Shown piece by piece: positions 1-64,000 of a stretch of 64,000 nt of DNA. The position numbers and the translations under genes are program-made. The notes under the pieces are model-generated. The model made no database searches, was not told the origin of the DNA, and saw only the letters and a list, made by a program, of their open reading frames with translations. Source of the DNA: Woeseiaceae bacterium (lineage in GTDB: Bacteria > Pseudomonadota > Gammaproteobacteria > Steroidobacterales > Woeseiaceae); NCBI GenBank assembly GCA_028279985.1, contig JANQMR010000018.1:186001-250000 (forward strand). Reading direction: 5' to 3'. Position 1 is the first letter of the stretch; each line of letters begins with the position of its first letter.

Positions 1-151
1 TGGGATGCGCGAGCTGGCGTCGCCCCCAGTCCTCGCTGCGGTGGACCGCACCGTTCGACCCGGTAACCATGCCCTGGTAACGCTCGACCATGGCAGGCAC
101 CTGTTCGCTCTGGTCCGGGTGGACCAGGAACACGATTTCGTAATGCCTCAT
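1..151 (-). CDS. rpsF: 30S ribosomal protein S6 (5' part, cut by window edge)
   Basis: S6 is a small-subunit ribosomal protein that binds 16S rRNA together with S18. Only the first 50 residues are in the window. They open [17 protein letters not shown] and continue to [11 protein letters not shown], which is the first strand-helix-strand of S6. The ATG at 151 has a purine-rich AGAGAAGA just upstream. The remaining half lies beyond the left edge. It follows rnr and rlmB in the same direction, a common gammaproteobacterial order. The 186 bp between rlmB and rpsF hold no other gene and probably carry the S6 operon leader or promoter. Confidence 0.95.
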
Positions 152-337
152 TGTCTTCTCTTCTGGATGAAATCCCGCCGGATACCCTGACGTGTCGTCA
201 GTTTACCCCTGCGGATTACAGCCACCCGGCTCACCCGGTGTGGCAAGAGCTTTTATCCTCTTTCGAGGCCGCTGTCGCCAGCGGGACGCGAATCCTACCC
301 AAGCGCCACCGCCGGCGCAAGCAGAATCCCCGATTTT

Positions 338-1114
338 TCAAGCGCCTGGCGCCTTGGCGGGATTACGCTGCCGCAGCGCCTCGTACAGGCATACGCCCGT
401 CGCGACGGAGACGTTCAGGCTGGAAACCGTGCCATGCATCGGCAGGCTGACCAGCCGGTCGCAGCGGGATTCGACGCTCCCGCTGAGCCCCGTCTGCTCG
501 CTGCCCACGACCAGCGCCAGCGGCCGGCGGAGATCGGTGTCGTAGAGGCTGTATTCGGCCTTTTCGCCGGTTCCTATGCGCGCGACGCCGTAGTCGGCGA
601 GCCAAGCCAATACCCTGGGCAGGCTCGGCACGGCTGCATACGGCAGCCGCTCGGCCGCTCCCGCCGCCACCTTGCTGACGGTGGGCCCGAGGCGCGCCGC
701 GCCATGCCGCGGCACGACGACCGCGTCGACAGCCGCTGCATCGGCGGTGCGCATGCAGGCGCCGAGGTTGTGTGGATCCTGAACGCCGTCGAGGAGTAGC
801 AATAGCAGGGGCTGCTTTGAAGCGTCCGCGAGACGGGCCTCGACCAGGGTCCTGAGGCCGGCCTCGTCGAGCAGCGTGGCACGGCGAATCTCGGCGACGA
901 TCCCCTGATGGCGTGTCTCGCCGCTCATCTGCCCGAGCCTAGCACGATTAGCGGATTGCACCTCGATGCCCTGCTCCCGTGCCTGCTCGATCGCAGCCTT
1001 CACCCGGGGGTTTACGCTGCGATATTCGGCAAAAATCCGTCTTACGTCGGTGGCGCCGGTCGCCAGCAACTGTTCGACGGCCCTGAGACCGGCCACGTAT
1101 TGCTTGCCGCTCAT
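338..1114 (-). CDS. rlmB: 23S rRNA (guanosine-2'-O-)-methyltransferase RlmB
   Basis: SpoU/TrmH-class SPOUT enzyme; the E. coli member methylates the ribose of G2251 in 23S rRNA with S-adenosylmethionine. The 258 residues start with the substrate-binding domain (MSGKQYVAGLRAVEQLL). The knotted catalytic domain follows, with all three SpoU motifs visible: DGVQDPHNLGACMRTADA, ALVVGSEQTGLS and PMHGTVSSLNVSVATGV. The ATG at 1114 is chosen because it gives the family N-terminus and overlaps the rnr stop codon by 4 nt (ATGA), implying translational coupling. A longer upstream reading frame only reads rnr out of frame. Length is normal for the family. Confidence 0.95.
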   Translation of the reverse strand: MSGKQYVAGLRAVEQLLATGATDVRRIFAEYRSVNPRVKAAIEQAREQGIEVQSANRARLGQMSGETRHQGIVAEIRRATLLDEAGLRTLVEARLADASKQPLLLLLLDGVQDPHNLGACMRTADAAAVDAVVVPRHGAARLGPTVSKVAAGAAERLPYAAVPSLPRVLAWLADYGVARIGTGEKAEYSLYDTDLRRPLALVVGSEQTGLSGSVESRCDRLVSLPMHGTVSSLNVSVATGVCLYEALRQRNPAKAPGA

Positions 1115-3327
1115 CGGCGGCGCGCGCGTCCGCGCTGGCGCCGCGGCCGGACCGGATCGTGCACTTCGCCGACCAAGCGGAAATCGATGCGCCGCGCTTC
1201 CATGTCCACCCGATGCACCCGGACGCGCATCGCCTCGCCGAGCCCGTAGCCGCGGCCGCTGCGCTCGCCGACCAGGCGCTGGCCGGCGGCATCGTAGTGG
1301 TAATAATCGTTGACCAGGCTGGTGACATGCACCAGGCCGTCGATCTGCAGCGCCGGTATCTGGACGAACAGCCCGAAGTTGGTGACGCCGGTGACGACGC
1401 CGTCGAAGGGTTCGCCGATGTGCGCTTCCATGTAGCGGCATTTGAGCCAGGCCTCGACCTCGCGGGTTGCTTCCTCGGCGCGCCGCTCGTGGGCCGAAGT
1501 AATCGAGCCGAGTTTTTCCATGACCGGACGATTGTAGTGGTAACCGCCGGGTTTGCCGCCGCGTAACACATGCCGGATCGCCCGATGTACCAGCAAATCC
1601 GGATAACGCCGGATCGGCGACGTGAAATGGGCATAGGCGTCGAGCGACAAACCGAAATGGCCGATGTTGTCCGGCGAGTATTCGGCGTGTGTGAGCGAGC
1701 GCAGCATGGCCATCGAGATTGCGCTGCTGTCGGGGCGGTCCGCCACCTGCCGCAGCAGGTCGTTGAATTGTCTTGCCTGGACCTGTTCCGGATGCGGGAC
1801 CTTAAGGCCCAGAGAAACCAGGTAGAGGCGCAACTCGGCAAAGCGTTCCGGGTCCGGCCGCGGATGGACGCGGTACAGGCCCGCGATCCGATGCCGGCGC
1901 AGGAACTTGGCGGCCTGGACGTTCGCCGCAATCATGCACTCCTCGATCAGGCGATGCGCGTCGTTGCGTTCGACCGTCCGTATGTTTTCGATTTCGCCGT
2001 TATCGTCCAGTTCGAATCGGGTCTGGGGCAAGTCGAGCTCGATGGCGCCGCGGCGCGCGCGTGCCTTGGCCAAGGCACGGTAGAGCTCGTGCAAACCGCG
2101 GATCGCGCCGTGTAGCGGCCTCGGTACGGCGCGTTGCGACCCGCCTTCGAGAAAGTCGTCGACCGCGGCGTAGGTGAGCCTGGCCTTGGAACGCATCACC
2201 GCCTCGACGAACGTCGAACGGGTCACTTTGCCGGCGGCGCTGACGCGCATGTCGCAGGCCAGGCACAGGCGGTCCACCTTGGGATTCAGCGAGCAGAGCC
2301 CGTTGGACAAGGCTTCGGGCAACATGGGCACGACGCGGTCGGGGAAGTACACCGAAGTGCCGCGCTTCGTGGCTTCGCGATCCAGCGCCGAGTCGATCGC
2401 CACGTAGTGGCCGACGTCGGCGATGGCGACGATCAGCCGCCAGCCGTCACCCGCCGGCTCACAGTACACGGCGTCGTCGAAATCCCGCGCGTCGGCGCCG
2501 TCGATCGTGACCAGGTCGAGGTGACGCAGGTCCGTTCGGCCCCTTTTGGCATGGGTCGGCACCGTCTTGCCCAAGGGCCCTACCTCGTCCCGCACCGCTT
2601 TGGGCCAGCGTGTCGGTATGCCGTGCGAGTGGATCGCGAGGTCGGTCGCCATGCCCTTTTGATCCGGCGCGCCCAGCACCCGGGCAACGCGCCCGGTCGC
2701 CTGTTCGACCCGGCTCGGGTAGTCGAGTATCTCGGCGACGACGATGTCGCCGGGTTTTGCCCTGCCGGACTCGCCGCGGGCGATCAGGATGCGATGAGAG
2801 ATGCGGGGGTTGTCCGGAATGACGATGCCGATGCCGCGCTCCCGTATGTACTGACCGGCAATCTCGCGCGGACCGCGTTCCAGCACCTCGACCAGCTTGC
2901 CTTCCGGCTTGCCGCGGCGATCGCGGCCGATCACTTTGACGGCGACCCGATCGCCATCGAACAGCGAGCGCATCTCGCGGGCGGAGAGATAGACATCCTC
3001 GTCTTCGCCGTCGTCCCGAAGGACGAAGCCGAAACCGTCGCGATGCCCGCTGACCTGGCCGGTGACGAGATCCAGCTTCTCCGTCAGGCAATACTCGCGG
3101 CGCCGGTTTTCGATGACTTGGCCCGCGCGGACCATCTTGTCCAACCGCTCCGCGAGCAGGGACAGCATACGCTGCCCCTTGAGACCGAAGGCGTCGAGGA
3201 TGGCATGAACCTTGAGCGGCCGGCCCGCTTCGGCCAGGAAATCCAGCAACTCGTTGCGGCTCGGGATCGGGTGTTTGTAGGACTTGGACGGCCTTTTGGG
3301 CCTGGTTTTGACGCGAGATGTGGGCAA
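1111..3327 (-). CDS. rnr: Ribonuclease R
   Basis: Processive hydrolytic 3'-5' exoribonuclease that degrades structured RNA and takes part in rRNA and mRNA quality control. The 738 residues show a basic N-terminus and winged-helix segment (about 20-90), two cold-shock OB folds, and the RNB catalytic domain with its Asp cluster in DARDFDDAVYCEP. A C-terminal S1 domain (PFDGVVTGVTNFGLFVQI) is followed by a short Arg-rich tail. Length is slightly under the E. coli enzyme. Its last four bases overlap rlmB, so the two are co-translated. The start at 3327 is 100 bp from the opposite-strand tRNA-Leu gene. Confidence 0.96.
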   Translation of the reverse strand: MPTSRVKTRPKRPSKSYKHPIPSRNELLDFLAEAGRPLKVHAILDAFGLKGQRMLSLLAERLDKMVRAGQVIENRRREYCLTEKLDLVTGQVSGHRDGFGFVLRDDGEDEDVYLSAREMRSLFDGDRVAVKVIGRDRRGKPEGKLVEVLERGPREIAGQYIRERGIGIVIPDNPRISHRILIARGESGRAKPGDIVVAEILDYPSRVEQATGRVARVLGAPDQKGMATDLAIHSHGIPTRWPKAVRDEVGPLGKTVPTHAKRGRTDLRHLDLVTIDGADARDFDDAVYCEPAGDGWRLIVAIADVGHYVAIDSALDREATKRGTSVYFPDRVVPMLPEALSNGLCSLNPKVDRLCLACDMRVSAAGKVTRSTFVEAVMRSKARLTYAAVDDFLEGGSQRAVPRPLHGAIRGLHELYRALAKARARRGAIELDLPQTRFELDDNGEIENIRTVERNDAHRLIEECMIAANVQAAKFLRRHRIAGLYRVHPRPDPERFAELRLYLVSLGLKVPHPEQVQARQFNDLLRQVADRPDSSAISMAMLRSLTHAEYSPDNIGHFGLSLDAYAHFTSPIRRYPDLLVHRAIRHVLRGGKPGGYHYNRPVMEKLGSITSAHERRAEEATREVEAWLKCRYMEAHIGEPFDGVVTGVTNFGLFVQIPALQIDGLVHVTSLVNDYYHYDAAGQRLVGERSGRGYGLGEAMRVRVHRVDMEARRIDFRLVGEVHDPVRPRRQRGRARRR

Positions 3328-3356
3328 AAGGACGCGCTCCGGCGGCTTGCGGACAA

Positions 3357-3386
3357 TTGACAGGCTGGCGCCGCTTTGAGTACAGT
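3357..3386 (+). promoter_or_regulatory. Sigma70-type promoter for tRNA-Leu
   Basis: A perfect -35 hexamer TTGACA (3357-3362) is followed after 18 bp by TACAGT (3381-3386), a fair -10 box. Initiation would fall near 3393, giving a 5' leader of about 35 nt before the tRNA at 3428. The site lies upstream of the divergent rnr gene. Strength and start point are inferred from consensus only. Confidence 0.6.
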
Positions 3387-3427
3387 GCGCGACCCTGCCG
3401 GAGCCGCATTGTACGCGGTTGGGCCAC

Positions 3428-3514
3428 GCCGAGGTGGCGGAATTGGTAGACGCGCTAGCTTCAGGTGCTAGTGGGGGTAACCCCGTGGAGGTTCAAGTCC
3501 TCTTCTCGGCACCA
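3428..3514 (+). tRNA. tRNA-Leu (anticodon CAG)
   Basis: An 87-nt class II tRNA. The acceptor GCCGAGG pairs with TCTCGGC (one G-T pair), discriminator A at 3511, encoded CCA at 3512-3514. The anticodon stem CTAGC/GCTAG closes the loop TTCAGGT, so the anticodon is CAG, reading CUG. A long variable arm (GTGGGGGTAACCCCG) and the T loop TTCAAGT are clear. Oddly, the whole 3' quarter of the gene lies inside a perfect inverted repeat and is repeated again 200 bp downstream. The 3' end of tRNA-Leu is a classic integrase target. Confidence 0.97.
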
Positions 3515-3722
3515 TATACACGAAGGCCCGCTTAATGCGGGCCTTCGTGTATATGGTGCCGAGAAGAGGGTTGCCTCCAGGGTGCCTTCCTCAGTTGCGG
3601 CGGCTTCCCCCTGGCGATAGCGACCTCGCTTTTGTTCACGGGCTACACTACTTCGACGTAGATCCAGTGCGAGAACCACTCTGGACGATACGTTTGAGAC
3701 GATTCAAGTCCTCTTCTCGGCA
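3492..3722. mobile_element. Possible integration scar: direct repeat of tRNA-Leu 3' end
   Basis: The 20 bp at 3492-3511 (T loop through discriminator) recur exactly at 3703-3722 in the same orientation, about 210 bp apart. This is the attL/attR pattern left by tRNA-targeting integrases. No intact integrase, excisionase or other mobility gene lies between the copies, so the element itself would be lost or reduced to a scar. Seen: the repeat. Inferred: its origin by integration. A slipped duplication is the main alternative, since other gene ends in this window are repeated too. Confidence 0.5.
3499..3569. repeat. Perfect 33-bp inverted repeat around the tRNA-Leu 3' end
   Basis: Left arm 3499-3531 and right arm 3537-3569 are exact reverse complements, separated by a 5-nt loop (TTAAT). 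The left arm comprises the 3' strand of the T stem, the acceptor strand, the CCA end and 17 bp downstream. The right arm is therefore an inverted copy of the tRNA end. It may act as a transcription stop, but no T run follows. Confidence 0.95.
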
Positions 3723-4006
3723 ACGCCGGTCTCAGCAGCCTCAGGGGCAGGACGCTGGCGGGCTCGACCATCCTCGTCGCGATAGGCCTCGACAAGTTGG
3801 ATGTAGCGGCGTGGGCCGAACTTCGTGAGCTTGACGAAACCGCCTTCGCGCTGCCTATGGCTTTTGGTCAAGGACTTGATGCCTATGCAGCCGACACCCT
3901 GTTCGCTTGCGCTATAGGACTTATACTTTTGCCGCTGGCACTGCCCTGGCGGTATGTACCGGATACCTATTTAAAAGCAAGTGCAGAAACTCAGCACCAG
4001 CATTAA
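3698..4006 (+). pseudogene. Unrecognised open frame, probably a C-terminal remnant
   Basis: An open frame of about 100 codons runs from inside the second tRNA-end copy to a TAA at 4006. Its last third contains one clear hydrophobic segment (TLFACAIGLILLPLALPW), and the first ATG in frame is at 3797 without a convincing ribosome site. It looks like the tail of a membrane protein whose front was lost at the repeat junction. The product is not recognised. It could equally be non-coding. Confidence 0.3.
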
Positions 4007-4040
4007 AACATGAATCAATAACTGGACGGAGCGATAAAAC

Positions 4041-4760
4041 ATGCCTTCAATCACGGACTCCCCCAACATCTATGCACGGCTTGCAGGGCTGTTTTATTTA
4101 TCGATTATTGCATTGGGCATGCTGGGGCAGCTGGTTGTGCGGGATGGCATGATTGACTATAGCAACGCTGCACAAACCACCCAAAACCTGTTGAATGCGC
4201 CGCATATCTGGCGCTTAGGGGCAGCAGGCGATGTGCTGATGCAGGTGCTGGATGTTCCGGTCATGATCATTCTGTATTTTCTGCTCAGACCGGTGAGCAA
4301 AGTACTGGCAACAATATCCGTGGCCTTTAATCTCGCGCAAACTGCTGTGCTTGCCGCCAACAAGCTCATCATGTTGACGCCTGCGATCATATTGAGTGAC
4401 GGCAGCTATACTGCCGCATTTTCTCAGGAACAGGTCAACACCCAGGTGCTGCTACTTGCCGATTTACACGACTACGGTTTTGGCCTTGGGCTGGTGTTTT
4501 TTGGCTTTGCCACGATTGGTTACGGCACCCTGATTTATCTGTCCGGCTATTTGCCAAAGTTTGTCGGGGTGTTAATGATCATCGCGGGGACCAGCTACTT
4601 GATTAACAGCTTCACGTTAATCGTCTATCCAGCCCTGTCCGGCACTGTTTTTCCCATACTCTTCCTGTCCTTTTGCGGTGAGCTGTGTTTTGCCCTCTGG
4701 TTGGTGGTAAAAGGCGTCGATATGGGTGTGTGGAGCAAGGCGGTGCAGCAACTACTATAG
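4041..4760 (+). CDS. DUF4386 family membrane protein
   Basis: A 239-residue integral membrane protein with about six hydrophobic helices. The opening IYARLAGLFYLSIIALGMLG, the mid-protein stretch AFNLAQTAVLAANKL and the conserved YGTLIYLSGYLPKFVGVLM are typical of the DUF4386 family, whose function is not established. A GGAG lies about 10 nt before the ATG at 4061-codon-frame start 4041 region (ACGGAGCGATAAAAC). Codon use is visibly poorer in GC than the flanking chromosome, and the gene lies directly beyond the tRNA-Leu repeats, so recent acquisition is plausible. It converges on the secreted-protein unit that ends at 4802. Confidence 0.8.
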   Translation: MPSITDSPNIYARLAGLFYLSIIALGMLGQLVVRDGMIDYSNAAQTTQNLLNAPHIWRLGAAGDVLMQVLDVPVMIILYFLLRPVSKVLATISVAFNLAQTAVLAANKLIMLTPAIILSDGSYTAAFSQEQVNTQVLLLADLHDYGFGLGLVFFGFATIGYGTLIYLSGYLPKFVGVLMIIAGTSYLINSFTLIVYPALSGTVFPILFLSFCGELCFALWLVVKGVDMGVWSKAVQQLL

Positions 4761-4801
4761 ACGACAGTTGAATAGACCGGGGTTCGACAGACACCTCGGG
4801 C

Positions 4802-5521
4802 CTAAAGTACTTTCCATTCCGAAAGCAATTCGTGGATGAGTCGCTCCACTTGCTCAAGGTAGCGTAAGTTGCTGCTATAAACTCGAAATTGATAGCCATC
4901 CTTCCAGTTTGTGTACCGATAAAACGCACACGACAAATAATGGCCGTCCTCCGGCTTGGTGTACGCGAACACTTCACGACACCTTCCCCGAATATAGTCG
5001 GGTGGCTCAGGTGCCGGCAGGCTTACATCCGGTATTCTGTCGACCAGATAGAAGCTCGACCTCGGATGCGGCTCAGGGTCGCAGTACAGATAATACCGAT
5101 AGTATCCGGTGTATCCCTCCTTTTCGTCGGCCATGCAAGCTGTCTTCCTGTTACCCGACATGGTCCAGATTTCTCTCCAAGCTTGCCGTCGCTGATCCGA
5201 AGGGGACCAGTCGTCGTACGCATCGGGATCGTAGCTGTTTACTATGACCCGAGTGTCTTGCACCCTGCCATTGAGTCCCGCCGTGAAACCCTCAATGTGT
5301 TCGGCCAGATAGTCTTCCGTCAGGTAAAATGAGAACTCGGCCGCATCTATGAATCGAACCTTTGACTCGGAGCGGACCGGGCCAGGTTCCGGCTCGAAAG
5401 CAAGCGGAATCTCGTATGTGGCCCGCGAAGAGTGGGCCGGCGCCTCGGGCTCCGCGGTGCAAGACAACACCGCGAAGGCCAAAGCGGCCAGGATACATAG
5501 TCGACTAATTGTCTTCGTCAC
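4802..5521 (-). CDS. Putative lipoprotein of unknown function
   Basis: 239 residues from a GTG at 5521. The N-terminus VTKTISRLCILAALAFAV followed by LSCTAEP is a lipoprotein signal with a lipobox ending at Cys. The mature part is rich in Tyr, Arg and acidic residues and has several Cys, but shows no family I recognise. The start is chosen because it creates the signal peptide and overlaps the end of the preceding gene by 17 nt, as expected in a coupled operon. A longer frame upstream only re-reads that gene. It is third in a three-gene unit (7861 to 4802). Confidence 0.6.
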   Translation of the reverse strand: MTKTISRLCILAALAFAVLSCTAEPEAPAHSSRATYEIPLAFEPEPGPVRSESKVRFIDAAEFSFYLTEDYLAEHIEGFTAGLNGRVQDTRVIVNSYDPDAYDDWSPSDQRRQAWREIWTMSGNRKTACMADEKEGYTGYYRYYLYCDPEPHPRSSFYLVDRIPDVSLPAPEPPDYIRGRCREVFAYTKPEDGHYLSCAFYRYTNWKDGYQFRVYSSNLRYLEQVERLIHELLSEWKVL

Positions 5522-7235
5522 AGCTCGGACACCAAATCCACTTTGTTCCCAGTGCTTCGTTGCGATTCCCCGTGATCGGCGTCCCACCAAACGTCCTCTT
5601 CGGCAATCCATACCTTCTGAATACGCCATGGTGATAATCTGCCACCTGCCGTGGACCAAGTTTACCGACGACGAACGGGCCAATTCGCGAAATTTCGTCG
5701 TCAGTGGCATCCATATGACCTTCGATAACATCAAATCCGACGACCATCAAGTCCGTCGGCGCGGCTGTTCCCTCAGCAAACCTAAGGTATCGAGAATTCG
5801 CTGCACACCCGAGGAAGAATGCGTCGTCCACCACGTCGATTGCTAATGGCGCCAGTGGATCACGTGAGTCGTTTAACCGGCTGACCCAGAACGACCGCCT
5901 CTCCGCATGCGAAATACCGGACGAAAACGTTTGCTGCGAAGAGGTAATCGAGAAATCATTCCCTGGTGGTGCGTTAACCTTGGGTTGTTTATACGCACTA
6001 ATGGTTATGCCGGCGCCGAGCACACAGTTCTCTCTGTCTTCAAGTTCCCGTTCTGTGCGCTGGTTGTCTCCATCGGAGCAACTCAGATTGAACAATCGGC
6101 AAAGAATTGGCGTGAAGTAAATAGCGTTAACCACAATTCGTCCGTCTTCAGGGTCTCCCCAAGGTGGGCGAATCTCCGGAAGGAAGAACTCGCTGTTGAG
6201 AATGCCGCGAAGGATCGCGATAATTTTTTCGCCAGCCTCGCCGACATCTGCCGGATTTGCACTGCCCAGATTGTCCAATTCCTGGTCAAGCATATACGCT
6301 TCTGGAGAAAAATTCGGGCCGAGAACCTCGAAAGTCTCGTTGAAAACAAGATAGAGGAGAATCCGTGCAAACCCGATATCGAAGTACCGCCAGTTCCCGT
6401 GCTCGTCATAGGCGTAACCTGGCGAGATGATAATGACATTGACGGCGAACCATCCTGCCACCGTAACAGTTTCCGTCGTAACCGCATTATCAAAGAAGTT
6501 CGGGTCCGCGAGGCCGCTCGCCATATCGTCGATAAAATTGGTCACTTCCGGCGTCACTCGCAACGTGGAAACAGGATGATTGTTTGGTTGGGCATCCGTG
6601 CTCCAGATGATGAGATCATCGACCCCGTTGAGGTTTGTAACAACGACATCCTTGGCGAGATCCATACTTAGATCACCGACTGTGACTACGGCAGCCGTCG
6701 TCGCGCCGGCCCTCGCTGCGTTCAACTGCCCGCTGGTTGGATGCGTTAATGTGGTGTAGTTACCGCTGCCATCGCCCGCCAAGATAAAATCATCGACCTT
6801 TCTAAGGCCGGGTACCGGTGCAATAACGGCAATATCTTCGAACCCGTCCGAGTTGAATTGTCCCCGGGTGACAATATGTGTCGCCCCCGGTGGCGGAGAG
6901 GCCCCATCAGATACAACAACGGTGTGTGTATCCATCGTCATACATACGTAACTGCCCCCTAAACTGAACGACATGCATTGTTCTTCTCGAAAATAGTATG
7001 TCCCGTTTGGCAGTGTAAAAGTCTGACTGCCGCTATTCGGATTTGTCGACGTCCCGTAATAGGTTTGACCAGTGGTTTGGTCGATCAGCATGCTTGCGGA
7101 TACCACGCCAACCGGTAAGGAACTCCAGTGCAACGTGAAGGTGCCGGTCGACTCAGATGGACCATTAATGACCGCTTGGGCGTTGGTGGCCACTGCCAGT
7201 AAGAAATACGCAGAGATTAGTCTAAGACCAGTCAT
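5505..7235 (-). CDS. Secreted protein with FG-GAP/VCBS-like repeats
   Basis: 576 residues. A signal peptide (MTGLRLISAYFLLAVATNAQA) is followed by a fibronectin-like beta segment. Two short repeats then resemble FG-GAP/VCBS blades (DGFEDIAVIAPVPGLRKVDD and MDLAKDVVVTNLNGVDDLII), usually found in beta-propellers of surface or adhesive proteins. The C-terminal half has several Cys and no recognised domain. The ATG at 7235 is preferred to one 12 codons upstream because it places the signal peptide at the start and gives an ATGA overlap with the preceding gene. Role unknown; extracytoplasmic location is inferred. Confidence 0.65.
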   Translation of the reverse strand: MTGLRLISAYFLLAVATNAQAVINGPSESTGTFTLHWSSLPVGVVSASMLIDQTTGQTYYGTSTNPNSGSQTFTLPNGTYYFREEQCMSFSLGGSYVCMTMDTHTVVVSDGASPPPGATHIVTRGQFNSDGFEDIAVIAPVPGLRKVDDFILAGDGSGNYTTLTHPTSGQLNAARAGATTAAVVTVGDLSMDLAKDVVVTNLNGVDDLIIWSTDAQPNNHPVSTLRVTPEVTNFIDDMASGLADPNFFDNAVTTETVTVAGWFAVNVIIISPGYAYDEHGNWRYFDIGFARILLYLVFNETFEVLGPNFSPEAYMLDQELDNLGSANPADVGEAGEKIIAILRGILNSEFFLPEIRPPWGDPEDGRIVVNAIYFTPILCRLFNLSCSDGDNQRTERELEDRENCVLGAGITISAYKQPKVNAPPGNDFSITSSQQTFSSGISHAERRSFWVSRLNDSRDPLAPLAIDVVDDAFFLGCAANSRYLRFAEGTAAPTDLMVVGFDVIEGHMDATDDEISRIGPFVVGKLGPRQVADYHHGVFRRYGLPKRTFGGTPITGNRNEALGTKWIWCPSCDEDN

Positions 7236-7861
7236 TGGCTCACCCCCGCTCTGGCCGAGAGATTCTGCCATTGGCGCATCAACAGCAAGTCCATCGTCCT
7301 TAATGCATCGTCTACGTCTTCCGACTTCGCAAGCGAATCTGCGTATGCCCGTTCGCTAGCGCATTCCTCTTTCGCCTGCTCCAAGTTAGACAGGTAGACT
7401 GGTCGGTTCCCTACACAATTCGCATAGGACTGCAAAGCGCGACTCAGTCCTCGCTGATTCCTATCTCGATCATCGGCAGCCGGGATCGGAAACTCTCTAA
7501 GCACCGCACTCATTTGTTGTTCTCTCGCGACTCGGCTGACGGATGAAGCGCGCTGCTCCGACGCCCTCCCGTTTCTTTTCAGTTCACCTGACATGAAGAG
7601 CGATTTCGTCGAACTAATGAAGTTCGCATGCCAGTCGTCGGGCAGATCTTGAAGAGCAGTGCCTAGTAGAGTCCGACAAACCCGAGCGGCCCGTTTGTAT
7701 CCTCTCCCTTTATCAAACTCTGTCGTCAAGCACCGCATGTACTTGTTCGGGTTGTTGTTGGCGAGATCGAGGCCACCGCGAACGATAGCTTCGGCTGACC
7801 AAACGTTGGTGGAAAACAGCAGTACAAATGAAACACCGAAGAACTTCTTAAAATGACGCAT
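7232..7861 (-). CDS. Small secreted protein, unknown function
   Basis: 209 residues beginning with a signal peptide (MRHFKKFFGVSFVLLFSTNVWSA). The rest is mostly helical and charged, with four or five Cys and a C-terminal helix (DDALRTMDLLLMRQW). I do not recognise a family. GGAG lies 9 nt before the ATG. It heads the three-gene secreted unit, and its stop overlaps the start of the next gene by 4 nt. The AT-rich stretch upstream is the likely promoter region. The three products may form one envelope system, but that is inference from gene order only. Confidence 0.6.
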   Translation of the reverse strand: MRHFKKFFGVSFVLLFSTNVWSAEAIVRGGLDLANNNPNKYMRCLTTEFDKGRGYKRAARVCRTLLGTALQDLPDDWHANFISSTKSLFMSGELKRNGRASEQRASSVSRVAREQQMSAVLREFPIPAADDRDRNQRGLSRALQSYANCVGNRPVYLSNLEQAKEECASERAYADSLAKSEDVDDALRTMDLLLMRQWQNLSARAGVSQ

Positions 7862-8230
7862 TTCGAAACACTCCGTGCAGTCCTGTGTTGCTTGAGAACC
7901 TTGCTCTTGAGTTCGGTGTACTCCGCCCTAGGAGCAGGCTGCTTAGCCCATCACCTGAACTTCGCCGCCGAAAATAGATTTTTCATGGGCCATGCAGACT
8001 TCATAGTCCGTTATTCAAAATAATATTTCTATTCGTAGTATGCGAAAAACATATTCAGTTATTTTGATGTTACGATACAGTTAATTGGTTCTGGGGCCAG
8101 CGCGTGCAGCAGGTAAACGTCGGCGAATGCCAGCGAGATGGCGCCTCTCACTGCACTCCCTGCAGGAAGACCACTGCCTTAGGGAATTCGCCCTGGGAGT
8201 TCGCCGATTACGCGGCCGCCACTTCGTGCT
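7862..8230. promoter_or_regulatory. Intergenic region with AT-rich block; likely promoter of the secreted unit
   Basis: No gene is supported here. Between about 7970 and 8080 the sequence becomes strongly AT-rich (for example TAATATTT and ATATTCAG), in contrast to the surrounding GC-rich DNA, which suits a promoter for the minus-strand unit starting at 7861. No single -35/-10 pair stands out. The remaining 150 bp to 8230 contain a weak inverted repeat (GTCGGCGAA with TTCGCCGAT) and only very short open frames. Confidence 0.35.
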
Positions 8231-8440
8231 TCATTGGGAGCGAGGCTTAAGCTTCTGGAGACCGGCACCGTCGAGCGAATCGTCGTTCAACCAACGCCAG
8301 TACACCGACCCACATTTCGGACAGGCACGATGCCTGCCATAACCCATCGGTTTGTCCGTCCAGCAGAATCCGCATTGACAACATTCGTTCTCTGCTGTCA
8401 GCTCTGCCCCCTGGTGCCGTCGCAAGTTGATCCGCCGCAC
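8231..8440 (-). CDS. Small zinc-ribbon-like protein
   Basis: 69 residues from a GTG at 8440. Two Cys pairs (CQCGFC and CPKC, 19 residues apart), with aromatic residues after the second knuckle (SVYWRW), look like a zinc ribbon or rubredoxin-like fold. No enzymatic motif is present. It lies 27 bp downstream of the chrA stop on the same strand and could be co-transcribed with it. There is no strong ribosome site, and it might be a fragment of a larger protein. Confidence 0.4.
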   Translation of the reverse strand: MRRINLRRHQGAELTAENECCQCGFCWTDKPMGYGRHRACPKCGSVYWRWLNDDSLDGAGLQKLKPRSQ

Positions 8441-8467
8441 GCTACCGACCCGATTCGCCGCCGTACC

Positions 8468-9652
8468 TCAGCCCACTCCGGTTAGCGCGGCCGCGACGCT
8501 CGCCGAGATGCACCAGGCGACGATCCACAAGGCCGACAGGTTCCATCGTAAGTAGACGCCGAAGCCGGTCGCCGCGATGACGATATCCACCCAGCCGCGT
8601 ACCGCGCTCGTGAATACCGGATCGTAGAGCGCGGCAAACAGGAGCCCGACCACCGCCGCGTTGACGCCGGCGATCGTCCTTGCCGCAACCGGCAAGGACG
8701 ACACCCGGTTCCAGACCGGCAGGATACCGGCCAACAGCAGGAAACCGGGCAGGAAGATCGCCAATGTCGCGATCACCGAACCGAGCAGCCCACCGGTCTC
8801 GCCCGGCAAAAGCGCGCCAAGATACGATGCAAGGGTGAACATTGGGCCGGGCACGGCCTGCGCGGCGCCGTAACCGGCCAGGAAATCGTCCCGGCCGACC
8901 CACCCGGGCGCGACGACCGTTTCCTCGAGCAACGGCAATACGACGTGACCGCCGCCGAATACCAGCGCCCCGGCGCGATAGAAAGCATCGACTACCGAAA
9001 ACAAAGGGTTAGCTGCTCCGGAAAACAGCGGCAAACCGATCAACAGCACAAAGAAAACGGCCAGCAGCGCGTAACCCGACGAAACGCCGTGGCGCGTGAT
9101 CAGACTGCTCCCGTCCAGCGGCCGCGCGGCACGGCAGAAAATCCATCCGGCGAACCCACCCACCGCGATTGCCGCGAGCTGGAACAGCGCGCCCTGCGTC
9201 AGCAGGATCAGGCCCGCCGCAACGACGGCAATCGCAGCGCGCATCAGGTCCGGACAAAGCTGTCGCCACATGCCGACCACCCCGTGTGCAACGACTACCA
9301 GCGCCACGAGCTTGAGCCCGTGGAGCGCGGCGTCGGCTATCACGCCCGACAACTGCGGCAACAAAGTCGCGAATGCAAACAGCAACAGCGCCGAAGGCAG
9401 CGTGAACGCGACAAACGCAGACAGAGCCCCCAACCATCCGGCTTTGACCAGACCGATCGCAAAACCGAGCTGGCTGCTCGCGGGACCCGGCAAGAACTGG
9501 CACAAGGCCAACAACTGCGCAAAATCCTCGTCGGACAACCAGCGCCGTTTTGCAACGAACTCGGTGCGAAAATAACCGATGTGCGCGATCGGGCCGCCGA
9601 AGGAAGTCAGCCCCAGTTTCAGAAAGGCGCGAAAGACCGCAATCGGCGACAT
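8468..9652 (-). CDS. chrA: Chromate transporter family protein (ChrA/CHR)
   Basis: 394-residue membrane protein with the two repeated CHR domains of long-chain ChrA proteins. The first half carries KLGLTSFGGPIAHIGYF and CQFLPGPASSQ; the second carries GALVFGGGHVVLPLLEE and YGAAQAVPGPMFTLASY. ChrA of Pseudomonas and Cupriavidus exports chromate, but many chromosomal homologues have no tested substrate, so chromate is a family-level call. The ATG at 9652 gives the usual N-terminus; 16 extra codons upstream would run into the preceding gene. It follows the Mpo1-like gene by 10 bp and is probably in one transcript with it. Confidence 0.85.
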   Translation of the reverse strand: MSPIAVFRAFLKLGLTSFGGPIAHIGYFRTEFVAKRRWLSDEDFAQLLALCQFLPGPASSQLGFAIGLVKAGWLGALSAFVAFTLPSALLLFAFATLLPQLSGVIADAALHGLKLVALVVVAHGVVGMWRQLCPDLMRAAIAVVAAGLILLTQGALFQLAAIAVGGFAGWIFCRAARPLDGSSLITRHGVSSGYALLAVFFVLLIGLPLFSGAANPLFSVVDAFYRAGALVFGGGHVVLPLLEETVVAPGWVGRDDFLAGYGAAQAVPGPMFTLASYLGALLPGETGGLLGSVIATLAIFLPGFLLLAGILPVWNRVSSLPVAARTIAGVNAAVVGLLFAALYDPVFTSAVRGWVDIVIAATGFGVYLRWNLSALWIVAWCISASVAAALTGVG

Positions 9653-9662
9653 GATCCGAAAC

Positions 9663-10196
9663 TCAGTTCGGCGCTGCTTCCCTAGCCCGGCGTGCGGCAA
9701 TCTCCCGCTGCACTTCTTCGAACAACTCGTCTCGCAAGCCCAGGAGCTTGAACAACTCGACGACGGTAAAAAACGGCGCCGCCAGATTGGCCTGTATCGG
9801 ATGTTTGACCAGCACCGGCATCGACTTCTCTACGGCGTGGCCTATGAACTGCGCCGCATAACCCCCGAAAAACGCGGCCGCGGCGATGCTGCCGGATACG
9901 GCCAGCGGCATGTCGCCGATGTATTCGGCCAGCAACATCATCGCAAACGCGGCAATGACGAACACCAGCGCGAAAACAGCGTCCAGCGTCAGATAAAACA
10001 GGAAAAAAACCAGCAACAGGACATGGGCCAGATGAAGGCCGACGCCGAATACCGTGACCTCCGCCCAAGTCAGCGGGATCAGGACGCCGAGCATGATCGT
10101 GGGTATGCCGATCATGTGCACGAAGACGTTGAAGGGGTGCTGGTGCGCCGCAGCATATCCGGTCAGCATTTCCATCAGTTTGTTGTCCCGGGCCAT
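9663..10196 (-). CDS. Mpo1/DUF962-like membrane protein
   Basis: About 177 residues with four hydrophobic helices. The motif YAAAHQHPFNVFVHMIGIPT matches the HxxPxNxxxHxxGxP signature of the DUF962/Mpo1 (YGL010w) family. The yeast member is an iron-dependent dioxygenase acting on 2-hydroxy fatty acids; the bacterial role is not established. Of several in-frame starts (GTG 10247, ATG 10211, ATG 10196), the ATG at 10196 is preferred because GGAG lies 9 nt before it. chrA begins 10 bp after its stop. Confidence 0.75.
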   Translation of the reverse strand: MARDNKLMEMLTGYAAAHQHPFNVFVHMIGIPTIMLGVLIPLTWAEVTVFGVGLHLAHVLLLVFFLFYLTLDAVFALVFVIAAFAMMLLAEYIGDMPLAVSGSIAAAAFFGGYAAQFIGHAVEKSMPVLVKHPIQANLAAPFFTVVELFKLLGLRDELFEEVQREIAARRAREAAPN

Positions 10197-10313
10197 GCGG
10201 CGCTGCTCCATTGACCGTTTCGGTTCGACGAAGGGCGAATTTACCACGCGGAGGGACCGCCTGGGCGTCAGAGGCTATACTGACGTGTAGCATTCGAGCT
10301 TGGGGAGAGCTCA

Positions 10314-10541
10314 ATGGCCATTTCGATCACCGGTATCGCCGTCTGGTCAGTCGCACACCTGCTTGCGTCCGTCGAATCGACGACGCGCGGCCACCTGATC
10401 GAGAGACGCGGCACGAACCCGTACCGGGTGTCTATGCAGCGCCTCGGTAACAAGACTTCGCTTTTCTATCAAACGGCGTCAATCGGCACAAGATCCCGCT
10501 TCAGGCCGTCGCCCGAGACGCTTACCGGAGGGACGACATGA
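10314..10541 (+). CDS. Short membrane protein, possibly a truncated NnrU-like gene
   Basis: 75 residues. One hydrophobic helix is followed by AHLLASVESTTRGHLIERR and GTNPYR, which resembles the N-terminus of NnrU-family proteins (first helix, then a basic RLG-PYR stretch). The other helices of NnrU are missing, so it is either a truncated remnant or a short new protein. The start is well supported by GGGGAGAG upstream of the ATG. The stop overlaps the next ATG by 4 nt, which argues that it is still translated. Confidence 0.45.
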   Translation: MAISITGIAVWSVAHLLASVESTTRGHLIERRGTNPYRVSMQRLGNKTSLFYQTASIGTRSRFRPSPETLTGGTT

Positions 10542-10939
10542 AAATGTTCCTGCTCGTCGTCGCGCTCGCGCTGGCGCTGGTATGGCTCGTCTTGCGCCGA
10601 CATCGCGGCCGGACCGAAACGCCGGACCGGCGAGCCTTACCGTCCGCCGCCCCGGACACCAGCTATCACGCGGTATCGATCCGATTCGAGAAACGAGCCT
10701 GCGACGCGGCCAGGGAGTACGAGGGACGCCGCTTGCTGGCCGTCGAAGCGCCCAAGTTACCCTTGCCCGATTGCGACGCCGCAGAATGCAACTGCCGCTT
10801 CGTTCACTACAAAGACCGCCGTAGCGGAAAGGACCGGCGCAGCCCCTTCGGCTCGGGCGGCATCTCGGCGACGCCGGGCCGGTTCGAACCGGAGCGCCGG
10901 GAGGGCAAGGAACGGCGAGAAGACACCGATCCGTTCTAA
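10538..10939 (+). CDS. Single-pass membrane protein with Cys-rich cytoplasmic motif
   Basis: 133 residues. An N-terminal transmembrane helix (MKMFLLVVALALALVWLVL) and a basic stop-transfer stretch precede a soluble region. That region carries ACDAAREYEGRRLLAVEAP and then CDAAECNCRFVHYKDRR with three closely spaced Cys. Proteins of this layout recur as uncharacterised genes in Gammaproteobacteria; the Cys cluster could bind metal. GGAGG lies 7 nt before the ATG, and the start is coupled to the preceding gene by ATGA. Function unknown. Confidence 0.65.
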   Translation: MKMFLLVVALALALVWLVLRRHRGRTETPDRRALPSAAPDTSYHAVSIRFEKRACDAAREYEGRRLLAVEAPKLPLPDCDAAECNCRFVHYKDRRSGKDRRSPFGSGGISATPGRFEPERREGKERREDTDPF

Positions 10940-11180
10940 TCCGGGCGAGTCTGCCTTTCAGTAATCGTAGGCGGCCACCGTCGCCCTCGTGGTCGCGGAG
11001 TTCGTATTTGCGCCTGGCGCGGCCGTCGATCGACGCGGTAGTCCCGACCTCGAGCTCACCAGTGCGCCCGGAAAGCCTTTTCAGGTCCGCCAGCAATTTG
11101 CAGGCCGCGAGCGCCGTGATGACACTCATAGATACAGACGAGGCTGAAACCGGAACCAAGGCACTCCGACGGTTGCACGC

Positions 11181-12482
<1,302 letters not shown>

Positions 12483-12526
12483 CTACCGTAAGCGGTGAGT
12501 ATCGCTGCCAGATTGCCTGCCGCCGG

Positions 12527-12556
12527 CCTTCGGCTTCTGACCCTTCAGCTTCTGAC
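12527..12556. repeat. 15-bp tandem repeat covering the DUF2065 stop
   Basis: 12542-12556 contains the last codons and TGA of the DUF2065 gene. 12527-12541 repeats the same 15 bp immediately downstream with one mismatch that converts the stop (TGA) to CGA. Confidence 0.85.
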
Positions 12557-12736
12557 GAGAAACAACAGAAAAAGCCCGATGATCATCACCACGAGCCCAA
12601 CCGTGCGTAGCTGATTGTCACTCAGCCGCGCGACCTGCGCCACCATCTGACGGTAACGGCCGGGCCCTACGAACGGCACCATGCCCTCGATGACCAGCAC
12701 GAGCGCGAGCGCGGTCAGGATTTCCGTCCAGGGCAC
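12545..12736 (-). CDS. DUF2065 small inner-membrane protein
   Basis: 63 residues, essentially two transmembrane helices joined by a loop (RQMVAQVARLSDNQLRTVG). This is the layout of the DUF2065 family regularly encoded next to hflC and purA in Gammaproteobacteria. Function is not established; position suggests a link with the HflKC membrane complex. It lies 27 bp after hflC in the same direction. Its final codons and stop are repeated once in tandem downstream. Confidence 0.85.
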   Translation of the reverse strand: MPWTEILTALALVLVIEGMVPFVGPGRYRQMVAQVARLSDNQLRTVGLVVMIIGLFLLFLVRS

Positions 12737-12763
12737 TCGGGCCTACCAAGCCGCCTGACGCCG

Positions 12764-13636
12764 CTACGGGGTGCCGTCCGACTGATTCAGATAGCGGAAA
12801 AATTCGTTACTCGGGTCGAGCACCAGCAGGTCGCCGGAATTACCCATCGATTGTTTGTACGCATTGATGCTGCGATAGAACGCATAGAACTCGGGGTCCC
12901 GGTTATACGCTTCCGCGTAAATCTCGGCTGCCCTCGCGTCCCCCTCGCCGCGCAACTTTTCCGAATCGCGGCGCGCGTCGGCGAGGATGACCGTGCGCTC
13001 ACGATCCGCCTCCGCCTCGATCCTGTCGGCATCCGCCCTGCCTTCGGCGCGAAGCTCGGTGGCCACACGCTGGCGTTCGGCCGACATCTGCGCGTAAACG
13101 GCCTGCCTCACGTCCTCCATCAATTCGACCTGCTTGACCCGGAAATCGACCAGTTCGACGCCGAGATCCTCGGCAGTGCCGGCAGCGTTGACCAGCATGT
13201 CGCGCATCAAATCGACGCGCTCTACCGAGATCGCCTCGGCAACCGTTCGCTTGCCGAACTCGGTCACGACCGCGTTCTTGATGATCTCCGAAAGACGCCC
13301 GTCGGCAAGCTGCAGGCTGCCGCCGGTAGACGTATAGAACTTCACCGGTTCGACGATGCGCCACTTGACGAAAAAGTCGACCTGCAGCGCCTTTTTCTCG
13401 GCCGTGAAGACCCGCTCCGGGCGATCCTGGATGGTCAGGATGCGCCGCGGGAACTTGTGCACGTTCTGCACAAAGGGAATTTTCCAGTGCAGGCCCGGGT
13501 CGTACTCGGACTGGACGACCTGGCCGAGCTGCAGTTTGATCGCACGCTCGCGCTCGTTGACGGTGAATACCGACAGGCTCAACAGCAAAGCTCCGATGCC
13601 GAGTACCACCAGTATGCGAAACACACCGTTGCTCAT
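12764..13636 (-). CDS. hflC: HflC, prohibitin-like regulator of FtsH
   Basis: Subunit of the HflKC membrane complex that surrounds and modulates the FtsH protease. The 290 residues have a single N-terminal helix (FRILVVLGIGALLLSLSVFTV) and then an SPFH/band-7 domain (ERERAIKLQLGQV, PGLHWKIPFVQNVH, FVKWRIVEPVKFY). A coiled-coil stretch rich in Ala, Glu and Arg and the HflC tail YNRDPEFYAFYRSINAY follow. The bulk faces the periplasm in the known family. Its start overlaps the hflK stop by 4 nt. Confidence 0.96.
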   Translation of the reverse strand: MSNGVFRILVVLGIGALLLSLSVFTVNERERAIKLQLGQVVQSEYDPGLHWKIPFVQNVHKFPRRILTIQDRPERVFTAEKKALQVDFFVKWRIVEPVKFYTSTGGSLQLADGRLSEIIKNAVVTEFGKRTVAEAISVERVDLMRDMLVNAAGTAEDLGVELVDFRVKQVELMEDVRQAVYAQMSAERQRVATELRAEGRADADRIEAEADRERTVILADARRDSEKLRGEGDARAAEIYAEAYNRDPEFYAFYRSINAYKQSMGNSGDLLVLDPSNEFFRYLNQSDGTP

Positions 13637-14757
13637 TGCCGTACCCTCCGCTCGCGTGAAGTATCGTCACCGCGTCTTGCCTCGGCAGTGGACGTGGGTG
13701 TCTCGGCCGGGTAAGCGGTCTGACCGGTTTGCTCGCCGGCCCGGCGCATGGCCCCTTCGATCAGCCTGTCGACTGGTAGATAGAGAAGATTGCCGCTCTG
13801 GTCGGAGTCTAGGATGACTTTGTTGGATCGCGCGTAAATGTCTTCGATGGCCTCGATGTAGAGCCGGTCGCGCGTAACGCGCGGCGCGCGCTGGTATTCG
13901 GCCAGAAGCGCCACGAACCGCGCCGCCTCACCTTCGGCATCGCGGATCACCCTGTCCTGATAGGCACGCGCGTCCTCGAGAATACGTGCCGCGGCGCCGC
14001 GCGCTCTCGGGATGATGTCGTTGGCGTAACGCTCGGCCTCGAGACGGATGCGATCGCTGTCGTTGGCTGCTCTCTGGGTATCGTTGACGGCCTCCTGCAC
14101 GGCCTGCGGATAATCGAGGTTGATGATCGATACCGATGTCACCACGATACCGGCCTGATACTGGTCCAGGGTCGATTGCAGCGTCTGCATGGTACGCTGG
14201 GCGATCTGGTCGCGCTCGCCGGTAACCAGCGACTCGAGCGTCGAGGTGCCGACGACTTCGCGCAGGGCGCTTTCGGTGACATCCTGCACCGTCGCATCCG
14301 GATCGACGACTTCGAAGCTGTAGGCCACCGGATCCGAACGCCGGTACTGCACGACCATCTGTATGAACACGTATTGCTGGTCGGCCGTCAGGATCTCGGT
14401 GCGAAACGGAAAATTCTGTACCGCGTTGGCGTTGACTACGTCCACGCGCTCGACCGGATACGGGATGCGCCAGTGCAGTCCCGGCAAGGCCGTCTTGGTG
14501 TAGGCGCCGAAACGCTGCACGACGCCGCGCTCGGCCTCGTCGATACGATAAAAGCCGGTGAAGCCCCACGCGACCAGCAGCAGCACGATCAAGAGATAAA
14601 CGCCGCCCGCGCCGCCACCCGGCCGTCCACCGCCGCCGCGGCTGAACAAGCCGCCGAGGCGACGCTGCCAGTGCTGCACGATCTTGTCCAGATCGTTGGG
14701 CTCACCGCCCTCCCGCTTCCAGGGGTCCTTGCCGTTTCCAGATTCGTTCCAGGCCAT
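13633..14757 (-). CDS. hflK: HflK, prohibitin-like regulator of FtsH
   Basis: Partner of HflC in the FtsH-modulating complex. The 374 residues begin MAWNESGNGKDPWK, followed by a Gly-rich stretch and one transmembrane helix (YLLIVLLLVAWGFTGFY). The band-7 domain carries ERGVVQRFGAY, PGLHWRIPYPVERV and VVQYRRSDPVAYSFEV, and a long helical segment follows with ARGAAARILEDARAYQDRVI. Length is a little under the E. coli protein. hflX lies 15 bp upstream and hflC overlaps downstream, so the three are one operon with hfq. Confidence 0.96.
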   Translation of the reverse strand: MAWNESGNGKDPWKREGGEPNDLDKIVQHWQRRLGGLFSRGGGGRPGGGAGGVYLLIVLLLVAWGFTGFYRIDEAERGVVQRFGAYTKTALPGLHWRIPYPVERVDVVNANAVQNFPFRTEILTADQQYVFIQMVVQYRRSDPVAYSFEVVDPDATVQDVTESALREVVGTSTLESLVTGERDQIAQRTMQTLQSTLDQYQAGIVVTSVSIINLDYPQAVQEAVNDTQRAANDSDRIRLEAERYANDIIPRARGAAARILEDARAYQDRVIRDAEGEAARFVALLAEYQRAPRVTRDRLYIEAIEDIYARSNKVILDSDQSGNLLYLPVDRLIEGAMRRAGEQTGQTAYPAETPTSTAEARRGDDTSRERRVRQ

Positions 14758-14771
14758 GGTCTCAATACAGA

Positions 14772-16091
14772 TCAGTTCAAAGTCCCGACCGCAGCCTGTT
14801 CCGAGACGGGCAGCGGTTCCAGTGCGTCATCACGCAAGCCTTCGCGCTTGAGGAACCGGCGAAGGTCGCGCTCGGCCATATTCAGTTCCAGTATCCAGCC
14901 GCCGTCATCCGAGCCGGACTCCCTGATGACCGCGCCGAGTTCGAAAAGTTTTGCCCTTTGCCGGCCCTGCGCGGGCCCGAGATGAATCAAACCGTGTAGC
15001 GTCGCCTTACGAAGCCGTTCGCCGACCGCTTTAAGCAACGAGGGCAAACCCTCGCCGGTCGCCGCGGAAAGCCAGACGGCGCGATGCTCCGCCTGACGGG
15101 TACCGGTCGCTTTCGGCTTTCGATCCAGCTTGTCGAGCTTATTGTACACGCGAATCTGCGGAATGCGGTCGGCTTCGAGCTGCTTTAGGACCGCGTTGAC
15201 CTGGCGAACGCGCTGCCATCGATCGGCGTCGCTGGCATCGATCACGTGCAAAATCAGGTCGGCCTCGCGGGCCTCCTGCAAGGTCGAGCGAAACGCCGCC
15301 ACGAGCTCGTGCGGCAGGTCCCGGACGAATCCCACCGTATCGGCGAGCACGGCCGCCCTGCCGCCCGGCAACTCCAGGCGCCGGACGGTCGGGTCCAGGG
15401 TCGCAAAAAGCTGGTCCTCGACATACACGCCGGCATCGGTCAGGGCATTGAACAAGGTCGATTTGCCGGCATTGGTATAACCGACCAGCGCAACGGTCGG
15501 AATCTCCGCGCGCACCCGATTGCGCCGGTTCATCGTTCGCCGTGAATCCACCTGGTCGAGCCGGTCCCGGAGCTGCCGGATACGCCGACCCAACAGGCGC
15601 CGGTCGGTCTCGAGCTGCGTTTCACCGGGACCGCGCAAGCCGATGCCGCCTTTTTGCCGCTCGAGGTGAGTCCATCCCCGCACCAGCCGGGTAGACAAAT
15701 GTCTGAGCTGCGCCAGTTCGACCTGCAGTTTACCCTCGAAGCTACGCGCCCGCTGCGCGAAGATATCCAGTATCAGGCCGGCGCGGTCGACGACGCGGCA
15801 TTTGAGCGCCCGTTCGAGATTCCGCTCCTGACTCGGCGACAGCGGCGTCGAGGAAATCACCAGCTCCGCCTGGTGGCAGCGTACGCTGTCACCGAGCTCC
15901 TCGAGCTTACCCTTGCCGATGAAGTAGCGCGGCTCCGGCGCCTTTCGACTGCTCACGATCTCGGCGACGATGTCGGCGCCCGCGGAACGCGCCAGCTCGG
16001 CGAACTCGCCGCGCTCGGATTGCTCGGGTGCGCCGTCGGGACTTGCGTGGACGAGTATTGCACGCTCGCCGCTTTGCGGCCGCTCAAACAA
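14772..16091 (-). CDS. hflX: GTPase HflX
   Basis: Ribosome-associated GTPase; in E. coli it splits or rescues stalled 70S ribosomes, notably under heat stress. The 439 residues contain the N-terminal HflX domain (AGADIVAEIV, PRYFIGKGKLEELG), a helical linker with GPGETQLETDRR, and the G domain: G1 GYTNAGKST, G3 DTVGFVRDLP, G4 NKLDK. It sits directly downstream of hfq on the same strand, as in most Gammaproteobacteria. The hfq-hflX gap is taken up by a short tandem repeat. Confidence 0.95.
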   Translation of the reverse strand: MFERPQSGERAILVHASPDGAPEQSERGEFAELARSAGADIVAEIVSSRKAPEPRYFIGKGKLEELGDSVRCHQAELVISSTPLSPSQERNLERALKCRVVDRAGLILDIFAQRARSFEGKLQVELAQLRHLSTRLVRGWTHLERQKGGIGLRGPGETQLETDRRLLGRRIRQLRDRLDQVDSRRTMNRRNRVRAEIPTVALVGYTNAGKSTLFNALTDAGVYVEDQLFATLDPTVRRLELPGGRAAVLADTVGFVRDLPHELVAAFRSTLQEAREADLILHVIDASDADRWQRVRQVNAVLKQLEADRIPQIRVYNKLDKLDRKPKATGTRQAEHRAVWLSAATGEGLPSLLKAVGERLRKATLHGLIHLGPAQGRQRAKLFELGAVIRESGSDDGGWILELNMAERDLRRFLKREGLRDDALEPLPVSEQAAVGTLN

Positions 16092-16105
16092 ACGCGGCTC
16101 TCCTC

Positions 16106-16154
16106 GACGAGATAGGGGACGAGTTGAGGAACGAGGTCAGGAAACGAGACCTAA
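16106..16154. repeat. Four-copy ~12-bp tandem repeat at the hfq 3' end
   Basis: Units at 16106-16117, 16118-16129, 16130-16141 and 16142-16154 share the pattern CGAG-NNN-AGG (plus strand). The last unit contains the hfq stop codon (CTA on the plus strand). The same CGAG...AGG pattern recurs in the 14-bp repeat at 43914-43997. Confidence 0.75.
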
Positions 16155-16396
16155 CCGTCGCTGTCTCCCGAGTCGTCGGGTAGCGGCAGGCGTACGTTAC
16201 GCGCCGGAACCACGGTGGAAATCGCATGCTTGTAGACCATCTGGTTGACGCTGTTCTTGAGCAGCACGACAAACTGGTCGAACGAGTCGACCTGGCCTTG
16301 CAGTTTGATGCCGTTGACGAGGTAAATTGAGACAGGGACTTTTTCCTTTCTGAGAATGTTCAAAAACGGATCTTGCAACGTTTGCCCTTTTGCCAT
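16151..16396 (-). CDS. hfq: RNA chaperone Hfq
   Basis: Hexameric Sm-like protein that pairs small RNAs with mRNAs and also affects poly(A)-dependent decay. The 81 residues comprise Sm1 ([39 protein letters not shown]) and Sm2 ([13 protein letters not shown]) with the proximal-site YKHA. A short acidic tail (PDDSGDSDG) ends the protein. The ATG at 16396 is chosen for the family start MAKGQTLQ and the strong AAGGAGA 8-9 nt upstream; a longer frame adds 13 unsupported residues. miaA precedes it and hflX follows. Confidence 0.98.
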
Positions 16397-16491
16397 CGTT
16401 TGGGTCTCCTTATTCTGATTCTTTGAACATCGCATTCCGGTGGCGCCGGTTGCCCATATGCGAAGTTCAGCCTAAGCGTTCAAAAAGTTTA

Positions 16492-17487
16492 TCACAGGCC
16501 GTGTTTTGGGCTACGGTCAATTGACCCCAAAATTCCGGCGAGTCGCTCGGATATTGCGTCGATCGTCGAGCTTTCAAGTCGATCGAACCGCGTCACCGAG
16601 TCGTCGGAGCGAAGCCAGGTGAGTTGCCGCTTGGCGAGCTGCCGGGTGGCCGCCAAAGCCCGCTGCCGGGCGGTCTCCAGCGAGCACTCTCCCGCCAGAT
16701 GCGACCAGACCTGACGATAACCGACCGACCGCATCGACGGGTGTTCGGCCGTGAGGCCCGGTCTCGCCATCAGGCCCGATACCTCCGCCAGGAACCCCTG
16801 GCGAAACATCGTATCCAGCCGCCGCTCGATGCGTCGATGCAACAGGCTGCGCGGCGTCACGCCGAGCGCGAGTTTGTGGTAGACGATCCGCGCGGCGCCG
16901 GCCTCGGCCTCGATATCGGTGCCGGTGCCGGTGCCGGTGCCGGCGTCCACCTGCCAGGCCGACAGGGGCCTGCCGCTCGAGCGGAACACCTCCAGCGCTC
17001 GCTGTATGCGCTGCCGGTCGTTCGGCTCGATTCGGGCTGCCGACACCGCGTCGACCTGCGCCAGCTTCCGGTGCATCACCGGCCAGCCGAGCTCGGCGGC
17101 CTCGGCGTCGATCTCCTTACGCAGCCGGACATCGGCGGCAGGCAGGCAGGCGATTCCCTCCGTCAGGGCGCGGAAGTACATCATCGTGCCACCGACCAAC
17201 AACGGCGTGCGTTCCGCGGCCGCAATCGCGAGGATCTCCTTGCGGGCGTCGCGAACGAAATCGCCCGCCGAATACGGCACCTCGGGATCGCGGATGTCCA
17301 CTAAGCGGTGCGGGAATCGGACCAGGGTTGCCGGATCCGGTTTTGCCGTGCCGATGTCCATGCCCCGGTACACCAAAGCCGAATCCACGCTGACGATGTC
17401 CATCGGAAAACGCTTGCAAAGCGCGATCGCGAGCTCGGTCTTGCCCGTCGCGGTCGGACCCATCAGGCAGATCGCGTCGACGGTCAT
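16492..17487 (-). CDS. miaA: tRNA dimethylallyltransferase
   Basis: Adds a dimethylallyl group to A37 of tRNAs reading U-starting codons. The 331 residues show the P-loop GPTATGKTELA, the DSALVYRGMDIGTAKP substrate stretch, the GGTMMYFRAL motif and IEPNDRQRIQRALEV. The ATG at 17487 starts MTVDAICLMGPTATGK and lies 8 bp after the mutL stop. An upstream frame only re-reads mutL. An unusual feature is a Gly-Thr run encoded by four GGTGCC hexamers (16918-16941, plus strand) near residue 185, in a region that normally varies between species. Confidence 0.96.
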   Translation of the reverse strand: MTVDAICLMGPTATGKTELAIALCKRFPMDIVSVDSALVYRGMDIGTAKPDPATLVRFPHRLVDIRDPEVPYSAGDFVRDARKEILAIAAAERTPLLVGGTMMYFRALTEGIACLPAADVRLRKEIDAEAAELGWPVMHRKLAQVDAVSAARIEPNDRQRIQRALEVFRSSGRPLSAWQVDAGTGTGTGTDIEAEAGAARIVYHKLALGVTPRSLLHRRIERRLDTMFRQGFLAEVSGLMARPGLTAEHPSMRSVGYRQVWSHLAGECSLETARQRALAATRQLAKRQLTWLRSDDSVTRFDRLESSTIDAISERLAGILGSIDRSPKHGL

Positions 17488-17495
17488 TGCGGGGT

Positions 17496-19304
17496 TCAGC
17501 GGCCGCGCAGGAACAGCTTGTCGAGCTCCGCCATCGAGACGCTGGTCCAGGTAGGCCGGCCGTGATTGCACTGATCGGCCCTTTCGGTGCGTTCCATCTC
17601 GCGCAGCAGCGCATCCATCTCTTCGAGGTTCAGGATGCGATTCGCACGCACCGAATGATGGCAGGCCATCGTCGCGAGAAAGTCGTGACAGGCGTCTTCG
17701 ACCCTGGCGCTCTCTCCCGACTCGGCCAGGTCGGCCAGCACGTCACGTATCAGGGTCTCTGCGTCCGCGCCTCGCAGCAGTACGGGCAATTCCCGAATCA
17801 CCAGGCTGGTCGGGCCCGCCCGATCGACGCCGAGGCCGATCGATTGCAGCATGGCCTGCGACTGTTCGAGGAGGTTCGCTTCGCTCTCGGAGACCGCCAC
17901 CGTGACCGGCACCAGCAAGGGCTGGCGGACGAGGTCCTTGTCGGCGAAGCTGTGCTTGAGTTTTTCGTAGAGTATGCGCTCGTGCGCCGCGTGCATGTCC
18001 ACGATCACCAGGCCGTCGCGATTCTCGGCGAGTATGTAGGTACCCGCGATCTGCGCCAGCGCGTGACCCAGCGGCGGCAAGTCCGCCTGCGGCTCGGACA
18101 CCTGCCCGCCGACGGTATCGGCCATGACACGGTAAGCCGCGAGACCGTCGCGCACGGCCGCAGAGCCCGGCCGTGCGGCAAAAGACGACCCGGACGGCCC
18201 GTACGACCGGGACGGCCCGGGCGATCCTGACCCCAACGCCATCGGCGCCTGCTCGAAACGCGCCGGCGCAGGCCCGGATACCGTGGTCGCGGCCGCGTTT
18301 CCGCCGGGCCGGGTCTGGCTCAAGGCTTGTTCCAAGGCCTGCGAAACCACGCCGTGAACACGCCGTCCGTCCCGAAAACGGACTTCGAGCTTGGCCGGAT
18401 GCGCATTGGCGTCCACGGTCGACGGGTCCACCGTCAGATACAGCACGTAAGCCGGGTGCCGGCCGTGAAACAACACGTCGCGATACGCATGCCGGGCCGC
18501 ATGCGCCAGCGTCCGGTCGCCGATGCTGCGCCCGTTGACGAACCAGAACTGCAGGTCCGGCTGGCTGCGATTAAAGGTCGGCAGGCCGATCCAGCCCGAC
18601 AGGGCGATGCCTTCGGCCTCGCGTTCTACGAACAGCGACTGTTCGGCAAAGGTCTCGCCGCAGATTTTTGCGATCCGCGCCGGGCTTTGTCCGCCTTCGG
18701 CGACCGCCGGCAGTTGTAACACCGGCCGCCGGTTGTGGGTCAACGTGAAGGCCGTTGCCGGGCGTGACAGGGCCAACCGCTTGAGCCAGCGCTCGATGTG
18801 CATGAATTCGGTGCGTTCGGTGCGAAGGAATCGGCGTCGTGCCGGCGTGTTGTAGAACAGGTCGGCCACTTCCACGGTCGTGCCTCGTGCATGCGCCGCC
18901 GGCCGCGCCTCGGTGAGCACACCGCCGGCCGCCTCGATTTGCCAGCCCGTGTCGTCGTCCGCGGACCGGGAAGTCAAGGTCATCCGCGACACGGAGGCGA
19001 TACTCGGCAACGCCTCGCCGCGAAAACCCAGCGACACGACGGCTTCGAGGTCCTCGAGGCTCACGATCTTGCTGGTCGCATGACGGGAAAGCGCCAACGC
19101 AAGCTCTTGCCGGTCGATCCCGGCGCCATCGTCGCGCACCCGAATCAGCTTTCCGCCGCCGCCCATCACGTCGATCTGTATCGAATGCGCGCCGGCGTCG
19201 AGGCTGTTTTCGACGAGTTCCTTGACCACCGATGCCGGCCGCTCGACGACCTCGCCGGCGGCGATCTGGTTGATCAGGTGGTTGGGCAGCTTGAGTATCG
19301 GCAT
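17496..19304 (-). CDS. mutL: DNA mismatch repair protein MutL
   Basis: Matchmaker ATPase of mismatch repair. The 602 residues carry the N-terminal GHKL ATPase motifs NQIAAGEVVERPASVVKEL, ENSLDAGA, DDGAGID, SRHATSKI and GFRGEALPSIASV. A Ser/Gly/Pro-rich linker (about 350-400) joins this to the dimerisation domain. The C-terminal domain contains DMHAAHERILYE, which fits the DQHA-x2-E-x4-E endonuclease motif with Met for Gln, plus ACHHSVRA and QCNHGRPTW. This suggests a self-nicking MutL rather than one relying on MutH. It precedes miaA by 8 bp. Confidence 0.97.
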   Translation of the reverse strand: MPILKLPNHLINQIAAGEVVERPASVVKELVENSLDAGAHSIQIDVMGGGGKLIRVRDDGAGIDRQELALALSRHATSKIVSLEDLEAVVSLGFRGEALPSIASVSRMTLTSRSADDDTGWQIEAAGGVLTEARPAAHARGTTVEVADLFYNTPARRRFLRTERTEFMHIERWLKRLALSRPATAFTLTHNRRPVLQLPAVAEGGQSPARIAKICGETFAEQSLFVEREAEGIALSGWIGLPTFNRSQPDLQFWFVNGRSIGDRTLAHAARHAYRDVLFHGRHPAYVLYLTVDPSTVDANAHPAKLEVRFRDGRRVHGVVSQALEQALSQTRPGGNAAATTVSGPAPARFEQAPMALGSGSPGPSRSYGPSGSSFAARPGSAAVRDGLAAYRVMADTVGGQVSEPQADLPPLGHALAQIAGTYILAENRDGLVIVDMHAAHERILYEKLKHSFADKDLVRQPLLVPVTVAVSESEANLLEQSQAMLQSIGLGVDRAGPTSLVIRELPVLLRGADAETLIRDVLADLAESGESARVEDACHDFLATMACHHSVRANRILNLEEMDALLREMERTERADQCNHGRPTWTSVSMAELDKLFLRGR

Positions 19305-19418
19305 TCGCGTAGCCGGCCGCTCAGGACGGCGGCGGTTCGAGCGCCTATTCTTTCAGAACGGCAGGCAGAACGACAGACGAAACCGCAGGCAATCGCCTCG
19401 TGACGCCGCGCGCCGGGA

Positions 19419-20744
19419 TCAGCCGCCGCCGTAAACCGGGATCATCAGCGTCTGGCCGATGCGGATGTTGTCGCTGCGCAGGCGGTTCTCGGCGCGAATC
19501 GCCGACAGGCTCACGTTGTACCGTTCCGCGATCTCAGACAGGGTATCGCCGCGGCTGATGACGTGACGGACCTGGCGCACCGGCTTACGCCGCAAATCCA
19601 TCGCAATACGCGTGTCCGGCGGCGGGCTGTTGTAGAAATAGGTACGTACACCGGACAGTATCGCATCGGCAATCTGCGCCTGGTGCGAAGCGCTCCGGAG
19701 CCTTCTCTCCTCGGCCGGATTCGAGATGAACGCCGTTTCGACCAGGATCGACGGCATGTCCGGCGACTTCAACACCAGAAAGCCCGCATACTGCACGGTC
19801 CGGCGATGCACCTTGCCGATGCGCGCGAGCTCGCCTATGACCTTGTCACCGACGTCGACGCTCGCGCTCAGCGCGGCATTCTGCGACAGGTCGAGCAACA
19901 CCGACGCGAGGACATCGTCCTTGTCGTCCAGAGAAACGCCGCCGATCGTCACCGCGGCATTCTCGCGTTCGGCGAGCTGTTTCGCGGCTTCGTCGCTCGC
20001 TCCTTTCACCGACAGCGCGTAAACCGAAGAACCGCTGGCGCGGCGGTCTTCAACGGCGTCGGCGTGGATCGAGATGAAAAGATCGGCACGACTACGGCGG
20101 GCGATCGCCATGCGTTTGCGATGATCGATGAAGTAGTCGCCGTTGCGCACCAGCACCGCGCGCATGCCGGGTTCGGCGTCGATGCGCGATGCGAGCTTGC
20201 GCGATATTGCTAAAACGACGTCTTTTTCCCGGGTGTGCGCTTTACCGACGGCACCCGGGTCGCGGCCGCCGTGACCGGCGTCGATCGCAATGACGATGTC
20301 GCGGCCCGGCCGGTAGCCCTCGGACGCCCGTTTGACCGGCTGCAGCTTACCAGCCTGGTGCAGATCGATGACTAGGCGGTCACCGTACTTGCCCTTGGGG
20401 CCGGCGGTGAAGCTGCGGGACCGAACGTCGCTCGCCAGGTCGAATACGACCCTGAGGTGACCGCTTTCTCGGACGGCGCTGCGGATCGACCTCACCGCGC
20501 CCTGCCCCTTGGGCAGTCGCGACAGCGACGAGGCGAGCCGTCCGTCCTCGAGATCGACGACCAGCCTGTCCGGGCCGCGCAAGGTGAATATCTTGTGCTC
20601 GGCCGGGTTGCTCAGGTCGAGCACGACCCGGGTCTTGCCGGCCTCGGCCCAGAGCCGGATGTTCTCCACCGTGGTTGTCGCCGCATCGACCGCAATCGCG
20701 AAAAACAGCAGGGGTAAACAAACCGCGAGGCGCAAACGAATCAT
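19419..20744 (-). CDS. amiC: N-acetylmuramoyl-L-alanine amidase (AmiC/AmiB type) with LysM
   Basis: Periplasmic zinc amidase that cleaves septal peptidoglycan during cell separation. The 441 residues have a signal peptide (to about residue 21), an AMIN domain (about 25-135) and an Amidase_3 domain. Zinc and catalytic motifs are visible: IAIDAGHGGRDPGAVG, EKDVVLAISRKLA, ADLFISIHADA, and VETAFISNPAEE with the catalytic Glu. A C-terminal LysM repeat (HVISRGDTLSEIAERYNVSL) binds glycan. It follows tsaE and precedes mutL, the usual order. The symbol is approximate between amiB and amiC. Confidence 0.92.
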   Translation of the reverse strand: MIRLRLAVCLPLLFFAIAVDAATTTVENIRLWAEAGKTRVVLDLSNPAEHKIFTLRGPDRLVVDLEDGRLASSLSRLPKGQGAVRSIRSAVRESGHLRVVFDLASDVRSRSFTAGPKGKYGDRLVIDLHQAGKLQPVKRASEGYRPGRDIVIAIDAGHGGRDPGAVGKAHTREKDVVLAISRKLASRIDAEPGMRAVLVRNGDYFIDHRKRMAIARRSRADLFISIHADAVEDRRASGSSVYALSVKGASDEAAKQLAERENAAVTIGGVSLDDKDDVLASVLLDLSQNAALSASVDVGDKVIGELARIGKVHRRTVQYAGFLVLKSPDMPSILVETAFISNPAEERRLRSASHQAQIADAILSGVRTYFYNSPPPDTRIAMDLRRKPVRQVRHVISRGDTLSEIAERYNVSLSAIRAENRLRSDNIRIGQTLMIPVYGGG

Positions 20745-20782
20745 TGGCTTCGAATACTGACGAACTGGAATTATGTCGGATC

Positions 20783-20810
20783 AGTATACGAAATTATGCA
20801 GGAATTCCAA
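20783..20810 (-). promoter_or_regulatory. Putative sigma70 promoter for amiC
   Basis: On the minus strand, TTGGAA (20810-20805) is followed after 16 bp by TATACT (20788-20783). Transcription would start near 20776, about 30 nt before the amiC start at 20744. The surrounding tsaE-amiC gap is AT-rich. Confidence 0.45.
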
Positions 20811-20877
20811 TATTTTTCTTATCAAAATTAGCGGGATATCCAACTTACTTAAGCTGAAGCATTAGTTGCTGCACGGT

Positions 20878-21363
20878 TTAAGCCGATTCACCGAGTACGA
20901 GCAGGGCATCATCCGCGCGCCGGCTGAGCGCCTCGATTTCGATACGCCGGCCACTTTCGTCGGCTGCATGGCCGTAAGCCAGGCGAATCCGGATGTCGCC
21001 GCCCGCCGTCAGTCCGGGCGCCCGGTCGGGCCATTCGACCATCCGCAGGCCGTCGGCGCTATCGCTCCAACCCAGGAAGTAGAGTTCTTCTTCGGAGTTT
21101 ACTCTATATAAATCAATATGATAAATCTCTCTTCCCGAGATGGTATAAGGTTCCACCAGTGTATAGGTCGGGCTCGGCACCGAACCCTCGTGCCCCAGCG
21201 ACCTGAGCATGGCGCGGACGAACGTCGACTTGCCCGCACCCAGCTCGCCTTCGAGCAGGATCGTCCATCCCGCGGTGTCCTCGGGCAGCGCCGCCGCGAA
21301 CCGGCTGGCCAGCGCGGCCGTCGCCGACTCGTCGGCAAGCCATTGTTCGACTGAGGATGTCAT
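20878..21363 (-). CDS. tsaE: tRNA threonylcarbamoyladenosine biosynthesis ATPase TsaE
   Basis: ATPase that works with TsaB and TsaD in making t6A37 of ANN-decoding tRNAs. The 161 residues contain the Walker A GELGAGKSTFVRAMLRSLG, SPTYTLVEPY and the IYHIDLYRV segment, followed by the LGW and VEWPDR motifs. Length is normal. The start ATG at 21361-21363 touches a degenerate 14-bp repeat that begins in the 3' end of nnr, so the two genes are separated only by repeat units. amiC lies downstream. Confidence 0.94.
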   Translation of the reverse strand: MTSSVEQWLADESATAALASRFAAALPEDTAGWTILLEGELGAGKSTFVRAMLRSLGHEGSVPSPTYTLVEPYTISGREIYHIDLYRVNSEEELYFLGWSDSADGLRMVEWPDRAPGLTAGGDIRIRLAYGHAADESGRRIEIEALSRRADDALLVLGESA

Positions 21364-21427
21364 CGATTAACCATTACCTATTGACCGTTGCCTATTCAAC
21401 ATTGCCGACTGACTATTGCCGATTGAC
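21358..21427. repeat. 14-bp tandem repeat between nnr and tsaE (about 5 copies)
   Basis: Units at 21414-21427, 21400-21413, 21386-21399, 21372-21385 and a degenerate one at 21358-21371 follow the plus-strand pattern YATTGCCNATTGAC. The first unit is coding sequence of nnr, the nnr stop lies at 21413-21415, and the last unit reaches the tsaE start codon. Confidence 0.9.
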
Positions 21428-22903
21428 AATCGCACGCAGCGCGGCGATCAGGTCGGAAGCCATCAGGCCGCGCTCGCCGTCCACCGCGGCGCTGTCACCG
21501 GCGCGTGCGTGAAGCTCGACCCCGGCAGCGGCAGCATCGGCGGGATTCAGGCCCTGGGCCAGCAGGCCCGCGATGACACCGGTCAAAACATCGCCCATAC
21601 CGGCAGTCGCCATGCCGGGGTTACCGTGCGTGCAAAGGCTAGGCGTGTCGCCGGCCGACGATACCAGCGTGCCGGCCCCCTTGAGCACGGCGGTACCACC
21701 GTAACGTGCCGCAAGCGCCTGAACGGCAGCGGTCCGGTCCCGCTGAAGCTCGGCGGCGGACATGCCGAGCAGGCGACCGGCCTCGCCCGGATGCGGGGTG
21801 ATGATGCGTCGGACGGCCTCGCCCGGCGATGCTGCCAGCAGGTTCAAGGCATCGGCATCCCACACCGACGGCAGCGTCGACCGCTCGACTTCGGCGTAGA
21901 GATCGCGCGCCCAGGTCGATTGGCCGAGACCCGGCCCGAAAGCCAGCACGTCGGCTTTTTCGATCAACCGGGGCAGTTGCCCGGCATCCCCGACCGCATG
22001 GCACATGAGCTCGGGCCGCGCCGCCGCGATCGCCGCGGCATGTCCCGGATGGGTCGCGATACTGACCAGCCCGGCACCGGCCCGCAAGGCCGCCTCGCCG
22101 CAGAGGCGGACCGCACCCGGCATGCCTTCCCCGCCGCCGACGACCAGCACGTGGCCGAACCGGCCCTTGTGCGCATCGCGGGGCCGGCGGGGCAGCATGC
22201 GGTCCAGGAAAGCGCTGCCGATACGTCGTAAGGCTACCGGCTGGCCGCTTCGGCAACGTTCGGGAATGCCGAGTCCGTCGTAACGGACTTCACCGCACAC
22301 GGCCGGGCCGGCGCCCAGAAACAGACCGGCCTTGAGCCCGACGAAGGTCACCGTCATGGCCGCCTCCACCGCGCAGCCCATGACGGCGCCGTTGTCGCCA
22401 TGGAGTCCGGTCGGTATGTCGACGGCGACGACGGGCGCCGGGTGCGCGTTCATCGCGGCAACGGCGTCGCCGAACGCGCCTTCGACATCGCGTTCGAGGC
22501 CGCTGCCTAGCAGCGCGTCCACCAGGAGATCCGCCTCGGGGTCCAGGCTGCCGCCCGTGTCGGCCCAAAGCCGCGCGACACCGCCGGCAACCGCAAAATC
22601 GCGATGGGCCGTCGCGGCGTCGGCGGTCAGCGCAGCCGGATCGGTCATCGCGACGACGGATGTGGCGATACCCCCGGCGGCAGCCAACCGGGCGACGACG
22701 TAGCCGTCGCCCGCGTTGTTGCCTGCGCCGCAAATCACCTGCCAGCGCCGCGCGCCGCCGAATCGCTTGCGAGCCGCCCGAAGCGTCGCTTCGCCGGCGC
22801 GGCTCATCAGCGTATAGCCCGGGATACCCTCGCCGTCGATCGCGGCGCGGTCGATCGCACGCACGCTTTCGACCGTGTAAATCTGTTCCGGCAGACTGGA
22901 CAT
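21413..22903 (-). CDS. nnr: Bifunctional NAD(P)H-hydrate epimerase/dehydratase
   Basis: Repairs NAD(P)H hydrates: the N-terminal YjeF domain epimerises R to S forms and the C-terminal ADP-dependent domain dehydrates the S form. Of 496 residues, about 1-215 are the epimerase (YTVESVRAIDRAAI, GAGNNAGDGYVVARLAA, DALLGSG, DIPTGLHGDNG). About 225-496 are the kinase-like dehydratase (HKGRFGHVLVVGGGEGMPGA, AFGPGLGQS, VWDADALNLLA, TPHPGEAGRLLG, NPGMATAGMGDVLTGVIAGL). TsaE is encoded just downstream, a frequent neighbour. The start at 22903 has no Shine-Dalgarno and lies about 10 bp from a TATAAT box. Confidence 0.95.
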   Translation of the reverse strand: MSSLPEQIYTVESVRAIDRAAIDGEGIPGYTLMSRAGEATLRAARKRFGGARRWQVICGAGNNAGDGYVVARLAAAGGIATSVVAMTDPAALTADAATAHRDFAVAGGVARLWADTGGSLDPEADLLVDALLGSGLERDVEGAFGDAVAAMNAHPAPVVAVDIPTGLHGDNGAVMGCAVEAAMTVTFVGLKAGLFLGAGPAVCGEVRYDGLGIPERCRSGQPVALRRIGSAFLDRMLPRRPRDAHKGRFGHVLVVGGGEGMPGAVRLCGEAALRAGAGLVSIATHPGHAAAIAAARPELMCHAVGDAGQLPRLIEKADVLAFGPGLGQSTWARDLYAEVERSTLPSVWDADALNLLAASPGEAVRRIITPHPGEAGRLLGMSAAELQRDRTAAVQALAARYGGTAVLKGAGTLVSSAGDTPSLCTHGNPGMATAGMGDVLTGVIAGLLAQGLNPADAAAAGVELHARAGDSAAVDGERGLMASDLIAALRAIVNRQ

Positions 22904-22912
22904 CGGCGCGAT

Positions 22913-22920
22913 TATACTGA
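22913..22920. promoter_or_regulatory. Overlapping divergent -10 elements between nnr and queG
   Basis: The octamer ATTATACT reads TATACT toward queG (plus) and TATAAT toward nnr (minus). From the minus-strand box, initiation would fall within a few nt of the nnr start codon. No good -35 partner is seen for either direction, so the call rests on the -10 match alone. Confidence 0.35.
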
Positions 22921-22989
22921 CAGTACGCCTGCAACCCGCATTCGCATCAATCGAATCATGACATCGTAAGGATGAAGGATACGACCGAC

Positions 22990-24078
22990 ATGGCGGCGCT
23001 CAAGGCCGAGATCGGACGCTGGAGCACCGAACTCGGCTTTCAGCAAACCGGCGTCAGTGACGTGGATCTAGGCGCCGTCGAAGCGCGTCTCGACGCCTGG
23101 CTGGAGGCGGGTTTTCACGGCACGATGGACTACATGCGGCGCCACGGCACCAAGCGCACGCGTCCCGCGGAACTCGTCCCGGGAACCTTGCGGGTGATCT
23201 CGGTGCGCATGGACTACCTGCCGGAATCTCAGACGACCGCCGCCGGCCTGCTCGATCACGACGCCAAAGCCTACGTGTCGCGTTACGCGCTGGGCCGCGA
23301 TTATCACAAGGTATTGCGCGGCCGCCTGCGCAAACTCGCCGGACGTATCCGGGAGGCCGTGGGCGATTTCGGCTACCGCGTCTTCGTGGACAGCGCGCCC
23401 GTCATGGAGAAACCGTTGGCGGAACGGGCCGGGCTCGGCTGGATCGGCAAGCACACCAACCTGATCGACAAGGACCGGGGCTCCTGGTTTTTCCTCGGCG
23501 AGCTGTATACCGACCTGCCGCTGCCGGTGGACGCGCCTGTGAGCGATCATTGCGGTAGTTGCCGCGCCTGCATCGACGTTTGCCCGACCGGCGCAATCGT
23601 CGCGCCCTACCAACTGGATGCGCGCCGCTGCATCTCCTACCTGACGATCGAGCTCAAGACCTCGATCCCGGTGGAGTTCCGAAAAGCGATCGGAAACCGT
23701 GTCTACGGCTGCGACGATTGCCAGCTTTTTTGTCCATGGAACAAGTTTGCGGAACCGACCGGCGAATCCGACTTTGCGCCGCGACACGGCCTCGACGACA
23801 TAGCGCTCACCGAGCTTTTCGGCTGGGACGAAACGACCTGGCTCGAGAAAACCGAGGGCAGCGCCATCCGGCGCATCGGCTACGAACGCTGGCTGCGTAA
23901 CATCGCCGTCGCCCTGGGTAACGCCAGGACCTCCGCGGCGGTCGTCGCCGCTCTGCGCCGGCGGGAAAACAGCGAGTCGCCGATGGTCGCCGAACATGTC
24001 GCATGGGCCTTGGCCGAGCACGGCGCAAGCGCCGCCCGCTCTTCCAGGACCTGCCAACGAGAGCCGCTCAGATCGTAA
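22990..24078 (+). CDS. queG: Epoxyqueuosine reductase QueG
   Basis: Cobalamin-dependent iron-sulfur enzyme that reduces epoxyqueuosine to queuosine in tRNA. The 362 residues contain the N-terminal cobalamin-binding domain (HGTMDYMRRHG, YALGRDYHKVLRGRL, FVDSAPVMEKPLAERAGLGW, GKHTNLI). Two 4Fe-4S clusters are fed by CGSCRACIDVCPTGAI and by YGCDDCQLFCPWN, followed by a HEAT-like C-terminus. Two in-frame ATGs exist (22972 and 22990); the second has AAGGA about 10 nt upstream and is used here. It diverges from nnr and converges on panC with an 11-nt overlap. Confidence 0.94.
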   Translation: MAALKAEIGRWSTELGFQQTGVSDVDLGAVEARLDAWLEAGFHGTMDYMRRHGTKRTRPAELVPGTLRVISVRMDYLPESQTTAAGLLDHDAKAYVSRYALGRDYHKVLRGRLRKLAGRIREAVGDFGYRVFVDSAPVMEKPLAERAGLGWIGKHTNLIDKDRGSWFFLGELYTDLPLPVDAPVSDHCGSCRACIDVCPTGAIVAPYQLDARRCISYLTIELKTSIPVEFRKAIGNRVYGCDDCQLFCPWNKFAEPTGESDFAPRHGLDDIALTELFGWDETTWLEKTEGSAIRRIGYERWLRNIAVALGNARTSAAVVAALRRRENSESPMVAEHVAWALAEHGASAARSSRTCQREPLRS

Positions 24079-24916
24079 CGACGACGTTGTCGATCAGGCG
24101 CGCGGCACCCAGAAAAGCCGCGCCGAGCACGACGATCTCGTCACAGTCGCGGTCCGGCTTCGCGAGATCCTGGGCGCGGCGTATTTCGACATAGTCGGGA
24201 CGGAAGCCGGCCGCCTCGAGTGCTTGGGCGGCGGCCGATTCGAGTGCTTGGTAATCCCGCCGGCCGGTCTGCAGCGCCCGTGCGATCGCCTCGATCTCCG
24301 CGTGCAGCCGCGGTGCGGCGGCGCGCTCGGTTTCGCCCAGGTACTGGTTGCGCGAGCTCATCGCCAGACCGTCCGGATCGCGGACTATCGGGCCGGTGAC
24401 GATTTTGATCGGCAAGTGCAGGTCCTCGACCATGAAACGTATGATGAGCTGCTGCTGGAAGTCCTTTTGCCCGAACACGGCGACATCGGGCTGAACGATG
24501 GCGAACAGCCTCGCAACCACACTCGTGACGCCGTCGAAATGGCCGGGGCGGGAGGCGCCGCACAGATCGCCGGTCAGATGCGGCGCACTGACGACCGTGG
24601 CCCGCTCGACCCCGAACGGATACACCGTCTCGACGGCGGGCGCAAACAGCACGTCGGCGCCGGTGGCCTTGAGCTTGCGGGTATCGCGCTCGATCGTCCG
24701 CGGATAGTCGTCGTAATCCTCGTTTTCGCCGAACTGTGTCGGATTGACGAAAATCGTAACGACGGTCCGCTCGGCATGCTCGCGCGCGAGTTCGACCAGG
24801 CTTAGATGTCCGGCGTGCAGGTTGCCCATGGTCGGCACCAAGGCCACATGCTCGCCGTTGCGGCGCCATTCCGAAAGCTGCTCGCGCAACGCGCTTACGT
24901 CTTCGAGTACCCGCAT
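24068..24916 (-). CDS. panC: Pantothenate synthetase
   Basis: Joins pantoate and beta-alanine using ATP, the last step of pantothenate synthesis. The 282 residues show PTMGNLHAGHLSLVELA with the HxGH adenylation motif, FVNPTQFGENEDYDDYPRT, RPGHFDGVTSVVARLF, FGQKDFQQQLIIRFMV and the KMSKS-like DGLAMSSRNQYL. It follows panB by 30 bp in the same direction. The 3' end overlaps queG on the other strand by 11 nt. Confidence 0.97.
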   Translation of the reverse strand: MRVLEDVSALREQLSEWRRNGEHVALVPTMGNLHAGHLSLVELAREHAERTVVTIFVNPTQFGENEDYDDYPRTIERDTRKLKATGADVLFAPAVETVYPFGVERATVVSAPHLTGDLCGASRPGHFDGVTSVVARLFAIVQPDVAVFGQKDFQQQLIIRFMVEDLHLPIKIVTGPIVRDPDGLAMSSRNQYLGETERAAAPRLHAEIEAIARALQTGRRDYQALESAAAQALEAAGFRPDYVEIRRAQDLAKPDRDCDEIVVLGAAFLGAARLIDNVVVTI

Positions 24917-24946
24917 GGAATCGATCCGCCCGGAACCAGCCGGCGC

Positions 24947-25777
24947 TTACGAGAAACAGTGCTCGGGCGCCGGATAACTCCGGTCCCGGACCGCCTCCAC
25001 ATACGCCCGAATCGCGTCGACCGGCGCCGTGTGTCCGGACTGGAAGTTACGGACGAAGCGCGGGGTCCGCCCCTGGGTGATATCCAGGATGTCGTACAGC
25101 ACCAGAATCTGGCCGTCCACTTCCGGCCCCGCTCCTATGCCGATGACCGGCACTTCCAACGCCCGGGTGATCGCCTCGCCGAGCTCATTGGGCACGCACT
25201 CGAGCAGTACGATGTCCGCCCCGGCGTCCTGCAGCCGCTGCGCGGCGTCGATCATCTCCCGTGCTTTCCCCGACTCGCGTCCCTGGACACGAAAGCCGCC
25301 GACTTTGTGCACCGACTGCGGCTTGAGGCCGAGATGCGCGCAGACCGGGATGTCGTGCCGCGACAGGTGCGAGACGATGTCCACCTGCCCTTCGCCGCCC
25401 TCGAGCTTGACCATCATCGCACCGCCTTCCTGCATCAGGCGCACCGAATTCTCGAGCGCCTGCTCCGGCGTCGTGTAACTCATGAACGGCATGTCGGCAA
25501 CCAGAAACGGGCGCTGTAAACCGCGCGCGACCGCGCGCGCGTGATAGACGATGTCGTCCACGGTCACCGGGACCGTCGTGTCGTGCCCCTGGATCACCAT
25601 GCCGAGCGAGTCGCCGACCAGCACCACGTCGGTCCCCGCAGCGTCAACCAGTACCGCGTAACTCGCATCGTAAGCCGTCAGGCACGCGATCGGCCGCTTC
25701 TCGTCTTTCATCCGCCGCAAGGTCGACACGTTGACCGGCGGCTGCGGCATGCCGCGTTGTTCGAGTTGCGTGTACAT
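24947..25777 (-). CDS. panB: 3-methyl-2-oxobutanoate hydroxymethyltransferase
   Basis: Transfers a one-carbon unit from methylene-tetrahydrofolate to ketoisovalerate, giving ketopantoate, the first step toward pantothenate. The 276 residues show the TIM-barrel signatures RPIACLTAYDASYAVLVD, VLVGDSLGMVIQGHDTT, VKLEGGEG, PVCAHLGLKPQSVHKVGGF and IGIGAGPEVDGQILV. It pairs with panC downstream. Upstream is the deoxynucleoside kinase gene, 36 bp away. Confidence 0.97.
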   Translation of the reverse strand: MYTQLEQRGMPQPPVNVSTLRRMKDEKRPIACLTAYDASYAVLVDAAGTDVVLVGDSLGMVIQGHDTTVPVTVDDIVYHARAVARGLQRPFLVADMPFMSYTTPEQALENSVRLMQEGGAMMVKLEGGEGQVDIVSHLSRHDIPVCAHLGLKPQSVHKVGGFRVQGRESGKAREMIDAAQRLQDAGADIVLLECVPNELGEAITRALEVPVIGIGAGPEVDGQILVLYDILDITQGRTPRFVRNFQSGHTAPVDAIRAYVEAVRDRSYPAPEHCFS

Positions 25778-25813
25778 GGGTGCTCGGTAGTCCTCGGAAG
25801 CGATCGACCGGCG

Positions 25814-26488
25814 TCAGGCGAGCGCGGCGGAGACCGGGTTGAAAAAGTGCCGCCCGCCCGTCGTGCGTTCGATCTGCTGAAACAGCAACTCGTAGTCGGC
25901 GTCGTTGTGTACCGGGTCGATCTGAGTGGCGTTGACGATCAACAGCGGACCTTCGTCGTAACGGTGAAAAAACCGCGCATAGGCATCGGCCAGACGCTCC
26001 AGGTAGCGGCGTTCGACCAAGTGGTCGGCCGCGCCGCCGCGCCGGGCGATTCTTTCGAGCAGCGCGTCTACCGAAGCCTGCAGGTAAATCACCAGATCCG
26101 GCGCCGGGGCTTCGACCGCGAGTTTTTCGGCAATCTGCTCGTAGAGCCTGAACTCGTCCGGGTCCAGATTGAGCTCAGCGAACAAGCGGTCCTTGGCGAA
26201 CAGGTAGTCCGCGACCCGGACGTTTGCAAACAGATCGGTTTGCCTGAGCTCCTCGAGCTGCCGGGCGCGGGCGAACAGGAAGAACATCTGCGCCTGAAGT
26301 GCGGCCGTCCGGCCCTCACGGTAGAAGCGTTCCAGGAACGGGTTCTCCTCCTGACGCTCCAGTACCAGTTCGGCCGACAGGCTTTCGGCCAGGCGCACGG
26401 CCAGCGCGGTCTTGCCGACGCCGATCGGGCCTTCGACGACGATGTAACGCGACGGGCTGCCGCCCCGGGTCAATTCGCTGACCGACAC
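25814..26488 (-). CDS. Deoxynucleoside kinase (deoxyadenosine/deoxycytidine kinase family)
   Basis: Phosphorylates deoxynucleosides for salvage; the precise base preference cannot be read from the sequence. The 224 residues carry the P-loop VEGPIGVGKTALA, an ENPFLERFY motif, a DYLFAKDRLFAELNL stretch (the DRY/DRS-type region) and the lid segment LERIARRGGAADHLVERRY. The gene lies between folK and panB, a placement seen in many Gammaproteobacteria. It begins 15 bp after folK. Confidence 0.88.
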   Translation of the reverse strand: MSVSELTRGGSPSRYIVVEGPIGVGKTALAVRLAESLSAELVLERQEENPFLERFYREGRTAALQAQMFFLFARARQLEELRQTDLFANVRVADYLFAKDRLFAELNLDPDEFRLYEQIAEKLAVEAPAPDLVIYLQASVDALLERIARRGGAADHLVERRYLERLADAYARFFHRYDEGPLLIVNATQIDPVHNDADYELLFQQIERTTGGRHFFNPVSAALA

Positions 26489-26503
26489 TAGCCGTGATTC
26501 CCC

Positions 26504-27007
26504 TCAGGCGACACGCGCGATGCGCGGCTCCGATTCGTTGACGTTGATGGCCGAGACCCTGCCGAGCCCCGGTATATCGAGATCCGGCGCGATCTCGCAC
26601 AACGGCAACAATACAAAATTTCTTTGCGCAATGCCCGGATGCGGCACCCGGATGCCCGGTGTATCGATGACCTGCCGGCCAAAAGCCAGCAAATCGAGAT
26701 CGATCACCCGCGGGCCCCAGCGCTTGCCGTCGCGCTCCCGGCCGCGGCGGCGTTCGATCTGCTGTAAGCCGTCGAGCAAGGCCCGCGCGTCGAGTTGCGT
26801 CAGCAACGCGGCCGCCGCGTTGACGAATTCCGGCTGTTCGATACCGCCCAGGGGCGCCGATCGGTACAGGGACGAGCGCAAGACCGGCCGGGTGTCCGGT
26901 ATCTCCGCGAGCATCGCGAAAGCGGCGTCGATCTGCACCGCCGGACGATCGAGATTGCTGCCGAGTCCGACGTAGGCCGGCGTCCAGTACGGCCGGAAAC
27001 CGCTCAT
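26504..27007 (-). CDS. folK: 2-amino-4-hydroxy-6-hydroxymethyldihydropteridine pyrophosphokinase
   Basis: HPPK transfers pyrophosphate from ATP to the pterin precursor of folate. The 167 residues show AYVGLGSNLDRPAVQID, SSLYRSAPLGGIEQPEFVNA, and RDGKRWGPRVIDLDLLAFG with the Mg-binding DLDL, then RVPHPGIAQRNFVLLPLCEI. Its start overlaps the pcnB stop by 4 nt, a conserved pairing. Confidence 0.96.
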   Translation of the reverse strand: MSGFRPYWTPAYVGLGSNLDRPAVQIDAAFAMLAEIPDTRPVLRSSLYRSAPLGGIEQPEFVNAAAALLTQLDARALLDGLQQIERRRGRERDGKRWGPRVIDLDLLAFGRQVIDTPGIRVPHPGIAQRNFVLLPLCEIAPDLDIPGLGRVSAINVNESEPRIARVA

Positions 27008-28317
27008 GCGTCCTGTCCGGCCTTCGGTCGCCGCCGGCGCCTGCGGCGGCCGCCACGGCGCGGCTTGGGCTTGGATTGCAGTTGAAAGCTATCGGTACGC
27101 TGTTCCGCCGACTGGCTTTGCACCTCGGTCCAGAACCGCACGAGTTCGCCGTCTACCTGCCCGACCTCTCCAAGCAACACCATGAAATCATACGCGGCTC
27201 GAAACCGACGGTGCGAGAGCAGGTTCAACGCCCGCTTGCCGCGGGTCGTTCGAAAGCGGGGTTGCAGGCTCAACATCTCGCGCATCGGCACGGTGAACCG
27301 CCGCGGGATCGAGATGCGCCGCTGCTGTTCCGCGGACAGCTCGTAGGATGCGAGGCTCAGCGCCTGGGATTCGGACATTTTTTCCTGTTCGCACTTCTCC
27401 GCCGCGAGTCGCACGGTGGGTGCCCAGAAGAAGACGCCCAGCAGGAACATCGGTGTCACGGACTTGCCGGCTGTCACACGCCGATCGGTGTTGCGGAGCG
27501 CGGCGCGGACGAAGGCCAGGTAGGACTCGTCCCCGTCGAGTTCGCGATCGGTGGCCGGGAACATCTGCGCAAACAGGCCGTACTCGCGCAGCAGCTCAAA
27601 GGTGCGCTCGGCGTATCCGGCCTGGAAGAGTTTCAGGAACTCGTCGAACAAGCGCGCGGCCGGGACGTTGACGAGCAAGGCGAGGTTGCGGCGGATGGCC
27701 TCCGCGACCTCGGGAGCAATGTCGAAGCCCAGCTTGGCGGCGAAGCGGATCGCCCGAAGCATCCGGACCGGATCTTCCCGCACGCGTTGCTCCGCGTCGC
27801 CGATCAACACCAACCGGCGCGCGTCGATGTCGCTCACGCCACCCGCATAGTCCCAGATGCTGAAATCGGCGATGTTGTAATACAGGGCGTTGCAGGTGAA
27901 ATCGCGGCGCCAGACGTCTTCGTCGATACCGCCGTAGACGTTGTCGCGGATGATCCGGCCTTCGTCGTCGTGGGCCACGTCGTCGTCGCGATGATTGGCG
28001 GCGGCACGGAAGGTCGCGACCTCGATGACCTCGCGGCCGAAACGGACGTGCGCGAGCCTGAACCGGCGCCCGATCAGGCGGCAGTTGCCGAACAGCGCCC
28101 GCACCTCTTCGGGCGTCGCGTTGGTCGCGACATCGAAGTCCTTCGGATGCAGCCCGATCAGCGCGTCGCGCACGCAGCCGCCCACCAGGAAGGACTGGTA
28201 ACCCGACTTGTGCAGGCGGTACAGCACCTTCAGGGCGCTCTTCGAAATCTCGTCCCGGGAGATATTGTGCGCGGCGCGGGGGATGATCTGCGGTCCGGGC
28301 TTCCCGCTTTTATTCAA
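27004..28317 (-). CDS. pcnB: Poly(A) polymerase I (TTG start)
   Basis: Adds 3' poly(A) tails that mark RNA for decay. Of 437 residues, the N-terminal nucleotidyltransferase domain has SFLVGGCVRDALIG, the catalytic KDFDVATNATPEE, the RRFRLAHVRFG segment and DVWRRDFTCNALYYNI. The RNA-binding part contains VREDPVRMLRAIRFAAKLGF, and a very basic tail (RRGGRRRRRRRPKAG) ends the protein. The conserved IIPRAAHNISRDEI lies only 10 residues from the TTG at 28317, and no ATG or GTG gives a complete N-terminus, so TTG is the likely start. E. coli pcnB also uses a rare start (AUU). Confidence 0.94.
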   Translation of the reverse strand: MNKSGKPGPQIIPRAAHNISRDEISKSALKVLYRLHKSGYQSFLVGGCVRDALIGLHPKDFDVATNATPEEVRALFGNCRLIGRRFRLAHVRFGREVIEVATFRAAANHRDDDVAHDDEGRIIRDNVYGGIDEDVWRRDFTCNALYYNIADFSIWDYAGGVSDIDARRLVLIGDAEQRVREDPVRMLRAIRFAAKLGFDIAPEVAEAIRRNLALLVNVPAARLFDEFLKLFQAGYAERTFELLREYGLFAQMFPATDRELDGDESYLAFVRAALRNTDRRVTAGKSVTPMFLLGVFFWAPTVRLAAEKCEQEKMSESQALSLASYELSAEQQRRISIPRRFTVPMREMLSLQPRFRTTRGKRALNLLSHRRFRAAYDFMVLLGEVGQVDGELVRFWTEVQSQSAEQRTDSFQLQSKPKPRRGGRRRRRRRPKAGQDA

Positions 28318-28434
28318 ATGTTTTTCCGCTCAAGGATTCGCAATGCGGTCGTATAATAACAGCCCCTGTGCGGCTGGGGCAGCAAAAACGCCCGCTCAGC
28401 CCCGTCGGCCCGGCAGTTGACCTGGCGCCGAGAC

Positions 28435-28462
28435 TTGAGACCGCGAAACATGACCGTATAAT
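28435..28462 (+). promoter_or_regulatory. Sigma70-type promoter for tRNA-Glu
   Basis: TTGAGA (28435-28440) and a consensus TATAAT (28457-28462) are separated by 16 bp. Initiation is expected near 28469, giving a short leader before the tRNA at 28494. Confidence 0.6.
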
Positions 28463-28493
28463 TACCGTTTGGTCACCGACCGACACGCATTCC

Positions 28494-28569
28494 GCTCCCT
28501 TCGTCTAGTGGTTCAGGACGCCGCCCTCTCACGGCGGTAACAGGGGTTCGAATCCCCTAGGGAGTGCCA
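28494..28569 (+). tRNA. tRNA-Glu (anticodon CTC)
   Basis: A 76-nt gene. The acceptor GCTCCCT pairs with AGGGAGT (first pair G-T), discriminator G at 28566 and encoded CCA at 28567-28569. The anticodon stem CCGCC/GGCGG closes the loop CTCTCAC, so the anticodon is CTC, reading GAG. The D arm (TCGTCTAGTGGTTCAGGA) and T arm (AGGGGTTCGAATCCCCT) are typical of tRNA-Glu. A terminator follows within 10 bp. Confidence 0.96.
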
Positions 28570-28577
28570 GACAAACG

Positions 28578-28606
28578 AAAGGCCCGCCTTGCGCGGGTCT
28601 TTTTTG
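28578..28606 (+). terminator. Rho-independent terminator of tRNA-Glu
   Basis: GGCCCGC (28581-28587) pairs with GCGGGTC (28593-28599) across a 5-nt loop, one G-T pair, followed directly by a T run (TCTTTTTTG). Flanking A and T stretches can extend the stem. Confidence 0.85.
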
Positions 28607-28689
28607 TTTGGTGCTTGCTGGCGATTGAGACCGCCATTCGAGACCTCGGGATTGTCGTTTTCTGGGTGAACCGGCGGGGCCGTGTCAAA

Positions 28690-29372
28690 AAGCCAGAACA
28701 ATCGCCGAGACGCTAACAAAGAACTTCTTCCACCACGGCTACCCGGTCAGCCGAACGGAGGCTAAACAGATTGGATTGAAGATCGCCGAGAAGAATGAAG
28801 ACGTAGAATCCCTAATCTGGGAAATCTGGATGGATATTGCGGACGAAATGGAGGTTCAGAAGCCTTTCTTGCCAATGCGGGTCCTGAAGTCCAATCCCGA
28901 TGCGGCACCGCTTTTCGCGCCCGTTCCTCAGGCGCAGATACCGTCCGGCTTACCGGCGGATGTATTGCAGCAGGTAATCCAGCAGCTACTTGCCCAGATT
29001 GGCGTACAGAAGATTCCTGCCGTACCTTACACGACGATTCATGCGGTGATGGAGAGCGCCCGCGTTGCGTCTAAGTTTGAGATTAGGGGCCACCTGCTTG
29101 CTTCGAGACAGGCAGACCTGCAGATCAAGATTGCCCAAGTGGTAGAACGACAGGAGTGGCTGACGGCCCAACCGCGCACAATGCAGAAGGTGACCAACAA
29201 GAAAGCTGCGAAGAAAACAACCAAGAAGGCCGCCAAGAAAACGAGTTCCACCCTAGCGATTTCAGCCGGGGTCAACTTCCACACACACAGATGCGCTCCC
29301 GTTTGCCTCGAAGACGGAGCGTCACCCAACAAGGGGTATCAGCGGACACGGTGTGTCAGGTCGCCGGCCTAG
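28690..29372 (+). pseudogene. 5'-truncated gene with ClpP/SDH-proteinase-like tail and Lys-rich end
   Basis: The open frame begins before any start codon, and the clearly protein-like part starts near ARTIAETLTKNFFHHGYPVS, followed by RTEAKQIGL and SLIWEIWMDIADEM. This resembles the C-terminal region of serine dehydrogenase proteinase-like (ClpP-fold) proteins, from memory and with low certainty. A TTG at 28776 is the only near start. Toward the end a Lys/Ala/Thr run (KKAAKKTTKKAAKKTSS) is followed by unrelated codons, suggesting a frameshift or lost natural end. The head is missing beside tRNA-Glu, as expected of an integration or deletion scar. Confidence 0.4.
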
Positions 29373-30120
29373 GTGCGCCGAAAGGCCATCCGCCAGAAAA
29401 ATCGATGATGGAACCGGTCAGGAAGCGGGTTCTCACCGTCGCGAGAAAATAGATCAGCTCTCCTATTTCCTCGGGATCGGCAAGCCGGCCGACTGGTACG
29501 CTGTTTGTGATGTGTTCTCGTCCCTGTTCCGTTTCGAGGAATACGGCCTTGGGATAATAGGCTTCGCTGTAGAGGAAATTGGGCGCCACGGCGTTTACGA
29601 CGACACCGTCTTTCGCGCAGTCGATCGCCAGTGAACGGACCATGGCATTGGCAGCGGCTCTTGCCGCATCGGGAAAGGCGCCGCCTGAAAGCGGTAAACG
29701 CATGCGATTGGAAGTGATCATGACGATGTTCGCACGCTCCTGCCGGCGCAGAAACGGCAACGCTTTCTGGACGATACCGAAGGGAAACTCCACCAACTTT
29801 TCGTAATTGGCTCTCAGGGCGTCCATCGGGGCGCCCTCGGGCAGATGACTTACGGCGGGGAAGTGATCGTTGCTTACTATGGCATCGAGCGTATTGGCTT
29901 GTTCGAAGACCCGGGCGATGATCGTATCCGGACTATTGTCGACGACAGGGTGCAGGTCGTCCCGGCCGTCGAGAAACTGTTCCCAGGTTTCGCGGTTTTC
30001 AAATGCAGTGTCATGTGCAAAAACCCTGAACCCACCGTCCAGCAGCGCCGCGACCGCCGGTGGCCCGGCGAAGTCGGTGGCATTCGTTACGAGAGCCACT
30101 CGGCTTTCCTCTGGTTTCAC
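29356..30120 (-). CDS. SDR-fold protein resembling halohydrin dehalogenases, catalytic Tyr replaced
   Basis: 254 residues from a GTG with GGAGA upstream. The usual Rossmann TGxxxGxG is absent; instead residues 12-19 read TNATDFAG, fitting the halohydrin dehalogenase motif T-x4-F-x-G. The second dehalogenase motif, S-x12-Y-x3-R, is matched at Ser137 and Arg154, but position 150 is Pro (Phe149 adjacent) rather than Tyr. Other stretches resemble HheC (AIVSNDHF, VNAVAPNFLYSEAYY, FSGGWPFG). Family knowledge: Ser-Tyr-Arg catalyse epoxide formation and opening. Inference: a dehalogenase-like relative with altered or no activity. A plain SDR pseudo-enzyme is the alternative. Confidence 0.7.
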   Translation of the reverse strand: MKPEESRVALVTNATDFAGPPAVAALLDGGFRVFAHDTAFENRETWEQFLDGRDDLHPVVDNSPDTIIARVFEQANTLDAIVSNDHFPAVSHLPEGAPMDALRANYEKLVEFPFGIVQKALPFLRRQERANIVMITSNRMRLPLSGGAFPDAARAAANAMVRSLAIDCAKDGVVVNAVAPNFLYSEAYYPKAVFLETEQGREHITNSVPVGRLADPEEIGELIYFLATVRTRFLTGSIIDFSGGWPFGAPRPAT

Positions 30121-30387
30121 TGACTGTTCTCCGGGTTTGGGAGGTAGGGATACTACTCTGAACGATGGTGTAGTTGGGCCTCTTCTGCGAGACCTCGGGA
30201 GGCTCGAGGCTCCGTCTTAAGGCGCAACCGGCGTAGGCCGTCGCTCATCAGAAAGATCATTTTTGCTGCTCTCGAAGCTTCTGAAGCGTTTCCGGGTCGT
30301 GTGTTCTGGAAGACCCGGACCCGATCGAGAGCCACGCTCCTCTCTCGAAAGCCGTAACATCAAAGTGACATTTACCGCCAAAACCTT
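30121..30387. other. Intergenic stretch without a supported gene
   Basis: The 267 bp between the divergent SDR and transporter genes hold only short open frames without ribosome sites. A run near 30355-30387 (AACATCAAAGTGACATTTACC) is less GC-rich and may contain the transporter promoter, but no clear -35/-10 pair was found. Confidence 0.3.
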
Positions 30388-31725
30388 ATGATGCGCGGCA
30401 TGTCCACCGATGCCACCGTAGCAAGCCGATCCGACGTCGTCGCGCGGCTGATGGGCCTGGAGCGGCACGAATACACGGCCGTCGCCTGGTCCTTCCTGTA
30501 TTTTTTCTGCATCCTGTCGGCCTACTACGTGCTCCGGCCGATGCGCGAGGCGATGGCCGTCGCCAGCGGCCCGGAAACGATCCCGTACCTTTTCACCGGC
30601 ACCTTCGTGGCGATGACGGTCGCCACGCCGATCTTCGGCTGGATCGCCTCGAAGTACCCGCGCCGGACGTTTCTGCCGTGGGTGTACTCCTTTTTCATGG
30701 CGAACATCCTGATTTTCTGGGCCGCGTTTTCGTACGCCATCCGCAATGAGCTCGACTACGTGTGGATGGGCCGCGTGTTCTTCGTCTGGCTCAGCGTCTT
30801 CAATCTTTATGTCGTCGCCGTGTTCTGGAGCTTCATGGCCGACGTCTACAGCCGCGACCAGGGGCGCCGGCTGTTCGGCATGATCGCAGCCGGCGGCAGC
30901 ATCGGCGCACTGATCGGCGGAATCGCCACCAGCATCCTGGTCGGCCCGATGGGCTTCCACAACCTGCTCCTGGTCTCCGCCGCACTACTCCTCCTCGCCG
31001 TGTATTGCATCGGGCGGCTCAGGCACTGGTACGAAGTCGAACACCGGGGCGAAACCGGCGACAACGTCGCTACCTACAAGCCGCTCGGAGGCAACCCCTT
31101 CAACGGCATCAAGGCGGTGTTCTCGTCGAAGTATTTCGCGGCAATGGCCGTCTCCATGGTCATAGCGAGCCTGCTCGGCACGGCGCTTTACATGTTCGCC
31201 GCGGAGCTCGTCGAGGAGGCGATCACCGACGTCGACGACCGGACGCGCTTTTTCTCGAACATGAACAACGCAATCAATGCACTCGCCATCGTCGGGCAGT
31301 TGTTCGTCGTCAAACACGTGGTCGCCCGTTTCGGCGTCGGCGTTTCGCTGTCGCTCCTGCCCATCGTTTCGGTCGCGGGATTTGCTATTCTCGCGCTGGA
31401 ACCGACTTTGATGGTCGTTGCCGTGTTCACCGTGATCCGGCGCGGCCTCGGCTTCGGCTTGAGTAAACCCACCTCGGACATGCTCTATTCGGTCGTGACG
31501 CCCGAAGAAAAATACAAGGCCAAGAACTTCATCGACACGACCGTTTATCGCGGCGGAGACCTGCTCGGTAGCTGGACGGTCCGCAGCATGTCCGCGCTGG
31601 GTATCGCCGGTATCTCGCTGGCGATCCTGCCGTTTGCTCTGGCCTGGGCATTCGCCGCGTTCTGGCTGGGCCGTGACTATCGTCGCCGCGACCGCCTGGC
31701 GGCCGCGGCGGAGACCGGACCATGA
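30388..31725 (+). CDS. MFS-fold transporter, NTP/NDP-exchange (AAA antiporter-like) family
   Basis: 445 residues with about 12 transmembrane helices. The start of the membrane part (YFFCILSAYYVLRPMREAM), the loop RGLGFGLSKPTSDMLYSVV and PEEKYKAKNFIDTTVYRGGD match the bacterial relatives of ATP/ADP translocases found in many free-living Proteobacteria. In those the substrate is unknown, so nucleotide exchange is only a family label. Starts at 30388 and 30400 are both possible. Its stop overlaps the RDD gene start by 4 nt, so the two are coupled. Confidence 0.75.
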   Translation: MMRGMSTDATVASRSDVVARLMGLERHEYTAVAWSFLYFFCILSAYYVLRPMREAMAVASGPETIPYLFTGTFVAMTVATPIFGWIASKYPRRTFLPWVYSFFMANILIFWAAFSYAIRNELDYVWMGRVFFVWLSVFNLYVVAVFWSFMADVYSRDQGRRLFGMIAAGGSIGALIGGIATSILVGPMGFHNLLLVSAALLLLAVYCIGRLRHWYEVEHRGETGDNVATYKPLGGNPFNGIKAVFSSKYFAAMAVSMVIASLLGTALYMFAAELVEEAITDVDDRTRFFSNMNNAINALAIVGQLFVVKHVVARFGVGVSLSLLPIVSVAGFAILALEPTLMVVAVFTVIRRGLGFGLSKPTSDMLYSVVTPEEKYKAKNFIDTTVYRGGDLLGSWTVRSMSALGIAGISLAILPFALAWAFAAFWLGRDYRRRDRLAAAAETGP

Positions 31726-32141
31726 AAAACGCAAGCCTCTTGCGCCGCTTCGGCGCCATGTTGTACGACTCACTGCTGGTCATGGCTTTGTTGATTCTCG
31801 CAACCCTGCCCTTCGTCGGCCTGCGCGACGGCGAGCCGGTCGCGCCCTACGACCGGACCTATCAACTCACACTGCTGCTCGTGATTTATCTGTTTTTCGT
31901 CGGCTTCTGGACCGCCAAGGGCCGGACGCTGGGCATGCAGTCCTGGGGACTGCGCGTCGAAACCCCGAGCGGGCGATTACCGACCGTCGGACAGGCGAGC
32001 TTGCGTTTTGCCGCGTCGATCCTGTCCTGGTTGCCGCTGGGCCTCGGTTTCCTGTGGCAGCTTTGGGACAAGGACAGCCTGACCTGGCACGACAAGCTCA
32101 GCGGCACCCGCCTCATCCATTATCCGAGGCGAAAGCAGTAA
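31722..32141 (+). CDS. RDD family membrane protein
   Basis: 139 residues with three hydrophobic helices. The RDD signature is clear: SLLRRFGAMLYDSLLVMALL (Arg then Asp in helix 1), FWTAKGRTLGMQSWGLRVE and the C-terminal KDSLTWHDKLSGTRLI. RDD proteins are small inner-membrane proteins; some are implicated in ion transport but the general role is unsettled. It overlaps the upstream transporter gene by 4 nt. Confidence 0.88.
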   Translation: MKNASLLRRFGAMLYDSLLVMALLILATLPFVGLRDGEPVAPYDRTYQLTLLLVIYLFFVGFWTAKGRTLGMQSWGLRVETPSGRLPTVGQASLRFAASILSWLPLGLGFLWQLWDKDSLTWHDKLSGTRLIHYPRRKQ

Positions 32142-32216
32142 GAACATCTGCGTATGGTCCGGTTCGTCCCGACCCCTGAAAATCGACGGCAATACCTTGC
32201 AACTCCAGGATCTGCA

Positions 32217-32639
32217 ATGAGCGTAAAAGTCGGCGAACTCATGACGGCGTCGGTAGTGACCGCGGAACCCCATCACAGCGTCGAGCACGTACGCAAACTG
32301 CTCGAAAACAACAAGATCAGTGCGGTACCGGTCGTGGACACCGGCGGCAAGCCGGTCGGCATCGTGTCGCTCACGGACCTCGCCCACGATCTCAAACCCG
32401 GATCGCCGATCAGCAGCGTGATGACGGAAAAGGTCTACACGGTGCCCCAATACGACGACACGAGCATCGCCGCCCGCGTCATGCGCAACCACGGCATCCA
32501 TCGCGTGGTCGTGACACACGAGCAGAAAGTCGTCGGCATGTTGAGCGCCTTCGACCTGCTGAAGCTCGTCGAAAGCCACCGTTACGTCGAAAAAAATCCG
32601 CCGACGCCGTCTAAGCGCAAAGGCGCGAAACGCGCCTAG
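32217..32639 (+). CDS. CBS-domain protein (two CBS repeats)
   Basis: 140 residues forming one Bateman pair: CBS1 from MTASVVTAEPHHSVEHV to GGKPVGIVSLTDLA, CBS2 from VMTEKVYTVPQYD to EQKVVGMLSAFDLLKLV, with a basic tail (SKRKGAKRA). Such stand-alone pairs bind adenine nucleotides and regulate partners; no partner is obvious here. The ATG at 32217 is chosen for AGGA about 8 nt upstream and because it begins the first CBS fold; a frame 21 codons longer adds nothing. It converges on lptG. Confidence 0.85.
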   Translation: MSVKVGELMTASVVTAEPHHSVEHVRKLLENNKISAVPVVDTGGKPVGIVSLTDLAHDLKPGSPISSVMTEKVYTVPQYDDTSIAARVMRNHGIHRVVVTHEQKVVGMLSAFDLLKLVESHRYVEKNPPTPSKRKGAKRA

Positions 32640-32673
32640 ACATTGCCGTTGGGGTTGCGGGGGATTGCGTGGG

Positions 32674-33741
32674 CTAGCGAACCCGCGTCAGTGCAAGCAT
32701 CGTCACGACCAGAAGCACGATAGTCGGCAGCCACGCGACGAGCGCCGGATTCAGGTTGAAGACCTGCCCGGAGTTGGCCAGCGTCTCACTCGCCAGGTAA
32801 TACGCGAGACCGATGACGACGCCGATCACCAGCCGGCTGCCGGCCCCGCCGCTGCGCAAGGAACCGAAGACAAAGGCCAGCGCCAGTACCGGCATGATCA
32901 TGATCGAAACGGTCCTGGCAATCCGATACCACAGTTCGGTGGTGTAGGCCCTGGCATCGAGGTTGTTGCGTTCCAGATAGCCGATGAAACTGACCAGGCC
33001 GCGAGCCGACAGGCTGGAGGTCCTGGCCATCGCGCTGCCGAGCATCTCGGTGTTGACCCCGAACGACTCGATCGCCACGGGCCGCGTAATCACTTGCACG
33101 CCGTCGTCGCGAAACTGCGTTTCGCGAAAGTTCTCCAACCGCCAGTTGTCGTCGCCGTCGATACCGGCGTTCTCGGCCTTGGCGATCGCATCCAGGCGAT
33201 TCTCGGCGTCGAACCGGAATACGTAGAGACTGCCGAACTCGAATTCGGGATTGACCCGCTGCAGGTGCAGATAAACGGGGCCGTCCTTGACCCAGGTCTC
33301 GTTACCGAAGCGGCCGTCGGCCTGGCCCGAACGGGCTTCGGCCCGCATGTTGCGCGCGTAGTAGTCCAGCGGCGGGCCGATGAACTCTCCGACCAGGGCA
33401 GCGACGACCAGCATCACCAATCCGGCCCAGGCCACCATGCCGGCCAGCCCCCGCACCGACAGGCCCGCCGATCGCATGACGACGATCTCGCTTTTTGCCG
33501 CCAATGCGCCCAGGCCGAGCAACGAGCCGATCAGCGCGGATACCGGCAGCATCTCGAAGGCGAGGCCCGGCAACCGAAGCGCGGTGTACAGAATCGCCTG
33601 CGGTGTGTCGTAATCGTTGCGAATGTCTTCGAGTTGCGCAATGAACTCGATCAGGCCGGCCAGCGCCAGCAACACGACGAGCACCAGCGCGGTCGAAGTC
33701 AGTATGGCCCGCAACAGATATTGGCCGAAGATCGTGTTCAC
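32674..33741 (-). CDS. lptG: LPS export permease LptG
   Basis: Inner-membrane permease of the LptB2FG complex that extracts LPS and feeds it to LptC. The 355 residues begin at GTG (VNTIFGQYLLRAILTSTALV) and have six transmembrane helices, three on each side of a large periplasmic beta-jellyroll (about 100-260, including WVKDGPVYLHLQRVNPE). The coupling-helix region reads LPGLAFEMLPVSALIGSLLG, with AAKSEIVVMRSAGLS. The GTG overlaps the lptF stop as GTGA. It converges on the CBS gene. Confidence 0.94.
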   Translation of the reverse strand: MNTIFGQYLLRAILTSTALVLVVLLALAGLIEFIAQLEDIRNDYDTPQAILYTALRLPGLAFEMLPVSALIGSLLGLGALAAKSEIVVMRSAGLSVRGLAGMVAWAGLVMLVVAALVGEFIGPPLDYYARNMRAEARSGQADGRFGNETWVKDGPVYLHLQRVNPEFEFGSLYVFRFDAENRLDAIAKAENAGIDGDDNWRLENFRETQFRDDGVQVITRPVAIESFGVNTEMLGSAMARTSSLSARGLVSFIGYLERNNLDARAYTTELWYRIARTVSIMIMPVLALAFVFGSLRSGGAGSRLVIGVVIGLAYYLASETLANSGQVFNLNPALVAWLPTIVLLVVTMLALTRVR

Positions 33742-34820
33742 CGAAGCAACCTGCGGTGCAGCGAGTTCTGAACGGCCAGCATCCCCAGTGTGATGACGAG
33801 CACGGCGCCGTGCACCCACCACAACCCGGCGTCGGGCGGCACCTTACCCTGTTCGATCCAGGCCTTCGCGGCGCTCATCATGTTGAAGTAGATGATGACG
33901 ACCAGAAAACCGATCGCAATTCGCCCATAACGACCCGCCCGCGGCCGGCTCCTGCTGAGCGGTACGGCCAGCACGCCCAAAAGGAACGTGGACAGCGGGA
34001 CGCCCAGACGCCAGTGCAATTCCGCGAGATGTTCCGGCCCTCCCTGGCGGATCAGGCTTTGTACATCCATCGCCCGCGGCTCCGGTTCCGGCGGATCGAG
34101 GCTGGGCAGCCGGTACGGGATTCCATGCTCGGCAAACTCGACGACCCGAAACTCCGAGGTGCCCGGGGCGCCCTCGTAGCGGCGGCCGTCGTAAAGCACC
34201 AGGTAGCGAACGTCGGGATCGTCGGAATCGACTTGTTCGCCGCGTTCGGCGACGACGACTTCCATCGCGTCGCCCTCGACGCGCCGCTGCATGAAAACGT
34301 TCTCCATGACGCCTTGTTCAGTCACGCGTTCGCCGTAGACGACCGCGTTGTCGGGACCGAACATCGTAAACCGGCCCGGTTCGATGCTGGCCAAATCCGC
34401 GCCCCGACGCGCCTCGGCGCCGATCTGTTCGATCGAATCGAAAGCCCGTGGCGCCATGTCGATCGCCAGCCAGGCCACCGCCAGGGTCAGCGGCACCAGA
34501 AGCGCCGCCAGCGGCCGATAGATGCCGCCGGGACCGACGCGACAGGCCATCAGCGCCGACATCTCACTGTCGCGATAGAGCCTGCCCAGCGCCAACATGA
34601 CCGACAAAAACAAGCCGATGGGCACCAGTATCGTCAGATACTGCACGGCCGAAAGCCCGATGACGTCCAGCGCCGCGGCCCGCGGCAAACGTCCCTTGGC
34701 GACGTCGCCCAGCACCTGCGCGAACTGGCTCGTCAGGAGAATCAGCAGCAGCACGAGCGTGACCGCGAACCAGGTAGCGGCGATCTCACGGAACAAGTAG
34801 CGATCCAGGACGCGTGACAT
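33738..34820 (-). CDS. lptF: LPS export permease LptF
   Basis: Partner of LptG. The 360 residues open MSRVLDRYLFREIAATWFAV and show the same six-helix plus periplasmic jellyroll plan. The coupling segment is VQYLTILVPIGLFLSVMLAL with RLYRDSEMSALMACRVGP. A C-terminal helix set carries HWRLGVPLSTFLLGVLAVPL and ARAGRYGRIAIG-like residues. It diverges from pepA with a 168-bp gap that should hold both promoters. Confidence 0.94.
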   Translation of the reverse strand: MSRVLDRYLFREIAATWFAVTLVLLLILLTSQFAQVLGDVAKGRLPRAAALDVIGLSAVQYLTILVPIGLFLSVMLALGRLYRDSEMSALMACRVGPGGIYRPLAALLVPLTLAVAWLAIDMAPRAFDSIEQIGAEARRGADLASIEPGRFTMFGPDNAVVYGERVTEQGVMENVFMQRRVEGDAMEVVVAERGEQVDSDDPDVRYLVLYDGRRYEGAPGTSEFRVVEFAEHGIPYRLPSLDPPEPEPRAMDVQSLIRQGGPEHLAELHWRLGVPLSTFLLGVLAVPLSRSRPRAGRYGRIAIGFLVVIIYFNMMSAAKAWIEQGKVPPDAGLWWVHGAVLVITLGMLAVQNSLHRRLLR

Positions 34821-34930
34821 GGGGAAGCTCGGAACCGGGACTTCGGCTTAACTGCGGCGAGAGGATTAAGTTAGACTACCGCTTTTGTTTTGACTGGGAC
34901 AGTCCCGCGAGCCGGGGCGCGCAGAGCCCT

Positions 34931-34978
34931 GCGTCCAAACCCGTGTCCGAACTTGCTTCCGAACCTACGTCCGAATAA
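34931..34978. repeat. Four 12-bp tandem repeats in the pepA leader
   Basis: 34931-34942, 34943-34954, 34955-34966 and 34967-34978 share the core NNNTCCRAAYNN. They end 10 bp before the pepA ATG and so lie where its leader RNA and ribosome site should be. They resemble the tandem units found at gene ends elsewhere in the window. Confidence 0.7.
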
Positions 34979-34988
34979 GGCCCACCTC

Positions 34989-36485
34989 ATGGAATACTTT
35001 ACGACTACCAGCAAGGCGTCACGGCGTGCCGTGGATTGTGTGATCGTCGGCGTCTACGAACGCGGCAAGCTCGGCGCCGGCGCGGCCGAGATCGACCAGG
35101 CCGCCGGCGGTGAAATCGTGAGGCTCATCAAGTCCGGGGACGTCTCGGCCAAGCTCGGCCGTTGCACCGTATTGAGGGACCTTCCCGGCGTGTCCGCCGC
35201 CCGGGTTGCCGTCTGCGGTCTCGGCAAGACCAAAGGCTTCGCGGCGCGCGAGCTGCGCCAGGCGACCGCGGCCGCCATGCAGGCAATCGCCGGCAGCAAG
35301 AGCCGCCAGTTGCTGACGACGCTGACCCTCGAGAACGCCAAAGACACCGATTTCTACTATCGTGCCCGACACTCCGCAGAAGTCATCGGCGAGTCCCTGT
35401 ACCGGTTCACCGAGATGAAAAGCGGCAGACAACCCGCCGGGATGCCGCTCAAGAAAGTCGGGCTGTCGGTCGCCGGTCGCGGCGATGCCGCAAGGGCCAA
35501 ACGCGGCGCCGAACATGCCGGCGCCATCGTCGAGGGCCTGACCGTCGCCAAGGACTTCGGCAACCTGCCGCCGAACGTCTGCACGCCTTCCTACCTCGCG
35601 CGTGCGGCGCGGAAGCTTGCGGGCCGGCACAAGAACCTGACCACGCGGGTCATCGACGAAGCCGAGATGAAAAAACTGGGCATGCACTCGCTGCTGTCGG
35701 TGACGGCCGGCTCGACCCAGCCCGCCAAGCTGATCGTCATGCAGTACAAGGGTGCCGGCACGGATGCGCCGGTGGTGCTGGTCGGCAAGGGCGTGACCTT
35801 CGATTCGGGAGGCATCTCGCTCAAACCGGGACCGGGCATGGACGAGATGAAGTTCGACATGGGCGGCGCCGCGGGCGTGATGGGCGCGATGGCCAGCGTC
35901 GCGGCCTTGCGGATTCCGCTCAATGTCACCGTCGTCGTGCCCGCCGTCGAAAACATGCCGAGCGGCGACGCCACCAAACCGGGCGATATCTTCAAGAGCA
36001 TGTCCGGGCAGACGATCGAGGTGCTCAATACCGATGCCGAGGGCCGTCTGATACTGTGTGACGCACTGACCTTCGCGCGACGCTTCAAACCGGCCGCGAT
36101 CATCGACGTCGCGACACTGACCGGCGCCTGTATCATCGCCCTGGGCAAACATCACACGGGTGTCATGAGTTACAGCGACGGGCTCGCCCGGGAAATTCTC
36201 GATGCCGGAATGCGCGCCGAAGACCGTGGCTGGCAACTGCCGCTGACCGAAGACTACGCGGAACAGCTCAAGAGCAATTTCGCGGATTTTGCCAACGTCG
36301 GCGGACGTGACGGCGGCGCGATCACGGCGGGCTGCTTTCTCGGCAAGTTTGCCGACGGTTTGAACTGGGCGCATCTCGATGTCGCCGGCACGGCCTGGCG
36401 CAGCGGACGCAACAAAGGCGCCACTGGACGGCCGGTGCCGATGCTCGTGGACCTGTTGCTCGCGCGTTCGGGCTCCCTACCCTGA
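34989..36485 (+). CDS. pepA: Cytosol aminopeptidase (leucyl aminopeptidase, PepA)
   Basis: M17 dinuclear-metal aminopeptidase; in E. coli it also binds DNA in site-specific recombination. The 498 residues carry an N-terminal macro-like domain and the catalytic domain with VLVGKGVTFDSGGISLKP (Lys, Asp, Lys), MKFDMGGAAGVMGAM, and the signature NTDAEGRLILCDAL (Asp, Glu, Arg). The ATG at 34989 is chosen for the family start MEYFTTTS; a frame extending 33 codons upstream only translates the 12-bp repeats. lptF diverges; holC follows by 11 bp. Confidence 0.95.
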   Translation: MEYFTTTSKASRRAVDCVIVGVYERGKLGAGAAEIDQAAGGEIVRLIKSGDVSAKLGRCTVLRDLPGVSAARVAVCGLGKTKGFAARELRQATAAAMQAIAGSKSRQLLTTLTLENAKDTDFYYRARHSAEVIGESLYRFTEMKSGRQPAGMPLKKVGLSVAGRGDAARAKRGAEHAGAIVEGLTVAKDFGNLPPNVCTPSYLARAARKLAGRHKNLTTRVIDEAEMKKLGMHSLLSVTAGSTQPAKLIVMQYKGAGTDAPVVLVGKGVTFDSGGISLKPGPGMDEMKFDMGGAAGVMGAMASVAALRIPLNVTVVVPAVENMPSGDATKPGDIFKSMSGQTIEVLNTDAEGRLILCDALTFARRFKPAAIIDVATLTGACIIALGKHHTGVMSYSDGLAREILDAGMRAEDRGWQLPLTEDYAEQLKSNFADFANVGGRDGGAITAGCFLGKFADGLNWAHLDVAGTAWRSGRNKGATGRPVPMLVDLLLARSGSLP

Positions 36486-36496
36486 CGCCGTTACCG

Positions 36497-36916
36497 ATGG
36501 CGCGCATCGATTTTTACGTGCTGAGCCAACCCGGCGAGCAGGCGCGACAGCGCTTCGCGTGTCGGCTGGCCGAGAAGGCCTATCGGCTCGACAACAGTGT
36601 CCATATCCTGACCCAGGATCGGAAATCCGCGGAGCGGATGGATGAACTGCTCTGGACTTTCCGCGACGGCAGTTTCGTGCCGCACGCGATCGACGGGACG
36701 CCCAATCCCGCCCCGGTCAGCATCGGTTGGGACGAGCGGAACGCCGGCAACCGCGACCTGTTGATCAACCTGCGCGAAGAGCTGCCGCCGTGTACCGAGA
36801 CCTTCCAGCGGGTCGCCGAGCTCGTGAGCGCCGACGACGACTGCCGTAAGCTCAGCCGGCACCGGTTTGTCGCTTATCGCGACGCCGGCCACGATATCGA
36901 GACCCACAAGCTTTGA
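36497..36916 (+). CDS. holC: DNA polymerase III chi subunit
   Basis: Clamp-loader accessory protein that bridges the loader to SSB. The 139 residues begin MARIDFYVLSQPGEQARQRF, with FACRLAEKAYRLDNSVHIL, the DELLWTFRDGSFVPH motif (tryptophan and LW-F typical of chi) and INLREELPPCTETFQRVAE. It lies between pepA and valS, the conserved position. Confidence 0.94.
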   Translation: MARIDFYVLSQPGEQARQRFACRLAEKAYRLDNSVHILTQDRKSAERMDELLWTFRDGSFVPHAIDGTPNPAPVSIGWDERNAGNRDLLINLREELPPCTETFQRVAELVSADDDCRKLSRHRFVAYRDAGHDIETHKL

Positions 36917-36943
36917 GGCAGGCCTCGAGCCGGCCCGAGATCC

Positions 36944-39700
36944 ATGGACAAGTCCTACCAGCCCAAAACGATCGAACAGCGCGCGTACGAGCGCTGGGAA
37001 TCCAGCAACTGGTTCGCGCCGGCCGGCGACGGCGAGCGCTACTGCATCATGATCCCGCCGCCGAACGTGACCGGTACCCTGCACATGGGGCATGCGTTCC
37101 AGGACACGATCATGGATGCCTTGACCCGCTACAAGCGCATGGCGGGCTGCCGTACGCTCTGGCAGCCGGGCATGGATCATGCGGGTATCGCGACGCAGAT
37201 GGTGGTCGAACGCCTGCTGAACGTCGAAGGCAGCTCACGACGCGATCTCGGTCGTGACGCGTTCGTCGAGCGCGTCTGGCAATGGAAGCGGCAATCCGGC
37301 GGCCAGATCGCAAAACAATTGCGCCGCATGGGCGCTTCGGTGGACTGGAGCCGCGACCGCTTCACGATGGACGAAGGCTTGTCGCAGGCAGTCACCGAGG
37401 CTTTCGTCAGGCTGTACGAAGACGGGCTGATCTACCGCGGCAAGCGGCTGGTCAACTGGGACCCGGTGTTGCACACGGCGCTGTCCGATCTCGAGGTTCT
37501 GTCGGAGGAAGAGACCGGCCACCTGTGGCATTTCCGTTATCCGCTGGCCTCCGGAGAGGGCCATGTCGTCGTCGCGACGACACGACCCGAGACGATGCTG
37601 GGCGACACGGCCGTTGCGGTAAACCCCAACGACGAGCGTTACGCGCGACTCGTCGGACAGGAACTCCTGCTGCCCATCGTCGGACGCGCCATCCCCGTCA
37701 TAGCCGACGACTACGTGGACCGGGAATTCGGCAGCGGCTGCGTCAAGATCACGCCCGCGCACGACTTCAACGATTACGAGATCGGCAAACGTCACGGCTT
37801 GCCCGAGATCAACGTGTTGACCGACGACGCCTCGCTTAACGACAACGTACCCGAGGCCTATCGCGGTATGGACCGCTTCGAAGCGCGCAAGGCGATCGTG
37901 GCGAAATTCGAGTCCCTGGGCCTGCTGGAGAAAATCGAGGACCACGTCGTCAAAATCCCGCGCGGCGATCGTTCCGGCGCCGTCGTAGAGCCGTATCTGA
38001 CCGATCAGTGGTACGTCAAGATCCAACCCCTGGCCGAGCCCGCGATCGAAGCGGTCAGGACCGGCCGCGTCCGTTTCGTACCGGAGAACTGGTCGAAAAC
38101 CTATTTCGACTGGATGGACAACATCCAGGACTGGTGCATCAGCCGCCAACTCTGGTGGGGACACCGCATCCCCGCCTGGTACGACGATGCCGGCGGAATC
38201 TATGTCGGACATTCCGAGCAGGAGCTGCGCCAAAAACACGGACTGGGCGACGACGTCAGGCTGACCCGGGACGAGGACGTACTCGACACCTGGTTCTCTT
38301 CGGCCTTGTGGCCGTTCAGCACGCTCGGCTGGCCCGGGGAAACCGAAGCGCTCGAGGACTTTTATCCGGGCAGCGTGCTGGTCACCGCCTTCGACATCAT
38401 TTTCTTCTGGGTCGCGCGCATGATCATGATGGGTTTGCGCTTCATGGGCGACGTGCCGTTTCGCGAGGTCTACATCCACGGTCTGATCCGCGACCAGGAC
38501 GGCCAGAAAATGTCCAAATCCAAAGGCAACGTGCTCGACCCGCTGGACCTGATCGACGGCGTCGATCTCGACACCTTGCTCGACAAGCGCACCACCGGGC
38601 TGATGCAGGACCACCTCCGGCCGAAAATCGAAGAAGCGACCCGGTCCCAGTTTCCCGACGGCATCGATGAATACGGTGCCGACGCGCTGCGTTTCACCTT
38701 CGCGTCCCTCGCGACGACCGGTCGCGATATCCGTTTCGATCTCGGCCGCATCGAAGGCTACAAACATTTCTGCAACAAGCTCTGGAATGCAGCGCGTTAC
38801 GTGCTGATGAACACCGAGACGCCGGACGCGGGTGAGCCCGAATTCAGCGCGGCCGACTACTGGATCCGCGCGCGCTTCGACGTTGCGGTCGAGGCGGTGC
38901 ACAAACACTTCGCCGACTACCGGCTCGACCTGGCCTCACAGGCCGTCTACGAGTTTACCTGGCACGAGTTCTGCGACTGGTACCTCGAGCTGTCGAAGCC
39001 GGTGCTGCAATCGGAAGCGGTCGATCCGGCACGCAAGCACGGTACCCGAAAAACCCTGCTCGACGTGCTGGAATCGCTGCTCAGGCTGCTGCACCCGCTG
39101 ATACCCTTCGTCACCGAGGAAATCTGGCTGGAAGTCGCGCAGCGTGCCGGCATCGACGGACCGACGATCATGTTGCAGCCGTACCCGGAAGGCGGTGCCC
39201 GCGATACGCACCGGGAAGCCGTGCAGGACATCGAGTGGGTACGTCAATTCATACTGGGAGTCCGGCAAATCCGCGGCGAGATGGACATCGCTCCCGGGAA
39301 ATACCTGCCGGTACTGCTGCAGGGCGCCTCCGATATCGAGCGGCGCCGTGCCGAAGCGCATTCGGCTTTGCTCGGACACGTGGGGCGGGTCGAATCGGTG
39401 ACGATGCTCGCCGAAGACGAGGAGCCGCCCGCGTCTGCGACCGCGCTGATCGGCGAGACGCGTTTGCTGGTCCCGATGCAGGGCGTCATCGATGTGGATG
39501 CCGAACGCAAACGGCTGCAAAAACAGCAAAACAAGGTCGAAGCCGACCTCCAGCGGGCACTCGGCAAGCTCGCTAACCCGAACTTTGTGAACAATGCCCC
39601 CGAGGCCGTGGTCACACAGGAACGGGAGCGCGTCGAGACCTTCCAGCGCACGCTCGCGCAACTCGCGGAGCAACTCGAGCGGCTGGACGGACTGACGTAA
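36944..39700 (+). CDS. valS: Valyl-tRNA synthetase
   Basis: Class I aminoacyl-tRNA synthetase charging tRNA-Val, with an editing domain. The 918 residues contain [19 protein letters not shown] (HIGH motif as HMGH), the editing CP1 domain with [17 protein letters not shown] and [29 protein letters not shown], and [19 protein letters not shown] (KMSKS). An anticodon-binding domain and a C-terminal coiled coil ([19 protein letters not shown]) follow. Length is normal. It starts 27 bp after holC. Confidence 0.98.
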
Positions 39701-39878
39701 TCGCGCGAGGGCCGAGGCCGGGATTTGCACGGTATTCTGAGCACTGCATCACAATACCGGCCGCAGGCGGTGCATTTGCCGCGGCAATTCGCGACGATGG
39801 CGGAAGGCGATTCGTCGCGAGTGAGGTCGCAGGCGAGACGGCGGGTGAGGCCGCATGTGAGATAGGATTCGCCAATAC

Positions 39879-39906
39879 ACGATCCACGATCCACGATCCA
39901 CGATCC
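39879..39906. repeat. Four 7-bp tandem repeats upstream of the MoxR gene
   Basis: ACGATCC occurs four times head to tail at 39879-39906, ending 11 bp before the ATG at 39918. The stretch before it (39824-39865) also holds two loose copies of GTGAGGYCGCA. The rest of the 217-bp valS-moxR gap shows no gene. Confidence 0.9.
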
Positions 39907-39917
39907 GAGGATAAGCA

Positions 39918-40883
39918 ATGCAAGGCCGGAGCACGCTCGAAACCCTGCCGGCAGGCAAAGACGCCGGACGCGCGGCACTGGACCATGCGCGTGCGGCGCT
40001 CGGCCGCATCATTCTCGACAAGGACCGCCAGATCTCGCTGGCCCTGGCCTGCCTGCTCGCGCGAGGCCACCTGCTGATCGAGGACTTGCCCGGTCTCGGC
40101 AAGACCATGCTGGCACAGGCGCTGGCGCGCGTATTGGGCTTGAGCTTCAGCCGCATTCAATTCACGAGCGATCTGCTGCCCGCGGACATCGTCGGCGTTT
40201 CGACGTTTCGCAGGGCCACGGGCGAGTTCGAGTTTCAACCCGGGCCGGTGTTCGCGCAACTGGTGCTGGCCGACGAGGTCAACCGCGCGACGCCTAAGGC
40301 GCAAAGCGCCCTACTCGAGGCCATGGAGGAGCAGCAGGTTTCGGTGGACGGCAACACACGCGGTCTCCCGAAACCGTTTTTCGTCGTCGCAACACAGAAT
40401 CCGGCGGACCAGATCGGCACGTTTCCGCTGCCCGAGTCACAGCTCGACCGCTTCCTGATGCGGCTGACGATGGGCTACCCGAACGAACACAACGAGCGCG
40501 AGCTGATCACCGGCCAGGACAGGCGTGCGATGCTCGCCGGCCTCGAACCCTCCGCTACGGCCGACGCCCTGGTTGCACTGCAGGCGGCGGCCGCGACGGT
40601 ACACATGAGTGACCCGCTCGTAGACTACATACAGGCGCTGGTGCGCCAGACCCGCGAATCTCCGAACATCGATATCGGTCTGTCCCCGCGCGGCGCGCAG
40701 GCCCTGGCGGCAGCCGCGCGCGCCCACGCCTACGTCGAAAGACACCCGGGCGTGTATCCCGACGACGTGCAGGCCGTGTTCACCGCCGTTGCCGGACACC
40801 GTCTCAAGGCGGCCGGCAACACCAGCCACCGGGATGCCGCCGAGCTCTGCCAGCATGTCCTCGATTCGGTGGACATTCCCTAG
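39918..40883 (+). CDS. MoxR-family AAA+ ATPase
   Basis: Chaperone-like AAA+ ATPase. The 321 residues show Walker A IEDLPGLGKTMLAQALA, the FTSDLLPADIVG motif, QPGPVFAQLVLADEVNRATP (Walker B), ATQNPADQIGTFPLPESQLD (sensor 1 region) and the lid with GLSPRGAQALAAAARA. In this class the gene is followed by DUF58 and transglutaminase genes; the trio is linked to maturation of cell-surface or metal-dependent proteins, but the client here is unknown. Its final codons and stop are repeated in tandem downstream. Confidence 0.93.
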   Translation: MQGRSTLETLPAGKDAGRAALDHARAALGRIILDKDRQISLALACLLARGHLLIEDLPGLGKTMLAQALARVLGLSFSRIQFTSDLLPADIVGVSTFRRATGEFEFQPGPVFAQLVLADEVNRATPKAQSALLEAMEEQQVSVDGNTRGLPKPFFVVATQNPADQIGTFPLPESQLDRFLMRLTMGYPNEHNERELITGQDRRAMLAGLEPSATADALVALQAAAATVHMSDPLVDYIQALVRQTRESPNIDIGLSPRGAQALAAAARAHAYVERHPGVYPDDVQAVFTAVAGHRLKAAGNTSHRDAAELCQHVLDSVDIP

Positions 40884-40907
40884 CGTTTTGTTCCCCAGCG
40901 TTTTGCA
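40878..40907. repeat. 15-bp tandem repeat covering the MoxR-gene stop
   Basis: 40878-40892 (containing the TAG at 40881-40883) and 40893-40907 match at 12 of 15 positions, sharing AGCGTTTTG. The second copy carries CAG in place of the stop and leads directly into the start region of the DUF58 gene. Confidence 0.75.
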
Positions 40908-40911
40908 GAGG

Positions 40912-41919
40912 GTGGTGTTGCCGAGCTTGCTCGTCCCGGCAAACACGGCCTTGAAACAGCGCGTCCGGCGCTGGGCACGCAAACGGCAGGGTATCGATCC
41001 GCATTCGATCCGCCTGCGCCCGGGCCGTGTGTACATACTGCCCACCGGCGTCGGTATCGTTTTCGCGATCATGGTGTTTGCGATGCTGCTCGGCTCGATG
41101 AACTACAACAACAATCTCTCCTTCCTGCTGTCGTTCCTCCTCGGCGGACTGGGTTTCGCCTCGATGCACGCCTGCCAGCGCAATCTGGTCGGCCTCGAAA
41201 TCGGTTTCGCGGGAACCGATCCGGTGTTCGCCGGCCAGGCCGCGCAGTTCCGGGTCGCGGTGACCAACCCGTCCAGGAACCGACGCTGCCGGATTCGCCT
41301 TTTCACCGACGAGGCCGAGAGCCGGATACACGATCTCGATCCCGGCGAAAGCCGGGTATTCGTGCTGCCGGTCGCTACCGAAAGACGCGGAACCGTCGAG
41401 CTCGAGCGCTTCGGCATCCGGAGCCTGTTTCCCTTCGAGCTGTTTCGCTCCTGGTCGTGGCTGCACATGGACATTCATGGCCTGGTCTACCCGCGGCCGG
41501 CCGACCAGGCACCGCAGCCGCCGGCGACCAGAACGTCGCTCGGCCACCGGCAGCACGACGCGCGCGGCGAAGAGGACTTCGCCGGTCTGCGCAAGTTCGC
41601 AAGCGGCGACTCGCCGAGAAACGTTGCCTGGAAAGCGTACGCGCGCAGCGGTCAACTGCTCTCGAAGCGTTTTGCCGGCGCCGACACCAGCAGCCAGTGG
41701 TTTGATTTCGACACCGTGCCCGCCGGCGATCTCGAGGATCGCCTGTCGGTATTGACGCGGTGGATCGTCGATGCCGATCGCACGCGCGCCGACTACGGTC
41801 TGAGATTGCCGGGGCGCGAATTTCCGCCCGGGCACGGCGAATCGCACCGCGGCCGGTGCCTCGAGGCCCTGGCATTGTTCGACCCCGCTTCGTCCGGTGG
41901 ACGAGAAGCGCATGGCTAA
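40912..41919 (+). CDS. DUF58 domain protein
   Basis: About 335 residues. After a basic N-terminus (ALKQRVRRWARKRQGID) come two transmembrane helices (GIVFAIMVFAMLLG and NNNLSFLLSFLLGGLGF), a beta-rich domain, and the DUF58 core: DFAGLRKFASGDSPRNVAWK followed by ARSGQLLSKRF. DUF58 proteins accompany MoxR ATPases; the core is von Willebrand A-like and the role is not settled. The start is uncertain among GTG 40912, GTG 40915 and TTG 40918; AGAGG at 40907-40911 favours the last by spacing. The 3' end overlaps the next gene. Confidence 0.85.
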   Translation: MVLPSLLVPANTALKQRVRRWARKRQGIDPHSIRLRPGRVYILPTGVGIVFAIMVFAMLLGSMNYNNNLSFLLSFLLGGLGFASMHACQRNLVGLEIGFAGTDPVFAGQAAQFRVAVTNPSRNRRCRIRLFTDEAESRIHDLDPGESRVFVLPVATERRGTVELERFGIRSLFPFELFRSWSWLHMDIHGLVYPRPADQAPQPPATRTSLGHRQHDARGEEDFAGLRKFASGDSPRNVAWKAYARSGQLLSKRFAGADTSSQWFDFDTVPAGDLEDRLSVLTRWIVDADRTRADYGLRLPGREFPPGHGESHRGRCLEALALFDPASSGGREAHG

Positions 41920-43921
41920 GCCGCGGGGCACGGATGGCTCGCTGATCGACAGCCTGCCGTGGACCTTGACCGCAATCGGTTTTGCCCTGTCGGCTCACTT
42001 GCCCTATCTGCCGGTCTGGATCACCGCTGCGTTTTTGGCCTGCGCCGGATGGCGGATCGTCATCGAGCGGCGACGGGCCGCGGTGCCATCGGTATGGGTG
42101 CGGGCAGCGCTGGCGCTGATCTGCTTTCTCGGCGTGCTCGCCACCTACGATACGATCAGCGGCGTCGGTCCGGGCTCCGCGTTACTCGCGATCATGGCGG
42201 CGCTCAAGCTGCTTGAAACCCGTCAGCGGCGCGACCAGTTCGTCCTGCTGTTCATTGCGCTGTTCCTGGTCATGGCAGCGCTGCTTCGCGAACAGTATTT
42301 GTGGTCCTTACCGTATCTTCTGGTCGCCGTGCTGCTGGTCATGACGGCATGGATACGCATGTCGGCCGAGCGCGCCGAACCCCTGGGTCGAAGTCTGGCG
42401 ACGGGCGGGCGCATGCTGGCTTACGCGCTGCCGCTGGCGGTCGCGATGTGGATCTTTTTCCCGCGTATCTCGTCACCGTTCTGGTCGGTGCCGATCGACA
42501 CGAGCTCGGCGGTCACCGGGCTCAGCGATCGGATGAGTCCGGGCGACATCAGTTCCTTGTCGCAATCGGACGCGCTGGCCTTTCGTGTGAAGTTTGACGG
42601 CGAGGCACCGCCGCCGCCGGAACGTTACTGGCGCGGCCTGGTGCTCCACGACTTCAACGGTCGAACCTGGGCCGGCGGCGGGCCGATCGGCAACCGGCCG
42701 GCCACCGAGCAAATCGAATTCGAAGGCGATCCGGTGCGCTACCGCATTACCCTTGAGCCGACCAATCAGCAATGGGTGTTTGCTCTGGAGTTGCCGTTCG
42801 AATGGACGCTGCCGCGGACCCGGATGGGTTTTCGCCAGCAGCTCTACAACATCTATCCGATCGATCAGCGAATCGCCTACGAGGTGCTGTCGTACCCGGC
42901 GTACCGCAACCAAGCTTCCGTCGACGTGCGATCCAGGGCCTGGTACACCGATTTGCCGGGCCGCACCAATCCGCTTACGCGAGCGCTGGCAAGCGAGATG
43001 AGGGCACGGGCCGGTAGCGATCAGGACTTCATTCGGGACGTCCTCGCCCGTTTCAACCGGGAAGACTACTACTACACGCTACGACCGCCGGCGCTCGGCA
43101 ACAACCCCGTGGACCGGTTCCTGTTCGATACCCGGCGGGGCTTTTGCGAGCACTACGCATCGGCTTTCGCCGTCATGATGCGTGCCGCCGGTATTCCGGC
43201 GCGTATCGTGCTGGGTTATCAGGGCGGCGAGTTCAATCCGTTGAGCGGCCAGTACGTGATCCGCCAGTCCGACGCCCATGCCTGGACCGAGGTATGGCTC
43301 GAGGGCCAGGGCTGGCACCGTGTGGATCCGACGGCCGCGGTGGCGCCCGAGCGTGTCGAGCTGGGTATCGCCGGCGCCATAGTCGATGGCGTCGGCGCCG
43401 CCTGGGGCCTGTCGGCGCCGTCGCAAGTGCTGCATCGCCTGGTACTCGGTTGGGACGCCCTGAACGCCCGCTGGAACGAATGGGTACTGGGTTACGGCGC
43501 CGACACGCAAGACACGTTCATGCGCTGGCTCGGGATGGACAACCCCAACTGGCGAAACCTGTTTTTGACCATGTTGGCAATCGTGTTCGGACTGGTAATC
43601 TTGATCGGCGCAGCCCTGACATTCCGGTTGCGGCCGCCCGACAAGGACCGCGCCGCGGTCTTGTACCGGCGCTTCGTCAGGAAAACCGGATTGACGCCCG
43701 CCACCGGCGAAACGCCGAATGCGTTCGCCGTGCGCGTAAGCGCGGCATACGACCGCGCCGAGAAGCCGGTGCGCGCGCTTACGAACGCCTACCTCGACAC
43801 GCGTTACGGTCCGCCCGACCGCTCGGCATTGAAACGACTCGAAACCGCGCTGGCGGAGATTCCCCGGTTTGCCCCGCTCAGGGCTAGGGAGCTTCTGCAC
43901 AAATCTGGCGAGGCTCCCTAG
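41912..43921 (+). CDS. DUF3488/transglutaminase-like membrane protein (TgpA type)
   Basis: About 669 residues. Five or six N-terminal helices are followed by a periplasmic transglutaminase core with Cys in DTRRGFCEHYASAFAVMMRA, His in SDAHAWTEVWLEG and Asp in WHRVDPTAAVAPER, giving a complete Cys-His-Asp triad. One more helix (FLTMLAIVFGLVILIGAALTF) and a cytoplasmic DUF4129-like tail end the protein. The Pseudomonas aeruginosa relative TgpA is essential, with uncertain chemistry. ATG 41912 overlaps the DUF58 stop; GTG 41897 is an alternative. Its stop lies in the first unit of a 14-bp repeat. Confidence 0.9.
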   Translation: MAKPRGTDGSLIDSLPWTLTAIGFALSAHLPYLPVWITAAFLACAGWRIVIERRRAAVPSVWVRAALALICFLGVLATYDTISGVGPGSALLAIMAALKLLETRQRRDQFVLLFIALFLVMAALLREQYLWSLPYLLVAVLLVMTAWIRMSAERAEPLGRSLATGGRMLAYALPLAVAMWIFFPRISSPFWSVPIDTSSAVTGLSDRMSPGDISSLSQSDALAFRVKFDGEAPPPPERYWRGLVLHDFNGRTWAGGGPIGNRPATEQIEFEGDPVRYRITLEPTNQQWVFALELPFEWTLPRTRMGFRQQLYNIYPIDQRIAYEVLSYPAYRNQASVDVRSRAWYTDLPGRTNPLTRALASEMRARAGSDQDFIRDVLARFNREDYYYTLRPPALGNNPVDRFLFDTRRGFCEHYASAFAVMMRAAGIPARIVLGYQGGEFNPLSGQYVIRQSDAHAWTEVWLEGQGWHRVDPTAAVAPERVELGIAGAIVDGVGAAWGLSAPSQVLHRLVLGWDALNARWNEWVLGYGADTQDTFMRWLGMDNPNWRNLFLTMLAIVFGLVILIGAALTFRLRPPDKDRAAVLYRRFVRKTGLTPATGETPNAFAVRVSAAYDRAEKPVRALTNAYLDTRYGPPDRSALKRLETALAEIPRFAPLRARELLHKSGEAP

Positions 43922-43997
43922 TTCTCGCCCCCTAATTCTCGTTCCCTAATTCTCGTTCCTTAGGTCTCGTTCCCTAGGTCTCGTTCCCTAGGTCTCG
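43914..43997. repeat. Six 14-bp tandem repeats containing both convergent stop codons
   Basis: Six contiguous 14-bp units (43914-43927 through 43984-43997) have the consensus TTCCCTAGGTCTCG. The last two are identical. The transglutaminase stop (43919-43921) lies in unit 1, and the MFS gene stop, on the other strand (43988-43990), in unit 6. Confidence 0.95.
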
Positions 43998-45259
43998 CCG
44001 GCACGCTCGTCCCTGACCGCGCCGAGCAAAAGCCCGCCGACGACGAACAGCGGCAACAGCACGAGCAGCACCCATTGGGGCTCGTCGGCGAAGCTTGCCG
44101 CAATACCGACCAACAGCGGCCCGAGGACATGCGAGAGCTTGGTGATCATGTTGTAGAAGCCGAAAAACTCGCCCGGCGCATCGGCTGGTATCAGGGCCGC
44201 GTACAGCGACCGGCTCAGGGCCTGCACGCCGCCCTGCACGCAACCGACGATGATCGCCATTACGTAGAACTGCCAGACCTCGGTCATGAAAACGGCCCAG
44301 GTGGATACCGCGACATAGATGAACAAGGCGAAGTAGAGACCCCGGCGCGGACCGAAACGTTGACCCATCACGCCGTACAGGAAAGTGGCCGGAAAACCGG
44401 CGAAGTTCGTGATCAGAAGCGCCATGACCAGGTCCTGCTGCTCGAAGCCGAGACGCTGACCGTAGTTGACGGCCATGAAAATGACGGTGAACACGCCGCC
44501 GATGTAAAGCCAGTAGCCGACCAGGAACAGCACGACGTTTCGATAACGCCCGACGGCGCGGATCGTTGCGCCGAGCTCCCGGTAAGCCGCGGCAATGACG
44601 CCGCGCGTTACCGCCGCGGCGTTTTTGCGCTCGTAGACGAAGTACAATACGGGCGCGCTGAACAGCGCCCACCATGCGCCGACGGTGACGAAAGCAAACC
44701 GGATGACCGCATCGGCGGAGTCGAAACCGAAGCGGGCGGGCGCCAACAACATCCATACGTGCAAAGCCAGCAGCACCGCGCCGCCCAGGTAGCCCAGCGA
44801 GAACCCCAGCGACGAGACGAAACTGTAGTACCGGGGTTCCGTGACGTCGATGATCAGCGAATCGTAAAAGACGATCGAGCTGTAAAAGGCGATCGACGCG
44901 AACAGATACAGCGCGAGCGCAAGCGGCCAGCCGCCCTGCCCGACCGCGCCCAGCGCAGCCGTCGCTGCCGCGCCGATCAGCGCGAATACGAACAGGAAAC
45001 GCTTGCGGTAGCCGCCCTTGTCGGCAATCGTGCCGAACACCGGCGCCACGATACAAACCACGGCACTGGAGGCAGCCGTGATCCAGGCCAGCCTCTGAGT
45101 GACCTCGGCGCCACTGTCGCCCGCACTCCAGTAGCTACCCAGGAACAAGGGAAACAACACCGCCAGCACCGACAGCGCGAACGCGGAATTGGCCCAGTCG
45201 TAAAACGCCCAGGCGAGAACCCGGCGATTCGTGACGGCTGAAAGCTGTTCGAGGTTCAA
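43988..45259 (-). CDS. UMF1/Atg22-like MFS transporter
   Basis: 423 residues with about 12 transmembrane helices. The N-terminus RRVLAWAFYDWANSAFAL is diagnostic of the UMF1 (Atg22-like) branch of the major facilitator superfamily, and GTIADKGGYRKRFLF is the conserved cytoplasmic loop after helix 2. VQGGVQALSRSLYAALIP and EFFGFYNMITKLSHVLGP match the second-half motifs. Fungal Atg22 exports vacuolar amino acids; the bacterial substrate is unknown. It converges on the transglutaminase gene through the shared repeat. Confidence 0.85.
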   Translation of the reverse strand: MNLEQLSAVTNRRVLAWAFYDWANSAFALSVLAVLFPLFLGSYWSAGDSGAEVTQRLAWITAASSAVVCIVAPVFGTIADKGGYRKRFLFVFALIGAAATAALGAVGQGGWPLALALYLFASIAFYSSIVFYDSLIIDVTEPRYYSFVSSLGFSLGYLGGAVLLALHVWMLLAPARFGFDSADAVIRFAFVTVGAWWALFSAPVLYFVYERKNAAAVTRGVIAAAYRELGATIRAVGRYRNVVLFLVGYWLYIGGVFTVIFMAVNYGQRLGFEQQDLVMALLITNFAGFPATFLYGVMGQRFGPRRGLYFALFIYVAVSTWAVFMTEVWQFYVMAIIVGCVQGGVQALSRSLYAALIPADAPGEFFGFYNMITKLSHVLGPLLVGIAASFADEPQWVLLVLLPLFVVGGLLLGAVRDERAGET

Positions 45260-45353
45260 CGGTTGCTCGAGCCGGTCGCTGCGGTGTCGTCGATATCGAC
45301 GATATCGGCGGTCATCGCGACGCTAGGGAACCTTTGCATCAGTCCGGCGAGGC

Positions 45354-45385
45354 TCCCCGTGCTCACACGTTCTAGTGCTCACGTG
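45354..45385. repeat. 16-bp imperfect tandem repeat covering the prfC stop
   Basis: 45370-45385 holds the last codons and stop of prfC (stop at 45372-45374); 45354-45369 repeats it with 11 of 16 positions matching (shared core GTGCTCAC on the plus strand). Weak on its own. Confidence 0.5.
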
Positions 45386-46952
45386 TTTTTCTGAAACGAA
45401 CATCGGGCCAGCGTTCCTCGGTGAGGTTCAAGTTTACACGCGTCGGCGCAATGTAGACGAGTTGGTCGCCGTGATCGACGGCCAGGTTGTCGTGCGCCTT
45501 GCGCCGGAAATCCTCCAGGGCCTGACGATCGTCGCACTCGACCCAGCGCGCGGTGGAGACGTTGACCGGTTCGAACCGGCATTCCACCTTGTACTCGTCG
45601 CGCAGGCGATGTGCAACGACGTCGAACTGCAGCGGGCCGACCGCGCCAAGAATCAGCTCGTTGTTGCGCAGCGGACGGAACAACTGGGTTGCGCCCTCTT
45701 CGCAGAGCTGTGCCAGGCCCTTTCGTAGCGCCTTGAGACGCAAGGGATCCTTGAGCACGGCACGCCGGAAGATCTCGGGCGCGAAATTGGGAATGCCGGT
45801 GAAACGCACCGGGTCGCCTTCGGAAAAGCTGTCGCCGATGTTGATCGTGCCGTGGTTGTGCAAGCCGATGATATCGCCGGCGTAAGCCGTCTCGGCATGC
45901 TGCCGGTCCGCGGCCATGAACGTGATCGCATCCGGGATTTTGATGTCCTTGCCCGAACGGACATGGGTCAGCTTCATGCCTCTTCGGTACTCGCCCGAGC
46001 AAATACGCATGAAGGCGATCCTGTCGCGATGTCCCGGGTCCATATTGGCCTGGATCTTGAAGACGAAACCGGTCAACTTGCCTTCCATGGGCTCGACCGT
46101 GCGTTGCTCGGTTTCGCGGGCGAGCGGCGTCGGCGCGAAACGCACGAAGTCGTCCAGCAGTTCCCTGACGCCGAAGTTCGAGATTGCCGAGCCGAAGAAG
46201 ACCGGCGTCTGGCGCGCCGCCAGATACTCATCGACGCCGAACTCGGGACAGGCGCCTTTCACGAGCTCGATTTCGTCGCGGAAAGTCGCGGCATCGTCGC
46301 CGAGCAGCTCTTTCGCCGCGGCCGATTCGAGACCGTCGAGACAGCGGATCTCGGAAGCCGCCTCGCGGCCGGTCTTGTCGTAAACATAGATACGATCGTG
46401 GACCAGATGGTAGATGCCCTTGAGCGACTTTCCCATGCCGATCGGCCAGGTGACAGGCGCGCACTGGATACCCAGCACCGACTCGATCTCGTCCAACAGC
46501 TCCACGGGCTCGCGGCCTTCGCGATCGAGCTTGTTGATGAACGTCATGATCGGGGTGTCGCGCAAACGGCAGACTTCCATCAGCTTGATCGTCCGCTGCT
46601 CGACACCCTTGGCGCAGTCGATCACCATCAGCGCCGAATCGACGGCGGTCAGCGTCCGATAGGTGTCCTCCGAAAAGTCCTCGTGGCCCGGCGTGTCCAG
46701 CAGGTTGACGACGCGTTCGGCGTACGGAAACTGCATCACCGACGACGTCACCGAGATGCCCCGTTGCTGTTCCAGGGCCATCCAGTCCGAAGTCGCATGC
46801 CGGCTGGCTTTGCGCCCTTTGACGGTACCGGCGAGCTGGATCGCGCCGCCGTACAGCAACAGCTTCTCCGTCAAGGTCGTCTTGCCGGCATCCGGATGCG
46901 AGATGATCGCAAAGGTGCGACGTTTACGAACGTGGTTTTCGAGGCTTTGCAT
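45372..46952 (-). CDS. prfC: Peptide chain release factor 3
   Basis: GTPase that releases RF1/RF2 from the ribosome after termination. The 526 residues open with [20 protein letters not shown] (G1), then [14 protein letters not shown] (G2), [18 protein letters not shown] (G3) and [12 protein letters not shown] (G4). The RF3-specific domains follow ([34 protein letters not shown]). Length is typical. It is last in the psd-like, udg, rimI, prfC direction. Confidence 0.97.
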
Positions 46953-47120
46953 TATTGTGACGAGGATTTCGGGCTGTCCGGTTGCCGGAGGTTTCGGACA
47001 GCCGCAGAGCGCGCGCAGTTTAGCCGCATCGACGCGTTTTGTCTCGCACGCCGCGGAGGCGTCCCAGGGAGTATCTGAAGGGAATCTCTGCAGGGACCAT
47101 GCGCATAGCGTTAACAGGCC

Positions 47121-47594
47121 CTAGACACCGTTCAGTTTCTTGACCAGCACCGCCGCATCCTCCCGGCCTTCGCGCGCCTGATAATAGGCCGGACGATTGG
47201 CAACCTGGTGGAAGCCCTTTTTCCGGTACAAGGCCAGCGCGGTCCTGTTGGAGGGCCGCACTTCGAGGAAGATCTCGCGCACCGAAGCGGCGCGCGAACG
47301 CTGCATGATCTCGTCGAGCAATTGCTCCCCGTAGCCGTACGAGCGAAACGTCGGATCGACGCAGAGATTCAGAATATGCGCTTCTCCGGCGGCAATCGAC
47401 AATATGCCGTACCCGATCACCCGCTGTTCGCGGTCGAGCACCAGACACAGGTATCCGGCCAGCAAACAGTCGCGGAACACGCCGTGGCTCCAGGGAAACT
47501 CGTAGCTACGGCGTTCGATGTCGGACACCATCGCGAGGTCCTCATGGGTCATCGACCGCATCGACACCGGCGGTTCGGCGATCGGCGTGATCAC
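47121..47594 (-). CDS. rimI: Ribosomal protein S18 alanine N-acetyltransferase (RimI)
   Basis: GNAT acetyltransferase that modifies the N-terminus of S18. The 157 residues contain RRSYEFPWSHGVFRDCLLAG, ILNLCVDPTFRSYGYGEQLL (acetyl-CoA P-loop variant RSYGYG) and FLEVRPSNRTALALYRKKGF, the RimI signature. The GTG at 47594 overlaps the UDG stop as GTGA and has GGAGGGG upstream, which settles the start; an open frame running far further upstream only re-reads the UDG gene. It is placed after a family 4 UDG, a frequent pairing with tsaB/rimI regions. Confidence 0.93.
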   Translation of the reverse strand: MITPIAEPPVSMRSMTHEDLAMVSDIERRSYEFPWSHGVFRDCLLAGYLCLVLDREQRVIGYGILSIAAGEAHILNLCVDPTFRSYGYGEQLLDEIMQRSRAASVREIFLEVRPSNRTALALYRKKGFHQVANRPAYYQAREGREDAAVLVKKLNGV

Positions 47595-48268
47595 CGGGCC
47601 CCCTCCGACAGGACCGACCGCGCGAGGCAAAGATCGTCCCAAGCTTTGCGTTTTTGCACGGGGCTGCGCAACAGGTAGGCCGGGTGATAGGTCACGATCA
47701 GGGGCGTGTCGCCGAAGGCATGCCGCCGCCCTCTGAGGCGCCCGACCGGTGCGTCGGTGCCGATGAGCTGTTGCGCGGCAATCCTGCCCACGGCCAAGAT
47801 GATACTCGGACCAACCAGCGCCACCTGCCGCTCCAGGTATTCGCGACAGGCCGCCGCCTCGTCGGGTTTGGGATCGCGGTTGTTGGGCGGCCGGCACTTC
47901 AGGATATTGGCGATGAACACGCGCGCGCGTGACTGGCCCACCGCCTTCAACATCTCGTCGAGCAGTTGTCCGGCTCGCCCGACGAAGGGCTCACCGCGCC
48001 GATCCTCTTCGGCGCCGGGCGCCTCGCCGATGATCATCCAGTCCGCATCCCGGTTGCCGACGCCGAAAACGGTCTGGGTACGCGACTCGTGCAAGCTGCA
48101 GCGCGTGCAGGCCGCAACGCGCGACTCCAGGGGCTCCCAGTCCATGTCGCCGATCCCGGCCTCGTCGATCTCCGGCATCGCAAGCGCGTCAACCGCATCG
48201 CGTGGAATCCACAGGTCGATTCCCAGCGCGTCGAGATAGGCGCGGCGCGCCTGTTCGCTCTGCTTCAT
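47591..48268 (-). CDS. Family 4 uracil-DNA glycosylase (Fe-S type)
   Basis: Removes uracil from DNA. The 225 residues carry [18 protein letters not shown] with the first cluster Cys pair, the active-site [41 protein letters not shown] with the second pair, and [10 protein letters not shown] as the second catalytic motif. The short N-terminal part ([16 protein letters not shown]) resembles the DNA polymerase-interacting region of this branch. Its stop overlaps the rimI start. Confidence 0.93.
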
Positions 48269-48361
48269 TACCAGGCCCGGATGATTGTGAATGTGGGGGC
48301 ACCGACAACATAGTGTGCCATGCTCAGGGCTTCAATTCAGCGGCGCTCGCCCCGCGAAGCG

Positions 48362-48991
48362 TCAGGGCTGGGGCAACTTCGCGATCAGATCCGTGCCCGC
48401 CTCGATCCGCTGGCCGGGTTCGGCCAGCACCTTGCTGTCGATGGGCAAATGCACCTCCGCATATCGCGCAAGACGCAGGTAGGCACAGCGCTGGCCCTGG
48501 CCGAGACGCTCTCCGAAACGACTGAAGGACAATGGCGCCAAGCCCAGGCGGTAGCCGCCGAACTGCAGCACGACATCGTCGCCCTCGTCGGTCCTTAGCC
48601 AAAGGGCGTTGGTACGATAATCGACGACGGCTTGCGCGGCGGCGGTTCCGATGTCCATGATCTTGCCTTCGACCGGACATCTGGCCGTGTAAGTTCCGAG
48701 GACGTCGATCCGGATCCGCACGACGTTTGCCTCTCCCTGCAACACCCCCTTGTCCGCAAGCTCGACGCTTTCGACCCGGCCGTCCGCCGGGCTCACGACG
48801 CCGAGCGGCGCCGACGGTACCTCCCGGCGGGGATCCCGAAACACCAGGTAGAGCATCACCAACACCGCCGCCGGTCCGATAGCCCAGACGGCCCCAAGAT
48901 AATAGGCCGCAGCCCAACAGGCGATTACGGCGACGGCGAGGAACGGCAAACCCTCCCGCGCGATCAAGGTGTTGTTTCGGCCCTGCACCAC
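48362..48991 (-). CDS. Phosphatidylserine decarboxylase-like protein lacking the pyruvoyl serine
   Basis: 209 residues from a GTG. Architecture matches short (type II) decarboxylases: AREGLPFLAVAVIACW, two membrane-associated helices, YLVFRDPRREVP, VSPADGRV (66-73) and a C-terminal lipoyl-like fold (VHLPIDSKVLAEPGQRIEAG). The self-cleavage FGS, where Ser becomes the pyruvoyl cofactor, is replaced by Leu-Ala-Arg (174-176). The upstream His motif (normally DVHVNR) is also lost (DVLGTYTAR). Known enzymes need this Ser, so decarboxylation is not expected. It is divergent from proS and upstream of udg. Confidence 0.75.
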   Translation of the reverse strand: MVQGRNNTLIAREGLPFLAVAVIACWAAAYYLGAVWAIGPAAVLVMLYLVFRDPRREVPSAPLGVVSPADGRVESVELADKGVLQGEANVVRIRIDVLGTYTARCPVEGKIMDIGTAAAQAVVDYRTNALWLRTDEGDDVVLQFGGYRLGLAPLSFSRFGERLGQGQRCAYLRLARYAEVHLPIDSKVLAEPGQRIEAGTDLIAKLPQP

Positions 48992-49190
48992 CGCACCCCG
49001 GAATCAAAAGGCGGGACCTTGTCTGCTGTCGAAGCCGGAGTCAATAAGGGATTGCTGTATTGAGACGCAGGCGACGGCGGAACGCGGCCGTGCCGGATAT
49101 GCGGGCGATGTCGCGCACGCCCCCGGCTGTTGCGGCCGCATGAGACGGGGCACTAGAATGCCCGGCTCGTATCGTATCGGTCAATGCAAC

Positions 49191-50897
49191 ATGCGTTATT
49201 CGGAATTCGGGCTCACGACGCTCAAGGAAGCGCCGGCCGAGGCGGAAATCGCCAGCCATCGGCTGATGCTGCGCGCCGGCCTGATTCGACGCCTCGCCTC
49301 GGGTTTGTTCACCTGGATGCCGCTGGGTCTGCGGGTCCTGCGCAAGGTCGAAGCCGTCGTCCGTGAAGAAATGAACCGGGCCGGGGCGCTGGAACTGCTG
49401 ATGCCGGCCGTACAGCCCGCGGAGCTCTGGCAGCGCACCGGCCGCTGGGACGAGTACGGTCCGGTATTGCTGCGCATGTTCGATCGTCACCAGCGCGAAT
49501 TCTGTTTCGGTCCGACGCACGAAGAGGTCATTACCGACGTGGCAAGCAGGGAGCTTAGAAGTTACAAGCAACTGCCGATCAATTATTACCAGATACAAAC
49601 CAAGTTCCGCGACGAAATACGGCCCCGTTTCGGGGTAATGCGTTCGCGGGAGTTCATCATGAAGGACGCCTATTCCTTCGACCTCGACCGCGACGGCCTG
49701 GAGGCCGCTTACCAGCGCATGCACGCGGCTTATACGGCAGTCTTCGAACGCCTGGGCATCGAATTTCGCGTGGTCGACGCCGACTCGGGCGAGATCGGCG
49801 GCAGCCGGTCGCAGGAGTTTCACGTGCTTGCCGACGCCGGCGAGGACGCCATCGCTTACTGCGACGAAGACGCTTATGCGTCGAACGTCGAGACCGCCGC
49901 AACCCGACGCCCCGACGGCGAACGCGCGGCTGCGGCGAGGCCGCTGGAAAAAATATCGACACCGGGCACGCGGTCCATCGATGCCGTGTGCGAGATATTG
50001 GGCGTCACCCCCGAGCAGACCGTCAAGACGCTGATCGTCGAAGGCGACGGCGGACCGGTTGCGCTGGTGCTGCGCGGCGACCACGAACTCAACGCGATCA
50101 AGGCGCAGAAACTGTCAGGCGTGTCCACTCCGCTGACGATGGCGGATGCGGCGAGCGTCCGCGCGGCAACCGGCAGCGAACCCGGTTTCGCCGGCCCGCT
50201 GGGTCTCGACATCCCGGTGTACTTCGATCATGCCACCGCGTCGATGTCGGATTTCGTCGCCGGCGCCAACGAGACCGATATGCATCTGACCGGCGTCAAC
50301 TTCGGACGCGACCTGGAAACACCCGAAACCGTCGATTTGCGTAACGTGGTCGCGGGTGACCCGACCCCGGGCGGCAACGGCACGCTCGACATCGTTCGCG
50401 GCATCGAGGTGGGCCATATCTTTCAGCTCGGCGACAAGTACAGCGTGAGCCTGGGCGCCACGGTGCTGGATGCCGACGGCAAGGAGCGCGTGCTGCAGAT
50501 GGGCTGTTACGGGATCGGCATCACTCGCATCGTCGCCGCCGCGATCGAACAGAATCACGACGACCGCGGCATCGTCTGGCCCGAACCGCTCGCGCCGTTC
50601 GACCTCGTGCTGATACCGATCAACCTGCATCGTTCCGACGCGGTGCGCGAAGCGGCCGAACGACTCTACGCCGAGTTGTCGGCGCTGGGGTTCGAGGTTT
50701 TGTACGACGACCGGGACGCGCGGCCGGGCGTCAAATTCGCGGACGCGGAATTGATCGGTGTTCCGCACCGGCTAGTGGTCAGCGAGCGGCATCTCGCCGA
50801 CGACGCGTTCGAGTACCGGCATCGTCGTGACGATGAGTCCCGGACCGTGAAGCGTGATACTGTTCTCGAAATACTGCGGGAAAGCGTCATAAGCTAA
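49191..50897 (+). CDS. proS: Prolyl-tRNA synthetase (bacterial type)
   Basis: Class II synthetase charging tRNA-Pro. The 568 residues show MLRAGLIRRLASGLFTWMPL, motif 2 (YYQIQTKFRDEIRPRFGVMR), EFIMKDAYSFD, the inserted editing (YbaK-like INS) domain (about 225-380, with KTLIVEGDGGPVALVLRGDH and VPVYFDHA-like segments), motif 3 (QMGCYGIGITRIVAAAIEQ) and the anticodon domain. The ATG at 49191 gives the canonical MRYSEFGLTTLKEAPAEAE; the open frame extends upstream without support. It begins 200 bp from the divergent decarboxylase-like gene. Confidence 0.97.
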   Translation: MRYSEFGLTTLKEAPAEAEIASHRLMLRAGLIRRLASGLFTWMPLGLRVLRKVEAVVREEMNRAGALELLMPAVQPAELWQRTGRWDEYGPVLLRMFDRHQREFCFGPTHEEVITDVASRELRSYKQLPINYYQIQTKFRDEIRPRFGVMRSREFIMKDAYSFDLDRDGLEAAYQRMHAAYTAVFERLGIEFRVVDADSGEIGGSRSQEFHVLADAGEDAIAYCDEDAYASNVETAATRRPDGERAAAARPLEKISTPGTRSIDAVCEILGVTPEQTVKTLIVEGDGGPVALVLRGDHELNAIKAQKLSGVSTPLTMADAASVRAATGSEPGFAGPLGLDIPVYFDHATASMSDFVAGANETDMHLTGVNFGRDLETPETVDLRNVVAGDPTPGGNGTLDIVRGIEVGHIFQLGDKYSVSLGATVLDADGKERVLQMGCYGIGITRIVAAAIEQNHDDRGIVWPEPLAPFDLVLIPINLHRSDAVREAAERLYAELSALGFEVLYDDRDARPGVKFADAELIGVPHRLVVSERHLADDAFEYRHRRDDESRTVKRDTVLEILRESVIS

Positions 50898-50923
50898 TGT
50901 TTTAGCTATAATCGATCCTACCC

Positions 50924-51514
50924 ATGACCCGTTCCTGCCGCTCCGCTCGAACACGCTGCCACGGCCTTCTCGCCGGCATGCTCGCGCTGCTGGCGGCAAC
51001 GGGTTTCGCCGAAACGAGACCCGACCCGGAATTGCGTGAGCTGTTGCGGGCCGCGGCCAGCGAAGCCGACAGCTTTCCGGACCGCTTCGACGCGCAGGTC
51101 TGGCTGACCGACATGTCGAGACGCCTGGAGCGACAGGTCCGCGATCCCGAGGAACGGATATACATCCTGACCCGCGTGCACTACGAAGCCAACCGGGTCG
51201 GACTCCCGCCGGAATTGATCCTCGCGGTCATCGAAGTCGAAAGCAACTTCGACCGTTACGCCATCTCGGTGGCGGGTGCGCTCGGCCTGATGCAGGTCAT
51301 GCCGTTCTGGCTGGAGGAGATCGGGCGGCCGGGAGACAACCTCTTGCACATCGACACCAACCTGCGCTACGGCTCCACGATCCTCAAGTACTACTACGAC
51401 AAGGAAAACGGGGACCTGAGGCGTGCGCTGGGACGTTACAACGGCAGCCTGGGCAAGCGTAAGTATCCCAATAAAGTCATCGATAAACTTTCAAGGAAAT
51501 GGTTCCAGGCTTGA
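50924..51514 (+). CDS. Lytic transglycosylase (SLT domain)
   Basis: Secreted murein lytic enzyme. The 196 residues have a signal peptide ending near TGFAETR and an SLT domain with the catalytic Glu in ILAVIEVESNFDRYA, the GALGLMQVMPFW motif and GSTILKYYYDKENGDLRRAL, then ALGRYNGSLGKRKY. It lies 26 bp after proS. The final codons and stop are part of a 40-bp sequence that is repeated exactly 15 bp downstream. Confidence 0.9.
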   Translation: MTRSCRSARTRCHGLLAGMLALLAATGFAETRPDPELRELLRAAASEADSFPDRFDAQVWLTDMSRRLERQVRDPEERIYILTRVHYEANRVGLPPELILAVIEVESNFDRYAISVAGALGLMQVMPFWLEEIGRPGDNLLHIDTNLRYGSTILKYYYDKENGDLRRALGRYNGSLGKRKYPNKVIDKLSRKWFQA

Positions 51515-51570
51515 TGCCATCTTCCGGTGAGTCATCGATAAACTTTCAAGGAAATGGTTCCAGGCTTGAT
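51476..51570. repeat. Exact 40-bp direct repeat at the lytic transglycosylase 3' end
   Basis: 51476-51515 (last 12 codons, stop and one base) recurs without mismatch at 51531-51570, separated by 15 bp, so the duplicated unit is 55 bp. The second copy is outside the gene. Confidence 0.97.
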
Positions 51571-51598
51571 TCCCAAACGCCGCGCCTGGCTCATCGTC

Positions 51599-51916
51599 TC
51601 AGTCCGGCGGTAAACCCGCATCGCCGTATTCGCTGAGCCTGAGGGCTTTCAGCGCCCGCGTCTTCGCCTCTAATGCATCGCTGCGGGCCTCGGAAAAATC
51701 CTGTGAGCCCAGGCGGGTTTCGGCCCGTTGCAGGAATTGCTCGGCGGCCTCGAGTTCGGCGGCCGCGCGATCGGCGGCCCCGGCCTCGCGGGCCGCGTCT
51801 ATCGCCTGGCGGGCATCGCTCATTTCCTGCACGGGCGGCGAGGTCTCGCAGGCAGACACGAGCGTCAACGATGCGAGCACGGCGCAGCCCAGACTGGCGA
51901 GAGTTCGGGATTTCAT
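51599..51916 (-). CDS. DUF4398-type lipoprotein
   Basis: 105 residues. A lipoprotein signal (MKSRTLASLGCAVLASLTLV) ends at the lipobox VSAC. The mature part is an amphipathic Ala/Glu/Arg-rich helix (ARQAIDAAREAGAADRAAAE, LEAAEQFLQRAETRLGSQ), the DUF4398 layout often found with OmpA-like envelope proteins. The ATG at 51916 is chosen for the signal peptide. It converges on the transglycosylase gene. Confidence 0.8.
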   Translation of the reverse strand: MKSRTLASLGCAVLASLTLVSACETSPPVQEMSDARQAIDAAREAGAADRAAAELEAAEQFLQRAETRLGSQDFSEARSDALEAKTRALKALRLSEYGDAGLPPD

Positions 51917-52040
51917 TATTGTTCTGGCCGGTGACCGGCCGTAAAACCTACCAATATCAGCCACATGGCGTCAAGATAAGGGGCTTCGAACCGGCATCGA
52001 AGCGCCGTTTCGCGTCGATCGGACACACCGGAGAGCGACC

Positions 52041-53033
<993 letters not shown>

Positions 53034-53041
53034 TAGAAACG

Positions 53042-53812
53042 TCAACCCGAGCTCGATTCGAGCTTTCCGATGACGTCCCGGACAAAGGGAATCGTGAGCT
53101 TTCGTTGCGCCCTCAACGCGGCGAGGTCCAGCCGGTCGAGCAGGCGATACAGACTGCGCATGTCACGCCGGCTGCGGGTCAGCAGATAGCGCAGTGTCTC
53201 GTTCGGCAGTTCCAGGCCGCGACGCTTCGCACGCAATCTGAGGGCCTGGGCGCATGCGCTATCGTCGAGAACCCGCAACTGAAACACCGGCAGGCTGGCC
53301 GCCCTGCTCGCGAGATCGGGAAGCGCGAAACGGCAGGATCGCGGCGCGGACGCCGACGCCAATACCATTTGTCCGCCGGCATCGGCGATCGCGTTGAACA
53401 AGGCGAACATGGCGTGTTCCCACTCCATGTCACCGACGATGGAATCGACGTCGTCCAGGCAGACCAGCGCGCGCCGCTCCAGGCCGTCCAACAGCGCCGG
53501 ATCGGCAATGGCCGGGTTCTCGAAAGTCAGGTACACCGCCCGGTCGCCGGCGCGTTCGCAGGCAGCCTGCAACAGATGGGTTTTTCCGCTGGCCGGCGCC
53601 CCCCACAACCATGCGCCATGGCCTGCTTCAGCGGCGGCTATCGATCGAAGGTGCGCGACCGCGGCCTCGTTGCCGACCGGATAGAAGGTCTCGAATACGG
53701 CATGATCGGCGAGACGTATTGGCAGGACGAGCTGGGTCAAGTCGATTCCGTCCGGCGCCTGTCGACACGATTGGGAGTCATCGCTCCGGGCCTGGTCAGC
53801 GCTGGCTTTCAC
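53042..53812 (-). CDS. hda: DnaA regulatory inactivator Hda
   Basis: AAA+ DnaA homologue that, with the sliding clamp, stimulates DnaA-ATP hydrolysis. Of 256 residues, the first about 25 are poorly conserved; then LTQLVLPIRLADHAVFETFY (carrying the clamp-binding-like QLVLP), Walker A WGAPASGKTHLL, Walker B LVCLDDVDSIVGD, and the C-terminal ETLRYLLTRSRRDMRSLY sensor 2 region. The GTG at 53812 overlaps the permease gene by 17 nt. It is downstream of the PerM-like gene, a conserved arrangement. Confidence 0.9.
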   Translation of the reverse strand: MKASADQARSDDSQSCRQAPDGIDLTQLVLPIRLADHAVFETFYPVGNEAAVAHLRSIAAAEAGHGAWLWGAPASGKTHLLQAACERAGDRAVYLTFENPAIADPALLDGLERRALVCLDDVDSIVGDMEWEHAMFALFNAIADAGGQMVLASASAPRSCRFALPDLASRAASLPVFQLRVLDDSACAQALRLRAKRRGLELPNETLRYLLTRSRRDMRSLYRLLDRLDLAALRAQRKLTIPFVRDVIGKLESSSG

Positions 53813-54866
53813 CGAGCTCGATGGCCGCTTCGGGATGTTCGATCAGGTAGCGCTTGTAGGCGAAAGTGACGAACACCGACAATGCCGCCGCCGCGGGCAG
53901 CGCCAGCAGGATGCCGAAAAAACCGAAAAGCTGGCCGCCGGCCGCAACCGCGAAGATGACCAGCACCGGGTGCAGGCCGATCCGATCGCCGACGAGCTTG
54001 GGCGTCAACACCATCCCTTCGAGCATTTGTGCGATCGTGAAGGTTGCGATAACACCGATGATCGGGATCAACGGATTCGGCTCGACGACCACGACCAGCA
54101 AGGCAAGGCCCATGCCCACGACCAGCCCCAGATAGGGGACAAAGCTGATCAGCCCGGACACGACACCGATCGCCAGCGCAAAATTGATTCCCGCCAGGCT
54201 AAGGCCGATCGAGTAAATCGTCGCCAGCGCCAACATTACCATGAGCTGGCCGCGCAAAAAAGCGCCGAGCACCTCATCCGTTTCCCGCGCCAAGCTGTAA
54301 ACCGTCTCGCGCTGACTCTCCGGAACGAGCGCTCCCAGGCGGCTCATGATCGAATCCCAATCACGCAACATGTAGAACGTCAGTACCGGGATCAGGAACA
54401 AACTGATGACGGCCGCCGCTAGGGCGCCACCGGAGCGCGACACGGCCCCGACCAGCGTGCCGCCCCAGTCACCGACCATGTCACCATAACGTGTCAGGAA
54501 CGGACCCACGCCCACTTCCGCATCGATTTCGAAGCCGAACACGTCAGCCAGCGTCGGTAACCAGACCTGCTCGACTTGCGTGGCGAGCTCGGGCAGGACG
54601 TCGATCAGGGCCGTCACCTGGGCGCGCACCAGCGGGCCAAGCAACAGCACCAGAAAACCGATGAAAAAGAAGGTCAGCACGAACACGGCGATTACCGCCA
54701 GCGTCCTCGGCATACGCAGTTTCTGCAGCCGATCCGCCAGCGGATCGCCGACGTAGGCCAAAAGCCCGGCCGCGAAAAACGGCGTCAGTACCGGCGCCAA
54801 CAGCCACAGAAACCAACCGCCAACGGCAATCGCTACGAGCCAGTTGATTCTCAGGTCCCCTTTCAT
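53796..54866 (-). CDS. AI-2E/PerM family permease
   Basis: 356 residues with seven or eight hydrophobic helices. The start MKGDLRINWLVAIAVGGWFL is followed by TPFFAAGLLAYVGDPLADRL, the hallmark of this family, and later by ISFVPYLGLVVGMGLALLVV and QMLEGMVLTPKLVGDRIGLH. Members include TqsA (autoinducer-2 export) and Na+/H+ antiporters; the substrate here is unknown. The ATG at 54866 overlaps the upstream gene stop by 4 nt. Confidence 0.88.
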   Translation of the reverse strand: MKGDLRINWLVAIAVGGWFLWLLAPVLTPFFAAGLLAYVGDPLADRLQKLRMPRTLAVIAVFVLTFFFIGFLVLLLGPLVRAQVTALIDVLPELATQVEQVWLPTLADVFGFEIDAEVGVGPFLTRYGDMVGDWGGTLVGAVSRSGGALAAAVISLFLIPVLTFYMLRDWDSIMSRLGALVPESQRETVYSLARETDEVLGAFLRGQLMVMLALATIYSIGLSLAGINFALAIGVVSGLISFVPYLGLVVGMGLALLVVVVEPNPLIPIIGVIATFTIAQMLEGMVLTPKLVGDRIGLHPVLVIFAVAAGGQLFGFFGILLALPAAAALSVFVTFAYKRYLIEHPEAAIELGESQR

Positions 54867-55420
54867 CGGCCACTCTCCCGGCTTGCCCGCCTCGACCACG
54901 ACCATACGTAATCCGCGCCGCTGATGACGACGGTCACCAGTATCGACGCACCGAGTATCGTCGTCACGACCTCGCCTGGCCAGCCGAACCCGGCGCGCGC
55001 CAACACTGCCATCACGAACAACAGGGTAAGGATCGTATTGAGCTTGCTGACCGTCGTCGGCTCACCTTCGACGGGACGAATCAGAAAATTGTAGGCGACC
55101 GCACCCCCGAAAATCACGACGTCGCGTAAGACGACCAGGACCGTAAGCCATACGGGCACCAGTTCGACCCACGCCAGGGTCACGAACATGCCGGCAACCA
55201 GCAGCTTGTCGGCCACCGGATCGAGCAGCGCACCGAGCGGCGACTGCCAGTCGTAGGATCTTGCCAGATAACCGTCGAGGCCGTCCGAACATCCGGCAAC
55301 GACGAACAGGCCCAAGGCCCAGGCGTACTCGCTTTCCAACACGAACATCAGGATCGGCGCGACGAGCAGTATGCGCATCGTCGATATCGCATTGGGCAAC
55401 CAGCGCAACGAGATCGCCAT
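54863..55420 (-). CDS. CDP-alcohol phosphatidyltransferase (PgsA-like)
   Basis: Membrane enzyme making a phospholipid from a CDP-diacylglycerol and an alcohol. The 185 residues begin WLPNAISTMRILLVAPILM and carry the family motif with all spaced Asp: CSDGLDGYLARSYD then PLGALLDPVADKLL. PgsA (phosphatidylglycerol phosphate synthase) or a cardiolipin synthase of the same fold are both possible. It lies between DUF2066 and PerM genes, a common order that does not settle the substrate. Confidence 0.88.
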   Translation of the reverse strand: MAISLRWLPNAISTMRILLVAPILMFVLESEYAWALGLFVVAGCSDGLDGYLARSYDWQSPLGALLDPVADKLLVAGMFVTLAWVELVPVWLTVLVVLRDVVIFGGAVAYNFLIRPVEGEPTTVSKLNTILTLLFVMAVLARAGFGWPGEVVTTILGASILVTVVISGADYVWSWSRRASRESGR

Positions 55421-55425
55421 GCCGG

Positions 55426-56481
55426 TCAGGGGCTGAAAAAGAACTCGAGCGACCGGTCGATCGTCTCGAAACCGGCGCCGTCGAGTCGTTCGACCTCGAG
55501 CAGGCCCGCCAGGCGCAAGGCGCGCGAAAGCCTTTCCGCGCCGCCGTGCGCATCGACGCGGTAGCTGATGCGATCCCCCTCCACGGCGGTGATCGTAAAC
55601 CGCTCGACGACATTCATGTCCGAAAGCAGCCGTTGCACGCGGCCGTAAACGTCAACCGAGGTGACGCCGGCAACACGAAGGGCAACCGTCACCGGCGCCG
55701 CGGCGCCGCCGATGGCAAATTCCGTCAAGAGGCGATCGGCAATCAGGTTGACGACGAGCTCGGGTTCGCCGGTCCAGCTCCGTTCCTCGCCGGCGAAGAA
55801 ATAGCGCCAGCGGTTACGCTGCCCGGTCGCCGGCCGGATACGGCCGACCAGTACCGAGTCGGCCTGGTAACGCGCCGCCGCCGCCAGAACCTGCTCGTCG
55901 AATCCACCCCAGATGTCCGAAAAACTCACCCGGGTCAGATCCTCGGTATCCAACAGCGGGAAAACCAGCGGCAATCCGCGGCGCTCGGCTGCGTCGCGCA
56001 CGCGCTGGCGCAGCAGCCGGTTCCTTTCGATCGTGAACGCGTCTTCGATACCGTACCCGGGATCGTCGGCGCCGACGATCTCCCGGTCGCCCTGCCCCCA
56101 ATCGACGGCCAGCCACACCAGCGTCAGCGGGCGTTCCCTGCCCCAAACCGCCTGGCCGTTCCGTCTGAGCGTCTCCTCGATGGCCTCGCCGTCGAACGAA
56201 ACCCAAAGCGTATCGTCCGGACCCGGACGAAACTGGACGACATAGGCGGCCGGGCTCGGGAACATCGCGGTAATCCGGTCCGGATCGCTGCTGAGCGCCA
56301 ATCCGGACACGCGCAGCAGCACATCGGTCAACGCCGTTTCGTACGCAGCCTCACGCGGGTCGGGCTCCTCCGGGTCCAGCCGCACCTCCGCGGTGTACAG
56401 GGCCGATACCTCGATCGCGAATGCTCCGCCTGTTGCGCCTGACAGGACCAGAACCGCGAACACGCCGGCGATTCGGGTCAC
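55426..56481 (-). CDS. DUF2066 secreted protein
   Basis: About 351 residues. A signal peptide ([20 protein letters not shown], then FAIEV) leads into the DUF2066 domain: [61 protein letters not shown] and [17 protein letters not shown]. The family is periplasmic and uncharacterised. GTG at 56481 is used because it starts the signal peptide; another GTG at 56541 would add 20 polar residues. It diverges from purM and is 5 bp upstream of the phosphatidyltransferase gene. Confidence 0.82.
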
Positions 56482-56576
56482 GGCGGCTCGCCGTGTGCAG
56501 AATGTATGCAAGGACGGTTTCCCCGGTGGGTGATGAAGCACTATTATATCGCCCCCGCGGGAATTGCCACGTCTCG

Positions 56577-57602
56577 ATGGCCAACAACGATCTGACCTAC
56601 AAAGATGCCGGTGTCGACATCGACGCCGGAAACGATCTCGTCGAGCGCATCAAACCGCTGGTCGCCGCCACCCGCCGGCCGGAGGTCATCGCGGGTCTCG
56701 GCGGATTCGGCGGCCTGTTTGCGCTGCCGCCCGACAAATACCGGGAACCGGTGCTGGTGTCGGGCACCGACGGCGTGGGCACCAAACTCAAGCTCGCGCA
56801 ACAGCTCGGGCGCCACGATACGATCGGTATCGACCTCGTCGCAATGTGCGCCAACGACGTGCTCGTGCAGGGCGCGGAACCGCTCTTTTTCCTGGACTAT
56901 TTCGCCTGCGGCAAACTCGATGTCGACGTGGCGACCGAAGTCGTCCGGGGCATCGTGGCCGGCTGCAAACAGGCTGGCATGGCCCTGATCGGCGGCGAAA
57001 CCGCCGAGATGCCGGACATGTATGCCGGCGGGGATTACGATCTCGCGGGTTTTTGCGTGGGCGCCGTGGAGCGCTCGGCGCTGATCGACGGCAGCGCCAT
57101 ACGCGCCGGCGATGCGCTGATCGCGATGGCCTCCAGCGGGCCGCACTCCAACGGTTACTCGCTGATCCGGCGAGTGCTGGCGCTGAGCGGCGACCATCGG
57201 CATCGGATCGACGGCCGCGACGCCGCCGAAACCTTGCTGGCGCCGACCCGAATCTATGTACGACCGGTACTCGAACTGATGCAGGCGGTAAGCATCAAGG
57301 GCCTCGTACACATCACCGGCGGCGGAATGACGGACAACCTGCCGCGGGTGCTGCCGCCGCAATTACACGCCGAGATCGACACCGCGAGCTGGCGGCCGGC
57401 TGCGGTATTCGACTGGCTCGCCGAGACGGGCGGCATCGGCGTGGATGAAATGCGCCGAACCTTCAATTGCGGCGTCGGCATGATCGTGGCCATTGATCCG
57501 GGAGAGGCGCAGACGGCCATCGATCGGCTTACCGCATCCGGCGAGACGGCGTGGCAAATCGGCAGGATTGCCGAAGGCGGCGGCGAGGTCGCCTATCGTT
57601 GA
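56577..57602 (+). CDS. purM: Phosphoribosylformylglycinamidine cyclo-ligase
   Basis: AIR synthetase, the fifth step of purine synthesis. The 341 residues show [91 protein letters not shown], and [19 protein letters not shown]. The ATG at 56577 begins [10 protein letters not shown]; upstream open sequence is antisense to DUF2066. It is followed by purN with a 4-nt overlap. The last four bases before the stop and the stop itself are repeated in a 12-bp tandem. Confidence 0.97.
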
Positions 57603-57620
57603 GCGGCACGTTGAGCGACA
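57597..57620. repeat. 12-bp tandem repeat at the purM stop / purN start
   Basis: 57597-57608 and 57609-57620 match at 11 of 12 positions (CGTTGAGCGRCA). The first holds the purM TGA; both contain a TTG in the purN frame (57599 and 57611), so the duplication has doubled the possible purN start. Confidence 0.8.
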
Positions 57621-58264
57621 CGAGACCGCGTATCGCAATCCTGATCTCGGGTTCGGGCACCAATCTGCAGGCTTTCATCGACCGGGCAGGAAGCGGCGAG
57701 CTCGCAGCCGACATCGGGATCGTGTTCTCCAACCGTCCGGACGCCTACGGCCTGAAACGCGCGACCCGGGCGGGCATCCCGGTTTCCTGCCTGGAACACG
57801 GCCATTACGCCGATCGTGAGCACTTCGACCGCGCCGTCGCCGAGCGTCTCGACGCCGGCCGGCCCGACCTGATCGTCCTCGCCGGCTTCATGCGAATCCT
57901 GAGCCCCTGGTTCGTCCATCGCTACGAAGGCCGGATCCTGAACATCCACCCCGCGCTGCTACCGCTGTATCCGGGGCTCGATACCCATCAGCGGGTACTC
58001 GACGCGGGCGACAGCCGGCACGGCAGCACCGTGCATTTCGTGACCGAGGAACTCGACGGCGGCCCGCGCGTGCTTGCGGGGCGCATCCGCGTCATGCCGC
58101 ACGAGACGGCTGCCGAACTCATGCAAAGGGTGCAGGCCGTCGAGCACCGGATCTACCCGGAGGCTGCGCGGTGGTTCGTCGAGGGGCGCCTGCAATTCAG
58201 GGACGGCAGCGCCTGGCTGGACGGTGAGAAGCTCGACGAACCGATCGTGCGGGATTTCGACTGA
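57599..58264 (+). CDS. purN: Phosphoribosylglycinamide formyltransferase (TTG start)
   Basis: Transfers the formyl group from 10-formyl-THF to GAR, the third purine step. The 221 residues show [50 protein letters not shown], the catalytic [20 protein letters not shown] and [19 protein letters not shown] (Asn, His and Asp of the active site). No ATG or GTG lies near the conserved start, so TTG 57599 (TTGA overlap with purM) or TTG 57611 must serve. It converges on dcd. Confidence 0.95.
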
Positions 58265-58301
58265 AGCCCGATCCTGCCAGTAACGACGCTCGAACGACCA
58301 T

Positions 58302-58417
58302 GGTGGCCGGGGCAAGCACCATCCTCAATGCGAGAGGGGCGGGTGTGGGGGATGTTTCACCGAGCGAGTTTTCCTGTTTGAGCGAATGAAACATCCCCCG
58401 CGCCCGCCCCGGCCACC
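58302..58417. terminator. Long imperfect hairpin between convergent purN and dcd
   Basis: GGGGCGGGTGTGGGGGATGT.. at 58336-58359 pairs with 58387-58410 over 24 bp with two G-T pairs, around a 27-nt loop. An outer arm (58302-58313) can compete for the same 3' strand (58406-58417). There is no T run. Position and strength suggest a bidirectional stop or an RNA-stabilising structure. Confidence 0.6.
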
Positions 58418-58440
58418 GAGTAACAATCGAACCAGCGACG

Positions 58441-59007
58441 CTACGCCTTAGGCAGCGTCACTCCGGTCTGGCCCTGGTACTTACCGCCGCGATCCTTGTA
58501 CGAGGTCTCACACTCCTCGTCGGATTCGAGAAACAGCATCTGCGCCACACCCTCGTTGGCGTAAATCTTGGCGGGAAGGGGCGTCGTATTGGAAAACTCC
58601 AGGGTCACATGCCCTTCCCACTCGGGTTCCAGCGGAGTGACGTTGACGATGATGCCGCAACGCGCATACGTGGACTTGCCGAGGCAGATGGTCAGGACAT
58701 TGCGCGGAATCCGGAAAAACTCGACGGTCCGGGCCAGCGCGAAAGAGTTGGGCGGGATGACGCAAACGTCGCTTTGTACGTCCACGAAACTGGTTTCGAC
58801 AAAAGCCTTCGGGTCCACGACCGCGGAGTTGATATTGGTGAAGATCTTGAACTCGTCCGAACAGCGTACGTCGTAACCGTAACTCGAGGTGCCGTAGGAC
58901 ACGATTTTCTGATCGCCGTTCTTCCTGACCTGCCCGGGTTCGAAGGGCTCGATCATGCCGTGTGTGACGGCCATGTTTCGGATCCAGCGATCCGACTTGA
59001 TGCTCAT
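58441..59007 (-). CDS. dcd: dCTP deaminase
   Basis: Deaminates dCTP to dUTP for thymidylate synthesis. The 188 residues show [39 protein letters not shown] with the catalytic Glu, [20 protein letters not shown] and [20 protein letters not shown]. Length is normal. It is directly downstream of apbC (start and stop adjacent), a frequent gammaproteobacterial neighbour. Confidence 0.97.
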
Positions 59008-60102
59008 TCAGCTCTTCTCCACGACGATGTTGGGGAACGCGCTGCTGTAGTCCCTGCCCCGCGCGGCGAGCGCGGCAGCCATCCGCCGGGCCGCCAGCCG
59101 GTAGGCCGTTGCGGCCGGTGAATCCGGTTCCGAGGCGACGGTCGGTCTGCCGGCGTCGGTCTGCTCGCGGATGCGGGCGTCCAGCGGCAAGCGCCCGAGC
59201 AGTTCGACGCCGAAATCCTCGGCCATGCGTTCCGCGCCCCCGGAACCGAAGATCGATTCTTCGTGGCCGCAGTTCGAACAGACGTGCACGCTCATGTTCT
59301 CGATCACGCCCAGCACCGGAATCGACACCTTGCGGAACATCTCTAGCCCCTTGCGCGCGTCAATGGCGGCAATGTCCTGGGGCGTCGTCACGATCACGGC
59401 GCCCGACACCGGTACCTGCTGCGAGAGCGTGAGCTGGATATCGCCCGTTCCCGGGGGCATGTCGACGATCAGATAATCGAGATCCCGCCACCGAGTCTGG
59501 TTCAGAAGCTGGTTGAGCGCCGAGGTGACCATCGGACCGCGCCACACCATCGGCTGGTCCGGATCGATCAGGAAACCGATGGAGATGGCCTGCAAACCGT
59601 GGGCCGTGAGCGGCAACATCGTTTTTCCGTCCTCGCTGACCGGCTGTTCGCCGACCAGGCCCAACATGTGCGGCTGACTCGGCCCGTAGATGTCGGCGTC
59701 GAGCAGGCCCACGTTCGCGCCGTCCGCCGCCAGTGCCAGGGCCAGGTTGACCGCAACCGTGGACTTGCCGACGCCGCCCTTGCCCGAGGCGACGGCGATC
59801 ACGTTACGGACCTCCGCAAGGGGCTTGAGATTCCGCTGAACGCCGTGCGCGACGACTTTGGTCGTGAACAGGAGTTCGGCGTCTTCGACGCCGTCCCGGC
59901 CGACGAGACCGGCCCGGATGTGGTTTGCCCAGGCTTCCTGCGCGCCGGAGGCCGGAAAGCCGAGTTCGATCCGGGCTTGGACCCGGCCGGCATCGATCGA
60001 TACGCCGGACACGCGGCCGACCTCCCCCAGCCTGCGGCCCAAATCCGGCAGCTCCACGGAATCGAGGAATTCCCTCAGGTCTGAATCTGTTGACGGCGTC
60101 AC
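59008..60102 (-). CDS. apbC: Iron-sulfur cluster carrier protein ApbC/Mrp
   Basis: P-loop ATPase that carries and delivers Fe-S clusters. The 364 residues have an N-terminal MIP18-like domain (about 1-85) and a deviant Walker A IAVASGKGGVGKSTVAVNLA, DADIYGPSQPHMLG, DYLIVDMPPGTGDIQLTLSQ and the cluster-binding VCSNCGHEE. The GTG at 60102 is chosen as the first start that yields the family N-terminus. An open frame extends over 120 codons further upstream without family features. dcd follows immediately. Confidence 0.92.
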   Translation of the reverse strand: MTPSTDSDLREFLDSVELPDLGRRLGEVGRVSGVSIDAGRVQARIELGFPASGAQEAWANHIRAGLVGRDGVEDAELLFTTKVVAHGVQRNLKPLAEVRNVIAVASGKGGVGKSTVAVNLALALAADGANVGLLDADIYGPSQPHMLGLVGEQPVSEDGKTMLPLTAHGLQAISIGFLIDPDQPMVWRGPMVTSALNQLLNQTRWRDLDYLIVDMPPGTGDIQLTLSQQVPVSGAVIVTTPQDIAAIDARKGLEMFRKVSIPVLGVIENMSVHVCSNCGHEESIFGSGGAERMAEDFGVELLGRLPLDARIREQTDAGRPTVASEPDSPAATAYRLAARRMAAALAARGRDYSSAFPNIVVEKS

Positions 60103-60497
60103 ACTAATAGGACTCTCATTAGGTAAAATCGAATGTCGCTTTCCCCGGCGGGGCGGCGCCTGGGCGCACATTGTATCCGACGCGGAGCGCGGACCAAGAC
60201 CGCGCGGGCTTACTCGGCGATATCGCCGGAAGCCACGAATGGCAAAGCCTCTGCCGGGAAGGACGGAAAAACGATGTGGCATAATGCCGCATCCGAAGAT
60301 GGCGAGCGAGCGCCGCGAGACCGATGGCCGGTCCTGCGGTCGGGCTCGCTGCTGGCTTGGGCCGGACAATTGACCAACATTTCGAGCAAGTGGACGAGGA
60401 GAGGACCGGTCGTGGCGTATGCGATACGACGCCGGCGTAATGCGTTGCTCATGCCGTCTCCCTGCACGCTGGCCCTGATCGCCGGGATCCATCCCCT
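60103..60497. other. 395-bp intergenic region between apbC and the HEAT-kinase
   Basis: The two flanking genes diverge, so promoters for both should lie here. A possible -10 toward the kinase is GGCATAAT (about 60278-60285), without a clear -35. Open frames on both strands are short extensions or shadows with no recognised product. metG, often divergent from apbC in related genomes, is absent. Confidence 0.3.
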
Positions 60498-62948
60498 ATG
60501 AGTTTTTTTGGCGCATTCAGAGCCGACCAACTGATACAGGATCTCGCTTCCCAACCCGACCCGTCGTCGGCCAGCGCGCAGAAGCTCGTCCAGAAAATCA
60601 AACGTTCCGGTCCCAAGGTCATACCCAAAGTCATCGATGCGCTGGCGATGTCCGACAAGTCGCATACGATGGTATTCGTGGACATACTCTCGAGTTTTGT
60701 CTGCGACAAAACGCTCAAGCACTATCAGGAAGGCTTAGCCGACGGCAACGAGCGCGTGGTCAAGGGCACCGCCTGGGCCCTGTCGAGTTCCACCGACTAC
60801 AACGCCAACGCGCTGCTCGCGTTCTTCGACGACGAGGAAGTCTCGAAGCCCGCCCTCATTGAAATCCTGCAAGTACACAAAGACGACATGTCGGTGCACG
60901 AGCTGCTGCAGCGCGCCTACGAGCTCGACATCAAGGAAAAGGCGGCGCTGTTCAAGATCATCGAATCGATGGTCAAACCGGAGATGGTACCGGACCTGGT
61001 CGCCCGCATGGGCGGCAAGGATCCGGTCATGAAAGTGCACCTGATCAACCTGCTCGGCAAGTTCGACCGCCCGGAGGTCAACCAGGCCCTGGAGGTCCAG
61101 CTCAGGGACCCGAACAAGATGGTGCGCAGCGCGGCGCTGGGCACGCTTGCGAAACGCGGCACCGCCGTCAACCTCGCAGCCGTGGCGAAGTTGCTGCAAG
61201 ACCCGGATCTGGATGTGCAGAACAAGGCCGTGGACATGCTGGTGCAGATGAACCACCCGGATACCGTCCGGCACCTGACGGGTGCGCTCAAGGACGAATC
61301 CGAGTACTCGCGGCGCGCGGCCGTCGAAGTATTGAACGAAATCGGCACCGTGGACTCGGTCAAGGACCTCCTCGGCGTGCTCAAGGACGACGACTGGTGG
61401 GTTCGCTCCCGCGCCGGCGATGCGCTGGCGGAGATCGGCGGTCCCAAGGTGGTCGATTCCGTGGTCGCCTTGATCGGCGACGAGGACGAGGAAATCCGCC
61501 GGTCTGCCATCGAGATCCTGAACGCAACCAAGGACGAGCGTGCCGTCGATCACTTGATCAAGGCCACCGACGACGCCGACTGGTGGGTGCGCGAGCGTGC
61601 CGTCGACGCCCTGTGCAAGATCGGCAGCCCCAAGGCCCTGTCGAAATTCGAGTCGATGCTCGGCAAGGATCCGAAGACCGACACGGTCGTCATCCGCGGC
61701 CTGGCGCAGCTCGGCAACAACGCGCATATCGCCAAAATCGTGCCGATGCTCAAGCGTCCCGAGCGGGAGATCCAGATCGAGGCCGTCAAGGCGCTGTCGC
61801 AACTCGCCGACGAGTCTCACGCGGAGACCGTTCGCGGCGTGCTGACCAAGATCAAACAGTCGGACGAGCCGACGATCATCAACGTGGCCGACAAGGCGCT
61901 CAAGGACCTGGACGCACGTTTCTCGGCGTCGGTTCTGGAAGAGAATGCACGGGCGAAAAAAATCGGCGAACACACGAAGACCCTGCTGCTGGACGACAGC
62001 GATCTCGAGCAGCTACTCCACGCGCAAGCCGCCGCCGAACAGGCTCAGGCGGAACCGAGCGAGGACGTGGGCGAGGCGCCGCTTCCAGAGCCCCCGCCGA
62101 AACTCGACATCGCGACGCTCGAGCCGGGTGACGTCATCGACGCGCGATACAAGTTCATCGAGAAAATCGGCAAGGGCGCTTTCGGCACCGTGCTATTGAT
62201 GCAGGACGAGGTCGTCGACGAACGCCTGATCCTGAAGTTCCTGAATCCGAACGTTTCTTCCGACGAGGAGATGATGAAGCGTTTCGTGCACGAGCTCAGG
62301 TATTCGAGAAAGATCACGCATAAAAACGTCATTCGAATCTACGACTTCCTGAACCTGCAGGGCGCCTACGCGATCTCGATGGAGTACTTCCCGTCGCATA
62401 CCTTGTCCGGCGAGATCCCCGACAGCAAACCGATGGACGTCAAAAAGGCGCTGCGCTTTTCGCGGGATATAGCGACCGGCATGACGGTCGCACATCAGGC
62501 GGGCGTCATTCACCGCGACCTCAAGCCGGCGAACATCCTGGTCAACGACGACGGCTTGCTCAAGATCGTGGACTTCGGCGTCGCTGCGGCTGCGTCCAGC
62601 GGCGACACCCAGCTCACCAAGACCGGCTACGTCATCGGTTCACCGAAATACATGGCGCCCGAACAGATCCTGGGCAAGAAGGTCGACGAAACCGCCGACG
62701 TCTACTCGGTCGGCGTGATCATGTACGAGATGACGACCGGCGTGCCGCCTTACAGCCGCGGCGACCACATGTCGGTGATGTACCAGCACGTGCAGGGCAA
62801 AGCCAAGGCCTGCCAGGAGATAAATCCGACGATCCCCGACGAGTTTGCCACCATCATCGGCAAGGCGATGTCGGTAGACAAGAGCAAACGTTATCAGTCG
62901 ATGATCGAATTGACGGACGCGCTCGATGAAGTTCGCCTCAATGCCTGA
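60498..62948 (+). CDS. HEAT-repeat / Ser-Thr protein kinase fusion
   Basis: 816 residues. About 30-490 form tandem HEAT/PBS-lyase-type repeats (for example DDDWWVRSRAGDALAEIGGP and DDADWWVRERAVDALCKIGS). A helical, then Pro/Glu-rich linker leads to a Hanks-type kinase domain from about 545. Its motifs are complete: IGKGAFGTV loop, Lys in LILKFLN, HRDLKPANIL (about 671), VDFGVAA, YMAPEQI and ADVYSVGVIMYEM. No transmembrane segment is seen. A PilT-family gene lies 250 bp downstream, so a role in surface motility control is possible but inferred. The 3' end is duplicated in tandem. Confidence 0.88.
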   Translation: MSFFGAFRADQLIQDLASQPDPSSASAQKLVQKIKRSGPKVIPKVIDALAMSDKSHTMVFVDILSSFVCDKTLKHYQEGLADGNERVVKGTAWALSSSTDYNANALLAFFDDEEVSKPALIEILQVHKDDMSVHELLQRAYELDIKEKAALFKIIESMVKPEMVPDLVARMGGKDPVMKVHLINLLGKFDRPEVNQALEVQLRDPNKMVRSAALGTLAKRGTAVNLAAVAKLLQDPDLDVQNKAVDMLVQMNHPDTVRHLTGALKDESEYSRRAAVEVLNEIGTVDSVKDLLGVLKDDDWWVRSRAGDALAEIGGPKVVDSVVALIGDEDEEIRRSAIEILNATKDERAVDHLIKATDDADWWVRERAVDALCKIGSPKALSKFESMLGKDPKTDTVVIRGLAQLGNNAHIAKIVPMLKRPEREIQIEAVKALSQLADESHAETVRGVLTKIKQSDEPTIINVADKALKDLDARFSASVLEENARAKKIGEHTKTLLLDDSDLEQLLHAQAAAEQAQAEPSEDVGEAPLPEPPPKLDIATLEPGDVIDARYKFIEKIGKGAFGTVLLMQDEVVDERLILKFLNPNVSSDEEMMKRFVHELRYSRKITHKNVIRIYDFLNLQGAYAISMEYFPSHTLSGEIPDSKPMDVKKALRFSRDIATGMTVAHQAGVIHRDLKPANILVNDDGLLKIVDFGVAAAASSGDTQLTKTGYVIGSPKYMAPEQILGKKVDETADVYSVGVIMYEMTTGVPPYSRGDHMSVMYQHVQGKAKACQEINPTIPDEFATIIGKAMSVDKSKRYQSMIELTDALDEVRLNA

Positions 62949-63024
62949 GGCAATCTTAGGACTAGTGGATCCGCTCGATGAAGTTCGCTTCAACGCCTGA
63001 GGCGATCTGAGGATTATTGGAGCC
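62921..63024. repeat. 52-bp tandem duplication of the HEAT-kinase 3' end
   Basis: 62921-62972 (last codons, stop and 24 bp beyond) is followed directly by 62973-63024, which matches at about 45 of 52 positions. The second copy keeps the TGA. Confidence 0.95.
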
Positions 63025-63200
63025 GCTGGACTTGGTTCGCCGCAGCGCCTCCTGAAGGGATCCGAAAGCAGGCGGATACGCCCGGTTCGTTCGTCCGGAT
63101 TTCCGAGCAGTTCACAAAAATGCGAGGTCGTGCTGGCACGCGACCGAAAATCGGCCTAGGATATGTTAACTCCCTGATTTATGGAGCGTACAGACGATCC

Positions 63201-64000
63201 ATGGCCCGCATCGATGCCTTCCTGAAGCTCGGACTCGCGCAAGGATGCTCGGACGTCCACCTTGCCGTCGGCGTGCCGCCGATGCTGCGCATGAACGGCG
63301 ACCTGATGCCGATCAAGTTTCGTCAGCTTTCGGACACCGAGCTCGAATCCTACGTGACCGAGATACTGACCGAAGCCCAGCGCGCACGACTTGCCGCCGG
63401 GCTCGATCTCGATTTTTCCTACGTCGGCGAGCAAGGCGGCCGTTTCCGCGTCAACGTGTTTCGCAAAGTGACCGGCATCGGTGCCGTGTTCCGGCACATC
63501 CCGGGCAGCGTGCCGACACTCGACAGCCTGAACATGCCCAAAGTGCTGTTCGACTTCTGCGACTTCCACCAGGGCATGGTGCTGGTTACCGGCTCGACGG
63601 GTACCGGCAAATCCACGACGCTTGCGGCGATGATCGATCATCTGAACGAAACCCGCAATCTGAACATCATCAGCCTCGAGGACCCGATCGAGTTCGTGCA
63701 TCAAAGCAAGCGATGCCAGGTGATCCAGCGCGAGCTCGACACCCATGTCAAGAGCTTTGCCGACGGTGTCCGCTCCGCGATGCGCGAAGACCCGGACGTC
63801 ATCCTAGTCGGCGAGCTGCGCGATGCCGAGACCATCATGATGGCGATGACGGCAGCCGAAACCGGACATCTGGTCCTGGGTACGCTGCACACCACCGGCG
63901 CGGTCAAGACGATCGACCGGATCATCGACGCCCTGCCCGGCGAGCTGCGCGAGCAGACCAAGGCCTTCCTATCGATGAGCCTCAAGGCCGTCGTCACCCA
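63201..64000 (+). CDS. PilT/PilU-family type IV pilus ATPase (3' end beyond window)
   Basis: Hexameric ATPase of the pilus retraction class. The 266 visible residues start MARIDAFLKLGLAQGCSDVH (the PAS-like N-domain with GxSDxH) and continue FRVNVFRKVTGIGAVFRHIP, Walker A VTGSTGTGKSTTLAAMIDHL, Asp box LEDPIEFVHQ, Walker B DPDVILVGELRDAETI and the His box GHLVLGTLHTTGAVKTIDR. PilT, PilU and PilT-like paralogues share these, so the subtype is open. A GGAGCG lies some 15 nt upstream. It is cut at the right edge. Confidence 0.92.
   Translation, partial: MARIDAFLKLGLAQGCSDVHLAVGVPPMLRMNGDLMPIKFRQLSDTELESYVTEILTEAQRARLAAGLDLDFSYVGEQGGRFRVNVFRKVTGIGAVFRHIPGSVPTLDSLNMPKVLFDFCDFHQGMVLVTGSTGTGKSTTLAAMIDHLNETRNLNIISLEDPIEFVHQSKRCQVIQRELDTHVKSFADGVRSAMREDPDVILVGELRDAETIMMAMTAAETGHLVLGTLHTTGAVKTIDRIIDALPGELREQTKAFLSMSLKAVVT

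Follow-up and report, generated by a model that had tools for sequence, protein, structure and literature searches.

Gene-end repeats in the window

The window, the whole stretch of 64,000 nucleotides of a Woeseiaceae genome analysed here, carries short direct repeats around the 3' ends of several genes. The first-pass annotation described nine loci at which the last coding bases and the stop codon are repeated head to tail. All nine intervals do contain a direct repeat together with a gene end, and the stop codon is included in eight of them; the hfq array lies outside it and the prfC repeat is weak. Tandem Repeats Finder (TRF), at a score of at least 30, called seven of the nine loci and missed prfC and the lytic transglycosylase. 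The names DUF2065 and NNR are putative. The gene-end repeats and the intergenic arrays close to two of them are as follows.

12527..12556, minus strand: 15-bp unit in two copies over the stop codon of the putative DUF2065 gene (12545-12736); TRF 93%; 14/15 matches at lag 15
16106..16154, minus strand: degenerate array of 12-14 bp in the hfq-hflX gap; 23/37 matches at lag 12
21364..21427, minus strand: 14-bp unit in 4.6 copies (TRF), from the last codons of the putative NNR gene (nnr) to the tsaE start codon; best lag 14 bp, 39/56 matches
39817..39906, no strand: intergenic arrays upstream of MoxR, 24 bp in 1.9 copies and 7 bp in 4.1 copies (TRF and gene calls); no gene 3' end lies there
40876..40905, plus strand: 15-bp unit in two copies over the MoxR stop codon; TRF 93%; 12/15 matches at lag 15 bp over the interval of the first-pass annotation
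43915..43997, plus strand: 14-bp unit in 5.9 copies filling the convergent TgpA/MFS junction and holding the stop codons of both genes; TRF 88%; 62/70 matches at lag 14 bp
45354..45385, minus strand: weak 16-bp direct repeat over the prfC stop codon; 11/16 matches; no TRF call
47066..47096, no strand: intergenic array upstream of prfC, 13-bp unit in 2.4 copies (TRF and gene calls)
51476..51570, plus strand: end of the lytic transglycosylase (SLT) gene, 40 bp including the stop codon, repeated once
57597..57622, plus strand: 12-bp unit in 2.2 copies covering the stop codon of purM and the beginning of the following gene; TRF 92%; best lag 12 bp, 11/12 matches
62920..63050, plus strand: 52-bp unit in 2.1-2.5 copies over the stop codon of the gene for the HEAT-repeat protein kinase; TRF 81-87%; best lag 52 bp, 45/52 matches

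Two of the loci differ from their first description. The hfq repeat had been said to include the stop codon, but the TRF array (16119-16148) starts 2 bp past it. The SLT repeat is not head to tail; it is a 40-bp repeat at a spacing of 55 bp with a 15-bp spacer (40/40 matches at lag 55). The statement that unit length is often not a multiple of three holds. There is no preference for a second stop in frame: the period is a multiple of three in 10/29 stop-spanning arrays, against 37/90 arrays downstream.

The same gene ends in relatives

The encoded protein ends are conserved at the loci compared. The MoxR gene end is identical in 37/37 relative loci, prfC ends at the same codon in 60/61 relative loci, and the SLT C-terminus and the DUF2065 terminal residue are unchanged in 6/6 and 17/17 relative loci, respectively. 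Downstream of these four gene ends in relatives (at most eight sequences per gene), no repeat of the gene end was seen by eye.

Intergenic gaps are mostly shorter in relatives than at the matching junctions here. The NNR-tsaE gap is 49 bp here against -4 to +11 bp in 6/8 relative loci, the other two values (-115 and -133) probably coming from misassigned starts. The DUF2065-purA gap is 71 bp against 2-36 bp in 17 relative loci, the prfC-MFS gap 112 bp against -40 to 49 bp in 64, and the hfq-hflX gap 59 bp against a median of 35 bp (range 3-137) in 18. MoxR-DUF58, the fifth gap in this comparison, was dropped as its starts (-29 in most) are doubtful. The TgpA/MFS junction measures 66 bp here against a median of -11 bp in 61 relative loci, of which six are longer. 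The loci at one junction may include the same relative genome twice.

Arrays across the genome

We counted an array as stop-spanning when it covers the whole stop codon, at any period, and reaches about one unit or less into the gene. Gene calls came from a custom script that gives exact stops and approximate starts. At a TRF score of at least 45, the 1.166 Mb examined in this genome have such arrays at 37/882 gene ends, against 1/838 in 1.04 Mb of 27 relatives and a mean of 0.33 over three Markov shuffles. At a score of at least 50 the counts are 30 here and none in relatives or shuffles. The view that a recurring process is at work rather than chance is borne out.

In a genome-wide sample, 115 arrays are purely intergenic, 22 span a stop and six span both a stop and a start. 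The purely intergenic arrays, absent from the first-pass list, outnumber gene-end arrays genome-wide. Of 237 arrays, the test of protein-silent placement left out the 79 that lie within genes and eight that extend farther into a gene. Under uniform protein-silent placement 8.9 stop-spanning arrays are expected and 28 are observed (six of them also over a start), an approximately threefold excess. Outside the window 24 are observed against 8.6 expected, and in the second sample alone seven against 2.5; start-spanning arrays number 13 against 9.0. Among the strongest arrays (score at least 80) the overlap with stops is not above random, the six observed being reached in 17/100 placements. Array density is 3.0-3.3 per 1000 end-bp for stop-spanning arrays against 1.7-2.7 just downstream (offsets -2 to 32), and given this difference and the roughly threefold excess, the arrays may have a real preference for gene ends. 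Coverage by arrays is 0.054-0.078 within 80 bp of stops and 0.007-0.021 beyond 100 bp.

Arrays are present in about 23% of the intergenic regions that measure 40-1500 bp: 28/117 of the divergent, 19/80 of the convergent and 76/334 of the tandem ones. Divergent regions have no 3' end at all and are as array-rich as convergent ones, so a class tied to gene ends, as had been suggested, is not supported; an excess at 12 bp also shows up within genes. Neither a termination-region structure nor a selected 3'-UTR feature, the two causes offered, is needed to explain the arrays.

Period, units and duplication endpoints

The intergenic lag spectrum has a sharp peak at 11-16 bp, with 188 runs in 143.6 kb against 11 runs at lags 2-7. 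The first sample holds 129 intergenic runs of at least 9 at these lags (35 at lag 12, 39 at lag 14) and only five at lags 6-8 together; a separate 400 kb holds 58 at lags 11-16. Shuffled sequence gives at most about one run per 100 kb per lag in this range. Relatives have 11 intergenic runs at lags 11-16 in 113 kb (33 genomes, mostly sampled as one 4-20 kb stretch each), and 80 other gammaproteobacterial hfq loci have five in about 84 kb. Longer lags of 23-60 are raised as well (180 runs here, 18 in relatives). The arrays appear to be lineage-specific, the sampled relatives being largely without them.

By TRF, the arrays have at least two head-to-tail copies of units of at least 10 bp, as do minisatellites, whose units measure roughly 10-60 bp. 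There are 230 arrays of score at least 50 in 1.17 Mb, with units mostly of at least 10 bp in the first sample's list. These 1.17 Mb, out of a total of 4.10 Mb, hold 158 arrays that are not wholly within a gene. Copy numbers reach eight, and in many arrays the copies have diverged. The duplications in the window are part of a wider genome bloom, and the gene-end framing holds in part only.

Inside coding sequence, lag 12 gave 31 runs in 650 kb here; relatives gave 12 in 915 kb, and other gammaproteobacteria nine in 647 kb. The frame-shifting lags 11, 13, 14 and 16 are rare (together 0.77 per 100 kb), here as in relatives, and lag 15 is barely above relatives (2.16 vs 1.42 per 100 kb). Lags 9 (2.16 vs 0.87 per 100 kb) and 24 (1.54 vs 0.33 per 100 kb) are also higher here.

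The unit is different at each locus. Among 143 units compared, the longest shared substrings are close to those of one shuffled unit set, and a 12-base pattern from the TgpA unit matches exactly nowhere but in its own array. A dispersed repeat family of the REP, STRR or TAACTGA type was considered and rejected: the unit comparison and pattern search gave nothing clear beyond chance. The units have a higher AT content than intergenic DNA elsewhere, and CCTA, CAAT and CTAG are enriched in them; a process blind to sequence would not predict this.

The endpoint test used 59 exact duplications, those with a recognisable third copy having been left out. Zero to three flanking bases are shared in 44 of them (25, 12, 6 and 1 duplications, respectively), for which simulated homology-free duplications predict fractions of 0.535, 0.273, 0.112 and 0.043; most exact duplications (44/59) are without microhomology beyond chance. 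The remaining 15 share at least four bases, 12 of them 7-12, and raise the mean shared flank to 2.6 against 0.9 expected. We read these 15 as partial third copies.

Candidate source genes

No causal gene was found among the candidates checked (TopA, exonucleases, RecJ, RNase HI, Ku, type IA topoisomerase). The ARRALDY motif of TopA, one of whose arginines we take to be residue 168, is intact here and in seven of eight relatives, the eighth (G055) having been left out because it was read on the wrong strand. The C-terminus of this genome's own TopA is cut by a contig end. A check for an additional type IA topoisomerase gave a single match in this genome. The 5'-3' exonuclease domain has two matches, in 914- and 303-aa frames that we take as PolA and Xni. 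In a comparison with the 20 relative loci that scored best, which are a biased set, PolA has 16 own-specific residues at conserved columns; its acidic residues, presumably catalytic, looked present by eye. RecJ is present, as is RNase HI, which was found in 17/24 genomes searched. Ku was not found here, and only one (G046) of 73 genus genomes has it. ExoI was found neither here nor in any of the 73, and for this reason does not discriminate this lineage.

Discussion

We consider it probable, from the sequence comparisons above, that the arrays reflect a tandem-duplication process that is specific to the lineage and independent of homology, with selection acting as a filter. On this reading a mutation process peculiar to the lineage repeatedly copies 11-16 bp head to tail at sites that need no shared repeat, a step shown by the period spectrum, the duplication endpoints and the comparison with relatives. 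Two-copy duplications would later expand, and their copies drift apart, presumably through ordinary slippage of one copy on the other. Selection would remove duplications that change a protein, and the observed pattern is that those clearly surviving in genes are 12 bp long, with all of these lengths surviving in noncoding DNA. At gene 3' ends a duplication containing the stop codon would be kept whatever its unit length, because its first copy terminates translation and the protein stays intact. Such protein-silent duplications would survive there, and compact operon junctions would be pushed apart, consistent with the gap changes observed.

An alternative is that the 3' end itself is selected, with repeated stops or 3'-UTRs aiding termination, RNA stability or insulation. 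The stop-spanning excess, the higher coverage within 80 bp of stops and the enrichment of CTAG and CCTA in units would suit this explanation. We nevertheless consider it unlikely, since divergent and convergent regions are equally array-rich, in-frame periods at stops are not preferred, units show no kinship between loci, and the same genes in relatives nearly lack arrays. Ordinary replication slippage on short existing repeats, through a general repair defect, could account for copy numbers up to eight and might be linked to the missing ExoI. Against it stand the 44/59 duplications without flanking microhomology beyond chance, the scarcity of short periods, and the absence of ExoI from all 73 genus genomes searched while the 33 sampled relatives have no comparable bloom; there seems little chance that slippage is the primary cause.

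The blunt ends and narrow size range of the duplications also recall the 11-16 bp target-site duplications that an excised mobile element could leave behind. Many arrays have three to eight copies, however, and this length spread is broad for one transposase, so that we regard such footprints as very unlikely. All arrays come from a single draft assembly, which raises the question of an assembly or sequencing artefact. This is extremely improbable, as the reading frame is respected (a coding excess at lag 12, none at 13 and 14), copies have diverged in many arrays, and those of the window sit within a 305-kb contig.

As to the enzymatic source of the lineage-specific duplication process, a possible but doubtful candidate is that single-strand breaks a short stagger apart are joined, a mechanism put forward for type IA topoisomerase and for paired-nick mutagenesis. 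We suggest, tentatively and somewhat short of an even chance, that this is a standing natural mutator that mainly produces blunt duplications of 11-16 bp, whose enzyme leaves a stagger of little over one helical turn, and which preferentially marks gene 3' ends, possibly because breaks form where transcription ends.

The spectrum resembles that of one known system, the E. coli topA R168C mutator, for which Bachar et al. (PMC6954433) describe repeat-independent de novo tandem duplications of 2-19 bp in galK. The duplications here are likewise short, head to tail and, in 44/59 cases, independent of existing repeats. topA R168C is a laboratory allele, whereas here a natural genome with an intact Arg168 equivalent shows a narrower 11-16 bp range and many multi-copy arrays. 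Prokaryotic satellites, as presented by Subirana and Messeguer (PMC6749651), are arrays of 10-200 bp units, in some species many of them locus-unique, and resemble our arrays in their locus-own units. Their Table 1 gives 23.0 per Mb as the highest density in bacteria, for B. pseudomallei chrII with arrays derived from 6-8 nt units, and some Methanosarcina reach 89 per Mb. Under a criterion close to theirs, though not the same (at least 3.5 copies, unit at least 10), there are 35.2 per Mb here (41 in 1.17 Mb, 32 of which do not lie inside a called gene), and unlike those of B. pseudomallei chrII they show no signs of shorter-unit ancestry. Beggiatoaceae, also gammaproteobacteria, have plentiful intergenic direct repeats (PMC4679880), but these are one fixed heptamer, TAACTGA, at many loci. 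Tandem repeats formed de novo within a beta-lactamase gene (PMC4169377), associated with direct repeats or same-strand complementary sequences, are also short new duplications, some without bordering direct repeats, but were found under selection in one gene. Our literature search, mostly outside subscription journals, found no description of such a bloom.

According to Bachar et al. (PMC6954433), it is still unknown how tandem repeats arise de novo from non-repeating sequence. By extrapolation, this genome would offer several hundred natural examples, from perfect two-copy duplications to decayed multi-copy arrays, and since the sampled relatives are largely without them, a comparative search for the source gene becomes possible. 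It would also illustrate how a neutral process can mimic a 3'-end regulatory element, because duplications that contain the stop codon are protein-silent.

Gene-end repeats in the window

The first-pass annotation had described gene ends repeated past their stop codons at nine loci (hfq, DUF2065, nnr, MoxR, the TgpA/MFS junction, prfC, SLT, purM and the HEAT-kinase), and a direct repeat together with a gene end is indeed present in all nine intervals. The stop codon lies within the repeat at eight of them, the exception being hfq, where the array called by Tandem Repeats Finder (TRF) starts 2 bp past the stop. TRF called seven of the nine in or beside the place described; the other two are SLT, with a perfect repeat of 40 bp at a spacing of 55 bp, and prfC, whose 16-bp repeat is weak. 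Pfam confirms Hfq, TsaE, a MoxR-type AAA protein, a TgpA transglutaminase, an MFS/ATG22 transporter, release factor 3, an SLT transglycosylase, an AIR-synthase family protein (purM) and a HEAT-repeat kinase. The names DUF2065 and NNR are the earlier reader's, the latter for the 496-aa gene separated from tsaE by the nnr array.

Other features of the window can be recorded here. Two more arrays (24 bp x1.9 and 7 bp x4.1) are found in the intergenic DNA upstream of MoxR (39817-39906). The stretch downstream of prfC (45323-45359) has matches of about 90% on two contigs of the same genome (C13:149029-149065 and C5:61581-61614), perhaps representing a small dispersed repeat, and a similar string occurs near 43900. 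In 37 of 52 relative loci examined, TgpA stops 16-19 residues earlier than the copy here (41897-43921), whose additional residues extend into the array. At 4761-8467 our coding model called no gene despite long ORFs, and this may possibly be atypical or acquired DNA.

Stop-spanning arrays and their direction of change

Our analysis concerns one genome of 4.10 Mb in 40 contigs, of which 28% was sampled: a first sample of 766 kb, made up of the window and 40 other stretches, and a second of 20 further stretches (400 kb). The two top named matches to Hfq belong to Woeseiaceae metagenome bins, followed by entries placed only as Proteobacteria and Gammaproteobacteria, so that a Woeseiaceae-like gammaproteobacterium is the most probable host. 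Gene calls for the array counts come from a home-made, trained Markov model. When arrays are counted only if they contain the complete stop codon and reach no more than about one unit into the gene, 37 of 882 gene ends carry one at a TRF score of at least 45, against 1 of 838 in 27 genus relatives and 0.33 per Markov shuffle (n=3), so the suspected excess over chance is borne out. At scores of at least 50 the counts are 30, 0 and 0. The stop-spanning repeats are real and unusual within the genus. The relatives are thinly sampled, and they are not close: full-length TgpA matches have 58-65% identity and the nearest prfC DNA 81%, so a close sister with the same excess of duplications could exist unseen.

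Relatives share the terminal codon at MoxR (37/37), prfC (60/61), SLT (6/6) and DUF2065 (17/17), and in up to eight sequences inspected by eye for each of these genes no downstream repeat of the gene end was seen. Their intergenic gaps are mostly shorter: 2-36 bp against 71 bp for DUF2065-purA, -40 to 49 bp against 112 bp for prfC-MFS, a median of 35 bp (range 3-137, 18 loci) against 59 bp for hfq-hflX, and a median of -11 bp (61 loci, six longer than ours) against 66 bp for TgpA-MFS. The NNR-tsaE gap is 49 bp here and -4 to +11 bp in relatives (6 usable of 8 loci), four of which have a 4-base overlap where our genome has a 14-bp unit in 4.6 copies that includes the last NNR codons. These comparisons most simply suggest that the in-gene copy is ancestral and the downstream copies were added.

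A genome-wide excess of short duplications

For a period spectrum independent of the finder's scoring, we counted, lag by lag, exact matches of 9 bases or more. Intergenic DNA peaks sharply at 11-16 bp: in the first sample lags 11, 12, 13, 14, 15 and 16 give 10, 35, 18, 39, 18 and 9 runs, where shuffles give at most about 1 run per 100 kb per lag. The second sample reproduces the peak (58 runs in 51.7 kb), for a combined 188 runs in 143.6 kb of intergenic regions with 20-bp flanks. The window itself lies below the genome average (6 runs in 7.7 kb). At the same lags 33 genus relatives have 11 runs in 113 kb, the most fully sampled of those with any being G021 (3 runs in 10.2 kb) and G022 (2 runs in 14.6 kb), and 80 other gammaproteobacterial hfq loci have 5 in about 84 kb. 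We count 41 arrays (35.2 per Mb) with at least 3.5 copies of a unit of at least 10 bp; relatives have 2 (1.9 per Mb). In the first sample the intergenic array units have a lower GC content than the rest of the intergenic DNA (0.518 against 0.583) and are enriched in CCTA/TAGG, CAAT/ATTG and CTAG.

In coding sequence lag 12 is in excess (31 runs in 650 kb against 12 in 915 kb in relatives), lags 9 and 24 somewhat so and lag 15 only slightly (14 against 13); lags 11, 13, 14 and 16 are rare and no commoner than in relatives. A sequencing or assembly artefact would not respect the reading frame as these coding lags do. A large repeat protein is also encoded elsewhere in the genome (sampled stretch L035, 3710-6150; 11 copies of units of about 219 bp).

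Preference for gene ends

Placement was tested with 237 arrays (score at least 45, period 11-16 or 22-32), setting apart 79 inside genes and 8 reaching deep into a gene. We observed 115 purely intergenic arrays, 22 over a stop, 7 over a start and 6 over both, where uniform placement predicts 133, 7.9, 8.0 and 1.0. Without the window, 18+6 arrays span a stop (stop and both) against 7.6+1.0 expected, so the excess is not a product of the window having been picked. At scores of at least 80, stop overlap is no higher than under random placement. Arrays are equally frequent in divergent regions, which contain no 3' end, and in convergent ones (28/117 and 19/80), though coverage is lower in the former (0.034 against 0.048). 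Density is 3.0-3.3 arrays per 1000 end-bp for arrays whose first base lies 3-16 bases within the gene; at offsets -2 to 32 it is 1.7-2.7, and it drops farther out. From these counts and densities, the proposed gene-end class survives as a modest preference superimposed on a general intergenic excess. A simple candidate cause is that a duplication containing the stop codon would leave the protein unaltered. A role as backup stop codons was rejected, because in-frame periods are not favoured at stops (10/29 stop-spanning against 37/90 downstream arrays with a period divisible by three).

Possible source and relation to known systems

Slippage between existing short repeats predicts that shared flanking bases have a mode above zero. 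Among 59 exact duplications in which no further copy could be recognised, the mode is zero: 25, 12, 6 and 1 share 0, 1, 2 and 3 bases, in agreement with simulated duplications at random sites. The remaining 15 share at least four (12 of them 7-12), which we interpret as incomplete third copies.

The E. coli topA R168C mutator has reported galK duplications of 2-19 bp (PMC6954433), and those of our genome are similar in size range and likewise repeat-independent. RecJ and RNase HI are present in our genome, as are two 5'-3' exonuclease domains; searches found no Ku (PF02735) in it, Ku in 1 of 73 genus genomes (G046) and ExoI (PF08411) in 0 of 73. Like most members of the genus, our genome has a single type IA topoisomerase match. 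Unlike in the E. coli mutator, the TopA arginine presumably equivalent to R168, which we located through its motif, is intact.

In the literature searched we found no description of an excess of this kind. The bacterial maximum in the table of a prokaryotic satellite survey is 23.0 per Mb, with 6-8 nt units (PMC6749651), to be set beside our 35.2 per Mb under similar, not identical, criteria. Minisatellites and repeat-independent tandem duplications are already known. What appears to be new is an excess that is narrow in period, has its own unit at each locus and is apparently limited to this species.
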